Position numbers and translations under genes: made by a program | In this document: positions 1 to 29,208 of the stretch, in pieces | How positions within the stretch are numbered: position 1 is the stretch's first letter | Layout: each line of letters opens with the position of its first letter | From: a virus | DNA length: 29,208 nt | IMG/VR virus record: IMGVR_UViG_3300010430_002165 | Location: 1-29,208 of that record | Strand: one strand, 5' to 3' | The notes under the pieces: model-generated | Seen by the model: only the letters and a program-made list of their open reading frames with translations | The model's database searches: none | What the model was told of the DNA's origin: nothing

Positions 1-278
1 CCTTCAGCATACATACCTCTATAGATTGATGCAATCTTCATTTCTATATTCTTCTTAGCTAAGTATTTCGACGATGTTATTAGCATCTCTTGTGCTGCCT
101 CTTCATGGCCATATGAAGGAACCTCTCTGAAGTTTCCACTCTTATCCACCCAGAATCCATATGGAGCTTTATCTGGAAGATATTGAACGTTATCAACCGT
201 TTTGAGAAGTTTCCTAGGAACTTGATCCATAACCCCCTCGACGAGAATGAATTTATCAAAGAAGTCTTTAAATAACAT
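1..278 (-). CDS. Hypothetical protein, N-terminal part (runs off left edge)
   Basis: An open frame runs leftward from an ATG at 278 to the window edge with no stop, giving the first 92 residues (starts MLFKDFFDKFILVEG). It looks soluble, with mixed charge, and carries no motif I recognise. An ACTAAATA late-promoter-like octamer lies at 287-294, 8 nt before the ATG. There is no Shine-Dalgarno sequence, as for most genes here. It is divergent from the CCA-adding enzyme gene. Confidence 0.7.
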   Translation of the reverse strand, partial: MLFKDFFDKFILVEGVMDQVPRKLLKTVDNVQYLPDKAPYGFWVDKSGNFREVPSYGHEEAAQEMLITSSKYLAKKNIEMKIASIYRGMYAE

Positions 279-286
279 GATGGTAA

Positions 287-294
287 TATTTAGT
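287..294 (-). promoter_or_regulatory. Late-promoter-like octamer ACTAAATA
   Basis: The minus strand reads ACTAAATA 8 nt before the ATG at 278. The same octamer, or its TATAAATA, GATAAATA and ATTAAATA forms, precedes seven other genes here at exactly 5 nt. The 8-nt spacing makes this a weaker case. Confidence 0.45.
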
Positions 295-322
295 GGATTT
301 GGTAAATATTACCAGTCGAGGA

Positions 323-350
323 TTGACTTTCCCGATTTTTAGGATACAAT
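323..350 (+). promoter_or_regulatory. Sigma70-type promoter of the CCA-adding enzyme gene
   Basis: TTGACT (323-328), a 16-nt spacer and TACAAT (345-350). The ATG at 356 is only 5 nt after the -10 box, so transcription should start at or beside the start codon and the message would be leaderless. Confidence 0.65.
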
Positions 351-355
351 ATATC

Positions 356-1852
356 ATGATTACGTATAAAAAATTTCTGACCGATAGCGTCAATTACAAC
401 GTCGATGACTTCTCTGAAAAGTGGGAGCAGGCCATATCCTCTTCTGAGGAGTTGCGCGTAGCTCTAGAACTGATGGAGAAGATCGAAGGACTATATCCTG
501 ATGGGGAGATCTTCATCGTTGGGGGAGTTCCCAGAGATCTATTGATGGGGAATGAAGTTGACGATGTTGACATGGCTACGAACATCTCATTTGAAGATCT
601 ATCAAAGCACTTCTCTCTTAAAAACATATCTAAGAGTGACTCTCAACCTGTTTATACTATTCTATATAAGAAGTATGCATACGACTTAGCTAAGTTTAGA
701 GAGGATGCTCAAGATGCAATGGGAAGACAAAGTAATGTTTCTACTGAAGTAGATAGCTTTGAGACTGATACCAAGAGAAGAGATATCTCAATCAATAGCT
801 TTGGTCTTGATTATAAAGGTCGTATTGTAGATTACCAAGGAGGTCTTGACGATCTAAAGAATAAACTCATTCGTGCAGTTGGTAATGCTGGGGAGCGATT
901 CAAGGAAGATGCTACTAGAATACTTCGCGTATTCAGATTTGCAGCTAAGATGGACTTTGAAATTGAAGAGGAAACTCTAAGGTCTGCTACAGAGTTAAAG
1001 GATCTTCTACTTAATCCACAATTGATATCTCAAGAGAGTATCGCTCAAGAGTTTTACAAATCTGCCAAGTCTGGTAGAACCTTATCTAATTTCTTACAAA
1101 AACTTCAAGATGCTGGTATCTTATATGATATCCTTCCAGAGTTCACCAACATGGAACCCCTAACTCATAACCCTAAACATCACCCAGAAGGTGGGTCTAC
1201 GGTTCTTGGTCATATCCATGAGTGTCTTAAGGCTTCTCCATATAATGATCCTATCATTAACCTAGCTGTATTATTCCATGACTTTGGTAAAGCTACTACG
1301 AGAGGGGATAAGAATGGTCACATGACTTACTATGGACATGAGAGTGCTGGCGTTCCTATCGTTGAGAACATCTTCAAGAGATTGAAGTTCAATAATCTTG
1401 GTCCTAATGATAAGAAAAACATCTTAGCAGCTGTGGCTAAACATATGCTAGTGCATAACTTAGATGACTTAAACGTTAAGACTCTAAGGAAGTTGATCCA
1501 TGATCCTTCTTGGGAAACTATTAAGGCTGTATCCTTCTGTGATGAAGCATCAAGAGGTTCAGGAATGTTCAATGCCGAAGAATTCAATGCGAAGATTGAT
1601 AGGGCTGAAGCTAAACTTAATACTGTTCCCGGTGGTGCGCCTGAACTTAAAAAGATGATCTCTCAACTCGTCAATGGTAACAAGTTTCTTGAGTGGTTCC
1701 CAGAGTTCAATGAGGACAGGAAACAGATTGGTCAATACCTTCCGAAGCTACAGGACTATGTTGCAGACCTAATCCTAACGGGTAAGCCTGTAGATGAGAA
1801 TATGGTATACAGGAAGGCTAAACAAATAGTTCCCGGTCAATCTCGTCCGTAG
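356..1852 (+). CDS. cca: CCA-adding enzyme (tRNA nucleotidyltransferase) with HD domain
   Basis: 498 residues from ATG 356. This start is chosen over the longer frame from 293 because the promoter -10 box ends at 350. The class II nucleotidyltransferase head is clear: VGGVPRD at about residues 55-61, metal-binding DxD at D70/D72, RRD at 141-143, and EDATRILR at 184-191. An HD motif (H308-D309, in LFHDFGKA) follows, as in bacterial Cca enzymes that carry a C-terminal HD phosphohydrolase. The family adds or repairs the 3' CCA of tRNAs using CTP and ATP. The role fits the context: 17 of 24 tRNAs in the array at 7-15 kb lack an encoded CCA. The stop is TAG, followed after one codon by TAA, so an amber-suppressing tRNA would add only two residues. 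The 3' end overlaps the convergent gene by 16 nt. Poly(A) polymerase is the alternative within the superfamily; the tRNA array favours CCA addition. Confidence 0.9.
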   Translation: MITYKKFLTDSVNYNVDDFSEKWEQAISSSEELRVALELMEKIEGLYPDGEIFIVGGVPRDLLMGNEVDDVDMATNISFEDLSKHFSLKNISKSDSQPVYTILYKKYAYDLAKFREDAQDAMGRQSNVSTEVDSFETDTKRRDISINSFGLDYKGRIVDYQGGLDDLKNKLIRAVGNAGERFKEDATRILRVFRFAAKMDFEIEEETLRSATELKDLLLNPQLISQESIAQEFYKSAKSGRTLSNFLQKLQDAGILYDILPEFTNMEPLTHNPKHHPEGGSTVLGHIHECLKASPYNDPIINLAVLFHDFGKATTRGDKNGHMTYYGHESAGVPIVENIFKRLKFNNLGPNDKKNILAAVAKHMLVHNLDDLNVKTLRKLIHDPSWETIKAVSFCDEASRGSGMFNAEEFNAKIDRAEAKLNTVPGGAPELKKMISQLVNGNKFLEWFPEFNEDRKQIGQYLPKLQDYVADLILTGKPVDENMVYRKAKQIVPGQSRP

Positions 1853-2127
1853 ATATAAGTCTGTAAGACATCTACGAATTGGTCTGCTATCCAACAGATA
1901 GCAGCAGAGTAGAATGCCAGAGATGTGGCATCTAGAATGGTGAAGTTATGGGAGAATACCCCATACCAGAATCCCACTTGGAATCCTAAACATAGAGAAC
2001 ATTTAAATAGTTCTCTGAAAAACTTCCATTTGGTTAGAGCGTCCCTTAGATAATTGATGATAGTCGCATACTTTAATATGAAACACACACCAATTAACTG
2101 GACACTTAGGAAGTAAAGATTATCCAC
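1837..2127 (-). CDS. Small membrane protein with CxxC-LGF motif
   Basis: 96 residues from a GTG start that overlaps the stop of the upstream gene (GTGGATAA), which implies translational coupling. Two to three hydrophobic segments (about 5-22, 45-60, 66-85) flank a KCSLCLGFQVGFWYG motif. That motif resembles a CxxCxGFW-type signature of small phage and Bacillus membrane proteins of unknown function (DUF1360-like, from memory). It is last in the leftward group that starts at the RlpA-like gene, and converges on cca. Function unknown. Confidence 0.7.
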   Translation of the reverse strand: MDNLYFLSVQLIGVCFILKYATIINYLRDALTKWKFFRELFKCSLCLGFQVGFWYGVFSHNFTILDATSLAFYSAAICWIADQFVDVLQTYIYGRD

Positions 2128-2329
2128 AGATCAGTTTCTTACCGTCAAGAGTTCTAACTCCATCGGAAATTAACTCTGCTTCTTCTTTCTTAACGACGAT
2201 TTTATTACCGTCATCATCAGTGATCTCAACCATACCCTCGCCAACATCGGTGACGGTAGGGCATCCTTTTTTTCCACAGCAAAGGCGAACGGTTTTATCA
2301 CTTTCTCTTATAATTTCTCTAGACATCAT
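2120..2329 (-). CDS. Hypothetical protein, 69 aa
   Basis: Begins MMSREIIRESDK. It contains CCGKKGCPTV (three cysteines) and an acidic stretch EITDDDGNKIVVKKEE that looks like a small beta-rich fold. An ACTAAATA octamer stands exactly 5 nt before the first ATG, so a leaderless late transcript can start here. The second codon is also ATG. It overlaps the next gene by 8 nt. Function unknown. Confidence 0.7.
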   Translation of the reverse strand: MMSREIIRESDKTVRLCCGKKGCPTVTDVGEGMVEITDDDGNKIVVKKEEAELISDGVRTLDGKKLICG

Positions 2330-2334
2330 ATCTA

Positions 2335-2342
2335 TATTTAGT
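2335..2342 (-). promoter_or_regulatory. Late promoter octamer ACTAAATA
   Basis: Minus-strand ACTAAATA followed by exactly 5 nt and ATG (2329). In T4, +1 lies about 6 nt after the octamer, which here is the A of the start codon. Confidence 0.65.
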
Positions 2343-2550
2343 CAGCCTTGTAGGAATTACAACGTTTAAAGTCATTCTTAGAGAATTTACTGTCAGAGTT
2401 TACCCAACACCATTCACATTGTTCCTGAACCCCATGAGTCCCTATATAATACCATCCTTGGTTCGGACAGTCTGGACAATCATCCCCCTGCACCTGTTTA
2501 GGAGGGCAAGGGGGATGGGGAGTTAGTGGTTTTACTTCACCCTTACTCAT
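2338..2550 (-). CDS. Small cysteine-rich protein, putative zinc binder
   Basis: 70 residues. A proline-rich start (PLTPHPPCPPK) is followed by DCPDCPNQGW and CEWCW pairs, a CxxC...CxxC layout resembling one DnaJ-type zinc module. The start codon overlaps the thyX stop (ATGA), so it is probably translated by coupling to thyX. Whether it relates to ThyX activity is unknown. Confidence 0.7.
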   Translation of the reverse strand: MSKGEVKPLTPHPPCPPKQVQGDDCPDCPNQGWYYIGTHGVQEQCEWCWVNSDSKFSKNDFKRCNSYKAD

Positions 2551-3401
2551 TTGTATTTCTTATATTGTTTACAGACATGGTTCGGAATTGTCTGTCTATA
2601 TTGCTTCCATCCTCTGAAATTTCCAGACATTTGGATACCATATTCAGCAGGTATTGCCTGATGTTCGAATGGTGATGCGTGGACTGGTGTAGATGATACT
2701 AACCTGTCGTAGATCATCAAAGCTTTATCAATGGATTCGTCAGCTTTCCTATATGAAACTTGAGCGCACAAGGATGCGGATAACTTAATAGCATTATCTA
2801 ATGTGATATCATTAGATGTAATGACATCTTTATCTGAAGATACAATCTTATAGTCGTCGATATATGGTAGATGCCATTCCCACTCTTCCATTAGTTTAGG
2901 AACACTATCCTGATACAGATGCCACATCTGTAATGCTAGTTGGTGAATTTCTGGTTGTGCATCGGGATGGTTTCTAAGATGGAAGAAGTTGTCCCATTCT
3001 GTAGCAGATGCTACAACTTTAATATGGCTCCAAGGTTCTAAAATTCTATTAGCGATTTGCTTATGAACCTTACACTTACCAAGACCCCATGCAAACATAC
3101 AGGCGACTTTGCCTGATAGGTTCCATAGAATTTTAGTTGCGGATAATGCAAACCCTGTCAACATTTCCTTGGCTTGCATTCCCGATTGGTTCTTACCCCA
3201 CTCGATAGGACACGCTGGATTATTCCAAACGTTCTTAATCATTACCTTTAGGGGAATTGCCCTAGAGGATGCTGCATTCCTTGACAACATTCGATGTGTC
3301 ATAAATTCACTATGAATGAAACGTGGATATTCCAACTCAAACGTTGTCAACCTTTTACCATTATCTGCTACACTATCTGCTACTATTTTTGCGTCTATCA
3401 T
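2547..3401 (-). CDS. thyX: Flavin-dependent thymidylate synthase (ThyX)
   Basis: 284 residues. The signature appears as THRMLSRNAASSRAIP near residue 35 (family form RHRxxSxNxxSxR, first Arg replaced by Thr). The C-terminal part has FEHQAIP and NFRGWKQYRQ, matching the conserved active-site region. ThyX makes dTMP from dUMP with methylene-tetrahydrofolate, FAD and NADPH; with the RNR genes at 18.6 kb it supplies DNA precursors. It is longer than many bacterial ThyX (about 220-250 aa), with an insertion of roughly 40 residues around 65-120, as I recall for phage versions. No Shine-Dalgarno; A/T-rich leader. The stop overlaps the next start. Confidence 0.92.
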   Translation of the reverse strand: MIDAKIVADSVADNGKRLTTFELEYPRFIHSEFMTHRMLSRNAASSRAIPLKVMIKNVWNNPACPIEWGKNQSGMQAKEMLTGFALSATKILWNLSGKVACMFAWGLGKCKVHKQIANRILEPWSHIKVVASATEWDNFFHLRNHPDAQPEIHQLALQMWHLYQDSVPKLMEEWEWHLPYIDDYKIVSSDKDVITSNDITLDNAIKLSASLCAQVSYRKADESIDKALMIYDRLVSSTPVHASPFEHQAIPAEYGIQMSGNFRGWKQYRQTIPNHVCKQYKKYK

Positions 3402-3409
3402 AAAATTTA

Positions 3410-3565
3410 TTATTCTAAAATAGTGATTATAAAATCATCACTATTACATTTAACTAGTTGGCCATCCATGATGTCGAAGAAGAATATATCCCCATTACCA
3501 TTTATAAACCACTCATCGGGAGTTACAAATCTATCTAAATTCTTATCGAATAATTTAAATTTCAT
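3410..3565 (-). CDS. Hypothetical protein, 51 aa
   Basis: Start chosen at ATG 3565 (MKFKLFDKNLDRF), just after the RlpA-like stop, with an AAGGA sequence 11 nt upstream, one of the few Shine-Dalgarno-like sites here. The longer frame from 3613 would overlap the RlpA-like gene. The short acidic, aromatic protein (WFINGNGDIFFFDIMDG) looks like a beta hairpin module. Its last codons contain a 9-bp inverted repeat (AATAGTGAT/ATCACTATT, 3419-3445) followed by TTTT, possibly a weak terminator before thyX. Confidence 0.6.
   Translation of the reverse strand: MKFKLFDKNLDRFVTPDEWFINGNGDIFFFDIMDGQLVKCNSDDFIITILE
3419..3445 (-). other. Inverted repeat at a gene 3' end, possible weak terminator
   Basis: 9-bp arms AATAGTGAT and ATCACTATT with a 9-nt loop. 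On the minus strand the second arm ends in TTTT. It lies inside the last codons of the 51-aa gene, upstream of thyX. The T run is short, so termination would be partial at best. Confidence 0.35.
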
Positions 3566-3566
3566 A

Positions 3567-3956
3567 TTAGTTATCTTCCTTAACAACCATAATTGTAACC
3601 TCAGTAACACCATTAGATTTAAATCCTAATCTCTCTGCAACTCCAACTGTAACGTCAATAATTCGGCCTTTTATATATGGTCCTCGATCTGTAATAGTGA
3701 CAACTTCAGATTTACCATTATTTAAATTAATAACTTTAACCCTCGTTCCCATTGGAAGTTTCTTATGGGCTGCGGTGCTGGCACTATTCACTAGAGGTTT
3801 ACCACTGGCAGTGTGCGTCCCCCCGTTACACTTAATCTCATACCACGACGCTTCCCCGTGTTGGGTGAACTGGACGGGTTGGGGGTCGATTGGTCCAACT
3901 GGATGACATGACGCGAGCGTGATTATCGAGGCGATGGCTAGGATCAGTAACTTCAT
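3567..3956 (-). CDS. RlpA-like lipoprotein (double-psi beta-barrel)
   Basis: 129 residues. MKLLILAIASIITLASC is a lipoprotein signal peptide with lipobox LASC. The double-psi barrel signature follows: GEASWYEI, THTASGKPL, AAHKKLPMGTRVKVINL, TDRGPYIKGRIIDVT. Bacterial RlpA is an outer-membrane septal lytic transglycosylase acting on denuded glycan strands. The expected residues in ASWY, TASG and DRGP are present. The SPOR domain of full-length RlpA is absent, so this is a catalytic-domain-only form. Start chosen at 3956 because a TATAAATA octamer stands exactly 5 nt upstream; the longer frame from 4019 would include the promoter. It is divergent from the lysis cassette and could help in lysis or remodel cell wall during infection. 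Confidence 0.85.
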   Translation of the reverse strand: MKLLILAIASIITLASCHPVGPIDPQPVQFTQHGEASWYEIKCNGGTHTASGKPLVNSASTAAHKKLPMGTRVKVINLNNGKSEVVTITDRGPYIKGRIIDVTVGVAERLGFKSNGVTEVTIMVVKEDN

Positions 3957-3961
3957 GGATT

Positions 3962-3969
3962 TATTTATA
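3962..3969 (-). promoter_or_regulatory. Late promoter octamer TATAAATA (RlpA-like gene)
   Basis: Exact T4 late promoter consensus on the minus strand, 5 nt before ATG 3956, so +1 should be at the start codon. Confidence 0.75.
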
Positions 3970-3995
3970 CTCGATAATCGAAATTTGTCAAGGAT

Positions 3996-4019
3996 ATTTC
4001 CGATCAAATTTCCGATCAA
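3996..4019. repeat. Tandem 12-bp repeat ATTTCCGATCAA x2
   Basis: Two perfect head-to-tail copies (3996-4007, 4008-4019) followed by a decayed third start (ATTGCC). They lie between the divergent RlpA-like and u-spanin promoters. This could be an operator or activator site, or simple slippage. Confidence 0.6.
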
Positions 4020-4045
4020 ATTGCCAGATATATTTAATACATTAG

Positions 4046-4053
4046 ACTAAATA
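4046..4053 (+). promoter_or_regulatory. Late promoter octamer ACTAAATA (lysis cassette)
   Basis: Plus-strand ACTAAATA, then TTAAT (5 nt), then ATG at 4059. Same octamer and spacing as on the minus strand at 2335-2342. Confidence 0.65.
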
Positions 4054-4058
4054 TTAAT

Positions 4059-4742
4059 ATGACAGGGAGATTATATCTATTATCAATGGTATTACCTTGC
4101 CTTTTACTCGTAGCGTGTCCTAAAACTACACCACCAGTAGCAATTCCAGTCCCCCCTCAACAAACTGAGAGTGTGGTTCCGGGAGTTAATGAAATTGGTA
4201 ATGGTATTAATGATACAGTTAAGACTAATTACGAATTAGAAAATACTATTAAGAGTCAAACAACTTCTATCGACGAGCAAAGATCAGATCTTGAGAGGGC
4301 AATGGTATTAGCAGATAAGGTTAAGTCTAAAATGTCGAGTGATTATATAATCATCGATGAATTGATAGACATTCTAGAAGATATTGATGATAGTAATATA
4401 CTATTAAAAGAACAAAACGGAGATCTAAAGGATATACAAATAATCCAATCTGAGATCTTAACTAGAACTAAGACTATGGTTGTGGACGTTTTAGATAAAC
4501 TTTATAAACGCGACAGTGAAATAGATGAGTTAAGAACTCAAAACGATTTTTTGGGGAATAATTTAAAGAGTAAAAACATTGAAAGCGAAGATCTGAAGAA
4601 AAAGTTATCTAAAGAGAAGATTAAGTCTGCAAAATCATCAGTATATAGAAACTGGATTTGGGGATTAGCAGGGGGGTTCGTTCTTTGGACTATTATAAAG
4701 AACCTTATCATGATATATAGTCCTATTAAATTTAGAATATGA
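4059..4742 (+). CDS. Putative unimolecular spanin (lipoprotein with C-terminal TM segment)
   Basis: 227 residues. The N-terminus MTGRLYLLSMVLPCLLLVAC ends in a lipobox (LVAC, Cys20). The middle is a long polar region with heptad-like coiled coil (about 55-195). A single hydrophobic segment NWIWGLAGGFVLWTIIKNL lies near the C-terminus. A lipoprotein end in the outer membrane and a C-terminal anchor in the inner membrane is the u-spanin architecture (phage T1 gp11), which fuses the two membranes at lysis. It is considerably longer than T1 gp11. The next two genes overlap by ATGA junctions and look like holin and endolysin, which supports a lysis role. Alternative: a lipoprotein of other function with a C-terminal anchor. 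Confidence 0.65.
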   Translation: MTGRLYLLSMVLPCLLLVACPKTTPPVAIPVPPQQTESVVPGVNEIGNGINDTVKTNYELENTIKSQTTSIDEQRSDLERAMVLADKVKSKMSSDYIIIDELIDILEDIDDSNILLKEQNGDLKDIQIIQSEILTRTKTMVVDVLDKLYKRDSEIDELRTQNDFLGNNLKSKNIESEDLKKKLSKEKIKSAKSSVYRNWIWGLAGGFVLWTIIKNLIMIYSPIKFRI

Positions 4743-5128
4743 GACGAGGACCATTAGAAAAAGAACACTTCTTAGAAGGTATAAGACAAAAATGGGCAAT
4801 AGTATTCCTACTTTGTGGGGGCTTAGTATTAGGTGTCCATCTATGGGTTGGTAGTTTTGACCCAGCCCCATATATGCAGTTCCTATTAGCTATAGGAGGT
4901 CTATTCATATTGGGAGCTTCTGGAGATTCGTGGGTTAAAGGATATAGTGTTAAATCTATAACAGAAACACAGGCTAGAGAAGAAACTAAAAGAGCGGTTG
5001 TGGATATTAGTGATGATTCCCAACCTGACAACAATATTATAATGGGATTCAATAATCAATATTCCAGAGATCAAAGTTATGCACCTAAAGATTGGATCGC
5101 AGAACAGGAAACCGCACAATTCAGATGA
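4739..5128 (+). CDS. Holin-like membrane protein
   Basis: 129 residues with two hydrophobic segments (about 19-38 WAIVFLLCGGLVLGVHLWVG and 45-62 QFLLAIGGLFILGASGD), a short loop between them, and a polar charged C-terminal tail of about 65 residues. Size, topology and position directly before the endolysin gene fit a two-TM holin. Start overlaps the upstream stop and stop overlaps the downstream start (both ATGA), so the three are probably translated as a unit. I do not recognise a specific holin family. Confidence 0.65.
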   Translation: MRRGPLEKEHFLEGIRQKWAIVFLLCGGLVLGVHLWVGSFDPAPYMQFLLAIGGLFILGASGDSWVKGYSVKSITETQAREETKRAVVDISDDSQPDNNIIMGFNNQYSRDQSYAPKDWIAEQETAQFR

Positions 5129-5907
5129 AAAATAAACTAGCACAGACCATATTAAAAGAAGCTGGACTATACGACTATGCTATAGATGGAAAATTTGGAG
5201 CTAGGAGTGTCTCAGCTTCTAATAAATATTATGACTTTCCATCTAGCTGGAGTGTCTATAAGCTCGTTACAGGTGTTATACAAGTAGCATGTATTAGAAA
5301 TAATATATCTATAGGGGAGATTGATGGACTGTGGGGTAATATGACACAATCAGGATATGAGAAATTATTAAAGTCTAATAATCTAACTACATCAACTCCA
5401 AAGGTCAATCCCAATGTATCAGTCTCTAAGAGATATAACAATTGGCCAAGTCAACGATATAATTCTATGGTGAAATATTATGGAAAAGTTGGAGAAAATC
5501 AAACATCTCTGACCCTACCATATAAAATGAAGCTTGCATGGGATTTGGATGTAACAGTAACTAGACTAACCTGCCATGAGAGGGTTCACGATTCCCTAGA
5601 GAGAATCTTCACAAAGACCCTTGAACATTATGGGGAAAAACTTATATCTAAGCTCCATCTAGATAATTATGGAGGTTGTTTAAACGTTCGTAAAATGAGA
5701 GGTGGTTCTTCTTGGTCTATGCACTCATGGGGTACTGCGGTTGATTTAGATCCAGATAGGAATCGATTAAGATGGAATAGTAGTAAGGCGTTTTTAGCTA
5801 GGAGTGAGTATAAACCTTTTTGGGAGATTGTAGAATCTGAAGGTTGGACAAGTCTAGGTAGAGAACGTAATTTCGATTGGATGCATTTCCAGAGCGCACA
5901 CTTATAA
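5125..5907 (+). CDS. Endolysin, M15-type peptidase with N-terminal peptidoglycan-binding region
   Basis: 260 residues from ATG 5125, which overlaps the upstream stop. Residues about 5-85 contain AIDGKFGARS and EIDGLWGNMTQ, typical of PG_binding_1 repeats. The catalytic part has zinc ligands in the M15 pattern: H190 and D197 in SMHSWGTAVDLDP and H254 in DWMHF. M15 enzymes cut peptide bonds in peptidoglycan cross-links. There is no signal peptide, so release through the holin encoded just upstream is expected. Confidence 0.85.
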   Translation: MKNKLAQTILKEAGLYDYAIDGKFGARSVSASNKYYDFPSSWSVYKLVTGVIQVACIRNNISIGEIDGLWGNMTQSGYEKLLKSNNLTTSTPKVNPNVSVSKRYNNWPSQRYNSMVKYYGKVGENQTSLTLPYKMKLAWDLDVTVTRLTCHERVHDSLERIFTKTLEHYGEKLISKLHLDNYGGCLNVRKMRGGSSWSMHSWGTAVDLDPDRNRLRWNSSKAFLARSEYKPFWEIVESEGWTSLGRERNFDWMHFQSAHL

Positions 5908-5958
5908 TTCACTCAAAAAAGTTCCATTTAACGTTTTTAGAGTTAAATAAAACTACGC

Positions 5959-6828
5959 ATGAGTGAGAAATTTGAAGATATAGTAAAAGCTGGGCATAGC
6001 CCTTCTGTTCTAGATATAGAAACGGAACGTAGGTTAACTAGAAGTGAACAATCTATTGAAGATTTGGATGGAAATCTAAAGTCTTTAGAAAATAGAGTTG
6101 ATAGTGGCTTTAAAACTATGGACACCGATCTAAGAATAGTTAGATCAGAACTTGCAACAAGTCATAATGTGATCATTGAAAAGATTAACACTCTACAGAT
6201 TAGTGAAATCAATGACAAGAAAACCTCATGGCCCCTAATTCTAAAAGGAATATCATTAGCTTTCGTCGTTTCGATATCTATTGTAGGGTGGGGGATGACT
6301 CAACAAAAGACAAGTGCTGTGAATGCCGCTGTTGGAGAAGTGCATCACTCTTACCAAACCCAAGAAAATGCACACAACATCGAGTGGAACCGCCGCCAGA
6401 ATGACAGGGCGAATGCAAGGGATAAAGAAATAGCAGCAATTCAAAAGAATTATTACGAACACCGCGAAGGTCTTGAATTGGAAAAGTTTGTAGATGATAT
6501 GAACTCTAGAATTGCAATTCTTAGTTCCAAGATCTCTGTCGGTGCTACAGAACAAATTGAAGACGGTCGTAGGCTTGCCATCTTGGAAGATTACTCTATG
6601 ACCTCCATGAAGGATAGATCCAATCATACATCCCAGCTGAAAGACCTCCAAATAGAGCTAGGGATGATGAGGAAAACAATGTTGTCGGCTGTAACACAGT
6701 TGGGACAATTAGAACCTCTAACTAAAGATATGGGTCTTTCTACTATCAAGGGTGTGGCGGAAAAGTTGAAAGTGATTGAAAATCAAGTCAACGACTTAGG
6801 AACCAAAGTATGGCAAGGAAGACCATAG
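5959..6828 (+). CDS. Membrane-anchored coiled-coil protein
   Basis: 289 residues. Charged heptad-like helices (about 15-85) precede one TM segment (WPLILKGISLAFVVSISIVGWG, about 91-112), and a long helical C-terminal region follows. An N-in/C-out topology with a periplasmic coiled coil resembles i-spanins, and the overlapping downstream lipoprotein resembles an o-spanin; this is an alternative spanin pair to the gene at 4059. The stop is TAG; reading through it would add 32 codons to the next TGA, in the frame crossing the lipoprotein gene. A GTTAAATA sequence lies 9 nt before the ATG. Specific function not known. Confidence 0.75.
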   Translation: MSEKFEDIVKAGHSPSVLDIETERRLTRSEQSIEDLDGNLKSLENRVDSGFKTMDTDLRIVRSELATSHNVIIEKINTLQISEINDKKTSWPLILKGISLAFVVSISIVGWGMTQQKTSAVNAAVGEVHHSYQTQENAHNIEWNRRQNDRANARDKEIAAIQKNYYEHREGLELEKFVDDMNSRIAILSSKISVGATEQIEDGRRLAILEDYSMTSMKDRSNHTSQLKDLQIELGMMRKTMLSAVTQLGQLEPLTKDMGLSTIKGVAEKLKVIENQVNDLGTKVWQGRP

Positions 6829-6995
6829 CAATCATTTTACTTTGTATCATTCTCACATCCTGTGGACTTAACCATCCATCTAACCATACTTTTACCCGAG
6901 CTATTGCGCCCGATAAGTTTGGTATGAGTTTAAAGTTTGATGATAGTGAGCATTATAATGGTTTTACAACCGCACTCTCTTGGGATTTAGACTGA
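6810..6995 (+). CDS. Small lipoprotein, 61 aa
   Basis: MARKTIAIILLCIILTSC is a signal peptide with lipobox LTSC. The mature part is about 44 polar residues ending TTALSWDLD. It starts 19 nt inside the preceding gene, an overlap typical of i-spanin/o-spanin pairs, but the mature domain is short and not proline-rich. Other options are an o-spanin-like or exclusion lipoprotein. Its TGA stop abuts the 3' end of the convergent tRNA-Cys: base 6995 belongs to both. Confidence 0.65.
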   Translation: MARKTIAIILLCIILTSCGLNHPSNHTFTRAIAPDKFGMSLKFDDSEHYNGFTTALSWDLD

Positions 6996-7081
6996 GCTAT
7001 GGGAGGGATTCGAACCCCCAACGAAGCTTTCGCTAAAGGGATTTGCAATCCCTCCGTTTCAACCAATTCACGCACCATAGC
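6995..7081 (-). tRNA. tRNA-Cys(GCA), long variable arm
   Basis: Acceptor GCTATGG/CCATAGC (7 bp), anticodon arm AGGGA-TTGCAAA-TCCCT giving GCA, T loop TTCGAAT. Discriminator U73, the Cys identity base. The variable region (about 17 nt) can form a 5-bp hairpin (GCGAA-AGC-TTCGT), a class II feature not expected for Cys. The 3' end continues CAG, so CCA is not encoded. Last tRNA of the array. Confidence 0.85.
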
Positions 7082-7086
7082 TTAAG

Positions 7087-7157
7087 CAGACCGAGAAGGA
7101 ATCGAACCTTCGTCAAAAGTTTTGGAGACTCTTGTGTTACCATTACACCATCGGTCT
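7087..7157 (-). tRNA. tRNA-Trp(CCA)
   Basis: Acceptor AGACCGA/TCGGTCT, D stem GTGT/ACAC, anticodon loop CTCCAAA (CCA), T loop TTCGATT, discriminator G. Trailer CTT, no encoded CCA. Confidence 0.9.
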
Positions 7158-7163
7158 ATTAGG

Positions 7164-7243
7164 CGGAAGATGAGAGGATCGAACTCCCGCTACCGATTAA
7201 GGTAGGCTACTCTTTAGCAAAGAGACACACTTACCACTCTTCC
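7164..7243 (-). tRNA. tRNA-Ser(GCT)
   Basis: Acceptor GGAAGAG/ATCTTCC with one G-A mismatch at the inner pair. Anticodon loop TTGCTAA (GCT). Long variable arm (TACC-TTAATC-GGTA) as expected for Ser. Discriminator G. Trailer CCT, no CCA. Its 5' 13 nt overlap the end and stop codon of the upstream protein gene. Confidence 0.88.
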
Positions 7244-7578
7244 AATACTTTAATCCAAGTTCTACCATCGTCATATTTATTACGATATACAGTCTCTTCA
7301 TATATCTTAGTTACGACTCGCCATTCATCTGACACCCTTTCAACCTCTTCTACTTTTAAATTATAGACATCATCTGTTGGAAACTCTCCCGGTTCTCTTG
7401 ATGGATTTTTTGTAGATCTTTCTTTTGCGATCTTTATAAATTTATCATCTGATTTAAAAACATCAACCTTGAGAGAATATGTTCCCAACCCTCCGTATGT
7501 TTTATCCAAACATACCACATGCTCTGTTTTTGAGTTCCTTACATCCTCGACATACTTATTATATTCTTCTTCGTTCAT
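7231..7578 (-). CDS. Hypothetical protein, 115 aa, ends inside tRNA-Ser
   Basis: Starts MNEEEYNKYVEDVRNSKTEHVVCLDK. Charged, with a predicted beta-rich middle (DVFKSDDKFIKIAK, EWRVVTKIYEETVY) and no family I recognise. The ATG is 10 nt after the encoded CCA of tRNA-Val. The last codons and the TAA stop lie in the 5' acceptor and D region of tRNA-Ser(GCT), so 5' cleavage of that tRNA would remove the stop codon from the message. Confidence 0.7.
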   Translation of the reverse strand: MNEEEYNKYVEDVRNSKTEHVVCLDKTYGGLGTYSLKVDVFKSDDKFIKIAKERSTKNPSREPGEFPTDDVYNLKVEEVERVSDEWRVVTKIYEETVYRNKYDDGRTWIKVLEEW

Positions 7579-7588
7579 AATTAATCTT

Positions 7589-7663
7589 TGGTATAAGTGG
7601 AGGGACTCGAACCCCCAACATTCTGAATGTAAATCAGACGCTCTACCATTGAGCTACACTTAC
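7589..7663 (-). tRNA. tRNA-Val(TAC), CCA encoded
   Basis: Acceptor GTAAGTG/CACTTAT (G-U first pair), anticodon arm TCTGA-TTTACAT-TCAGA (TAC), T arm GGGGG/CCCTC with loop TTCGAGT, discriminator A, then templated CCA. Confidence 0.93.
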
Positions 7664-7673
7664 AGTTTTACGT

Positions 7674-7907
7674 TCATTTTATACTTGATCCGAATTTTTT
7701 ATTACTCTTAGCTGTCTCTGTGACATCTTCTACTGTTCTTGTTCCTTGACTGACCTTAATTACTTCCCATCCATCTTCCCAACTCTTATCACTTTTTTTG
7801 ATTTTGATGAATTTATTCAAAACCGCAAATTTACTAGGTATCCATGCTGTATGATGGTGTTTATTTCGCTTAAGAGCGCATTGTGTATATGTATCTTTCT
7901 TACTCAT
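7674..7907 (-). CDS. Hypothetical protein, 77 aa
   Basis: Start at ATG 7907 (MSKKDTYTQCALKRNKHHHTAW), 4 nt after the upstream stop; the longer frame from 7961 overlaps that gene. Contains a HHHTAWIPSKFA segment and WEDGWEVIKVSQGTRT. It resembles small basic proteins I have seen in tRNA-rich phage regions, but no function is known. It ends 10 nt before tRNA-Val. Confidence 0.7.
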   Translation of the reverse strand: MSKKDTYTQCALKRNKHHHTAWIPSKFAVLNKFIKIKKSDKSWEDGWEVIKVSQGTRTVEDVTETAKSNKKFGSSIK

Positions 7908-7911
7908 AAAT

Positions 7912-8100
7912 TTAATTCTTATCCCTGTCTGTGGTAATCCAAAAAATCTGCCAATCCTCATCGGGGGATTGTTCTTTCACATATTGTAGAAAAGCGTCAG
8001 CAGCTTTTTCACCACCCCACTGAACCTCATTTCTATACATATAGACCGCCAAATGATTATCGTCATCGGTCCAAAATCTACCTACTATATAATTCTTCAT
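7912..8100 (-). CDS. Hypothetical protein, 62 aa
   Basis: MKNYIVGRFWTDDDNHLAVYMYRNEVQWGG, then an acidic helix and WQIFWITTDRDKN. A small acidic, tryptophan-rich soluble protein of unknown function. It starts 16 nt after the encoded CCA of tRNA-Ser(TGA) and is followed by the 77-aa gene. Confidence 0.65.
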   Translation of the reverse strand: MKNYIVGRFWTDDDNHLAVYMYRNEVQWGGEKAADAFLQYVKEQSPDEDWQIFWITTDRDKN

Positions 8101-8116
8101 AATTTATTTTAAATTC

Positions 8117-8203
8117 TGGCGGGTAGTGAAGGAATTGAACCCTTACCGCTCATCACGATAGCCGAGAGTTCAAATCTCGTTTGACACCTTGCCGCCACCA
8201 CCC
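8117..8203 (-). tRNA. tRNA-Ser(TGA), CCA encoded
   Basis: Acceptor GGGTGGT/ACTACCC, anticodon arm CGAGA-TTTGAAC-TCTCG (TGA), long variable arm (GCTATCGTGATGAGC), T loop TTCAATT, discriminator G, templated CCA. One A-C mismatch in the T stem. Confidence 0.9.
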
Positions 8204-8209
8204 GTAGTT

Positions 8210-8545
8210 TTATCTAATCATTTTTCTTACATTGGGGCTGACTTTAACCCCTCTCTTATCACAAACATCTACATACCTTTCAGCATAAAATTTATAGTTT
8301 GTATAATACAAAATCTCGGACCATAACTCTCCAAATATTAAATTCTCATCACCATCATCTCTTAAAAGATCTCTAAACTCTTCACAATCTGTGCAAGTTT
8401 TAAACGTAGACCATGATCCTTCCCAACAACCCGAGAAGTAATGATACATCTCCTTGTAGAAGATGACACCGCCACACTCACAACACTTGTGAGGTTTTCT
8501 GGAAACTCTTGTTTTTGATGTATATGCTACAGGTCCGTCGCTCAT
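8210..8545 (-). CDS. Zinc-ribbon-like protein, 111 aa
   Basis: Starts MSDGPVAYTSKTRVSRKPHKCCECGG. CxxC pairs at CCECGG and CTDC, separated by an aromatic stretch (MYHYFSGCWEGSW), suggest one zinc site. The C-terminal half is helical with many Tyr residues. It has its own promoter, with the -10 box 6 nt before the ATG (leaderless). It may bind nucleic acid; this is inferred only from the zinc site. Confidence 0.7.
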   Translation of the reverse strand: MSDGPVAYTSKTRVSRKPHKCCECGGVIFYKEMYHYFSGCWEGSWSTFKTCTDCEEFRDLLRDDGDENLIFGELWSEILYYTNYKFYAERYVDVCDKRGVKVSPNVRKMIR

Positions 8546-8551
8546 ACCCAG

Positions 8552-8579
8552 AGTATATCCGGGTTTTAATTAATGTCAA
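8552..8579 (-). promoter_or_regulatory. Sigma70-type promoter with TTAATTAAAACCC spacer
   Basis: TTGACA, 16-nt spacer, TATACT (8552-8557), then 6 nt to ATG 8545. The TGA in TTGACA is the stop codon of the upstream gene. The spacer matches that of the tRNA promoter at 15078 and the elements at 11940 and 12160. Confidence 0.75.
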
Positions 8580-8788
8580 TCGAAAATATCACGAATCCAG
8601 CTAACCTCTGGGAGATCTTCCGTATTCTTATCCGCCCTTTTTAAAGCATTGACAATCTCACTATCTGTGAACAGTAGGGATTTTTCTTCTCCATCTGGAA
8701 ATTCAACTCTCAGATGATTATACTTCTTAGCTGCTGCCCAATGTGGTTGGGTGTTTTCTACTACTGTTAAGTCTCCTAGTCTACTCAT
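8576..8788 (-). CDS. Hypothetical protein, 70 aa
   Basis: Start set at ATG 8788 (MSRLGDLTVVENTQPHWAAAKK); the longer frame from 8851 runs back through tRNA-Gln. An ACTAAATA octamer lies 8 nt upstream (8797-8804). HLRVEFPDGEEKSLLFTDSEI suggests a small beta fold followed by helix. Its TGA stop is inside the -35 box of the next gene. Function unknown. Confidence 0.65.
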   Translation of the reverse strand: MSRLGDLTVVENTQPHWAAAKKYNHLRVEFPDGEEKSLLFTDSEIVNALKRADKNTEDLPEVSWIRDIFD

Positions 8789-8809
8789 ATCAATACTATT
8801 TAGTAAATT

Positions 8810-8884
8810 TGGCAGGGAATGAGAGAATCGAACTCTCGTTGATCGGATCAAAACCGATAGTAATAACCATTATACGAATTCCCA
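8810..8884 (-). tRNA. tRNA-Gln(TTG), CCA encoded
   Basis: Acceptor TGGGAAT/ATTCCCT with a U-U first pair; weak 1:72 pairing is a known Gln feature (U1-A72). Anticodon arm ATCGG-TTTTGAT-CCGAT (TTG), T stem GAGAG/CTCTC, discriminator G, templated CCA. Confidence 0.9.
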
Positions 8885-8886
8885 GT

Positions 8887-8974
8887 TGGGGTGATTGACG
8901 GGACTTGAACCCGCAAGCATTTTCATGCGTCAGATTCACAATCTGAGATGTTTACCAATTCCATCACAACCACC
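8887..8974 (-). tRNA. tRNA-His(GTG), CCA encoded, long variable arm
   Basis: Acceptor GTGGTTG/CAATCAC with G-1 opposite C73, the His identity pair. Anticodon arm TCAGA-TTGTGAA-TCTGA (GTG). D arm GATG...CATC has the loop GAATTGGTAAA, like Leu tRNAs. The variable region has a 4-bp stem (GCAT-GAAA-ATGC), unusual for His. Templated CCA abuts the next tRNA. Confidence 0.88.
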
Positions 8975-8986
8975 ATTATATACCTT

Positions 8987-9187
8987 TCATAATTTTTCTA
9001 CTTTACCTTTCACGAACAAATAGTTTGCCCAATGACAGAACTTCACCCATCTGGTAGGTTCACAGTAATAATATGATTCAATTTCTGGATCTAGTTCGAC
9101 TGTCCATTTCTTATCAAGTTTATGTGAATTAGGATTTACTTCAACCTTTTCAATTTGAAATTCTATGATGGGTATTTCTTTCTTCAT
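8987..9187 (-). CDS. Hypothetical protein, 66 aa
   Basis: Start at ATG 9187 (MKKEIPIIEFQIEKVEVNPN), separated by one base from the discriminator of tRNA-Asp, so excision of that tRNA would leave an essentially leaderless message. Beta-rich sequence with YYYCEPTRWVKFCHW (two cysteines, several aromatics). The longer frame from 9247 crosses the tRNA. Ends 12 nt before tRNA-His. Function unknown. Confidence 0.65.
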   Translation of the reverse strand: MKKEIPIIEFQIEKVEVNPNSHKLDKKWTVELDPEIESYYYCEPTRWVKFCHWANYLFVKGKVEKL

Positions 9188-9188
9188 G

Positions 9189-9261
9189 CGGAACGTGGGA
9201 GAATTGAACTCCCATAAACAGCTTGACAAGCTGCCGTAATGAACCATTATACTAACGTTCC
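9189..9261 (-). tRNA. tRNA-Asp(GTC)
   Basis: Perfect acceptor GGAACGT/ACGTTCC, anticodon loop TTGTCAA (GTC), T stem GGGAG/CTCCC, discriminator G. Trailer CAT: its C is followed directly by the ATG of the next gene. CCA not encoded. Confidence 0.92.
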
Positions 9262-9266
9262 TAAAT

Positions 9267-9476
9267 TTATTCTAATTCCAGCGCACCATCTTCTATTAAT
9301 TCTAAAGCAAACTCATATTGGATTTCTATTTCACAACCTATTTGAGATTTAAATATATCACCGGATAGGCAATCACTTCTATACATTTCATAGAGAAGAG
9401 TCCAATACTCCCCAAGTTCTGTTCCTTCATAGTTTGCGAAGTCGTCTAATTTATCTGCTTTTTCTATAGTTGTCAT
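9267..9476 (-). CDS. Hypothetical protein, 69 aa
   Basis: Start at ATG 9476 (MTTIEKADKLDDFANYEGTEL), 3 nt after the tRNA-Phe discriminator. Acidic and helical, with two cysteines (SDCLSGD, QIGCEIE) and end FALELIEDGALELE. The longer frame from 9521 runs back into tRNA-Phe. Ends 5 nt before tRNA-Asp. Unknown function. Confidence 0.65.
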   Translation of the reverse strand: MTTIEKADKLDDFANYEGTELGEYWTLLYEMYRSDCLSGDIFKSQIGCEIEIQYEFALELIEDGALELE

Positions 9477-9479
9477 ATG

Positions 9480-9553
9480 TCCCAAGTGTCGGAATCGAAC
9501 CGACCTACTTCTGATCTTCAATCAGACGCTTGAACCAACTCAGCTACCAAGGG
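9480..9553 (-). tRNA. tRNA-Phe(GAA), acceptor stem with mismatches
   Basis: Anticodon arm TCTGA-TTGAAGA-TCAGA (GAA), T arm GTCGG-TTCGATT-CCGAC and D arm GCT/AGC are clear; discriminator A, trailer CAT. The acceptor CCCTTGG/ACTTGGG has U-U at 4:69 and 5:68 and G-A at 7:66. It may be decaying, edited, or tolerated. Confidence 0.75.
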
Positions 9554-9570
9554 GTTCTATACATTATAAG

Positions 9571-9653
9571 TGGGGGTGGTGGGAGTCGAACCCACAAGCC
9601 GATTAAAGCGCAGCATTCTAAGTGCTGTGTGTTTACCGTTTCACCACACCCCC
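9571..9653 (-). tRNA. tRNA-Leu(TAG)
   Basis: Acceptor GGGGGTG/CACCCCC, anticodon arm CAGCA-CTTAGAA-TGCTG (TAG), long variable arm, T stem GTGGG/CCCAC, discriminator A. Trailer CTT, CCA not encoded. Its 5' 21 nt overlap the end of the upstream protein gene. Confidence 0.92.
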
Positions 9654-9869
9654 TATATTTTGTTTAATAATTGCTTCCATTACTTCCCTATCAATTTCCT
9701 TTTGAATCTCTCTACTCATTGTAGCAGCTAACATATCCTCTATACAAGAATAAGTTATTGGAATATACGGACCATAGATAATACCACTAGATTTTATAGG
9801 TAATGTGGTTGGCAAACTTGGTGCAGCCAAGAATCCTAATAAACTCCCTATAAATCCTCTTCTTTTCAT
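9633..9869 (-). CDS. Small Tat-like protein with two capsid-like motifs; ends in tRNA-Leu
   Basis: 78 residues. MKRRGFIGSLLGFLAAP resembles a twin-arginine signal (RRGFIG then a hydrophobic stretch). Residues about 29-38, GIIYGPYIPI, match GIIYCPYIPI of the gp23-type protein in this window at 9 of 10. Later EIQKEIDREVM resembles its EIQAEIDREVV segment, but the two occur in the opposite order. The start is 9 nt after the tRNA-Ala discriminator. The last 21 nt, with the TAA stop, lie inside tRNA-Leu. The capsid-like segments may be remnants or a functional mimic. Whether it is exported is unknown. Confidence 0.65.
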   Translation of the reverse strand: MKRRGFIGSLLGFLAAPSLPTTLPIKSSGIIYGPYIPITYSCIEDMLAATMSREIQKEIDREVMEAIIKQNIGGVVKR

Positions 9870-9878
9870 AATCTTATG

Positions 9879-9950
9879 TGGAGCTATTCGGATTCGAACC
9901 GAAAATCGACTGCTTGCAAAGCAGGTGCATTACCGTTATGCTATAACCCC
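9879..9950 (-). tRNA. tRNA-Ala(TGC)
   Basis: Acceptor GGGGTTA/TAGCTCC with G-U pairs, anticodon loop TTTGCAA (TGC), T stem TTCGG/CCGAA, discriminator A, trailer CAT. CCA not encoded. Four bases separate it from tRNA-Arg. Confidence 0.9.
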
Positions 9951-9954
9951 TAAG

Positions 9955-10026
9955 TGGGTCATAGAGGAATCGAACCTCTCTTACTTCGTTCGTAGCGAAG
10001 TGTTATATCCACTCTACTAACAACCC
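9955..10026 (-). tRNA. tRNA-Arg(ACG)
   Basis: Acceptor GGGTTGT/ATGACCC, anticodon arm CTTCG-CTACGAA-CGAAG (ACG; A34 would need deamination to inosine), T stem AGAGG/CCTCT, discriminator A, trailer CTT. CCA not encoded. Confidence 0.92.
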
Positions 10027-10029
10027 ATC

Positions 10030-10353
10030 TTAATATCCACTCATTAAACTACTAGCTACTGATCTAAAAGATTCAGCTTTAATTCGGTTATCCCTTTCTA
10101 TAACAAATCTTCTATCCACTTCATCTTGAAAATCTTTCATACTGTCGAAAGTGGCAATTCGATCATAATCAACAAATATATCTTTACTCTGATTATCTTT
10201 GTAATGCCACTGTCTAGTTAAATTATCTGCAAAGATACTCATCTCTTCCATAGAAGCGTCACGGATCACAAATTTAGGCTGTTTTCCTAAAGCAAATTGC
10301 TTACTATTACGGTATACCATCCAATCACATCTATACTCTTTTTCGTCTTCCAT
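10030..10353 (-). CDS. Hypothetical protein, 107 aa
   Basis: MEDEKEYRCDWMVYRNSKQF; mixed alpha/beta, highly charged, ending SFRSVASSLMSGY. The ATG is 4 nt after the tRNA-Ile(GAT) discriminator, and the TAA stop is 3 nt before tRNA-Arg, so it fills the space between two tRNAs. No family recognised. Confidence 0.68.
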   Translation of the reverse strand: MEDEKEYRCDWMVYRNSKQFALGKQPKFVIRDASMEEMSIFADNLTRQWHYKDNQSKDIFVDYDRIATFDSMKDFQDEVDRRFVIERDNRIKAESFRSVASSLMSGY

Positions 10354-10357
10354 TACG

Positions 10358-10431
10358 TTGTCCCTGTAAGACTCGAACTTACGACTTCAACCTTATCAAG
10401 ATTGCGCTCTAACCAACTGAGCTAAGGGACA
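10358..10431 (-). tRNA. tRNA-Ile(GAT)
   Basis: Perfect acceptor TGTCCCT/AGGGACA, anticodon arm CAATC-TTGATAA-GGTTG (GAT), T stem GTAAG/CTTAC, discriminator A, trailer CGT. CCA not encoded. Confidence 0.92.
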
Positions 10432-10440
10432 TTTTCTACG

Positions 10441-10513
10441 AGCCGCAGGAGGGACTCGAACCCCCAACCTGATGCTTACAAAGCAACTGCTCTACCATTA
10501 AAGCTACTACGGC
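10441..10513 (-). tRNA. tRNA-Thr(TGT)
   Basis: Acceptor GCCGTAG/CTGCGGC, anticodon loop TTTGTAA (TGT) with one T-T mismatch in the stem, T arm GGGGG-TTCGAGT-CCCTC. Discriminator U is unusual for bacterial Thr (normally A). Trailer CGT, no CCA. Confidence 0.88.
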
Positions 10514-10517
10514 ATTT

Positions 10518-10706
10518 TCATCTAACTATAAAATACATAACTCCAAAGTATATCATCCAAATGGATGGTGTCAATACCAAGAAACATATAACTTGGAAAA
10601 CTCCTGCGAACCAACCGTCATCATTTATCAATGAAAAGAAACAAATAATAGTGAGTATTGTTTGTAGAATATAAGGTATTATAATTGGGTGAAATGTTAT
10701 TGTCAT
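10518..10706 (-). CDS. Small two-TM membrane protein, 62 aa
   Basis: MTITFHPIIIPYILQTILTI then FFSLINDDGWFAG then a second hydrophobic segment ending MYFIVR. Two membrane helices with a short polar loop containing DDGW. It lies 8 nt after the stop of the 69-aa gene and 4 nt before tRNA-Thr. Function unknown; size alone would allow an envelope-acting or exclusion role. Confidence 0.65.
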   Translation of the reverse strand: MTITFHPIIIPYILQTILTIICFFSLINDDGWFAGVFQVICFLVLTPSIWMIYFGVMYFIVR

Positions 10707-10714
10707 ATTTTAGT

Positions 10715-10924
10715 TTAATTTACACAAACTGCGTTGAATTTTTCATCTTCATCTAACTCATGTCTGAATTCTCGATCAGAGAAGATACCGGAACTAGGTG
10801 AATAATGAACAGGCTCATAACTATTACCCTCATCATCTGATGAAGTTACCACTAAAGCTTGCGACATCTCTGGATTTTCCACTACGAACTCTTGTAAGTT
10901 TTTTACATAAATTTCTAACGTCAT
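10715..10924 (-). CDS. Conserved-looking phage protein, 69 aa
   Basis: MTLEIYVKNLQEFVVENPEM, then ALVVTSSDDEGNSYEPVHYSPS and ending EKFNAVCVN. The DDEGN-(x)n-VxYxP-(x)n-NAVCxN layout recurs in small phage proteins as I recall, function unknown. The A of the ATG is also the last A of the CCA end of the tRNA-like RNA immediately upstream (TGG on the plus strand at 10924-10926). Confidence 0.75.
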   Translation of the reverse strand: MTLEIYVKNLQEFVVENPEMSQALVVTSSDDEGNSYEPVHYSPSSGIFSDREFRHELDEDEKFNAVCVN

Positions 10925-10996
10925 GGCCGGAAGGGTAGGTAACGAGCCTACATTTTGTCGGGGGACACCGACAGTCTTACATTAGATGACCAACCG
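10924..10996 (-). tRNA. tRNA-like RNA with 8-nt anticodon loop, CCA encoded
   Basis: Fills a slot between tRNA-Gly and a protein gene. T arm GTAGG-CTCGTTA-CCTAC, acceptor CGGTTGG/CCTTCCG with U-U at 4:69 and 5:68, discriminator G and templated CCA. Anticodon stem TGTCG/CGACA encloses GTGTCCCC, 8 nt instead of 7. The D arm is reduced (TCT-AATGTA-AGA) without GG, and the T loop lacks the usual TTC. It may be a decaying tRNA, a shifty tRNA, or a tRNA mimic. Amino acid cannot be assigned. Confidence 0.55.
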
Positions 10997-11000
10997 TATG

Positions 11001-11072
11001 AGCAGGTGGAGGGAATCGAACCCTCATCAAAAGATTGGAAATCTCTTATATTAACCATTATACGACACCTGC
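11001..11072 (-). tRNA. tRNA-Gly(TCC)
   Basis: Perfect acceptor GCAGGTG/CACCTGC, anticodon arm AGAGA-TTTCCAA-TCTTT (TCC), T stem GAGGG/CCCTC, discriminator U (the Gly identity base), trailer CAT. CCA not encoded. Confidence 0.92.
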
Positions 11073-11262
11073 TAATGTTCAGACACGCAGAAGTTATCTG
11101 CCATATCTGAGTTTATTCTATACTATGTTGCAACATAGTCAAGCTAAGAATCGAGCCTTTCCCTCTCGGGTATGGATTGCCTTCACATTGCGATGCTGTT
11201 ATAGGACTCACGGAGTTTCCTCCCGCCACCCCCCACCCATTACAAGGGGACACGAAGTTGTT
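11073..11262 (-). ncRNA. Gene-free stretch with stacked hairpins, possible structured RNA
   Basis: 190 nt between the 93-aa gene and tRNA-Gly with no plausible frame. On the minus strand: GGAG-GAAA-CTCC and CCC-GAGA-GGG GNRA-capped hairpins; an 18-nt palindrome (11122-11139, ACTATGTTGCAACATAGT); and a two-tier hairpin TCAGA/TCTGA enclosing GCAGA-TAACT-TCTGC next to tRNA-Gly. The packing of stems suggests a stable RNA co-transcribed with the tRNAs. No family recognised. Confidence 0.45.
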
Positions 11263-11544
11263 TTACACTAGTTTATGACCTCCATTCACATCATCTACGA
11301 TCTTTACTCCGGGAACAAAGGTTAGAGCCTCTGCAACATGGTCCCATTGTTGGGTAGTAACTTGCACTACACAGCCTCCCGGAACTTCCATAGCCTTTGC
11401 TGACTTCATCCAGCCTTGCGCCTTAGACGATGCTTTACAGAGCAATGTGAACATATCACCATTACCCACTACGTTGATGTCAGAGACTTTCTCTACTGCA
11501 TCCTCTACACTTTGCACATCTAGTGCTTTTGCTTCATTACTCAT
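11263..11544 (-). CDS. Conserved-looking phage protein, 93 aa
   Basis: MSNEAKALDVQSVEDAVEKV, then GDMFTLLCKASSKAQGWMKS and GGCVVQVTTQQWDHVAEALT. Proteins with the KASS..GWMKSTKAM..VVQVTTQQ pattern are frequent in phage genomes as I recall, without known function. Probably a compact alpha/beta fold. It starts 17 nt after tRNA-Lys, with a TATAAATT sequence directly before the ATG. Confidence 0.78.
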   Translation of the reverse strand: MSNEAKALDVQSVEDAVEKVSDINVVGNGDMFTLLCKASSKAQGWMKSAKAMEVPGGCVVQVTTQQWDHVAEALTFVPGVKIVDDVNGGHKLV

Positions 11545-11561
11545 AATTTATAATTTTAAGG

Positions 11562-11634
11562 TGGGATCGGCGGGGTTCGAACCCGCGACCTTGAAGTTAA
11601 AAGCTTCTTGCTCTACCAACTGAGCTACAATCCC
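11562..11634 (-). tRNA. tRNA-Lys(TTT)
   Basis: Acceptor GGGATTG/CGATCCC, D stem GCTC/GAGC, anticodon loop CTTTTAA (TTT), T stem GCGGG/CCCGC, discriminator A, trailer CCT. CCA not encoded. Confidence 0.93.
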
Positions 11635-11659
11635 TAAAGACTCACCCCGAATTACGCTT

Positions 11660-11923
11660 TCAAGAAGAGGCGCGGGGTGACATAATCATTCTATTTGGGC
11701 TAAATTCTCTATACCCAGCTTCTTCACTATCAAATCTAATTTGTTTTCCACAATCTAAACAAACCACATCTAACCAATAACTATCGGCAGTTGGATCGTA
11801 ATTACCTGTATTCGATCCATACTTAGAATTATGGTTTTTATGAACACATTTTTCACGGATTTTTGCGAGTTTTCTGTAAAATTTAGATATCTTTTTTTCG
11901 TATTTTATTATTTCTGGGTTCAT
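11660..11923 (-). CDS. Small zinc-finger-like protein, 87 aa
   Basis: The N-terminal basic helix (MNPEIIKYEKKISKFYRKL) is followed by CVHKNH and CLDC, a possible C-H/C-C zinc site, and ends RMIMSPRASS. Start chosen at ATG 11923. A nearer ATG (11933, 6 nt after the -10 box) opens only a 16-codon frame (MITNEPRN...) in another frame. The promoter and first bases are a near copy of those of the upstream gene. Could be a small regulator; unproven. Confidence 0.65.
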   Translation of the reverse strand: MNPEIIKYEKKISKFYRKLAKIREKCVHKNHNSKYGSNTGNYDPTADSYWLDVVCLDCGKQIRFDSEEAGYREFSPNRMIMSPRASS

Positions 11924-11939
11924 TTGTTATCATGTGGTT

Positions 11940-11965
11940 ACTATATCTGGGTTTTAATTAATTAC
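11940..11965 (-). promoter_or_regulatory. Promoter-like element, TTAATTAAAACCC motif with TATAGT
   Basis: The minus strand carries TTAATTAAAACCCAGA then TATAGT, the same spacer and -10 as at 12160 and 15078, but no good TTGACA at -35. The conserved spacer may itself be read by a phage factor. Confidence 0.5.
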
Positions 11966-12153
11966 ATTTTCCCAACATCCATCAGTTCTAGAATTTCTTC
12001 ATCAGAATATTCACCATTAGCACATTTAAGGAGATGCTCATTTAATGTATCAGAACATTCAAATACCACATCTCCATTATCTATTAATGGTTGAATATGT
12101 TCGGCCCATGCTTTATCGTGGGCTTTTCTAAACTCTGTCTCATTTGTTATCAT
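11962..12153 (-). CDS. Hypothetical protein, 63 aa
   Basis: MITNETEFRKAHDKAWAEHI, acidic and helical, with two cysteines (FECSDTL, LKCANGE) and end EILELMDVGKM. The -10 box lies 6 nt before the ATG, so the message should be leaderless. Unknown function. Confidence 0.65.
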   Translation of the reverse strand: MITNETEFRKAHDKAWAEHIQPLIDNGDVVFECSDTLNEHLLKCANGEYSDEEILELMDVGKM

Positions 12154-12159
12154 GTGAAT

Positions 12160-12187
12160 ACTATATCTGGGTTTTAATTAATCAATT
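12160..12187 (-). promoter_or_regulatory. Promoter-like element duplicating that at 11940
   Basis: Same TTAATTAAAACCCAGA-TATAGT core as 11940, followed by 6 nt and ATG 12153. The -35 is poor (AATTGA at the 16-nt spacing). The similarity extends past the promoter into the first coding bases (ATGATAACAAATGA). Confidence 0.5.
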
Positions 12188-12221
12188 TTCCACGAAGGAT
12201 GTGCTGTTAAATCAAAACCTA

Positions 12222-12298
12222 TGGTCTACCGTTAGGGAATCGAACCCTACTAATCGTGATCCCAAATCACGCGCCTCACCAGTCAATGCCTACGGAAG
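12222..12298 (-). tRNA. tRNA-Pro(TGG), CCA encoded
   Basis: Anticodon arm CGTGA-TTTGGGA-TCACG (TGG), T stem TAGGG/CCCTA, C1-G72 and A73 as in Pro tRNAs, templated CCA. Acceptor CTTCCGT/ACGGTAG has one U-U mismatch at 3:70. Confidence 0.88.
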
Positions 12299-12344
12299 AT
12301 ATTAACACAATTATTTCATGTCGCTGTGTAATGACGACATTATG

Positions 12345-12416
12345 CTCTCAAGGTACGACTCGAACGTACAACCTAGAAGTTAACAGCTTCCCGCTCTACC
12401 ATTGAGCTACTTGAGA
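12345..12416 (-). tRNA. tRNA-Asn(GTT)
   Basis: Perfect acceptor TCTCAAG/CTTGAGA, anticodon arm GGAAG-CTGTTAA-CTTCT (GTT), T stem GTACG/CGTAC, discriminator G, trailer CAT. CCA not encoded. Confidence 0.93.
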
Positions 12417-12421
12417 TTTGA

Positions 12422-12613
12422 TTGATAAGCCCGGATTCGAATCGGGTAAGGTCTTTTATTTCAGGCTACCCTTTTCCTGTTGGCGTTTGAGACTTCATTC
12501 GTGCATTACGTTGAATGTCATTTTACCCATTGCGTTATTAGCTAACCAAGTTAACTCCTAATTCCTTTGATTGGTGAATTAGGAAACCAACTACTCCAAG
12601 TAGTCACTTATCA
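12422..12613 (-). ncRNA. 192-nt RNA with tRNA acceptor and T arm (tmRNA-like, or tRNA with insert)
   Basis: The ends pair as a perfect 7-bp acceptor TGATAAG/CTTATCA with discriminator A. The 3' side has a tRNA T arm (CCCGA-TTCGAAT-CCGGG, 4 of 5 pairs). It fills the slot between tRNA-Asn (5 nt away) and the next tRNA-like RNA (13 nt away). Inside are a 9-bp hairpin (TCCTAATTC/GAATTAGGA), a 6-bp one (GTTAAC-TTG-GTTAGC), a tandem TAATAA, and a 13-codon run GCA...TGA. No anticodon arm is evident. The layout recalls tmRNA, but the conserved tmRNA D-region and an Ala-Ala tag are missing. Confidence 0.5.
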
Positions 12614-12626
12614 AAATTTATATATG

Positions 12627-12694
12627 CCTGAGCATGAGGTTGTGAACCTCCATCACCTGTGAAAAACAGGGCTTTTAATTTAAGCTATACTCAG
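12627..12694 (-). tRNA. tRNA-like RNA, anticodon uncertain (TTT or TTC)
   Basis: Acceptor C1-G72 CTGAGTA/TGCTCAG (7 pairs with one G-U), D stem GCTT/AAGC, T stem mostly paired, discriminator G, trailer CAT. The anticodon stem is CCTG/CAGG around TTTTTCA: centring gives TTT (Lys), counting from the D arm gives TTC (Glu). The D loop lacks GG and T-loop base 58 is C instead of A. Probably a diverged or decaying tRNA; Lys(TTT) and Glu(TTC) genes exist elsewhere in the array. Confidence 0.6.
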
Positions 12695-12753
12695 TTTTAT
12701 GTGGCTGCTTGCGAGGCACTTTCCCGTATTGCTACGCTAGTTTTTACCATATG

Positions 12754-12825
12754 TGCGCCATGTCGGATTCGAACCGACGACCGAGGATTTAGAATCCTCT
12801 GCTCTAACCACTGAGCTAATGGCGC
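12754..12825 (-). tRNA. tRNA with anticodon CTA (amber suppressor)
   Basis: Perfect acceptor GCGCCAT/ATGGCGC, T8-A9, D stem GCTC/GAGC, anticodon arm GAGGA-TTCTAAA-TCCTC with a fully paired 5-bp stem, giving 34-36 = CTA. T arm GTCGG-TTCGAAT-CCGAC, discriminator A, trailer CAT. CTA pairs with the amber codon UAG. An Arg TCT register would break the anticodon stem. The body, with GCGCC acceptor and TTCTAA loop, resembles tRNA-Arg(TCT), but the amino acid inserted cannot be read from sequence. Every consensus tertiary position is intact, so it should be functional. Confidence 0.88.
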
Positions 12826-12829
12826 GTTC

Positions 12830-12848
12830 CGGTAGCACTATGCTACCG
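12830..12848 (-). other. 8-bp hairpin just upstream of the CTA tRNA
   Basis: CGGTAGCA-TAG-TGCTACCG, a perfect 8-bp stem with a 3-nt loop, 4 nt before the 5' end of the CTA tRNA and after the stop of the 127-aa gene. No T run follows, so it is not a simple terminator. A processing or stability element is possible. Confidence 0.6.
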
Positions 12849-12857
12849 AGGTTTTAA

Positions 12858-13241
12858 TTACCCTTTCTGTTCATCTATTCTATCAGACGCGAACCAGATG
12901 TCAACGTCCTCATCGAATTTCTTTTCAGAATTCGAAAATTTATTTGCCAAACGTTTGACTTCCTTGACGATACGATTCCATCTATAGGGATCTTTCGGTT
13001 TGGTTGTCTGTTCAATTCGTCTATATGGAACATCCCTCATAAATCCATATGCTAGTTGTATTGCTCTCGCAGCATCCCTAACATCGTGGGTTCTATGATT
13101 CCTAAGTTTCCAAAACTCTAAGGATTTAACATCTGGATTAGACCAGATATCTCCTTCTATCTTGTGTTTGGATTTTATCTTAGTCTCTTCAAGACGAATA
13201 TACTTCGCCTCTTGAGCTAGTTCCTTTACTCTTACTCTCAT
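12858..13241 (-). CDS. Hypothetical basic protein, 127 aa
   Basis: MRVRVKELAQEAKYIRLEET then HKIEGDIWSNPDVKSLEFWKLRNHRTHDVR and RAIQLAYGFMRDVPYRRIEQ. The pattern (MRVRVK.LA.EA..IR.EE, then R.HR...R..AR..QLAYGF.R..PY..IE) matches a small protein common in large phages as I recall, with no function assigned. Basic and helical, possibly nucleic-acid binding. The ATG sits in a 6-bp hairpin (13239-13255). Confidence 0.75.
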   Translation of the reverse strand: MRVRVKELAQEAKYIRLEETKIKSKHKIEGDIWSNPDVKSLEFWKLRNHRTHDVRDAARAIQLAYGFMRDVPYRRIEQTTKPKDPYRWNRIVKEVKRLANKFSNSEKKFDEDVDIWFASDRIDEQKG

Positions 13242-13255
13242 TCCAGAAAGGAATG
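13239..13255 (-). promoter_or_regulatory. Hairpin containing the start codon of the 127-aa gene
   Basis: Minus strand CATTCC-TTTCT-GGAATG, with the ATG start as the last three bases of the 3' arm. A second 7-bp hairpin (GCTGATA/TATCAGC, 13267-13286) is just upstream. Together they could limit initiation until unfolded. Confidence 0.45.
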
Positions 13256-13313
13256 CATTATCTTTTGCTGATATTTCGGTATCAGCTACCTATGTGTTTT
13301 TCATAACAAATCT

Positions 13314-13553
13314 TTATTTTACGTAGCTTAAAAATACTTTATCACCTACAACTCTAGCATTGTGTGGGCAATTCATACCACGAATACCATGATCTAGTTT
13401 TGCTGTAACATCACCAATCTTCAATTCATAACCAGATTGATATGCTAAATGCTCACCTTCTGGTAGAGTTCCCTCTACGATATTAGCTTTCCACTCACCT
13501 TCATATCTTTCGGTTAAGATTTTTTGCATATTTTCAGTATCGTTTATTCTCAT
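13314..13553 (-). CDS. Hypothetical protein, 79 aa
   Basis: Start at ATG 13553 (MRINDTENMQKILTERYEGE), downstream of tRNA-Tyr; the longer frame from 13652 would translate the tRNA. Beta-rich sequence GYELKIGDVTAKLDHGIRGMNC, ending ARVVGDKVFLSYVK. Possibly a small barrel; no family recognised. Confidence 0.68.
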   Translation of the reverse strand: MRINDTENMQKILTERYEGEWKANIVEGTLPEGEHLAYQSGYELKIGDVTAKLDHGIRGMNCPHNARVVGDKVFLSYVK

Positions 13554-13566
13554 AATCTTATTTAGT

Positions 13567-13652
13567 TGGTGTGAAGGGTGGGATTCGAACCCACGTATCC
13601 CGAAGGAATTGGATTTACAATCCAATGCTTTTAACCACTCAGCCACCCGCAC
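13567..13652 (-). tRNA. tRNA-Tyr(GTA), CCA encoded
   Basis: Anticodon arm TTGGA-TTGTAAA-TCCAA (GTA), long variable arm, T stem GTGGG/CCCAC, discriminator A, templated CCA. Acceptor GTGCGGG/CCTTCAC has one C-T mismatch at 4:69. Confidence 0.92.
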
Positions 13653-13654
13653 AT

Positions 13655-13948
13655 TTATTTTTCATCACATTTTAAATTTTTAATATCAGAATATACCCCA
13701 TAATTTTTATTACATTCACTACAACTAGTTCTAGTGAACCATATTCCGGTCGATCTTCCAATTTTGAGAGAACCACAATGAGGACATTTTAATAGAAATG
13801 TCCAAATCTCACCTGAGACAGATCTTCCAAATAAATCAGTATTACTATCCCAAATTTCTTCCGGCAGGGAGTATGCGTATACAGTATGTTCTTCTGGGAT
13901 TATTGACTGATCTATTAGACCGTTTCCCATATCTTTTCCGATATTCAT
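13655..13948 (-). CDS. Zinc-ribbon protein, 97 aa
   Basis: MNIGKDMGNGLIDQSIIPEE then LLKCPHCGSLKIGRS and TSCSECNKNYGV: two CxxC pairs 25 residues apart, a typical zinc-ribbon spacing. The start overlaps the stop of the MazG-like gene (ATGA) and the stop is 2 nt before tRNA-Tyr. Nucleic-acid or protein binding is possible; function unknown. Confidence 0.72.
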   Translation of the reverse strand: MNIGKDMGNGLIDQSIIPEEHTVYAYSLPEEIWDSNTDLFGRSVSGEIWTFLLKCPHCGSLKIGRSTGIWFTRTSCSECNKNYGVYSDIKNLKCDEK

Positions 13949-14271
13949 CTATTATCTCCAGATCCTCCAATTACTCCACGGGTCTTACGGGATTGTAACT
14001 TTTCGAGATTGATTATACATATCTCATCCAGGGTATATCCTAAGTCTCTAGTTAGAGTCGCACAATACCACATTACATCTGAAATTTCTTTGGCGATCTC
14101 TTTCTTCTTTTCATCTGTAAAGACTCCCTCGTTATCTCTGAGGACTTTCTTCACCTTATCTGCTACTTCCCCAGCCTCTCCTGTAAGTCCTAGTGTTGGA
14201 TAGATGATCTTAGATCCTTCTCCATAAATTGCCGTTGCTACTGCTTTCTCTTGGTATTCGTTTAGTGTCAT
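13945..14271 (-). CDS. MazG-like nucleotide pyrophosphohydrolase
   Basis: 108 residues from ATG 14271 (MTLNEYQEKAVATAIYGEGS). Metal-binding motifs of the all-alpha NTP pyrophosphatase superfamily: GLTGEAGEVADKVKK (ExxE) and KEISDVMWY (ExxD). These enzymes hydrolyse (d)NTPs to monophosphates and pyrophosphate. In phages they are thought to affect nucleotide pools or (p)ppGpp. A longer start at 14307 is possible but overlaps the upstream gene. Single-domain length is normal for phage copies. It is the only recognisable enzyme among the array genes. Confidence 0.85.
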   Translation of the reverse strand: MTLNEYQEKAVATAIYGEGSKIIYPTLGLTGEAGEVADKVKKVLRDNEGVFTDEKKKEIAKEISDVMWYCATLTRDLGYTLDEICIINLEKLQSRKTRGVIGGSGDNR

Positions 14272-14278
14272 TTGATTA

Positions 14279-14452
14279 TTATTTACAATTTCTCTCTCCC
14301 CATTCACAGAATTCTATGAATGTTTTTTGTTGGTCTTCAGATAATTCTGAAAACATCATATGATATTGTTTGTTTTGTTCAAAGTCAAACGGATCAATAC
14401 AATGTTTTAATGCATCGTCTATTATTTCTCTAAGTCGTTCCACTTCATTCAT
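14279..14452 (-). CDS. Hypothetical protein, 57 aa
   Basis: MNEVERLREIIDDALKHCID then PFDFEQNKQYHMMFSELSED and EFCEWGERNCK. Acidic and helical. The A of the ATG is the final A of the encoded CCA of tRNA-Met (ACCATG), so removing that tRNA at its mature end would cut into the start codon. It stops 7 nt before the MazG-like start. Function unknown. Confidence 0.65.
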   Translation of the reverse strand: MNEVERLREIIDDALKHCIDPFDFEQNKQYHMMFSELSEDQQKTFIEFCEWGERNCK

Positions 14453-14528
14453 GGTAGGAATAGTCAGATTCGAACTGACGATGACTGAGATATGAACTCA
14501 GTGTCTTAGACCACTAGACGATACTCCA
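14452..14528 (-). tRNA. tRNA-Met(CAT) or tRNA-Ile2(CAT), CCA encoded
   Basis: Anticodon arm CTGAG-TTCATAT-CTCAG (CAT), T stem GTCAG/CTGAC, discriminator A, templated CCA. Acceptor TGGAGTA/TATTCCT has a U-U first pair. If C34 becomes lysidine it would read AUA as Ile; a separate TAT tRNA makes elongator Met more likely. Confidence 0.85.
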
Positions 14529-14535
14529 GTTTATG

Positions 14536-14623
14536 TTGCGGGTGATGGATTCGAACCACCAACAGGACATTATCCATTCTCTTGGTTATGAGCCAAGGAT
14601 GTTACCAATTACACTAACCCGCG
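14536..14623 (-). tRNA. Initiator-like tRNA-Met(CAT), long variable region
   Basis: Acceptor CGCGGGT/ACCCGCA has the C1-A72 mismatch that marks bacterial initiator tRNA. Anticodon loop CTCATAA is identical to that of E. coli initiator tRNA; the stem CTTGG/CCAAG has two of the three G-C pairs. The variable region is about 20 nt with GGA/TCC pairing, unlike normal initiators. Discriminator A, trailer CAT. CCA not encoded. Confidence 0.82.
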
Positions 14624-14630
14624 ATTAAAT

Positions 14631-14831
14631 CTATTTAAAATATTCGTAACATACGTATCCGATAAGTGCTAAAATCAATACACCAATTACCAATCCAAAA
14701 CTAATCCATAGAGGGGATAATACCCACCACCATGACCAACTGATCACGCCTCCAAGTTTTAGTCCTACGAATAGTATGGTAAGGAGTCCAGTGAACCCTA
14801 TACCGCCCGATGATGTTGTTTCTTTACTCAT
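14631..14831 (-). CDS. TMEM185-like small membrane protein
   Basis: 66 residues. GLLTILFVGLKLGGVISWSWWWVLSPLWI is the pattern that leads many phage proteins to be labelled transmembrane Fragile-X-F-associated protein. A second hydrophobic helix (GLVIGVLILALIGYVCY) follows. Role unknown. It starts 13 nt after tRNA-Ile(TAT) and ends 7 nt before the initiator-like tRNA. Confidence 0.85.
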   Translation of the reverse strand: MSKETTSSGGIGFTGLLTILFVGLKLGGVISWSWWWVLSPLWISFGLVIGVLILALIGYVCYEYFK

Positions 14832-14844
14832 AATTTTATTAAAG

Positions 14845-14915
14845 TCGCATATGCTAGAGTTGAACTAGCCTCTCTCCCTTATATGGGGAGTATGTTCACC
14901 GAACACTTATATGCA
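14845..14915 (-). tRNA. tRNA-Ile(TAT), A at position 33
   Basis: Acceptor TGCATAT/ATATGCG (U-G first pair), anticodon arm CTCCC-CATATAA-GGGAG with 34-36 = TAT, T arm GCTAG-TTCAACT-CTAGC perfect, discriminator A, trailer CTT. The near-invariant U33 is A. D stem TGT/ACA. Confidence 0.75.
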
Positions 14916-14917
14916 TG

Positions 14918-14989
14918 TAATCCCACGGGGAGTCGAACCCCGATCTGGTGGATGAAAACCACCTGTTCTAACCATTGAACTATGAGATC
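14918..14989 (-). tRNA. tRNA-Glu(TTC)
   Basis: Anticodon arm GGTGG-TTTTCAT-CCACC (TTC), T stem CGGGG/CCCCG, D stem GTTC/GAAC, acceptor GATCTCA/TGGGATT with G-U pairs, discriminator A, trailer CAT. First tRNA after the array promoter. Confidence 0.9.
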
Positions 14990-15077
14990 TTTGTGCAGTA
15001 ACTTCCCTGCTTCCCGGCGAATGAACTTTTACTTGCGCTGCTATCGGAGTCCGTTCGCCCGTCCCGATGACACCCTG
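14990..15077 (-). ncRNA. Structured 5' leader of the tRNA transcript
   Basis: About 85 nt between the promoter and tRNA-Glu with no frame. Possible pairings on the minus strand: GGCGAA/TTCGCC, ATCGG/CCGAT and GCAG-GGAAGTTA-CTGC. Probably removed when tRNA-Glu is matured; a separate small RNA cannot be excluded. The rest of the gene-poor stretch to 15343 holds the promoter, a terminator and one doubtful 23-codon frame. Confidence 0.4.
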
Positions 15078-15105
15078 ACTATATCAGGGTTTTAATTAAT
15101 GTCAA
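15078..15105 (-). promoter_or_regulatory. Sigma70-type promoter of the tRNA array
   Basis: TTGACA, a 16-nt spacer containing TTAATTAAAACCC, then TATAGT. It points into tRNA-Glu and the whole leftward array. Same composition as the promoter at 8552, which would re-drive the array from inside. Confidence 0.78.
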
Positions 15106-15186
15106 CCTCTCAATTTCAGTAAGTTTGTTTCATCTTAATCTCCCACATTGGTCGTTTTCGGATTCTGGTTCCGATACCTTCAAATA

Positions 15187-15216
15187 AAAAAGCTCCACTT
15201 TTTAATGTGGAGCTTT
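15187..15216 (-). terminator. Rho-independent terminator
   Basis: Minus strand AAAGCTCCAC, 8-nt loop, GTGGAGCTTT continuing TTT. It separates the vWA operon from the tRNA promoter about 80 nt downstream. The stem is symmetrical, but the better T run is on the minus strand. Confidence 0.85.
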
Positions 15217-15253
15217 GTTTACTTTGGTTTTTTACTATACTAAAACAAACAAG

Positions 15254-15325
15254 CTACTCCACTCCACGGTAATCACTAGGATTCCCGAGAATAAACTCTG
15301 TTGGTTGATGTTTCATATAGGACAT
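15254..15325 (-). CDS. Possible 23-residue peptide
   Basis: ATG at 15325 opens MSYMKHQPTEFILGNPSDYRGVE followed by TAG. It lies between the 91-aa gene and the terminator, in the right direction to be part of that operon. No Shine-Dalgarno and no homology known to me, so it may be chance. The amber stop would make it a readthrough candidate if the CTA tRNA is active. Confidence 0.3.
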   Translation of the reverse strand: MSYMKHQPTEFILGNPSDYRGVE

Positions 15326-15343
15326 TGTTAATTGTATTTAGTC

Positions 15344-15619
15344 TTAAGCGTTATACTTTTTCAACTCTAAAAAAATTGTTTCTAACTCACCATCTAAAGA
15401 GGGATCATTTAATTCAGTTTTTATCATATCGACAATTGTAGTATATGCCTCATCTTTGGATAATTCTGGGCCTTTGATTAAAGATCCTTCTGGGGATATA
15501 AAGGTTAAGTCGTAGAGTAATTCCATTGATAATTTAGCAAACTCTATATTATCTTTTTTAAAAGATATATATGGTTCAAACCGAACTTTATCTATATCTC
15601 TAGTGTATGATAGTCTCAT
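15344..15619 (-). CDS. Hypothetical protein, 91 aa
   Basis: MRLSYTRDIDKVRFEPYISF then helices (KLSMELLYDLTF, SKDEAYTTIVDMIKTEL, LETIFLELKKYNA). The ATG overlaps the vWA stop (ATGA), so it is translated with the vWA protein and may work with it. No family recognised. Confidence 0.7.
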   Translation of the reverse strand: MRLSYTRDIDKVRFEPYISFKKDNIEFAKLSMELLYDLTFISPEGSLIKGPELSKDEAYTTIVDMIKTELNDPSLDGELETIFLELKKYNA

Positions 15620-16269
15620 GCGTCAGACTTTTCTGAAACCATTGATCTTTCTTCTTCTTCTGTGAATGAAGCACACGTTGCATATGCATCCATTGTTGTA
15701 GCCGATCTCATAGTTTGCATCTTCGCATTAAGAACATTAAATGTGTTCTCCGAGTTACTTGAGTTGTAAGCTGATGTATTACCTTTAGAGATTCCCCATG
15801 ATACAGCCTCATTAACTGCATCCAATGAAGCACCAACAAATTGGAACTGCCAAGCATACTTCTCAGTTTGCTCTGTAATCAATGACTTAACATTCTCTTT
15901 AGTAAACTCTTTAGATGAGTTCTCGAATCCGTCTGTTTGGATTACTACTAATACTTTACTTGGTCTATCAGCTTCCGTCATTGATTGCAACTTCTCCCCA
16001 ACAGTTACAACAGTCTTACCAATTGCATCTAGTAGAGCAGTTCCCCCTCTTGGTCGAACTGTTAATGTGTCATCGACAGATTGAATATCTGTAAAGTCTT
16101 CAACGAGTTCGTAATCTGTATCGAAAGCTGCAACAGTAAATGTGCATCTACCATCGGCATCCTTATTATCTTTAATCATTTGTGTGTAACCTCCTTGTAC
16201 ATCCTCCCAACAAGAAGCCATAGAACCGCTGCGATCAATTATCATTGCAATGTGTGTGTAGTCATTCAT
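15616..16269 (-). CDS. von Willebrand factor A domain protein
   Basis: 217 residues. MIDAS metal-site motifs: DRSGSM at residues 12-17, the threonine in GGTALLDAI, and the aspartate in IQTDGFEN. Almost the whole protein is one vWA domain, with a Ser/Thr-rich C-terminal tail (TSAYNSSNSENTF). vWA domains bind protein partners through Mg2+. Phage copies of this small kind are of unknown role; binding of host or structural proteins is an inference. The promoter at 16279-16306 puts +1 about at the ATG. Confidence 0.88.
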   Translation of the reverse strand: MNDYTHIAMIIDRSGSMASCWEDVQGGYTQMIKDNKDADGRCTFTVAAFDTDYELVEDFTDIQSVDDTLTVRPRGGTALLDAIGKTVVTVGEKLQSMTEADRPSKVLVVIQTDGFENSSKEFTKENVKSLITEQTEKYAWQFQFVGASLDAVNEAVSWGISKGNTSAYNSSNSENTFNVLNAKMQTMRSATTMDAYATCASFTEEEERSMVSEKSDA

Positions 16270-16278
16270 AACACCAAT

Positions 16279-16306
16279 AATTTAGCACACCGATTTGGGT
16301 TGTCAA
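16279..16306 (-). promoter_or_regulatory. Sigma70-type promoter of the vWA gene
   Basis: TTGACA, 16 nt (containing CCAAATCGGTGTGC), TAAATT, then 9 nt to ATG 16269. The TGA inside TTGACA is the stop of the upstream gene. The spacer is nearly identical to that at 16991. Confidence 0.72.
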
Positions 16307-16983
16307 GAAGTTTCTTTAGGATACCAGTCGATGGATTCTGAAAGAACACAATCGATACGCAACCCTTCGGCATATTCCTCATCCCAATACTCCCTATTCA
16401 AACACTCATCGGGATCATCACTATCCCACTTTGGGGGTGGATTGAATTTCCCATTCACTGGTTCAATCCACATATAGAAAGGGTTACTACCAATGCTCTC
16501 GATAATTGCAGCCTGTCCATTATAATTAATATTTCTACCAATAAGTTCTTCTTTCCAAAATCTAGAATGGAAATTTATCGGACCCTCTAAATATTCAACC
16601 ATCATAGCCTTAGCTTTATGATAAGCATAATCTTCACTACCTCCAAACTTAAAAAAGGGTTTTCCATTTCTATATACTGTTGTAGTGCAACCCATTCGTA
16701 GGGATGAATCCCCCCACTTAGTTTTAAAATATTTAGACTTTTCTTGTTTTATTTCCCAAGTTGGAGCTTCCCCTCTAATACCATAACAGTCAGATACTTC
16801 AATGGTATCATCCATTGGTATATATTTATCACCATCTTTATATGTACTACCATCTATAGGGTAACAACAATAATCCTCTGAATTATATCCATCATATCCA
16901 ATGATCTGATATGGTACATTATTAACTTCTAAATCCCAATCAATAAATCTCGGATTCTTCTCTAATACCTCTTTATATAACAT
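16303..16983 (-). CDS. Hypothetical protein, 226 aa
   Basis: MLYKEVLEKNPRFIDWDLEV then VPYQIIGYDGYNSEDYCCYP. Acidic and rich in Tyr and Trp. Central GCTTTVYRNGKPFFKFGGSED and later FNPPPKWDSDDPDECL suggest beta-rich modules with acidic loops. No catalytic motif seen and family not recognised. It has a strong promoter with -10 7 nt before the ATG. Its stop is embedded in the next promoter. Confidence 0.72.
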   Translation of the reverse strand: MLYKEVLEKNPRFIDWDLEVNNVPYQIIGYDGYNSEDYCCYPIDGSTYKDGDKYIPMDDTIEVSDCYGIRGEAPTWEIKQEKSKYFKTKWGDSSLRMGCTTTVYRNGKPFFKFGGSEDYAYHKAKAMMVEYLEGPINFHSRFWKEELIGRNINYNGQAAIIESIGSNPFYMWIEPVNGKFNPPPKWDSDDPDECLNREYWDEEYAEGLRIDCVLSESIDWYPKETS

Positions 16984-16990
16984 AAAGATA

Positions 16991-17018
16991 ATTTTAGCAC
17001 ACCGATTTGAGATGTCAA
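16991..17018 (-). promoter_or_regulatory. Sigma70-type promoter of the 226-aa gene
   Basis: TTGACA, 16-nt spacer (TCTCAAATCGGTGTGC), TAAAAT, then 7 nt to ATG 16983. The TGA of TTGACA is the stop codon of the upstream 106-aa gene. Confidence 0.78.
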
Positions 17019-17335
17019 GAAATTTTATTGAGGAATCGTCTCAGATAGTGTAAAGCCTTCTCACCTCTATGAATAGTCTCCATAGATTTACCCTTCACGG
17101 ACTTTACCATCCACCCCGAATTAGTATCTTTATATGTTACTAATCCTTGGTTAACAGCTTGTTTTAGAAGTTTCTTTACAGCTTTCTCATCTCCATGACC
17201 AGATTTACCTTCATATACAATTTTAGTATAATCATTTAAAGCAAATCTATCGACCTTTTCTTCAACGATAACTTCTTCTATTTCCGATTCTTCTGTGTAC
17301 ATCTCGGTGTACATGCTTTGTAAGTTCTTTCTCAT
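17015..17335 (-). CDS. Hypothetical protein, 106 aa
   Basis: MRKNLQSMYTEMYTEESEIE, an acidic helix, then DYTKIVYEGKSGHGDEKAVKKLLKQAVNQ and GWMVKSVKGKSME, ending LHYLRRFLNKIS. The middle could be a winged-helix-like fold with a basic C-terminal helix, but I do not recognise a family. It starts 2 nt after the previous stop, in the operon headed by the 107-aa gene. Confidence 0.68.
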   Translation of the reverse strand: MRKNLQSMYTEMYTEESEIEEVIVEEKVDRFALNDYTKIVYEGKSGHGDEKAVKKLLKQAVNQGLVTYKDTNSGWMVKSVKGKSMETIHRGEKALHYLRRFLNKIS

Positions 17336-17337
17336 AA

Positions 17338-18195
17338 TTACATTATTGATATTGTATTGTGATGGGATTGTAGATAATAGTAGAATAGTTGTTCAAACTG
17401 TGATTTTAAATCATATAGATAGTCATCAGCATCTTCAGGATCAAGTTGTAATTGATAACCTCTACCTATCTCATTACCCCAAGCTTTCTTATTAGAGTCC
17501 AATAATCTTTTTGGTAATGGATTAAATTTTAATTCACCATTACTTAATAGGTATTGGGCGAAACATTCGTAAATGAATTCTCCAGTTCTTGGAAGTTTCT
17601 TCATTCTAGCACTTCTAAATGTGCCTATTGATTCTAATAGATTCCTAACTAATGGATCATTATCATAAATTAAACCTCTTGGTTGTCTACTTGCACCATA
17701 TCCATCATTCAATATACTAGATATCGATCTATTGATCTCATTAATGTAATGGTCTATAGAGTTATCACGCATATTATGTCTAAATGTTGCTGCGAATGCA
17801 TGTCCTATTCTATGTGCAATCGTCCATGCAGTTAAGGGTGTTCGATCTGCTGCGGCATTCGCTGTAAATATGACAGTGGTTTCCCCCTCTTTTGGAACTG
17901 GAATATCTTTACCCCACTCTAAACCTAGTAATTTTGTAACATCTTCGGCAGATACAACTCCCATTTCCGAGTGTTGACTTGCATTAGGCTGTTTCACAAA
18001 ATATAAATTAAAATCAGTGTTTTCAATATTATTAAATTTCTGTTCAATCTTCTGTAAACCCGCAGGAGAACTTAGAATAGCAACTGATTGCTTATCATAA
18101 CCATGTCTATTCTTACCACCATCCCACTTACCAATCTTCTGCATATTGATTAGGGGCATCTCTCTTAAGAGATCTAATTGTGAGAGCTTAACCAT
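17338..18195 (-). CDS. Protein with degenerate zincin motif (HRIGH)
   Basis: 285 residues from ATG 18195, just after the upstream stop (TAATATG); a TTG start at 18210 is less likely. TAWTIAHRIGHAFAATFRHN has the spacing of the metallopeptidase HEXXH helix, but the catalytic Glu is Arg (H-R-I-G-H). EFIYECFAQYLLSNG downstream could supply a third ligand in a true zincin. As written it is probably a non-catalytic relative or a structural protein using a similar helix. The N-terminal part (RHGYDKQSVAILSSPAGLQK) is not recognised. Confidence 0.68.
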   Translation of the reverse strand: MVKLSQLDLLREMPLINMQKIGKWDGGKNRHGYDKQSVAILSSPAGLQKIEQKFNNIENTDFNLYFVKQPNASQHSEMGVVSAEDVTKLLGLEWGKDIPVPKEGETTVIFTANAAADRTPLTAWTIAHRIGHAFAATFRHNMRDNSIDHYINEINRSISSILNDGYGASRQPRGLIYDNDPLVRNLLESIGTFRSARMKKLPRTGEFIYECFAQYLLSNGELKFNPLPKRLLDSNKKAWGNEIGRGYQLQLDPEDADDYLYDLKSQFEQLFYYYLQSHHNTISIM

Positions 18196-18196
18196 A

Positions 18197-18520
18197 TTAC
18201 AGTTTGTCAATTTTACTTTGTAAAGTTTTTAAAGCGAGGGTTGCTACACTATCATTCCCAGAATCCGATAATGAACTCAGTTCTTGCTCTATTAACTGCA
18301 TTACAGATCCTTTAGAGATTGAAGTTTCTTCCTCCTGTTCATAAACGTGTTGGGTTTTGACATTCATATCCCCACTTCCTCTACCAAATGTGCCTTTATA
18401 CGACAATCCGATAGCCGTTTCATCAGGACTATGCCAACCACCTTTCTTCTTTGGAGTCGGACCTGTTAACTTGTCAGACCACCCTTCGCTGTATATTTCA
18501 CCCATCTCTTTAATCCACAT
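18197..18520 (-). CDS. Hypothetical protein, 107 aa
   Basis: MWIKEMGEIYSEGWSDKLTG then TPKKKGGWHSPDETAIGLSY, a Gly/Ser-rich middle (GTFGRGSGDMNVKTQHVYEQ) and a C-terminal helix (LALKTLQSKIDKL). It heads the leftward operon and carries an ATTAAATA octamer exactly 5 nt before the ATG, so a late, possibly virion-related, protein is likely. Function unknown. Confidence 0.7.
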   Translation of the reverse strand: MWIKEMGEIYSEGWSDKLTGPTPKKKGGWHSPDETAIGLSYKGTFGRGSGDMNVKTQHVYEQEEETSISKGSVMQLIEQELSSLSDSGNDSVATLALKTLQSKIDKL

Positions 18521-18525
18521 ATTAG

Positions 18526-18533
18526 TATTTAAT
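18526..18533 (-). promoter_or_regulatory. Late promoter octamer ATTAAATA
   Basis: Minus strand ATTAAATA, CTAAT (5 nt), ATG 18520. Same spacing as the other late octamers. Confidence 0.6.
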
Positions 18534-18571
18534 AAAAAGTCTATTTACCTCGTCGGTATCGGTTTTTTCAG

Positions 18572-18596
18572 CCCCCGGAAAAATAAATTTTCGGGG
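18572..18596 (+). promoter_or_regulatory. Hairpin in the NrdB leader
   Basis: CCCCGGAAAA-ATAAA-TTTTCGGGG (one bulged G), 16 nt before the nrdB ATG. Possibly a regulatory stem, or a terminator-like stem facing the divergent unit. A GGTAAATA octamer overlaps its 3' side. Confidence 0.5.
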
Positions 18597-18612
18597 TAAA
18601 TAAACCAGAAGT

Positions 18613-19653
18613 ATGACTCCCGTTGACAATTTGAAAACCCCTGATACAGTCGATGAAATGGACATCGAAGAAGCACCCGACAATATATTCAAAGAACAAA
18701 TTAGCAGAAAGCCGAACAAATACCCGTGGACTGATCAGTTCATTCAAGCCATGCACGATGGCTTCTGGACAGATAAGGAGTTCTCGTTCAAATCCGACCT
18801 CCAACAATTCCGATGCGACCTCACACCACAGCATCAGGAAATAATAATCCGAACCCTTTCGGCTATCGGACAGATCGAAGTTGCCGTAAAAACATTTTGG
18901 GCAAAACTTGGTGATAATCTACCACACCCAGCTTTACAGGATCTTGGATATGTAATGGCAAATGTTGAAGTTATTCATAACAATGCATATGAAAGACTTA
19001 TAAATGTTTTGGATCTCAATGACGTATTTGAAGAGAATCTAAAGTTGGACTGGATTCAAGGTCGTGTTAAATATCTAAAGAAGTATACCCATAGATTCTA
19101 TAAGGATTCGAAGAAGCAATATCTATATGCTTTAATCCTTTTCACATTGTTCGTCGAGAATGTGTCGCTATTCTCCCAATTCTACATCATTAATTGGTTT
19201 GGTAGGTTCCAAAATGTTTTGAAGGATACGGACCAACAAGTTAAGTATACTAGAAATGAGGAAAACATTCACGCATTGGTTGGCATTAAGATCATCAACA
19301 CTATCCGCGAGGAGTGTCCCGAATTATTCGATCAAGAGTTGATCGATAGGATTTCATCGGAAGCGAAATCGGCATTTGAATCTGAGTCGAAAATAGTGGA
19401 TTGGATGGTAAATGGGGTTGACGAAGAGAATTTGTCTGCTACGATCCTGAAAGAGTTCGTCAAAAATAGGATAAATGATTCTCTGTTGCAGATCGGTTTC
19501 GATAAAGTTTTTGAAATTGATGACGAGATTTTGGAAAAAACTATGTGGTTTGATGAGGAATTGTTGGCAAATAATATGACTGACTTTTTCCACGGTAGAC
19601 CCGTAGAGTATTCTAAGAAAAATCAATCATTCGATGAAGACGAACTATTTTAA
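18613..19653 (+). CDS. nrdB: Ribonucleotide reductase class I, beta subunit (NrdB)
   Basis: 346 residues. Di-metal ligands of the ferritin-like fold can be placed: E89, E119xxH122 (EVIHNNAY), E182 (FVENVSLF), E217xxH220 (EENIH). Tyr126, four residues after H122, matches the position of the radical tyrosine of E. coli NrdB. NrdB generates the radical used by NrdA. No ATP-cone is seen. The first 40 residues are an acidic extension. The stop is 6 nt before nrdA. Confidence 0.93.
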   Translation: MTPVDNLKTPDTVDEMDIEEAPDNIFKEQISRKPNKYPWTDQFIQAMHDGFWTDKEFSFKSDLQQFRCDLTPQHQEIIIRTLSAIGQIEVAVKTFWAKLGDNLPHPALQDLGYVMANVEVIHNNAYERLINVLDLNDVFEENLKLDWIQGRVKYLKKYTHRFYKDSKKQYLYALILFTLFVENVSLFSQFYIINWFGRFQNVLKDTDQQVKYTRNEENIHALVGIKIINTIREECPELFDQELIDRISSEAKSAFESESKIVDWMVNGVDEENLSATILKEFVKNRINDSLLQIGFDKVFEIDDEILEKTMWFDEELLANNMTDFFHGRPVEYSKKNQSFDEDELF

Positions 19654-19659
19654 ATTATA

Positions 19660-21303
19660 ATGAATAATATATATTGGCTTAATAAAGATTCTAGACAGTT
19701 TCTAGAACGTGGGTATCTTCTTAAAGGGGAAACCCCAGAACAGAGGATAAGGGATATTGCAGATCGTGCCGAAAAACTTTTAGGTATTTCGTTTGCAGAT
19801 AAGTTTGAAGACTATTTACATAGGGGATTTTATTCACTATCTAGTCCAATTTGGAGTAATTTTGGTAGAGATAGAGGACTGCCTATAAGTTGTTTTGGTA
19901 GTTACATCCCAGATACTATGGATGGGATCATGGATAAACTATCCGAGATATCAATCATGACTAAGATGGGCGGGGGAACTTCTGCATATTTTGGCGATCT
20001 TAGAGGTAGAGGTGCTAAAATATCTGCGGGTGGTGCTTCAACTGGGTCGGTACATTTCATGGAATTATACGATAAGGTTATGGAGGTTGTATCTCAAGGG
20101 TCTGTCCGTAGAGGTTCTATGGCTGCATATCTTCCAATTGATCACCCGGATATCAACGACTTCCTTAAAATTAAATCTGATGGTAATACTATTCAAAACT
20201 TGTCATTCGGAGTCTGCGTATCTGACGAATGGATGCGTAAGATGATTGAGGGGGATAAACCATCCCGTAAGTTATGGGCCAAGGTTATTCAACGTAGGAG
20301 TGAATCTGGTTATCCATATATCTCATTTACTGACACTCTAAATAATAATGCCCCTCAAGTCTATAAAGATAAGGGCCTCACAATCCATAACCAAAATCTT
20401 TGTAATGAGATTGCGTTATCTAATTCCCCGGAAGAATCTTTTGTCTGTGATCTATCCTCCCTGAACCTTGCAAAATGGGACGAACTTAAGGAAACTGATG
20501 CAATTGAAACCTTGGTATATTTCTTGGATGCTGTTATGACTGAATTCATCGATAAGACTGAAGATGTTAAACATATGGAATCTCCGAGAAGATTTGCAAT
20601 AAACCAAAGGGCTTTGGGTGTTGGTGTTCTTGGGTGGCACACTCTCCTACAATCAAAAGATATAGCTTGGGAGTCTATGGATGCCAAATTTCTAAATAGT
20701 GAGATATGGTCTACTATTAGAAAGCGCACAGATAGTGCTACAGAGGCGTTAGCCTCTAAATACGGGGAACCTCCACTATTAGTCGGATATGGCCGTAGAA
20801 ACACCACCACGCTCGCGGTTGCACCCACTACGTCAAGCTCATTCATTCTAGGGCAGGTATCTCCATCTATTGAACCATTAAATAGTAATTACTTCGTTAA
20901 GGATTTGGCCAAGGGTAAATTTACATATAAAAATCCACATCTAATCGAACTCTTTATTTCCATTGATAAAAATACGGTAGAAGTTTGGAGATCCATATTG
21001 AATCATGGTGGTAGTGTTCAACATTTAGATTTCCTAGACGAACATCAGAAAGATGTTTTCAAAACCTTCAGTGAAATCTCCCAAAAGGAAATTATAATTC
21101 AAGCTGCCCAACGACAAAAGTTTATCGATCAGGGACAATCTCTAAATTTGATGATACCACCAAACACTTCAGCTAAGGATATAAATACCTTGTTGATATT
21201 CGCATGGGAGCAAGGGGTTAAGGGTCTGTATTATCAGAGAAGTTCAAACCCATCACAAATGTTAGCTAGATCAATTCTCACATGTAGTTCGTGTGAGGGT
21301 TGA
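19660..21303 (+). CDS. nrdA: Ribonucleotide reductase class I, alpha subunit (NrdA), short form
   Basis: 547 residues. Active-site cysteines: C78 (PISCFGS), C248 (NLCNEI, with E250) and C263 (VCDLSSLNL). GLYYQRSS near residue 524 is the tyrosine pair for radical transfer. The C-terminal CSSC (C542, C545) should be re-reduced by glutaredoxin or thioredoxin. It reduces ribonucleoside diphosphates. It is much shorter than the about 750 aa of typical NrdA because the N-terminal ATP-cone is missing, so activity control by dATP at that site is not expected. Its TGA stop forms part of the -35 box of the next gene. Confidence 0.93.
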   Translation: MNNIYWLNKDSRQFLERGYLLKGETPEQRIRDIADRAEKLLGISFADKFEDYLHRGFYSLSSPIWSNFGRDRGLPISCFGSYIPDTMDGIMDKLSEISIMTKMGGGTSAYFGDLRGRGAKISAGGASTGSVHFMELYDKVMEVVSQGSVRRGSMAAYLPIDHPDINDFLKIKSDGNTIQNLSFGVCVSDEWMRKMIEGDKPSRKLWAKVIQRRSESGYPYISFTDTLNNNAPQVYKDKGLTIHNQNLCNEIALSNSPEESFVCDLSSLNLAKWDELKETDAIETLVYFLDAVMTEFIDKTEDVKHMESPRRFAINQRALGVGVLGWHTLLQSKDIAWESMDAKFLNSEIWSTIRKRTDSATEALASKYGEPPLLVGYGRRNTTTLAVAPTTSSSFILGQVSPSIEPLNSNYFVKDLAKGKFTYKNPHLIELFISIDKNTVEVWRSILNHGGSVQHLDFLDEHQKDVFKTFSEISQKEIIIQAAQRQKFIDQGQSLNLMIPPNTSAKDINTLLIFAWEQGVKGLYYQRSSNPSQMLARSILTCSSCEG

Positions 21304-21327
21304 CAAATCAAAACCCTAATATACACT
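21300..21327 (+). promoter_or_regulatory. Sigma70-type promoter of the ClpP-like gene
   Basis: TTGACA overlapping the nrdA stop codon (TGA 21301-21303), 16-nt spacer, TACACT, then 15 nt to ATG 21343. Confidence 0.6.
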
Positions 21328-21342
21328 ATCAACAAATAATTT

Positions 21343-21990
21343 ATGCAAAACTGGAAATATAAAGGAAGCGCAGCCGCAGAGGAAATCGAACCTACAACAT
21401 ATCAACCGATACTTATCTCACAGGGGAGTATGGATATTCCCCAAATGGGGGGTGGTATCCGAGTAGTAGAGAATACAATTTACTTTTATGATGATGTGAC
21501 GGAGGATTCGATGTTGGAACTTAATAAAACATTATTGGAAGTTGATCTAAAGCTTCAGAATACTAGAAATATTCTTGGAGAAGATGCATTCACTCCGATA
21601 ATCCATCTACATATTAATACATTTGGTGGTAGTATATTCGCAGCATTCTCCACGGTAGACACTATTAGAAATCTAAAATCTAAAGTCTACACATATGCAG
21701 ATGGTAGTGTCGCATCTGCGGGGACATTACTTCTCGCAGTTGGAGATAAACGATTTGTGGGTAAACACGCCCATGTATTGATTCACCAACTATCATCTGG
21801 ATTCTATGGAAAGTTTTCTGAGATTGAAGACGAGATGTATAATCTCAACAATCTAATGAAACTCTTAAAGAAGTTCTACAAAGAACATACCAAAATTCCA
21901 ATGAAAAACTTGGACGCTCTTCTTAAGAAAGATATTTGGATGGAAGCTGATGAATGTGTTCGACTTGGAATAGTTGACGAAATTAAGTAG
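21343..21990 (+). CDS. ClpP-like serine protease
   Basis: 215 residues. Catalytic triad of the Clp/crotonase fold: S125 (GSVASAG), H148 (LIHQL) and D197 (KKDIWMEA). The core follows ClpP (NTFGGSIFAAFSTVDTI, GDKRFVG), with a longer N-terminal extension of about 40 residues. The bacterial partner would be a ClpX or ClpA unfoldase. A phage copy could use the host unfoldase or act alone in processing. It sits next to RNR and convergent with the tail spike gene, overlapping it by 8 nt. The stop is TAG; readthrough adds 15 residues before TGA. Confidence 0.88.
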   Translation: MQNWKYKGSAAAEEIEPTTYQPILISQGSMDIPQMGGGIRVVENTIYFYDDVTEDSMLELNKTLLEVDLKLQNTRNILGEDAFTPIIHLHINTFGGSIFAAFSTVDTIRNLKSKVYTYADGSVASAGTLLLAVGDKRFVGKHAHVLIHQLSSGFYGKFSEIEDEMYNLNNLMKLLKKFYKEHTKIPMKNLDALLKKDIWMEADECVRLGIVDEIK

Positions 21991-23572
21991 ACTTCACAGC
22001 AACCTTCCTCTCATGTATCTGAGGAAGTGCTTGCGTGATGTTCGTGTGATCGTTAATACCCTCATCAGCCGCTATATTTCGAACGTCTTTATTGGATTCT
22101 GTTAATCTAATAGGGATAGAATTGAAATGGTGGCTATGGGGGTAATTTACTATCAAGTTATCTTTAGAAGATGCATACACTGGATAGAACACACCCCCAA
22201 CTTGACATTCACCAATTACAAGTCTCCTGTCTTCATCGGCAGCAAACTTACCATATAGTATAGTATCCTGCGTCTGCTGAACTTCCAGTGGTGCAGTTAT
22301 GTGCTGAACATACAATTCACCTTCCACGGACGCACCACCACCCATAATAGTATTACCTTTAATACCAAGAGAACTTTCTACATATACCTGTCGATTAGAC
22401 CTGAGTGTTATAGTTTTCAATGATTGAATTTCTACAATCGATTCTGACGCTAGTGAAATACCATGAGATGCGTTTATATTGATCTTTTTAAATCCAGCCT
22501 TTAGAGTAGCACCCCCAAGTTCGGTATTACCTGTAGTTTTGAATTGAATTCCACCACTTCCCACAGTTCTAGAGTACGCATTACATACAATCTTACCATC
22601 ATTACCTCCAAGGAAGTTAGATGAATTATCAACTTCCTCTATATGTGGCACGTAATCATGGTTCTTAAATGTTCCAGTTTCGGATACTAACATCTCTAGA
22701 GGTTGACTCCTACCCTTTTCATCTATACGTATGGATGGGAAGTCGTTGAAAGTTCCTCCAATTTGTTCAAATTTATTTCTTTTCGTGATATAGGTTTCAT
22801 CCCCGGTTCCTACTAATTGTTCTATGGGTGTTAGTGTATCTTGTAATTCTAGAATAGCTTTGTTGATCTCTTGGGCTTTATCGTTATCCTCCCATTCACC
22901 ATTTTCAGTTGCAGCATTCTTTTCTGCTCCAAATTCTAATACACCCGGAGCGTTAGATCCAGATTTCCCAGCCCCTTGATCGATATCATCAACGGTTATC
23001 TTACGTTCTTTAGCAGGTTTTGTGTTATTCCTATCTGGAACTGTTACATATGTCGTAACCTCGTCAGATTCCTTTAGTCTAGATGGTATACCTGTGTATC
23101 CATTAAATTTATTCTCGACTGTGAATACATTACTATCTATAACTGGATTCTTTGAACGCTCCCCAGATTTCAATGTTTCAGCCCCATTTGGAAAACCAGC
23201 ACCTCCCCTGTTTACTTTAAATTCACTATTTAAATTTGCAATCGGTCTATAGGTTTCTTTCCATAAAGCCATAGCATCTAATTGACTCTGGGATGAGAAC
23301 CCTTTAAAATTGTAACTATTTCCACCATTTCTTTGAGTTACATCACCCCCAACGAATAATGTTTTATCATTCCCAACAGTTTCAAATGAATCTCGGATAA
23401 CATTCAATTGTTTATTGTTTGTAGCTAACTCACTGTTAACTACATTAGTTAAATTGATATTAGAACCACTTCTATGGGATAGTTTAACCTTCTCCCTCTC
23501 TGTGGTGTTATCAATATCAATCGATCCCCCACGTTGATTGATTACCATTCGGTTTTTATAGATAGATGACAT
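21983..23572 (-). CDS. Baseplate central spike-like protein
   Basis: 529 residues. Following the OB-fold gene by 2 nt, it has a repetitive beta-rich C-terminal half (KKININASHGISLASESIVEIQSLKTI...) of the kind that forms trimeric beta-helical spikes in gp5/gpV proteins. HSHHFNSIPI near residue 485 recalls the HxH iron-binding tip of P2-type spikes. The N-terminal half is polar and low in recognisable motifs (HRSGSNINLTNVVNS). I see no lysozyme domain of the T4 gp5 type. Likely the membrane-piercing spike, made late. Confidence 0.72.
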   Translation of the reverse strand: MSSIYKNRMVINQRGGSIDIDNTTEREKVKLSHRSGSNINLTNVVNSELATNNKQLNVIRDSFETVGNDKTLFVGGDVTQRNGGNSYNFKGFSSQSQLDAMALWKETYRPIANLNSEFKVNRGGAGFPNGAETLKSGERSKNPVIDSNVFTVENKFNGYTGIPSRLKESDEVTTYVTVPDRNNTKPAKERKITVDDIDQGAGKSGSNAPGVLEFGAEKNAATENGEWEDNDKAQEINKAILELQDTLTPIEQLVGTGDETYITKRNKFEQIGGTFNDFPSIRIDEKGRSQPLEMLVSETGTFKNHDYVPHIEEVDNSSNFLGGNDGKIVCNAYSRTVGSGGIQFKTTGNTELGGATLKAGFKKININASHGISLASESIVEIQSLKTITLRSNRQVYVESSLGIKGNTIMGGGASVEGELYVQHITAPLEVQQTQDTILYGKFAADEDRRLVIGECQVGGVFYPVYASSKDNLIVNYPHSHHFNSIPIRLTESNKDVRNIAADEGINDHTNITQALPQIHERKVAVKST

Positions 23573-23574
23573 AA

Positions 23575-24318
23575 TTAATTTTCGTAGTCGTTTGGATATG
23601 TGGAACCGATACCTGATTCATTATCAGTATCATTTAATAAAGTTAAGCTTCTATAATCTTGGGTTACACCGAAGTATACTGGGAATTGTAGATCGCCATC
23701 ATTATGGAATACCCACACCTTAGAACCAACCTCTGGTATGCCAAATAGACCCTTAGCCTTATTTACATGCTTAGATGGTCTATATGAGAATGAATATGGA
23801 TTACATTTAACGGAAAAGTTATCTAAAGGCGACGAGAATGCGTCTCCTATAGCCGTGTCCATGTTTTCGTATAGGAATGCTGGGGAGAACGCTCCTGTCT
23901 GTAGAGTGGGGGGTTCTGTGTCATTTACATCAATACTGCCATAATTGTTATCAGTAATGATCGATACCTTACCATCTTTAAAGTATCTATAGTTACCACT
24001 CTCTCCAACTATAGGATAACAAGGTTCTGCCCAATTGGATAACTTAGCTATCTCCTCAAACATTTCAACATCCTCCCAATCACCTGTAATAAGCTTTTCG
24101 GATTCGGTTTTTGGATTTGAGTTAGTTCCCGGTGATTTTAAATTAAAGTTTTCAAATTTTTCAAACCATTCATCATATGGTTGGTTTGTCAATTCGGGAA
24201 TATAAATCTTAACTCTATTGAGCTTGGCTGGGTCATTATTCTTTACCACAGTTCCTCTATAGAATAAGTTATTAACTCTTTGATCTTCTCCCCCTCTACC
24301 ACTACCTCGTATTGCCAT
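23575..24318 (-). CDS. Baseplate hub OB-fold protein (gp5 N-terminal-like)
   Basis: 247 residues. LFYRGTVVKNNDPAKLNRVK and IYIPEL near the N-terminus, and FGIPEVGSKVWVFHNDGD followed by VYFG near the C-terminus, are the two signatures of the gp5/VgrG OB-fold domain (RVKVxIPE ... PxVGxxVWVxFExGDxxxPVxxG). This domain sits between hub and spike at the baseplate centre. Splitting OB-fold and spike into two genes replaces the single T4 gp5. A terminator precedes it, and TTAAATA lies 7 nt before the ATG. Confidence 0.82.
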   Translation of the reverse strand: MAIRGSGRGGEDQRVNNLFYRGTVVKNNDPAKLNRVKIYIPELTNQPYDEWFEKFENFNLKSPGTNSNPKTESEKLITGDWEDVEMFEEIAKLSNWAEPCYPIVGESGNYRYFKDGKVSIITDNNYGSIDVNDTEPPTLQTGAFSPAFLYENMDTAIGDAFSSPLDNFSVKCNPYSFSYRPSKHVNKAKGLFGIPEVGSKVWVFHNDGDLQFPVYFGVTQDYRSLTLLNDTDNESGIGSTYPNDYEN

Positions 24319-24357
24319 ACATTATTATTTAATTACAAGCTAACTATAGAAAGTCAA

Positions 24358-24385
24358 AAAGCCCAAGAAATTAATCTTGGGCTTT
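24358..24385 (-). terminator. Rho-independent terminator
   Basis: Arms AAAGCCCAAGA and TCTTGGGCTTT with a 6-nt loop; on the minus strand followed by TTGACTTTC. It separates the 122-aa gene from the OB-fold gene. Confidence 0.85.
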
Positions 24386-24406
24386 CATCGATGCAACAGA
24401 TGAGAC

Positions 24407-24775
24407 TTAAATGTATCCGTAGAGATATTTTCTACGTGATTCTGGAGTGTCTACACTTAGAACACCCTTAGTTTGAGATACAGCAGGAACAACGAGAACA
24501 GCAGAACTATGTGTGAAGGTTGTATAACCTCCCCCAGTTTTTGAAAGGGCGAAAACACTTCCATGGTATGCTTTATCTATAACGAATTTAGAACCTTCGA
24601 CATTTAGAGTAGTTGTGGAACCTACTAGGGGTGATACAGCCGTAAAGGTTATACCCTTATCGAAAGTAGATAGAGATGTTGTAGTAACACCACTGGATGC
24701 TGTAACGGTTCCAATTAGATTTGGATCACCTGTTTTTTGAGCGGAAAGTAGGATAGTGTCAAATGAATATAACAT
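24407..24775 (-). CDS. Putative minor virion protein, 122 aa
   Basis: MLYSFDTILLSAQKTGDPNL then GTVTASSGVTTTSLSTFDKG and KSGGGY-like Gly/Thr/Ser-rich beta sequence, ending DTPESRRKYLYGYI. Composition and position next to the capsid gene suggest a structural or decoration protein, but no family is recognised. It has its own GATAAATA octamer 5 nt before the ATG and terminators on both sides, so it is a single-gene late unit, as expected for an abundant product. Confidence 0.6.
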   Translation of the reverse strand: MLYSFDTILLSAQKTGDPNLIGTVTASSGVTTTSLSTFDKGITFTAVSPLVGSTTTLNVEGSKFVIDKAYHGSVFALSKTGGGYTTFTHSSAVLVVPAVSQTKGVLSVDTPESRRKYLYGYI

Positions 24776-24780
24776 ACATC

Positions 24781-24788
24781 TATTTATC
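24781..24788 (-). promoter_or_regulatory. Late promoter octamer GATAAATA
   Basis: Minus strand GATAAATA, 5 nt, ATG 24775. Confidence 0.65.
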
Positions 24789-24815
24789 CAAATTGACTGA
24801 ATTTTTTACAAAAGG

Positions 24816-24848
24816 AAAACCCGCAAGTTCTTCGGACTTGCGGGTTTT
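24816..24848 (-). terminator. Strong Rho-independent terminator after the capsid gene
   Basis: 13-bp arms AAAACCCGCAAGT and ACTTGCGGGTTTT with a 7-nt loop. On the minus strand the stem ends in TTTTCCTTTT. It follows the gp23-type gene. Confidence 0.9.
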
Positions 24849-24888
24849 AGATTTTAGTTCGTAACTTCAGTTACGGTTGTGAGTATCT

Positions 24889-26349
24889 TTACAGATAAAC
24901 AGAAACCGATCCCGGAGTAAACGCAACACCAAGTCCCGTAACAATGACTAGATGGTAATAAAGATTAGCACCGAATATGTTGTTAACAATACCGTAACGG
25001 GTCATAAGACCAACGCGAGGCGTGAAGTTAACAGGATCAATAGCGCGTTGCACCATGATCGGAATATACGGACAATAGATAATACCAGTATCATAATATT
25101 CAGAACCTTTGTAACCCATCAGCGCATACTCAATAGGCGCAGTTCTCACTGGCGTATATTGGTTATTCGTGTAGTTAGTAGAATTCTGAACTTCAGTTCT
25201 TGTATCACGATAAACAGTGAAACGCGCTCCAACAGTTCCTACTTTTGCGATACCAACACCAGCAGTCGAGACTGTGCCATTGATTTCGTAAACTTTAAAG
25301 TCTGGTAGCATTTCCAAAATTGAGCATACTCTAGGAGTAGCAATAATGAAGTTTGCAGCACCACGACGGTTACGAGCAGCCATACGGCCAGCTTCGATAA
25401 TAAGTTTTTGGTAGAATGTTAAATTACGTTCAGCAGTCCAACGACCATCTGCACTTACAGGACTCCAGAAGGAGTAACCTGCCCCATAACCAGCGTTAAA
25501 CGCTGATTGTAGCATACGCATAACAACCTCACGGTCAATTTCGGCTTGGATTTCGTAAGACATCGCATTCGTAAGCTCACCATCGATGTCGATGCCTTGC
25601 ATGTTTTTGATATCTTGTTCCAATTCGATAGACCAACGAGTAGCAAGACGACGAGTTCCAGCTTCGACAGAAGTTTTTTCAAACTTCATTTCGATCTGAG
25701 GAATACGTCCAGTGTTTTCGTAACTCTCAAGGAGTTGCGCTACACCACGATCTTGATCTGCGAATTCCCATACGCCAGCCAAACCACTAAGGTTTGAAGC
25801 AGAAGTACCAGAATGACGAGTATCAAGTAATTGATACCCAAGTTCATTGCTGTCAGGAAGTCCAGTGTTACCATCATACGTGCCAGCACCCGCTCCACCA
25901 TTAAGGTTTCCGGTTCCGACAGCTAGACCATCTACATGGTCTGTATCATTAAGGAAGTCAGATTGATAAGCATAACGCAAAGCGAATGCAAGACCAACTG
26001 GACCACCCATAGGTTGAACACCACAGATCTCGTTAGAGATTAGTTCAGGGAAAGTACGACGAATCATAGGAATGAGGATCTTTGGAAGACGGGAATCACC
26101 GGGAGCATAATTGTCGCCATTTCCACCGGGACTATTAGCCACGGAGGTTGCGCCAAAGATACCAGACGATGAGTTACCTGCCTCTTCGAGACACCATTTC
26201 TCTTGATTTTCCATTAGGATAGCAGTTGTGCGATAAACGTGTTCATTTTGGATTTCACCAACATCTTTCGATGTGTAGTCCAGAATGCCCTTCCATTTAT
26301 CAACGACAGCGTTGACATCTTTTGGATCAATATTTTGAGGAATTTTCAT
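24889..26349 (-). CDS. Major capsid protein (T4 gp23 type)
   Basis: 486 residues. The C-terminal signature GIIYCPYIPIMVQRAIDPVN followed by FTPRVGLMTRYG is that of gp23-family capsid proteins (HK97 fold). The N-terminal 56 residues are probably removed by the prohead protease: WCLEE then AGNSS fits the (L/I)xE cleavage rule, with the cut after E56. It forms the hexamers of the head; no separate vertex protein (gp24) is seen in the window. The leader has GAATAAATTATAG but longer spacing than other late genes. It is the downstream end of the head gene block. Confidence 0.92.
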   Translation of the reverse strand: MKIPQNIDPKDVNAVVDKWKGILDYTSKDVGEIQNEHVYRTTAILMENQEKWCLEEAGNSSSGIFGATSVANSPGGNGDNYAPGDSRLPKILIPMIRRTFPELISNEICGVQPMGGPVGLAFALRYAYQSDFLNDTDHVDGLAVGTGNLNGGAGAGTYDGNTGLPDSNELGYQLLDTRHSGTSASNLSGLAGVWEFADQDRGVAQLLESYENTGRIPQIEMKFEKTSVEAGTRRLATRWSIELEQDIKNMQGIDIDGELTNAMSYEIQAEIDREVVMRMLQSAFNAGYGAGYSFWSPVSADGRWTAERNLTFYQKLIIEAGRMAARNRRGAANFIIATPRVCSILEMLPDFKVYEINGTVSTAGVGIAKVGTVGARFTVYRDTRTEVQNSTNYTNNQYTPVRTAPIEYALMGYKGSEYYDTGIIYCPYIPIMVQRAIDPVNFTPRVGLMTRYGIVNNIFGANLYYHLVIVTGLGVAFTPGSVSVYL

Positions 26350-26415
26350 ATAATATGTTTTCTTTCTATAATTTATTCAAGCCATTAAGAGGCTTCATGG
26401 TTCTTGGTGAAATCT

Positions 26416-27300
26416 TCAGTGCATCCCCTTGCCTTTAGAAAGGACATCTAGGTATTCACTTTGAAGTTCGTTAGAGTTGGTATTATTTACCTTTTCTTCC
26501 ACAACTTTTTGTGTTGGGATGAAATCTGGCTTAATTGTTCTTGTTTTAATTGCATCTTCCTTAAGAGTTTGCAGTTTTGATGTCTCCTGTTTGTCGAATA
26601 GACGAGCAGTGTAATCGTAATTTTCTTGGATGAATTTCAAGGTCTTATCTCCAAGTGCTTTACGAAGGAAATTCTTCTTAGCTTCTGGGAGTTTAGAGGT
26701 CTTACCTTCTAGGAGGCTGACAACTTGAGTTTTTTGATTAGATTCGTATAGAGCAGTGAATTGAGTCTTCAATTCTTTATTCTCTTTCTGTAGAGCTGTG
26801 AGTTGGGATTTACCATCTTTAACAGCTTCCTTAATTTCAGGATTCATCATCGCAACATCCACACCTAATACATTCTTAAGATTAGCTAGAACATCAAATG
26901 CAGTTCTATTCTTAACTGCTGTGTCTAGATCTTTCATATCGATAGATTCCGAAAGGAACTCTTCGAGGTATGCACTGATGGATTCAATTAGAACCTTTTT
27001 AAATTTGTTGGCATCTTTAACATTAGCCCTTTCATAAAGCTTAACAATGTTTACCATTTTAGAAGCGTTGTTCTTATCGACTGCTTCAACAACTTTCATC
27101 ATTTTCTTAGATCTATCTTGATCTAGAGTTGATACGAGAGTCTTAAGTTTCCCAGCGTAAATGTCATCCTGTTCGATGAGTGCGGATTCAACGCTTAGTT
27201 CTACTTTAGTATCGAATGCTTCCTGAATAGCGGTTAACGTTTCGGGGGTTATGACTTTTTGAACCTCTTCCGAGAATAGTTTTTTTAAATTTGACTTCAT
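26416..27300 (-). CDS. Prohead scaffold protein (gp22-like)
   Basis: 294 residues from ATG 27300 (MKSNLKKLFSEEVQKVITPE), 4 nt after the upstream stop; a longer frame from 27336 overlaps that gene. Almost wholly helical and charged (KMMKVVEAVDKNN, KSQLTALQKENKELK), with an acidic C-terminal region. Position between the gp67/68-like gene and the capsid gene is that of gp22. Such scaffolds fill the prohead and are later degraded by the gp21 protease. Confidence 0.82.
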   Translation of the reverse strand: MKSNLKKLFSEEVQKVITPETLTAIQEAFDTKVELSVESALIEQDDIYAGKLKTLVSTLDQDRSKKMMKVVEAVDKNNASKMVNIVKLYERANVKDANKFKKVLIESISAYLEEFLSESIDMKDLDTAVKNRTAFDVLANLKNVLGVDVAMMNPEIKEAVKDGKSQLTALQKENKELKTQFTALYESNQKTQVVSLLEGKTSKLPEAKKNFLRKALGDKTLKFIQENYDYTARLFDKQETSKLQTLKEDAIKTRTIKPDFIPTQKVVEEKVNNTNSNELQSEYLDVLSKGKGMH

Positions 27301-27304
27301 ATGA

Positions 27305-27655
27305 TTAGAATAATGTTTTCGTGAGTTCCTTTTCAATCTTAGATTGAAGTTTAGATTCTACCGCTTGCTTAATATATTTATCAGCTTCGCTATAGTTTTT
27401 TGCTAAAATGCTATCAATAAATTTTGCAATGTCTGTTGACTCTTTAAAAGTATTTCCATTCTTAGAAGTAAAGTCTTCTGAATCTTCTTCTTCAGAGACT
27501 TTCTTATCTCTTTTCTTAGGGTCTGTGCCTTTACCACTTCCCTTACTTTTAAAGGGTTTAGTTTTTGGCGCAAAGTTTTTGCGTTGTTTAACTTTAGATT
27601 CCGGTAGAGATGCTTTACCATCCTCCTTCACCTGTTTATATACTGATTTACCCAT
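27305..27655 (-). CDS. Prohead core protein (gp67/gp68-like)
   Basis: 116 residues. A very basic, low-complexity first half (KSKGSGKGTDPKKRDKK) is followed by EEEDSED and a helical end IAKFIDSILAKNYSEADKYI that continues with AVESKLQSKI. Small prohead core proteins of T4-like phages have this helical end as I recall. Own GATAAATA octamer 5 nt before the ATG. Probably an internal core component processed during maturation. Confidence 0.7.
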   Translation of the reverse strand: MGKSVYKQVKEDGKASLPESKVKQRKNFAPKTKPFKSKGSGKGTDPKKRDKKVSEEEDSEDFTSKNGNTFKESTDIAKFIDSILAKNYSEADKYIKQAVESKLQSKIEKELTKTLF

Positions 27656-27660
27656 ATTAC

Positions 27661-27668
27661 TATTTATC
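27661..27668 (-). promoter_or_regulatory. Late promoter octamer GATAAATA
   Basis: Minus strand GATAAATA, 5 nt, ATG 27655. It overlaps the stop region of the protease gene. Confidence 0.65.
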
Positions 27669-28332
27669 CTAAAGCGTTTATAAATTTAATAACCTGCTCA
27701 CGAAGGAATCCATCCATGTCTTTTCCGGGTAGTTTTGATATAGTTTTTTCGAAATTGTCGTAATGTTCTTCAAATCGACCCTCTTGATCAACTACATAAC
27801 TCTTACTTTCAAGAATACCATTAACAAAAGCTTTTGGATAGGATGGATCTGCAACCGCATCAATCGCAACCAGATACATATTCTCTACCAAATTATAATC
27901 AGATGATTCTTTTAAAGAACCTAATGCTCGGGTTGACATACCGATCTTAACACCATCATTAATTAAGGAACGTAGAATTTGACCACATGGGCCAGATAGG
28001 ACTTTAGCCTTACCGTGGAACCCATCACCCTCTTCATATAGTTCAGTGACTAGGTGACACGCTCTTTCTAGATTAACATCTGCGGAGGCTGGGTGATTAA
28101 GTTCGCCCATAGCCCTTCCCGGTGTTACCATTTCATTCATATATCTTGCAACATCCTTACGGGTATCATCAAGACCATATAATCTTTTATTCTTATTAAC
28201 TTGGTTACATCCAATGAATGGACCTTTAACATATAGGGATGATTGACCCTTCAAATTAGACTGTTCTTCTAGGATTTCGAAGTTGTCAAATACTTCGGGA
28301 TTCTCAGCCATTAGCTTCAATTGGAGTGCCAT
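27664..28332 (-). CDS. Prohead core protease (T4 gp21 type)
   Basis: 222 residues. The catalytic residues of this serine protease family can be placed at H80 (GELNHPAS) and S133 (GMSTRALGS). It cleaves capsid, scaffold and core proteins after (L/I)xE during head maturation. A perfect TATAAATA stands 5 nt before the ATG. The order gp21, core protein, gp22, gp23 is as in T4-type phages. Confidence 0.92.
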   Translation of the reverse strand: MALQLKLMAENPEVFDNFEILEEQSNLKGQSSLYVKGPFIGCNQVNKNKRLYGLDDTRKDVARYMNEMVTPGRAMGELNHPASADVNLERACHLVTELYEEGDGFHGKAKVLSGPCGQILRSLINDGVKIGMSTRALGSLKESSDYNLVENMYLVAIDAVADPSYPKAFVNGILESKSYVVDQEGRFEEHYDNFEKTISKLPGKDMDGFLREQVIKFINALG

Positions 28333-28337
28333 GTATA

Positions 28338-28345
28338 TATTTATA
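28338..28345 (-). promoter_or_regulatory. Late promoter octamer TATAAATA (protease gene)
   Basis: Exact T4 late consensus on the minus strand followed by TATAC and ATG 28332, placing +1 at the start codon. Confidence 0.78.
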
Positions 28346-28353
28346 CAAAACTG

Positions 28354-28839
28354 TTATAAATTCAATGATATTGACTCAAAACCATTCTTATTAGAATGAC
28401 CTATCAATAGAAACTCCATATTATGATCCTTACAGAACTTATTAGCTGCTGTCCACTTATCATTATTATTACACCATCTCACCTGTTCGTATACTAGGGT
28501 GGTCTTTTTCTTTTTACTTTTTGGGTTGGGTTTTTTAGTTTCTTTAATATCTTTTATTTCTATTAGATATTTTTTAAGAGTCTTACCCTCCATAATCTCA
28601 ACGTAATTATCCACATGATATTTACGTTGCTTACGTTGAACAGAATCGTAATATGGAACCACGATCTCTTCGGATGCCCATTTGATAACGTTCGGATTGG
28701 TGTCTAAAAACTTAAAAAATTTAAGTTCGATACCTGATCTATATATAATAGGATCTCTCCCAAGAACCTTTGAAGGGTTGATGGGTTTATAATATCCCTG
28801 TTTAAATTTTGGATTTCTCTTTAATCCTAATGATCCCAT
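28354..28839 (-). CDS. Head completion protein gp4-like (TnsA-type nuclease fold)
   Basis: 161 residues. GLKRNPKFKQGYYKPINPSK is followed by YRSGIELKFFKFLDTNPNVI, EIVVPYYDSVQRKQRKYHVD and KYLIEIKDIKET. These match the TnsA N-terminal nuclease fold: E in SGIE, D in YHVDNY, and ExK in IEIKD. T4 gp4 (50) with this fold completes DNA-filled heads before tail joining. The length fits T4 gp4 (about 150 aa). Confidence 0.85.
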   Translation of the reverse strand: MGSLGLKRNPKFKQGYYKPINPSKVLGRDPIIYRSGIELKFFKFLDTNPNVIKWASEEIVVPYYDSVQRKQRKYHVDNYVEIMEGKTLKKYLIEIKDIKETKKPNPKSKKKKTTLVYEQVRWCNNNDKWTAANKFCKDHNMEFLLIGHSNKNGFESISLNL

Positions 28840-28845
28840 GATATA

Positions 28846-29025
28846 TTACTCTTTACTATCCTCGTTTGGAATACCATCTCCAGCTTCGAGTTGTGCTTGA
28901 ATTTTCTTATAAAAGAATACTCCAGCTTCCGCAACCTCGATACCCTTAGATTTAACCGCAGTATCAATTAATTGTGCTAATACTTGGGCTTCATTTTCGT
29001 TCAATCTTAATGTAATTTGTTTCAT
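28846..29025 (-). CDS. Hypothetical protein, 59 aa
   Basis: MKQITLRLNENEAQVLAQLI then DTAVKSKGIEVAEAGVFFYK and KIQAQLEAGDGIPNEDSKE. The start (TLRLNENEAQVLAQLI) resembles small helical regulators or antitoxin-like N-termini, but the whole is more like a short helical hairpin. It starts 1 nt after the preceding stop and ends 6 nt before the gp4-like gene, so it belongs to the head operon. Function unknown. Confidence 0.7.
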   Translation of the reverse strand: MKQITLRLNENEAQVLAQLIDTAVKSKGIEVAEAGVFFYKKIQAQLEAGDGIPNEDSKE

Positions 29026-29026
29026 A

Positions 29027-29208
29027 TTAAATCACTAACGATGCTCCTAATTCAAATAGGTCATCAATTTGGGTTTGCGTTAACGATAATCCCGCAGCAA
29101 TCATTGCAATTGTAGGAGAAGTCTTAACAAATTTGGCATCTTTCTCAAATGCAGTTTGCGCTACGATTTTAGTTACTGGATCTTCTATTGCATCAAGTGC
29201 CGCGACTA
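29027..29208 (-). CDS. Hypothetical protein, C-terminal part (runs off right edge)
   Basis: The last 60 residues are visible (VAALDAIEDPVTKIVAQTAF ... QIDDLFELGASLVI), helical and mildly acidic, ending in TAA one base before the next start. It is part of the head gene block and not identifiable from this piece. Confidence 0.65.
   Translation of the reverse strand, partial: VAALDAIEDPVTKIVAQTAFEKDAKFVKTSPTIAMIAAGLSLTQTQIDDLFELGASLVI

Follow-up and report, generated by a model that had tools for sequence, protein, structure and literature searches.

The window, the whole stretch of 29,208 nt that was analysed, belongs to a T4-like phage and carries the genes for a T4-type gp23 capsid protein and a gp21 protease (PHROGs phrog_138 and phrog_207). 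It holds ten TAAATA-N5-ATG arrangements, of which eight open frames that are 69 codons or longer and two are spurious (280, plus strand, 20 codons; 7268, minus strand, 23 codons). In 500 dinucleotide shuffles of the window, the arrangement occurred 0.89 times on average and four times at most. TAAATA as such is not over-represented (41 seen vs 42.4 expected), and the signal therefore lies in its position.

Seven late octamers, each exactly 5 nt away from the ATG that follows, had been described in an earlier note and all of them were confirmed. On the minus strand, they are TATAAATA at 28338..28345 before ATG 28332 of the gp21-type head maturation protease (27664-28332), GATAAATA at 27661..27668 before ATG 27655 and at 24781..24788 before ATG 24775, ATTAAATA at 18526..18533 before ATG 18520, TATAAATA at 3962..3969 before ATG 3956 and ACTAAATA at 2335..2342 before ATG 2329. 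The seventh, ACTAAATA at 4046..4053 on the plus strand, precedes ATG 4059 and is the divergent partner of 3962..3969. An eighth octamer had been overlooked, namely ACTAAATA at 13559..13566 (minus strand), which stands 5 nt before ATG 13553 of a 79-codon gene just downstream of tRNA-Tyr. The stop codon of gp21 is the TAA inside the octamer at 27661..27668. One late gene outside the 5-nt rule is near-leaderless, with TAAATA at 24326..24331 (minus strand) 7 nt before ATG 24318.

Sigma70-like -10 boxes had been proposed 5-9 nt before the ATG of five further genes (cca, 8545, 12153, 16269 and 16983), and a box was present at each of them. TTGACT-N16-TACAAT at 323..350 (plus strand) ends 5 nt before ATG 356 of cca. 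On the minus strand, TTGACA-N16-TAAAAT at 16991..17018 ends 7 nt before ATG 16983 of a 226-aa gene and TTGACA-N16-TAAATT at 16279..16306 ends 9 nt before ATG 16269 of a vWA-type gene, so that for these two the proposed placement of +1 on the start codon does not hold exactly for the A. The sigma70-like label did not suit the minus-strand sites before 8545 and 12153, which belong to a separate promoter class of phage type whose conserved box spans about -27 to -17. They are TTGACATTAATTAAAACCCGGATATACT at 8552..8579, whose -10 TATACT ends 6 nt before ATG 8545, and TTAATTAAAACCCAGATATAGT at 12160..12181, whose -10 TATAGT ends 6 nt before ATG 12153. A second copy of TTAATTAAAACCCAGATATAGT at 11940..11961 (minus strand) has an ATG 6 nt downstream (11933), the listed start of the gene being 11923. 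A further second-class promoter, with TTGACA, lies at 15078..15105 (minus strand) upstream of a tRNA array whose first member is tRNA-Glu at 14989. AAAACCCTAATATACA at 21310..21325 (plus strand) is found upstream of the gene at 21343, from which it is 17 nt off (leadered).

TAAATA-N5-ATG was enriched in 16/16 related contigs with 483 matches vs 30 in the control. Distances were determined genome-wide in four relatives of ~200 kb (G001-G004) for frames of at least 40 codons and did not show a broad distribution of spacings: TAAATA stands at 5 nt in 42, 43, 51 and 45 genes and at 4 nt in 0, 1, 0 and 0, followed by a tail at 6-8 nt, and the second class keeps a fixed box distance. The peak at exactly 5 nt is nearly four times as high as that at 6 nt. 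The tail comprises 89 more late sites (48, 21 and 20), so leaders of 1-3 nt are apparently tolerated. The arrangement is retained at 66/66 orthologues of ATG 24775, and TAAATA lies at exactly 5 nt upstream of 44/59 gp21 orthologues and at 6-7 nt in nine more, where distances were measured from the leftmost TAAATA and the counts at 5 nt are thus lower bounds. Conservation of the gp21 N-termini begins at the ATG. Promoter class was kept together with its spacing in 172/172 reciprocal orthologue pairs. No -35 element is conserved with the late motif in the relatives, and only weak A/T tracts are seen upstream.

Promoters of the second class combine a lineage-specific box (about -27 to -17) with a -10 resembling TATAAT, which occupies -12 to -7 and ends 6 nt before the ATG. 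The box varies between lineages (AAACCGA, AAACACT, AAACTA and AAACCC), and its distance to the ATG is fixed in 40, 31, 38 and 75 genes of the four relatives. The two classes are divided by gene function, with the late motif before structural genes and the second class before metabolism genes. Second-class genes are often tightly packed; 73/90 begin within 40 nt of the end of an upstream ORF on the same strand. The base before the ATG is a pyrimidine in 184/184 second-class sites (also 158/180, vs 62% among other starts). As a pyrimidine is expected directly before a transcription start, this is independent support, at the level of sequence, for a predicted +1 on the A of AUG.

Shine-Dalgarno (SD) signals were at background in the relatives for all start classes and strong in T4, Syn9, HTVC008M and KVP40, counted with ambiguous starts and ORFs <80 aa left out. 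The earlier remark that SD sequences are nearly absent is thus borne out for the clade when it is set against control phages. About two thirds of the unambiguous starts (539/798) lack both motifs at the spacings tested and show no excess of SD, and SD-free initiation on internal genes is therefore needed anyway. Non-SD starts of the clade are in general A-rich around -3 and -6. The idea of systematic leaderless messages applies to genes with their own promoter; most others lack motif and SD, and gp23 has a leader. At gp23 (ATG 26349), no TAAATA is found at the late-promoter position, and 75/76 of its orthologues are without TAAATA. Its leader contains a conserved hairpin at 26375..26398 (minus strand) with six pairs, three of which show changes on both sides among 36 distinct sequences. 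An extended pairing of this leader with the 16S tail (AGAAAG) was considered and rejected; elsewhere it gave a weak, unproven cluster about 10-12 nt before starts.

Late-type octamers (TATAAATA-like) precede late genes in the clade, as T4 late promoters do. The latter depend on gp55, gp33 and gp45 and share with the clade the TAAATA core, the missing -35 conservation, the use of both strands, the location before structural genes and a gp55 homologue, which was detected in 4/4 relatives (the window itself is a fragment). No match for gp45 or gp33 was obtained in the relatives with profiles from T4, KVP40, Syn9 and HTVC008M; a gp45 search with Pfam PF02916 missed its own positive control. According to PMC1524935, the octamer occupies -13 to -6 in T4 and transcription starts at the sixth nucleotide after it. 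With the octamer at -13 to -6 in the clade, +1 would be the A of AUG. T4 differs in having a leader with an SD sequence before the ATG, whereas the ATG of the clade would lie at +1. In addition, -13/-12 is TA in T4 and [AG][CT] in the clade, which is nearest to the a/gC that has been reported for Aeh1.

Like T4 middle promoters, the second class combines a phage-specific box with a TATAAT-like -10 before metabolism genes. The MotA box of T4 lies around -30. The clade's box is found at about -27 to -17 and is lineage-variable, and homologues of MotA and AsiA were not found in the clade (among the phages searched, T4 alone gave motA, and T4 and KVP40 alone gave asiA), so the T4 combination of a MotA box around -30 with encoded MotA and AsiA does not apply. 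Leaderless genes of Deinococcus-Thermus and Actinobacteria are recognised by a -10-like signal about 10 bp before the start codon (PMC3160421). A -10-like signal adjoining the ORF is shared with the clade, which differs in being a T4-like phage with two phage-type classes whose non-leaderless genes also lack SD.

Taken from geometry and the -1 base, the promoter element is predicted to place +1 on the start codon in both classes; we infer this assignment from homology with T4 and from the base at -1. In this uncultivated T4-like clade, the promoter is very probably fused to the start codon, giving leaderless middle-type and late mRNAs. For late genes, host RNA polymerase with a gp55-type sigma would most likely read [AG][CT]TAAATA at -13 to -6, so that +1 would fall on the A of AUG. 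In the second, middle/early-type class, a phage activator or sigma presumably recognises the lineage box, and the A of AUG would be +1 here too. Messages of both classes would open directly with a 5'-AUG, lacking leader and SD, and their translation may depend on 70S-type or other SD-independent initiation.

Plain genome compaction, in which promoters abut genes, short leaders are equally good and an exact 5'-AUG is not selected, would explain the late-site tail at 6-8 nt. It would also suit the partial signal in the small-genome Pelagibacter (SAR11) phages HTVC008M (14 vs 4 control) and Mosig (11 vs 3), which share some TAAATA-N5-ATG genes with the clade; unlike the clade, HTVC008M uses SD strongly in its other genes (76/125 vs 21 control). 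However, the near fourfold excess at 5 over 6 nt, the invariant -1 pyrimidine of the second class, the 66/66 orthologues at exactly 5 nt and the leaders retained in KVP40, Syn9 and T4 argue against compaction, which we regard as unlikely.

The A/T-rich motifs could also be Kozak-like translation-initiation elements of a non-SD host on mRNAs that begin further upstream. The A-rich -3 and -6 positions and the absence of SD agree with this, yet there are two unrelated elements, each with its own promoter geometry and divided by gene function, the late motif equals the known T4 promoter, TAAATA is located 20-40 nt upstream of the ATG in T4, Syn9 and KVP40, and it is no general feature of start codons. 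As the second-class element is also found upstream of tRNA genes, whose product is non-coding RNA, it is not a translation signal; a Kozak-like role is thus very unlikely. Even less credit is due to TAAATA-N5-ATG as a stop-reinitiation (coupling) module with TAA as the upstream stop codon. Some sites do behave in this way, gp21/27655 of the window among them, and the tight packing of second-class genes would fit, but the motif's TAA serves as stop codon of the upstream gene at no more than 27/181 sites, 54/181 lie over 200 nt from any same-strand ORF end and the window contains the divergent pair 3956 (minus)/4059 (plus).

Beyond promoter fusion, it is a tentative and rather doubtful proposal that the clade as a whole has given up SD initiation for a leaderless programme, with its late promoters and a rapidly evolving middle promoter of undescribed type held at a fixed position relative to the start codon. 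The host or phage translation mode favouring leaderless mRNA that the earlier note had suggested is plausible. With SD-dependent initiation in the host disabled, the leaderless programme may allow phage translation to continue; alternatively, it may suit host ribosomes that make no use of SD. Neither a phage-encoded bS21 nor RegB, a candidate attacker of SD sites, was found in G001-G010, while the same searches were positive in HTVC008M and T4, respectively.

Leaderless use is predicted for roughly 70-120 genes per ~200-kb genome in two regulatory classes with SD at background, and promoters on start codons would be an unusual genome-wide mode of gene control for a virus. Leaderless genes have been surveyed in bacteria (PMC3160421) and those of phages are mentioned in passing in the AR9 paper; full-text searches of a collection short of most subscription papers returned no title or abstract opening that describes late genes of T4-like phages as systematically leaderless. 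The clade would offer a natural test set for initiation on 5'-AUG mRNAs, for the separation of phage and host translation and for the co-evolution of promoter and start codon. Numerous start codons and promoters of uncultivated T4-like phages can be predicted from the arrangement, as can a new transcription factor of the phage that would act on the lineage-specific box.

Concerning the host, a Bacteroidota-type promoter (TANNTTTG) was not enriched at starts, nor was it with a -33 element. TTGAC-N17..19-TA[ATC]A[AT]T exceeded the reversed control (22/7 in G002, 13/1 in G003, 18/3 in G001 and 12/2 in G004), and the promoters therefore give a Bacteroidota host no support. A search of genomes with gp23 returned only two gut MAG contigs with 48-50% identity (L169, Lachnospiraceae; L170, Paludibacteraceae). 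As whole genomes, both MAGs barely exceeded the control (120 vs 89 and 137 vs 84), and the 21-kb loci around their gp23 matches showed no SD excess (1/25 vs 5 and 0/14 vs 3). In these loci, TAAATA was seen by eye about 9-15 nt from some starts.

The 29-kb virus record derives from a T4-like phage and has a GC content of 37.9% and 23 tRNA genes; a gp23-type capsid protein, a gp21-type protease and a head-closure protein were identified by PHROGs. The best isolate matches of its gp23 were cyanophages with about 30–33% identity. All seven late octamers reported in the earlier note were found exactly 5 nt upstream of an ATG, and an eighth, missing there, precedes the ATG at 13553. TAAATA as such occurs in the window at chance frequency (41 observed, 42.4 expected). 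TAAATA-N5-ATG was found ten times compared to a mean of 0.89 and a maximum of 4 in 500 shuffles; two of the ten open spurious short frames.

The spacing was counted genome-wide, as the earlier note had proposed, and a sharp peak at 5 nt emerged in four relatives of about 200 kb (G001–G004). Related loci were retrieved by gp23 (80 loci) and 16 contigs were examined for the motif. TAAATANNNNNATG occurred 483 times in these contigs versus 30 times for the reversed control, with enrichment in every contig. Counting TAAATA followed by an ATG that opens a frame of at least 40 codons, 42, 43, 51 and 45 cases were obtained at 5 nt in G001–G004, respectively, versus 0, 1, 0 and 0 at 4 nt and 10, 17, 14 and 7 at 6 nt, followed by a declining tail. 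Altogether, 89 late sites lie at 6–8 nt instead of 5. The distance peaked at about 23–30 nt in T4, 20–27 nt in Syn9 and 25–38 nt in KVP40, as expected for leaders with a Shine-Dalgarno (SD) sequence. Among 16 isolate phages, a clear partial TAAATA-N5-ATG signal was restricted to the SAR11 phages HTVC008M (14 vs. 4 in the control) and Mosig (11 vs. 3); T4 reached 10 vs. 5 and CP220 6 vs. 2, and the remaining twelve were near control. Within these SAR11 T4-like phages (HTVC008M loci L149–L156; Mosig, W13) a minority of genes carries this arrangement. They possibly represent an intermediate state, HTVC008M being otherwise strongly SD-using. Two gut relatives without SD (L169 and L170; gp23 identity 48–50%), binned in Lachnospiraceae and Paludibacteraceae MAGs, have TAAATA about 9–15 nt ahead of some starts, i.e. 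short leaders and not zero.

The spacing was conserved among orthologues to different degrees. For the gene at 24775, TAAATA-N5-ATG was present in 66 of 66 loci with protein identities of 34–100%. For gp21, 44 of 59 loci had TAAATA at 5 nt and nine more at 6–7 nt. A second set comprised 41 gp21 loci that have an ATG: the distance was 5 nt in 23 and 6–8 nt in eight, and the N-terminal peptide was conserved starting at this ATG. In three outgroup gp21 genes with an ATG (36–38% identity), AAGGAG precedes the start instead. Lower shares at 5 nt were counted for the orthologues of 27655 (21/49, where the start picked as nearest was internal to the gene in many loci), 24318 (13/52, with 31 at 6–7 nt), 23572 (6/49, with 16 at 6–7 nt) and the head-closure gene (8/45).

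The late motif of the clade is [AG][CT]TAAATA, at which no -35 element was found; it resembles the a/gC variant of phage Aeh1 as described in an excerpt of PMC2988020. The T4 late octamer is placed at -13 to -6 in an excerpt of PMC1524935, and with this placement +1 would be the A of AUG here. A pyrimidine occupied -1 in 158 of 180 late sites with 5-nt spacing, but only in 23 of 48 with 6-nt spacing and in 62% of other starts. Bacterial polymerases usually prefer a pyrimidine preceding a purine start. A/T-rich tracts were observed at about -17, -28 and -38 upstream of the late promoters of G001–G004, spaced by about one helical turn, and perhaps reflect bending or alpha-CTD contact.

The second promoter class emerged when starts preceded at 6 nt by a -10-like hexamer were aligned. 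It combines this -10 with a lineage-specific box, namely AAACCGA in G001, AAACACT in G002 and G003, AAACTA(G) in G004 and AAACCC in the window. The distance from box to ATG was fixed, with 40, 31, 38 and 75 genes at a single position in the four relatives and neighbouring shorter distances almost empty. The -10 ends 6 nt ahead of the ATG and -1 was a pyrimidine in 184 of 184 cases; this lack of purines is consistent with selection disfavouring starts one base further upstream, which would add a leader nucleotide. The sigma70-like -10 sites of the earlier note do lie near ATGs, but those of 8545 and 12153 belong to this class with its lineage box. The element, often with TTGACA, is also located ahead of tRNA genes, namely at 15093 in the window, upstream of tRNA-Glu at 14989, and in G001 (locus L105, 8693–8714, plus strand), and thus acts on transcription and not on translation. 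In L105, the first base of tRNA-Asp (8714) follows the end of the -10 at a distance of 6 nt, so that this transcript itself appears as if leaderless. A third, smaller group is TTGACA-type with TAAA[AT]T, mostly 5–9 nt from ATGs; it includes the window genes 16269 and 16983, whose leaders, judged from sequence, would be about 0–3 nt long. Gene 21343 has the box, but its ATG lies 17 nt beyond the -10. A promoter with the following ATGATAACAAATGA is repeated before two neighbouring genes (window 11923–11961 and 12144–12181, minus strand), perhaps by recent duplication; in the copy at 11955, the ATG at +1 differs from the listed gene start.

The statement that SD sequences are nearly absent held for all start classes of G001–G004, in which SD-like shares among unambiguous starts were at, below or about control. 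SD versus control was 2/2, 0/2, 2/3 and 0/4 for the late class and 16/18, 16/17, 22/20 and 25/36 for the remaining starts; only three of the 66 starts in the -10 class had an SD. The corresponding values were 98/13 in T4, 45/12 in Syn9, 76/21 in HTVC008M and 124/10 in KVP40. Thus, genes without the motifs lack SD too, and the predicted leaderless starts form one component of a programme that dispenses with SD. Of 798 unambiguous starts, 539 belong to neither class.

In PHROGs, the ten longest late-class proteins of G001 matched a tail sheath, a nicotinamide phosphoribosyltransferase and two endonucleases (six without match); in G004 the matches were a virion structural protein, a head-tail adaptor, a tRNA nucleotidyltransferase and one family of unknown function (six without match). 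The ten longest of the second class in G001 included helicase-like proteins, RNA ligases, PRPP synthetase, DNA methyltransferase and DNA ligase, and in G004 only one of eight second-class proteins had a Pfam match (KaiC-type ATPase). By these named functions, the two classes separate largely, though not strictly, into structural and metabolic genes. Restricted to proteins already assigned a class, reciprocal best pairs between genomes were late-late in 128 cases, second-second in 44 and mixed in none, including same-class pairs with lineage-divergent boxes. Genes of both classes were not clearly enriched at operon heads over the rest.

Motif geometry, its conservation, the class split and the absence of SD are direct observations. 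In the mechanism we propose, the A of AUG would be the start site of RNA polymerase that carries a gp55-type sigma or, at the box, uses a host sigma together with a phage factor, and the ribosome would initiate on this 5'-terminal AUG. A gp55 homologue was present in all four relatives. No match to gp45 or gp33 was obtained in G001–G004 with T4, KVP40, Syn9 and HTVC008M profiles; in these relatives, something else may have taken the place of the clamp in late transcription, or this link may have diverged strongly. Homologues of MotA and AsiA were not recognised in the relatives, nor were RegB and bS21 in G001–G010. In appearance, the promoters of the host resemble the sigma70 type rather than that of Bacteroidota. 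Both T4-type late promoters and leaderless genes were known before; a fusion of the two throughout a phage clade, accompanied by a lineage-specific promoter that keeps the same register, did not turn up in the literature searched.

The major capsid gene is an exception, as TAAATA was absent from the 40 nt before the gp23 start in 75 of 76 orthologues. Its leader (window 26350–26415, minus strand) contains a conserved hairpin TGA[GA]G..C[CT]TGA followed by a ATAGAAAG-like sequence. Compensatory changes were found in the hairpin, with three of six pairs altered on both sides among 36 sequences. Hairpin and ATAGAAAG-like sequence may together serve in the processing or translation of the capsid message. 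Finally, a tRNA with a CTA anticodon, labelled Pyl by ARAGORN, is encoded in the window (12753–12825, minus strand) and in L105 (3941–4013, plus strand) and, from its anticodon, is a possible amber suppressor.

Follow-up and report, generated by a model that had tools for sequence, protein, structure and literature searches.

Start codons at tRNA 3' ends in the tRNA array of an uncultured T4-like virus, and the possible release of leaderless messages

In the tRNA array of an uncultured T4-like virus from a lake, the start codons of small genes lie 1–4 nt past the discriminator base (N73) of four confirmed tRNAs, a spacing that, judging from the sequence, leaves no room for a promoter or a leader. 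Several small genes of the virus start 0–9 bases from where a tRNA gene ends. The window that we analyzed comprises 29,208 nt (IMGVR_UViG_3300010430_002165, positions 1–29,208). The best explanation, to which we give about an even chance, is that cleavage at a tRNA 3' end, an early promoter and a late promoter would be three ways to put a 5' end on an AUG.

Results

The virus encodes a gp23-type major capsid protein (MCP) with 31–33% identity to cyanophages over more than 90% of the protein, among the matches listed in a tblastn search of 2485 phage records, and a gp21-type prohead protease (Pfam Peptidase_S77, 9.5e-31), which together indicate a T4-like virus. ARAGORN called 23 tRNAs, every one on the minus strand, between positions 6994 and 14989. 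A 24th, tRNA-Ser(GCT) (7163..7243, minus strand; anticodon read from the sequence), falls below thresholds (Rfam 22.8 bits vs. a gathering value of 29); over 81 nt, its DNA shows 86% conservation in the relative L095, the array of which includes a Ser-gct tRNA. Neither tmRNA nor tRNA introns were detected in the window, and the small genes matched no Pfam family above cut-off, with two exceptions: MazG (13945-14271) and, marginally, a membrane family (14631-14831). Stop-codon recoding by the CTA tRNA was considered and rejected: TAG closes 33 of 613 ORFs, and these reach no further than the ORFs closed by TAA.

All junction features described here lie on the minus strand. tRNA-Asp(GTC) (9188..9261; ARAGORN; Rfam, 64.4 bits) ends in G73-C74 with CCA not encoded, and is followed immediately by the ATG (A at 9187) of a 66-aa gene (8987..9187) with a gp23-like segment inside. 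tRNA-Phe(GAA) (9479..9552) and tRNA-Ile(GAT) (10357..10431), both found by ARAGORN and Rfam and likewise without an encoded CCA, continue from A73 with CAT and CGTA, respectively, before the ATGs (A at 9476 and 10353) of genes encoding 69 aa (9267..9476) and 107 aa (10030..10353). Counted from the discriminator base, the gaps of 1, 3 and 4 nt that the earlier note had read after these three tRNAs were confirmed. That note also let the A of ATG coincide with the last A of an encoded CCA in two places. This proved right for tRNA-Met(CAT) (14452..14528; ARAGORN), where A73-CC precedes the ATG and A76 is the first base, at 14452, of a 57-aa gene (14279..14452). It did not at a fifth junction, where the ATG at 10924 of a 69-aa gene (10715..10924) borrows the last A of an element (10924..10996) that is only tRNA-like. 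This element was called neither by ARAGORN at default settings nor by Rfam even at E<=5; the relaxed ARAGORN run that produced it gave 121 calls, mostly spurious, and its tRNA-like fold, ending in CCA, has a z-score of only −1.3.

Two further genes end inside a tRNA, as had been proposed. A 78-aa gene (9633..9869) starts 9 nt past N73 of tRNA-Ala(TGC) (9878..9950; ARAGORN, Rfam; CCA not encoded) and runs 21 nt into the 5' end of tRNA-Leu(TAG) (9570..9653; ARAGORN), and a 115-aa gene (7231..7578) starts 13 nt past N73 of tRNA-Val and has its stop 13 nt inside tRNA-Ser. The former has counterparts in L208/L206 and L095 that belong to its family and occupy its slot; its 3' overlap is missing in the L206 homolog, which ends before the tRNA-Leu at 1732. 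Stops had been placed 2–12 nt before the next tRNA; the distance is 2–13 nt in eight genes and 32 nt in one more.

Chance expectations came from 2000 rotations of the tRNA positions within the array, in which ATGs 0–6 nt past N73 were counted (ORFs of at least 45 codons). The window has 4 such tRNAs vs. 0.64 expected, a value reached in 7 of 2000 rotations, and the junctions exceed chance; the 19 other arrays of the lineage have 12 among 236 tRNAs vs. 6.65 expected (75 of 2000 rotations). Stops at most 7 nt before a tRNA numbered 5 in the window vs. 0.42 expected (reached in 1 of 2000 rotations) and 17 in the 19 other arrays vs. 2.80 expected (0 of 2000). Stops are packed against tRNAs at least as strongly as starts, and tight packing therefore accounts for part of the pattern. 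Across the lineage, the gap between tRNA and gene exceeds 12 nt in 93 of 116 pairs and is at most 12 nt in 23, with one gene counted twice in the near-duplicate arrays L093 and L106. The Asp slot holds four different genes at gaps of 1, 4, 4 and 8 nt (the identical L093/L106 gene taken once), and in L099 the gap is 19 nt.

SD (Shine-Dalgarno) motifs precede 8 of 200 virus ORFs, and a control offset gives 17 of 200, which indicates a lineage without SD dependence. A T4-type late box, TATAAATA, lies exactly at −13 from the ATG in 67 of 618 ORFs (those of at least 120 aa, from 40 loci) against a background of 1.90 per position; the same position is empty in T4 (0/44), Syn9 (0/47), phiM12 (0/51) and HTVC008M (0/40). 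A sigma70-like −10 box peaks at −12 from the ATG (10 of 383 ORFs). By the T4 rule, the TATA box precedes the start site by about one helical turn (PMC2988020). With the late box at −13 and the −10 box at −12, transcripts are therefore predicted to start on the AUG, and mRNAs made from the promoters of the lineage seem to open with the start codon itself.

In the window, minus strand throughout, the prohead protease gene has a late box TATAAATA (28338..28345) at −13, an example of the geometry predicted to give an AUG at +1, and a late-type box ACTAAATA (13559..13566, read from the sequence) stands at −13 of gene 13314-13553, between tRNA-Tyr and the ATG. Early, sigma70-like promoters are predicted at 8552..8579 and, with a weak −35, at 12160..12187, with +1 on the A of the ATGs at 8545 and 12153. 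Independent promoters, which the earlier note would have held against its own reading, are present for part of the set (8545, 12153 and probably 13553). Where gaps are at most 10 nt, the late box is in register in none of 22 cases. For gene 11923 of the window, the predicted +1 falls on an AUG that is out of frame with the ORF. The gut relatives L213 and L214 have no SD, yet the −13 box does not appear in them (0 of 21 and 0 of 18). In L208, the homolog of gene 9476 is preceded by TTGACA...TATAAT-5 nt-ATG, beginning directly past C74 of tRNA-Phe; L208 and the window thus hold the same gene in the tRNA-Phe slot with different sources of the 5' end.

Phages that use SD motifs differ in spacing. 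Among tRNA-to-ATG gaps of at most 60 nt, those of 12 nt or less number 0 of 18 in T5, KVP40, Aeh1, phiCbK and T4 vs. 19 of 62 in the lineage (Fisher p = 0.0046); the smallest gap in these phages is not below 13 nt, whereas the lineage goes down to 1 nt. An ATG 0–6 nt past N73 follows 0 of 70 tRNAs in T5, KVP40 and Aeh1 vs. 16 of 259 in the lineage (p = 0.028).

Discussion

The explanation that we favor starts from the observed positions, the lack of SD motifs, the two promoter geometries and the contrast with SD-using phages. Transcription of the array would start at strong sigma70-like promoters, chiefly that at 15078..15105 (minus strand), upstream of the whole array and its first tRNA (Glu), and would yield long RNAs in which tRNAs alternate with small genes. 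Neither the virus nor its host would use SD leaders, and viral mRNAs are predicted to begin on the AUG or a few bases off. Their 5' ends would be set by an early promoter (about 34 nt) or by the late box 13 nt before the AUG and, where neither fits, by the 3' terminus of the tRNA directly before the gene. That tRNA would be released by RNase P together with an endonuclease acting at tRNA 3' ends; the small mRNA left behind would have no 5' leader or one of a few nt, and CCA addition would then complete the tRNA. The cleavage site, leaderless translation and production of the small proteins are what we infer from the sequence.

Plain genome compaction is a serious possibility, although we hold it short of probable. 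With an SD-less host, AUGs would need little upstream space, inserted small genes would drift to minimal spacers, and they would be translated from unprocessed or partly processed RNA, tRNA cutting not being productive. The stop-side packing is in keeping with this, as are the equally small spacers between tRNAs (0–4 nt in 47 of 131), the common gene-gene overlaps and the differing distances from tRNAs at which the same genes are found in relatives, junctions not being fixed per gene. However, at the 1–4 nt junctions the sequence directly ahead of the AUG is part of a folded acceptor stem, the folds of tRNA-Asp and tRNA-Ile are predicted to be retained within the joint transcript of tRNA and gene, and the junction genes are without the A-rich leader seen elsewhere. 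The Bacteroides phages crAss001 and DAC15 also bear on compaction: as in the lineage, their CCA-less tRNAs keep C74 (18/19 and 11/12) and one crAss001 gene begins 2 nt past a tRNA, but the remaining gaps (5/6) are 15–21 nt, in a different virus class. Since these phages mostly lack an encoded CCA, the absence of CCA does not by itself predict zero gaps.

The CCA ends bear on whether tRNA and message exclude each other. CCA-less tRNAs of the lineage encode C74 in 113 of 116 cases, and in most junction tRNAs it is the only encoded CCA base. C74 retention is not unique to the lineage, being found in both Bacteroides phages and in part in other viruses. The virus encodes a CCA-adding-type nucleotidyltransferase (293..1852, plus strand; polyA_pol head + HD; Pfam 1e-22, NCBIfam below cut-offs) with homologs in 18 of 24 lineage records. 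In P. acnes, tRNA precursors are cut between the two Cs of CCA (PMC3848588); a cut of this type at gene 9187 would leave a 5'-AUG. The exclusive choice between tRNA and mRNA suggested by the earlier note need not hold, since cleavage at C75 or earlier spares the AUG and the viral CCA-adding-type enzyme could finish the tRNA. It would apply to overlaps at gene 3' ends, where RNase P cleavage removes the stops of the genes ending inside tRNA-Ser and tRNA-Leu. We consider it unlikely that downstream cuts and exonuclease trimming make the tRNA 3' ends, with each transcript yielding either a tRNA or a small protein and small proteins limited to saturated tRNA processing. Such trimming would lose the mRNA and, at 14452, where the A is shared, a cut after A76 destroys the AUG; but a tRNA with C74 only needs no A from the AUG to be completed, the virus carries the enzyme, and the tRNA-Leu overlap is missing in L206.

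Codon composition, scored as the fraction of 231 shadow ORFs scoring as high, gave 0.004 for genes 9476 and 7231-7578, 0.013 for 10924, 0.030 for 10353, and weak values for 9187 (0.065) and 14452 (0.108). For the genes at the 1–4 nt junctions, homologs are few or absent: scanning the viral collection (E<=1e-3) gave none for 9476, 10353 and 9187 and only a near-identical contig for 14452, and the homolog of 9476 in L208 (49% identical over 71 aa, same slot, own promoter) surfaced later, in the arrays of relatives. L094 has homologs of gene 10924 (75% identical; preceded by another gene, with no tRNA) and of gene 9187. An N-terminal extension of the latter into tRNA-Asp, where the frame is open, was rejected: the alignment with the L094 homolog begins at Met1, and the tRNA upstream of that homolog is tRNA-Phe. 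That the zero-gap ORFs are unexpressed, decaying remnants between tRNAs, as the empty scans and the two weak scores might suggest, is highly improbable given the score and homolog of 9476, the alignment of 9187 from Met1 and the recurrence of open frames in the same slots of several viruses.

In animal mitochondria, tRNAs punctuate genes at 0 to a few nt, SD motifs are absent, and tRNA excision gives leaderless or nearly leaderless mRNAs. The virus resembles them in the spacing at its 1–4 nt junctions and in its lack of SD, and excision would have the same outcome; unlike them, this is a DNA phage with promoters of its own within the array, most of its genes are not flanked by tRNAs, and processing is predicted here. 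The mitochondria-like release proposed in the earlier note agrees with the missing SD motifs, the two promoter classes with a predicted AUG at +1, the lack of leader room, the contrast with SD-using phages and the promoter of the L208 homolog; against it, punctuation is not universal and packing explains part of it. Support for the mitochondria-like reading comes from outside the junctions.

The tRNA region of coliphage T5 likewise mixes numerous tRNAs with small ORFs, stable tRNA-like RNAs and several promoters on one strand, but CCA is encoded in 21 of 21 ARAGORN tRNAs of T5, and its tRNA-to-ATG gaps are 14–28 nt with SD in 5 of 7. T4 late promoters (gp55/gp33/gp45 type) share the box upstream of late genes, but from box start to ATG T4 has at least 17 nt, with SD motifs in 38 of 53, whereas the virus box is fixed at −13. 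For phage AR9, mapped leaders of 26–491 nt are reported (PMC5312081). Actinobacteria (P. acnes, S. coelicolor) have mRNAs with a 5'-terminal AUG as well as endonucleolytic cleavage between the two Cs of CCA (PMC3848588, PMC4681348), but as separate phenomena. Searches of the open-licence literature found no report of leaderless late promoters or tRNA punctuation in phages.

WhiB, taken as a sign of an actinobacterial host, is in 0 of 14 lineage records. The gut relatives L213 and L214 have MCP identities of 48–50%, and MCP relatives at this level lie within two MAGs, assigned to Lachnospiraceae and Paludibacteraceae; MAG binning is weak, and these host hints disagree. CCA-less tRNAs keep C74 in 20 of 24 cases in the Paludibacteraceae MAG (contigs except C113) and in 7 of 19 in the Lachnospiraceae MAG (contigs except C44), a hint of a Bacteroidota host. 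Promoters of the TTGACA/TATAAT kind look unlike the Bacteroidota type. Because the MAGs disagree and the promoters are of this kind, we withhold a host assignment.

More tentatively, this T4-like lineage may have given up 5' leaders, with the two promoter classes, early and late, interchangeable with tRNA 3' ends; the array might then be a processing scaffold that releases leaderless mRNAs, in which C74-only tRNAs and the viral CCA-adding enzyme let one cut serve both products. For annotation of the lineage, the start codon would be placed 13 nt past the late-box start, 12 nt past the −10-box start, or at a tRNA end. If true, the array would give bacterial viruses an equivalent of the tRNA punctuation of mitochondria, in a whole virus lineage running on leaderless messages, leaderless initiation would become testable at natural genome scale, and phage tRNA arrays would gain a second role beyond tRNA supply.

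Identity of the window and its tRNA array

The window is a virus record from IMG/VR (29,208 bases). It encodes a major capsid protein of the T4 gp23 type, which is adjoined by a gp21-type protease. Cyanophage gp23 proteins, at 31-33% identity, were among the best matches listed for the capsid protein, and identity reaches up to 100% in close IMG/VR relatives. No phage of the INPHARED set matched the tRNA array at the DNA level. We take the source of the virus to be a lake, the usual habitat of such contigs.

ARAGORN detected 23 tRNAs, all on the minus strand from 14989 down to 6994, with small minus-strand ORFs lying among them; an additional tRNA-Ser(GCT) (7163-7243, minus strand) scored below threshold. 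Judging by their anticodons, the tRNAs serve all 20 amino acids, and one more tRNA (CTA; 12753-12825, minus strand) reads amber; ARAGORN labels it tRNA-Pyl, and it is present in seven other arrays of related viruses (L094, L095, L098, L106, L109, L208, and L209). TAG is the rarest stop, used by 33 of 613 ORFs.

The earlier note had described start codons lying almost directly after tRNA 3' ends. Reading the sequence at each junction bore out its distances when counted from the discriminator base (N73), except at gene 10924 (genes are named by the A of their ATG), where the ATG is correctly placed and the supposed upstream tRNA is a tRNA-like element only. In a rotation test of the window, four starts after tRNAs were observed vs. 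0.64 expected and five stops before tRNAs vs. 0.42, so that both counts at tRNA ends are above chance. The 19 other lineage arrays agreed weakly for starts (12 observed, 6.65 expected) and strongly for stops (17 observed, 2.80 expected).

Spacing between tRNAs and downstream genes

Among 116 tRNA-gene pairs from 21 arrays, the window included, gaps measured from N73 were at most 6 nt in 16 pairs, 7-12 nt in 7, 13-30 nt in 29, 31-60 nt in 24, and longer in 40. Using a single tRNA caller and gaps of up to 60 nt, gaps of at most 12 nt accounted for 19/62 in the window and 15 arrays, compared to 0/18 in five SD-using phages (Fisher 0.0046); none of the 18 gaps in the latter (T5, KVP40, Aeh1, phiCbK, and T4) was shorter than 13 nt. 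The six gaps of the two Bacteroides phages, crAss001 and DAC15, were 2, 15, 19, 19, 21, and 21 nt.

Tight spacing goes with the slot rather than with the gene, and for one and the same gene the distance to a tRNA can be short or long. In the window, tRNA-Phe and gene 9476 are directly adjacent, whereas the L208 homolog (49%), which likewise occupies the Phe slot, follows a promoter-filled 34-nt gap. Gene 10924 lies downstream of the tRNA-like element in the window and of another gene in L094, and MazG genes start 6 nt past tRNA-Ile in L107 and L211, with another small gene preceding the window MazG (13945-14271). Gaps in the Asp slot, which holds differing genes, are 1, 4, 4, 8, and 19 nt; those in the Ala slot, which holds a single gene family, are 3, 4, and 9 nt.

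Promoter geometry and predicted leaderless mRNAs

SD motifs are lacking as a signal ahead of virus ORFs: they precede 8/200, vs. 17/200 in a control stretch. When ORFs were aligned on ATG and at most one mismatch was allowed, the late box TATAAATA started at -13 in 67/618 ORFs, compared to a mean of 1.90 at positions -20 to -50; these ORFs represent 40 related loci, so the tally counts sequences and not independent events. The identical scan found no box at -13 in T4 (0/44), Syn9 (0/47), phiM12 (0/51), or HTVC008M (0/40). By gap length, the box occurred at -13 in 0/22 gaps of 1-10 nt, 4/30 of 11-30 nt, 9/24 of 31-60 nt, and 8/40 longer ones. Since in T4 the late box precedes the transcription start by about one turn (PMC2988020), the predicted first mRNA base is the A of the ATG.

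Likewise, a sigma70-like -10 box starts at -12 in 10/383 ORFs, with 0-3 at each other position. A conserved early promoter with the core TTAATTAAAACC has 15 distinct copies, and in eight of them an ATG lies 6-7 nt past the -10 box. A gap of about 34 nt has room for an early promoter beginning directly after C74 (the first C of CCA), as found past tRNA-Phe in L208 and tRNA-Ser in L093. From the geometry of the two boxes, both early and late mRNAs are predicted to be leaderless. At one of the eight promoters (11940-11967), the AUG at the predicted +1 (11923-11933 region) is out of frame with a long ORF, which begins 10 nt past it.

tRNA 3' ends and CCA addition

CCA is not encoded in 116/250 distinct tRNAs of the 21 arrays; C74 is kept in 113 of these 116, while positions 75 and 76 are variable. 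Retention of C74 in CCA-less tRNAs is 18/19 in crAss001, 11/12 in DAC15, and 20/24 in a Bacteroidota MAG, and lower (7/19) in a Lachnospiraceae MAG; tRNA processing of the Bacteroidota type may have this as one of its traits. The window carries a gene for a CCA-adding-type enzyme that scores below the NCBIfam cut-offs, making its CCA-adding activity putative. Such an enzyme occurs in 18/24 lineage records, and records lacking a match may be fragments. The enzyme was not found in G028, where 20/20 tRNAs have CCA, as do 20/21 in G036. CCA is absent from 3/8 tRNAs in G010, which has no enzyme match, and from 6/7 in G041, so the link between enzyme and CCA is not strict.

Predicted RNA folds and conserved elements of the array

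In the predicted minimum-energy folds of joint RNAs, the cloverleaf elements of tRNA-Asp and tRNA-Ile are kept, whereas tRNA-Phe and tRNA-Met give a mixture of tRNA and gene. At 14400-14528, a predicted 10-bp pairing between the 5' part of tRNA-Met and the start of gene 14452 beats the tRNA fold. This single case was equaled by 4/200 shuffles and could be due to chance.

Conservation was also seen elsewhere in the array. A 190-nt tRNA-like RNA (12417-12620) has an acceptor-like stem and T-arm at its ends and a variable middle; it is 82% conserved in L094, both ends are conserved in L106 and L095, and ARAGORN found no tmRNA and Rfam no match there. The non-coding stretch at 11073-11262, between tRNA-Gly and a small gene, is 93% conserved over 148-151 nt in L093 and L106 and 86% in L208. 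A hairpin-bearing leader (13242-13313) before gene 12858-13241 is 76-92% conserved over 45-69 nt in several relatives.

Capsid-like stretches in small array genes

Several small genes of the arrays contain short gp23-like stretches. Four match capsid residues ~215-271: L094 8583 (E 1e-5), L095 6748 (2.6e-4), L206 1501 (0.0018), and window gene 9187 (8987-9187, minus strand; 0.011). Window 9633-9869 shows a weak likeness (E 0.1), and ORF 4702-5124 of Aeh1 (L202) matches residues 79-123 (E 0.029). The Ala-slot gene has a frameshift between its MKRRGFIGSL start and capsid-like part in L095 (6748) and L207 (1501), and is intact in other viruses. Lit/Gol is a capsid-sensing defence. Judged by sequence likeness, the gp23-like genes could be decoys for capsid-sensing defences, a topic of PMC9712102 and PMC11312562.

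Excision of tRNAs as a possible source of leaderless mRNAs

The earlier note had proposed that tRNA excision could release leaderless mRNAs, as in mitochondria, with a possibly exclusive choice between tRNA and mRNA where they overlap. Such a choice is not required, and excision does not hold as an explanation for most array genes. In P. acnes, cleavage of tRNA precursors falls between the Cs of CCA (PMC3848588), and by analogy a cut of this type past tRNA-Asp would yield the exact 5'-AUG of gene 9187. The tightest junctions can reasonably be interpreted as points where tRNA cutting would release leaderless mRNAs. That both promoter classes place the AUG at +1, a point absent from the earlier note, strengthens this proposal.

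Follow-up and report, generated by a model that had tools for sequence, protein, structure and literature searches.

Suppressor tRNAs encoded by phages are usually taken as a sign of recoding. In the delta and beta crAss-like phages and the Lak phages that use code 15 (TAG to Gln), a phage-encoded CUA tRNA comes together with TAG within many genes and a gain in coding density under code 15. The same type of tRNA has been described in phages without recoding. XacN1 carries a full tRNA set plus two CUA tRNAs, and an in silico test in which 18 amber stops were read through gave no targets (PMC5852040). In Zeta crAss-like phages such as Lera the CUA tRNAs are seemingly unused, and a weakening of the host has been suggested by the authors (PMC12386605). 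Yutin et al. raised both incipient recoding and anti-defence readthrough (PMC7886860). The phage described here adds another case to this puzzle: it belongs to a T4-like clade that has kept a CUA tRNA for a long time and uses TAG as an ordinary stop codon.

The window, i.e. the whole 29,208-nucleotide stretch of viral DNA that we analysed, represents a 29-kb piece of the genome of a T4-like phage. It encodes a gp23-like major capsid protein (24889–26349, minus strand; phrog_138, E = 1.2e-77), prohead protease, scaffold and baseplate proteins, nrdA/nrdB, Thy1 and the CCA-adding tRNA nucleotidyltransferase cca (293–1852, plus strand; phrog_2244, E = 1.3e-56), some of these names being read from the translations. 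ARAGORN calls an array of about 23 tRNAs on the minus strand (6994–14989) that serves all 20 amino acids plus CUA. The array has mostly one anticodon per amino acid and many small ORFs among the tRNAs, and an additional weak tRNA-like match is located at 7164–7243 (22.8 bits). A lytic transglycosylase-fold protein (3567–4019, PF03330) and a nearby M15 peptidase (5092–5907, PF13539) are probably related to lysis. A search of INPHARED for near-identical phage genomes found none, and the only record retrieved with the VWA protein was a 100%-identical 18-kb fragment. The IMG/VR fragments L009, L010 and L178 are related to the window by gp23 sequences that are 100% and 96% identical to its own; the 18-kb contig (L009 and L178) probably represents the same phage or a sister phage. 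A half-tRNA pattern that was used to search bacterial genomes for a host or donor gave no match, and in viral contigs it matched only a tRNA-Ile of an unrelated phage.

The earlier note on this DNA, made from the sequence alone, had described a complete CUA tRNA of the amber suppressor type. The tRNA was confirmed at 12754–12825 on the minus strand by ARAGORN (called at 12753–12825), by alignment with relatives and by the Rfam tRNA model RF00005, with which it is the highest-scoring tRNA in the window (73.3 bits, cut-off 29); the E-value of 1.8e-14 excludes a chance match. Its cloverleaf is complete, with perfect acceptor, anticodon and T stems. The 7-nt loop UUCUAAA is closed by the 5-bp stem GAGGA/UCCUC, and since the loop lies between five perfect pairs, CUA is the sole anticodon register that fits. 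The tRNA combines U33-C34-U35-A36-A37-A38 with G1-C72, C2-G71, the discriminator A73 and a short variable loop, and its 3' CCA is not encoded. ARAGORN labels it Pyl on the basis of the anticodon alone. In the architecture of tRNA-Pyl the anticodon stem has 6 bp and a single base separates the acceptor stem from the D stem. Its 5-bp anticodon stem and two bases at that position set the CUA tRNA apart from this architecture.

The neighbouring tRNA-Tyr(GUA) (13567–13652, minus strand, ARAGORN), which has a long variable arm, shares its anticodon arm GGATTGTAAATCC with that of the CUA tRNA, GGATTCTAAATCC, save for base 34. A derivation of the CUA tRNA from this tRNA-Tyr is possible, as it fits the arm with one base change, though not the rest of the molecule; the match hints at an origin and does not settle charging. 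Directly 5' of the CUA tRNA, a perfect 8-bp hairpin, CGGTAGCA-CTA-TGCTACCG, was seen in the sequence (12830–12848), placed between the 5' end of the tRNA and an ORF at 12858–13241. It is a possible processing signal or terminator. An HDV-like ribozyme adjoining the CUA tRNA, as known from recoded gut phages, was rejected, as the Rfam search gave no ribozyme match at the hairpin.

Lysine identity in bacteria depends on U35 and A73. Tyrosine identity depends on A73 and U35, in bacteria also on G1-C72, and bacterial tRNA-Tyr has a long variable arm, which is absent from the CUA tRNA. Glutamine, the usual residue in code 15, requires G73 and U1-A72, both likewise absent from the CUA tRNA of the window. 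In E. coli, amber tRNAs with U35 and A73 insert lysine, and a change from A73 to G73 moves them towards glutamine (PMC9976931). Under E. coli identity rules we infer from U35, A73 and the short variable loop that lysine is the best guess for the amino acid carried by the CUA tRNA, followed by tyrosine or threonine, and that glutamine is unlikely. A TyrRS homologue was not found in these phages.

A search of IMG/VR with gp23 gave 249 relatives, of which 80 were kept, and a search with Thy1 added more. Owing to the divergence of the tRNA bodies, none of the relatives was matched by a first exact pattern for the anticodon arm of the CUA tRNA. tRNA scans of the long relatives revealed six further carriers of a CUA tRNA, namely G004 (207 kb), G009 (197 kb), G027 (212 kb), G006 (99 kb), G013 (38 kb) and G034 (27 kb), and no CUA tRNA in the stretches read of G003, G010, G011, G014, G015, G017, G018, G019, G020, G021, G023, G024 and G026. 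In most carriers the tRNA sits at a shared place in the array, with Asn/Pro on one side and Tyr/Met/Glu on the other. The alignment of the seven shows UCUAAA (33–38), C2-G71 and A73 in all of them and G1-C72 in all but one. Their bodies are different: three have a generic class I D-arm and four a 3-bp D stem. The existence of two body types makes the replacement of one CUA tRNA by another possible. Mean pairwise identity of the CUA tRNAs is 0.66, compared to 0.56–0.76 for other tRNAs of the same phages; the CUA tRNA thus diverges no faster than the others and is not decaying. In the gp23 tree all seven carriers fall within one supported clade of 11 with three state changes. This distribution fits one gain and two losses, a history in which the CUA tRNA would be old and kept rather than the recent start of a recoding, and it suggests that the tRNA has been present since the base of the clade.

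A near-isogenic pair provides a natural control. The non-carrier G003 and the carrier G034 are 99.6–99.9% identical over about 23 kb flanking a replaced segment of the tRNA array, in which a cassette of about 3–4 kb has been swapped. The cassette of G034 comprises the tRNAs Met, CUA, Asn, Pro, Lys and His together with an ORF that by eye resembles an HNH endonuclease (no Pfam match). That of G003 comprises the tRNAs Tyr, Pro and Lys together with an ORF resembling, again by eye, a 2H phosphoesterase, whose substrate might be tRNA ends left by cleavage. With a covariance model derived from the CUA tRNAs, no such tRNA was found in G003. Gene calling in the shared flanks gives one and the same set of TAG-ended genes for both phages. 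As the same TAG stops persist despite the swap, the CUA tRNA is exchangeable and unneeded to decode the shared genes.

TAG is an ordinary stop in this clade and the phage uses the standard code. We called genes in 16 records, seven carriers (about 0.81 Mb) and nine non-carriers, with our own simple codon-usage caller and counted genes of at least 100 aa for stop usage. Coding coverage under codes 11 and 15 was 0.888 and 0.874 in G004, 0.887 and 0.899 in G009, and 0.884 and 0.891 in G027; the standard code results in a normal coding density in carriers and reading TAG as sense gives no rise. When all called proteins were compared between the records by tblastn, TAG inside alignments was no commoner than TAA or TGA. 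Those TAG signals that were read turned out to be gene starts or ends, out-of-frame ORFs or antisense ORFs, some of them overlapping cca. For the majority of carrier genes that end with TAG there are orthologues of nearly equal length ending with TAA or TGA, and a conserved C-terminal extension after TAG was not found; the extensions are short and unrelated between orthologues. No release factor was detected as a PF00472 match in 12 records. Phage release factor 2 is not found in every code-15 phage.

Taken together, we consider it likely that the CUA tRNA is a decoding-competent amber tRNA kept by selection in one standard-code T4-like clade, where it would compete with RF1 and have no dedicated targets. 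It would be made together with the rest of the tRNA set, have its CCA end added by the phage-encoded nucleotidyltransferase and be charged by a host synthetase, most plausibly with lysine. During infection the charged tRNA would then compete with RF1 at UAG. With few UAG stops of its own and no dedicated targets, the phage may tolerate some readthrough. Any benefit would be diffuse and could lie in looser termination at host UAG-ended genes or in the rescue of occasional amber mutations. A non-essential suppressor is the best reading of the CUA tRNA.

Alternatively, the tRNA could be directed against the host: a putative readthrough of host UAG-ended genes would disturb host or defence proteins, and the few UAG stops of the phage would spare its own. 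This is possible, although we lean against it. Such a role has been suggested for the Zeta crAss-like phages (PMC12386605) and by Yutin et al. (PMC7886860), and the long retention of the CUA tRNA without phage targets would agree with it. Among genes of at least 100 aa, those with a TAG stop make up 3.8% in carriers (30 of 784) and 6.3% in non-carriers (73 of 1163; Fisher p = 0.018), a weak hint in the same direction that is uncorrected for kinship and partly a matter of composition. On the other hand, the cassette with the CUA tRNA is readily lost, and Tenacibaculum phage pT24, which carries a similar tRNA, itself has many TAG stops: they end 28 of its 229 genes of at least 100 aa (12%), including that of the terminase large subunit, which argues against strong avoidance of TAG. 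In a fuller form, which we regard as tentative and rather doubtful, the CUA tRNA would be a host-directed translation weapon of non-recoding phages that is long kept without phage targets and passes from one near-identical phage to another on exchangeable tRNA cassettes. If this were true, host proteins ending in UAG would be corrupted and the phage would rely mostly on UAA and UGA.

A role outside decoding seems unlikely to us. Without being charged, the CUA tRNA could serve as a decoy, such as a sink for host anticodon nucleases, or be a by-product, or it could be a hitch-hiker of the array. Protection against tRNA-cutting defences has been suggested as a role of phage tRNAs (PMC10264068), and it is whole arrays rather than single tRNAs that are kept. 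However, conservation is highest in the anticodon loop, the remainder of the tRNA being divergent: bases 33–38, UCUAAA, are invariant in 11 of 11 aligned CUA tRNAs, including A36-A37-A38. Hitch-hiking leaves the conservation of CUA unexplained.

Another reading is a recoding towards code 15, incipient or partial and of the kind known from crAss-like phages; the suppressor would have come first and TAG codons would be on the point of entering the genes. The earlier note had offered partial recoding as one of two mechanisms, and we consider it very improbable here. Yutin et al. proposed that recoding may begin with the pre-emergence of a suppressor (PMC7886860). Yet this tRNA is apparently as old as the clade, and across the roughly 0.81 Mb of sequence from carriers the conserved genes show no in-frame TAG. 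Coding density is equal whether TAG counts as a stop or as sense, and A73 and G1-C72 are unfit for glutamine. The genome-wide search for TAG-interrupted genes that the note had proposed was negative in the relatives, the window being a 29-kb fragment of its genome: none was seen among the conserved genes of three carrier records of 197–212 kb. Within the window, as the note had stated, no gene is broken by an in-frame TAG, and none needs readthrough.

The other mechanism of the note was a timed readthrough switch. The three TAG stops on which it was built are real: cca (TAG at 1850–1852), a coiled-coil protein (5959–6828, plus strand, TAG at 6826–6828) and a ClpP/head-maturation-protease-like protein (21343–21990, plus strand, phrog_94, TAG at 21988–21990) have their next in-frame stops after 1, 32 and 15 residues, respectively. 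The coiled-coil protein has no homologue among the compared relatives. cca ends with TAG in three of the six carriers in which it was found (window, G004, G013) and in none of five non-carriers; in the other carriers and all compared non-carriers it ends with TAA. The TAG ending in the three carriers possibly stems from shared ancestry. Their frames beyond TAG comprise 1, 3 and 9 residues, the window cca having TAA one codon later, so that readthrough would hardly alter the protein. ClpP-like orthologues are of similar length (208–229 aa) and mostly end with TAA or TGA, with TAG in two non-carriers. The median distance to the next in-frame stop in carriers is 9 for TAG, 8 for TAA and 6 for TGA, and similar in non-carriers, so that neither back-up stops nor long tails are indicated. 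A programmed passage of TAG at the ends of cca, the ClpP-like gene and the coiled-coil gene that would yield timed extended proteins is therefore hardly credible: the excess of TAG-ended cca among carriers speaks for it, but the cca extensions are unrelated, the ClpP-like gene ends with TAG in carriers and non-carriers alike, and extensions after TAG are neither conserved nor longer than those after TAA or TGA. What stands of the note is the tRNA of the amber suppressor type and the continued use of TAG as a stop by the phage that encodes it; both mechanisms that the note proposed are unsupported.

Compared to known systems, the phage of the window shares with XacN1 (AP018399) the full tRNA set plus a CUA suppressor for which no targets were found. 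XacN1 is, however, a jumbo phage with two copies in terminal repeats, whereas the window has one A73 copy in a T4-like clade. The two neighbouring CUA tRNAs of XacN1 (36047–36122 and 36130–36205 in L320) are alike except for the acceptor stem, one having A73 and one G73; identity rules would predict that the pair is charged differently, lysine-like (A73) and glutamine-like (G73). The Zeta crAss-like phages Lera, ct1yV3 and ctE7s22 similarly show a CUA tRNA in diverged phages with rare TAG and no TAG reassignment, but in Lera each TAG is directly followed by another stop (PMC12386605), which is not the rule in the window clade. Code-15 phages share the phage-encoded CUA tRNA with the window clade and differ in TAG-containing genes and the coding-density gain, neither of which the clade shows. 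Among sequenced isolates, related CUA tRNAs occur in two cultured phages. The tRNA-Sup of pT24 (LC168164, 191520–191593) is 79% identical over 85% of the CUA tRNA of G034 and has the same loop CTCTAAA, and pT24 uses the standard code by the coding-coverage test; it differs in having only a handful of other tRNAs and in its many TAG stops. Rhizobium phage RHph_I1_18 encodes a tRNA-Pyl(cta) (MN988519, 10911–10988) with 75% identity to the CUA tRNA of the window. It is likewise T4-like with a tRNA array, a CCA-adding enzyme and the standard code, TAG ending 3.9% of its genes, but its tRNAs lie in another gene neighbourhood, where they are surrounded by homing endonucleases and an endonuclease VII-like gene. 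To the puzzle known from XacN1 and the Zeta crAss-like phages our analysis thus adds a T4-like clade with long retention, two or more losses, a natural near-isogenic control pair and two cultured relatives. A CUA tRNA by itself is an insufficient trigger for code-15 gene calling. As pT24 and RHph_I1_18 are cultured and their host genera known, the purpose of such a tRNA is open to direct test.
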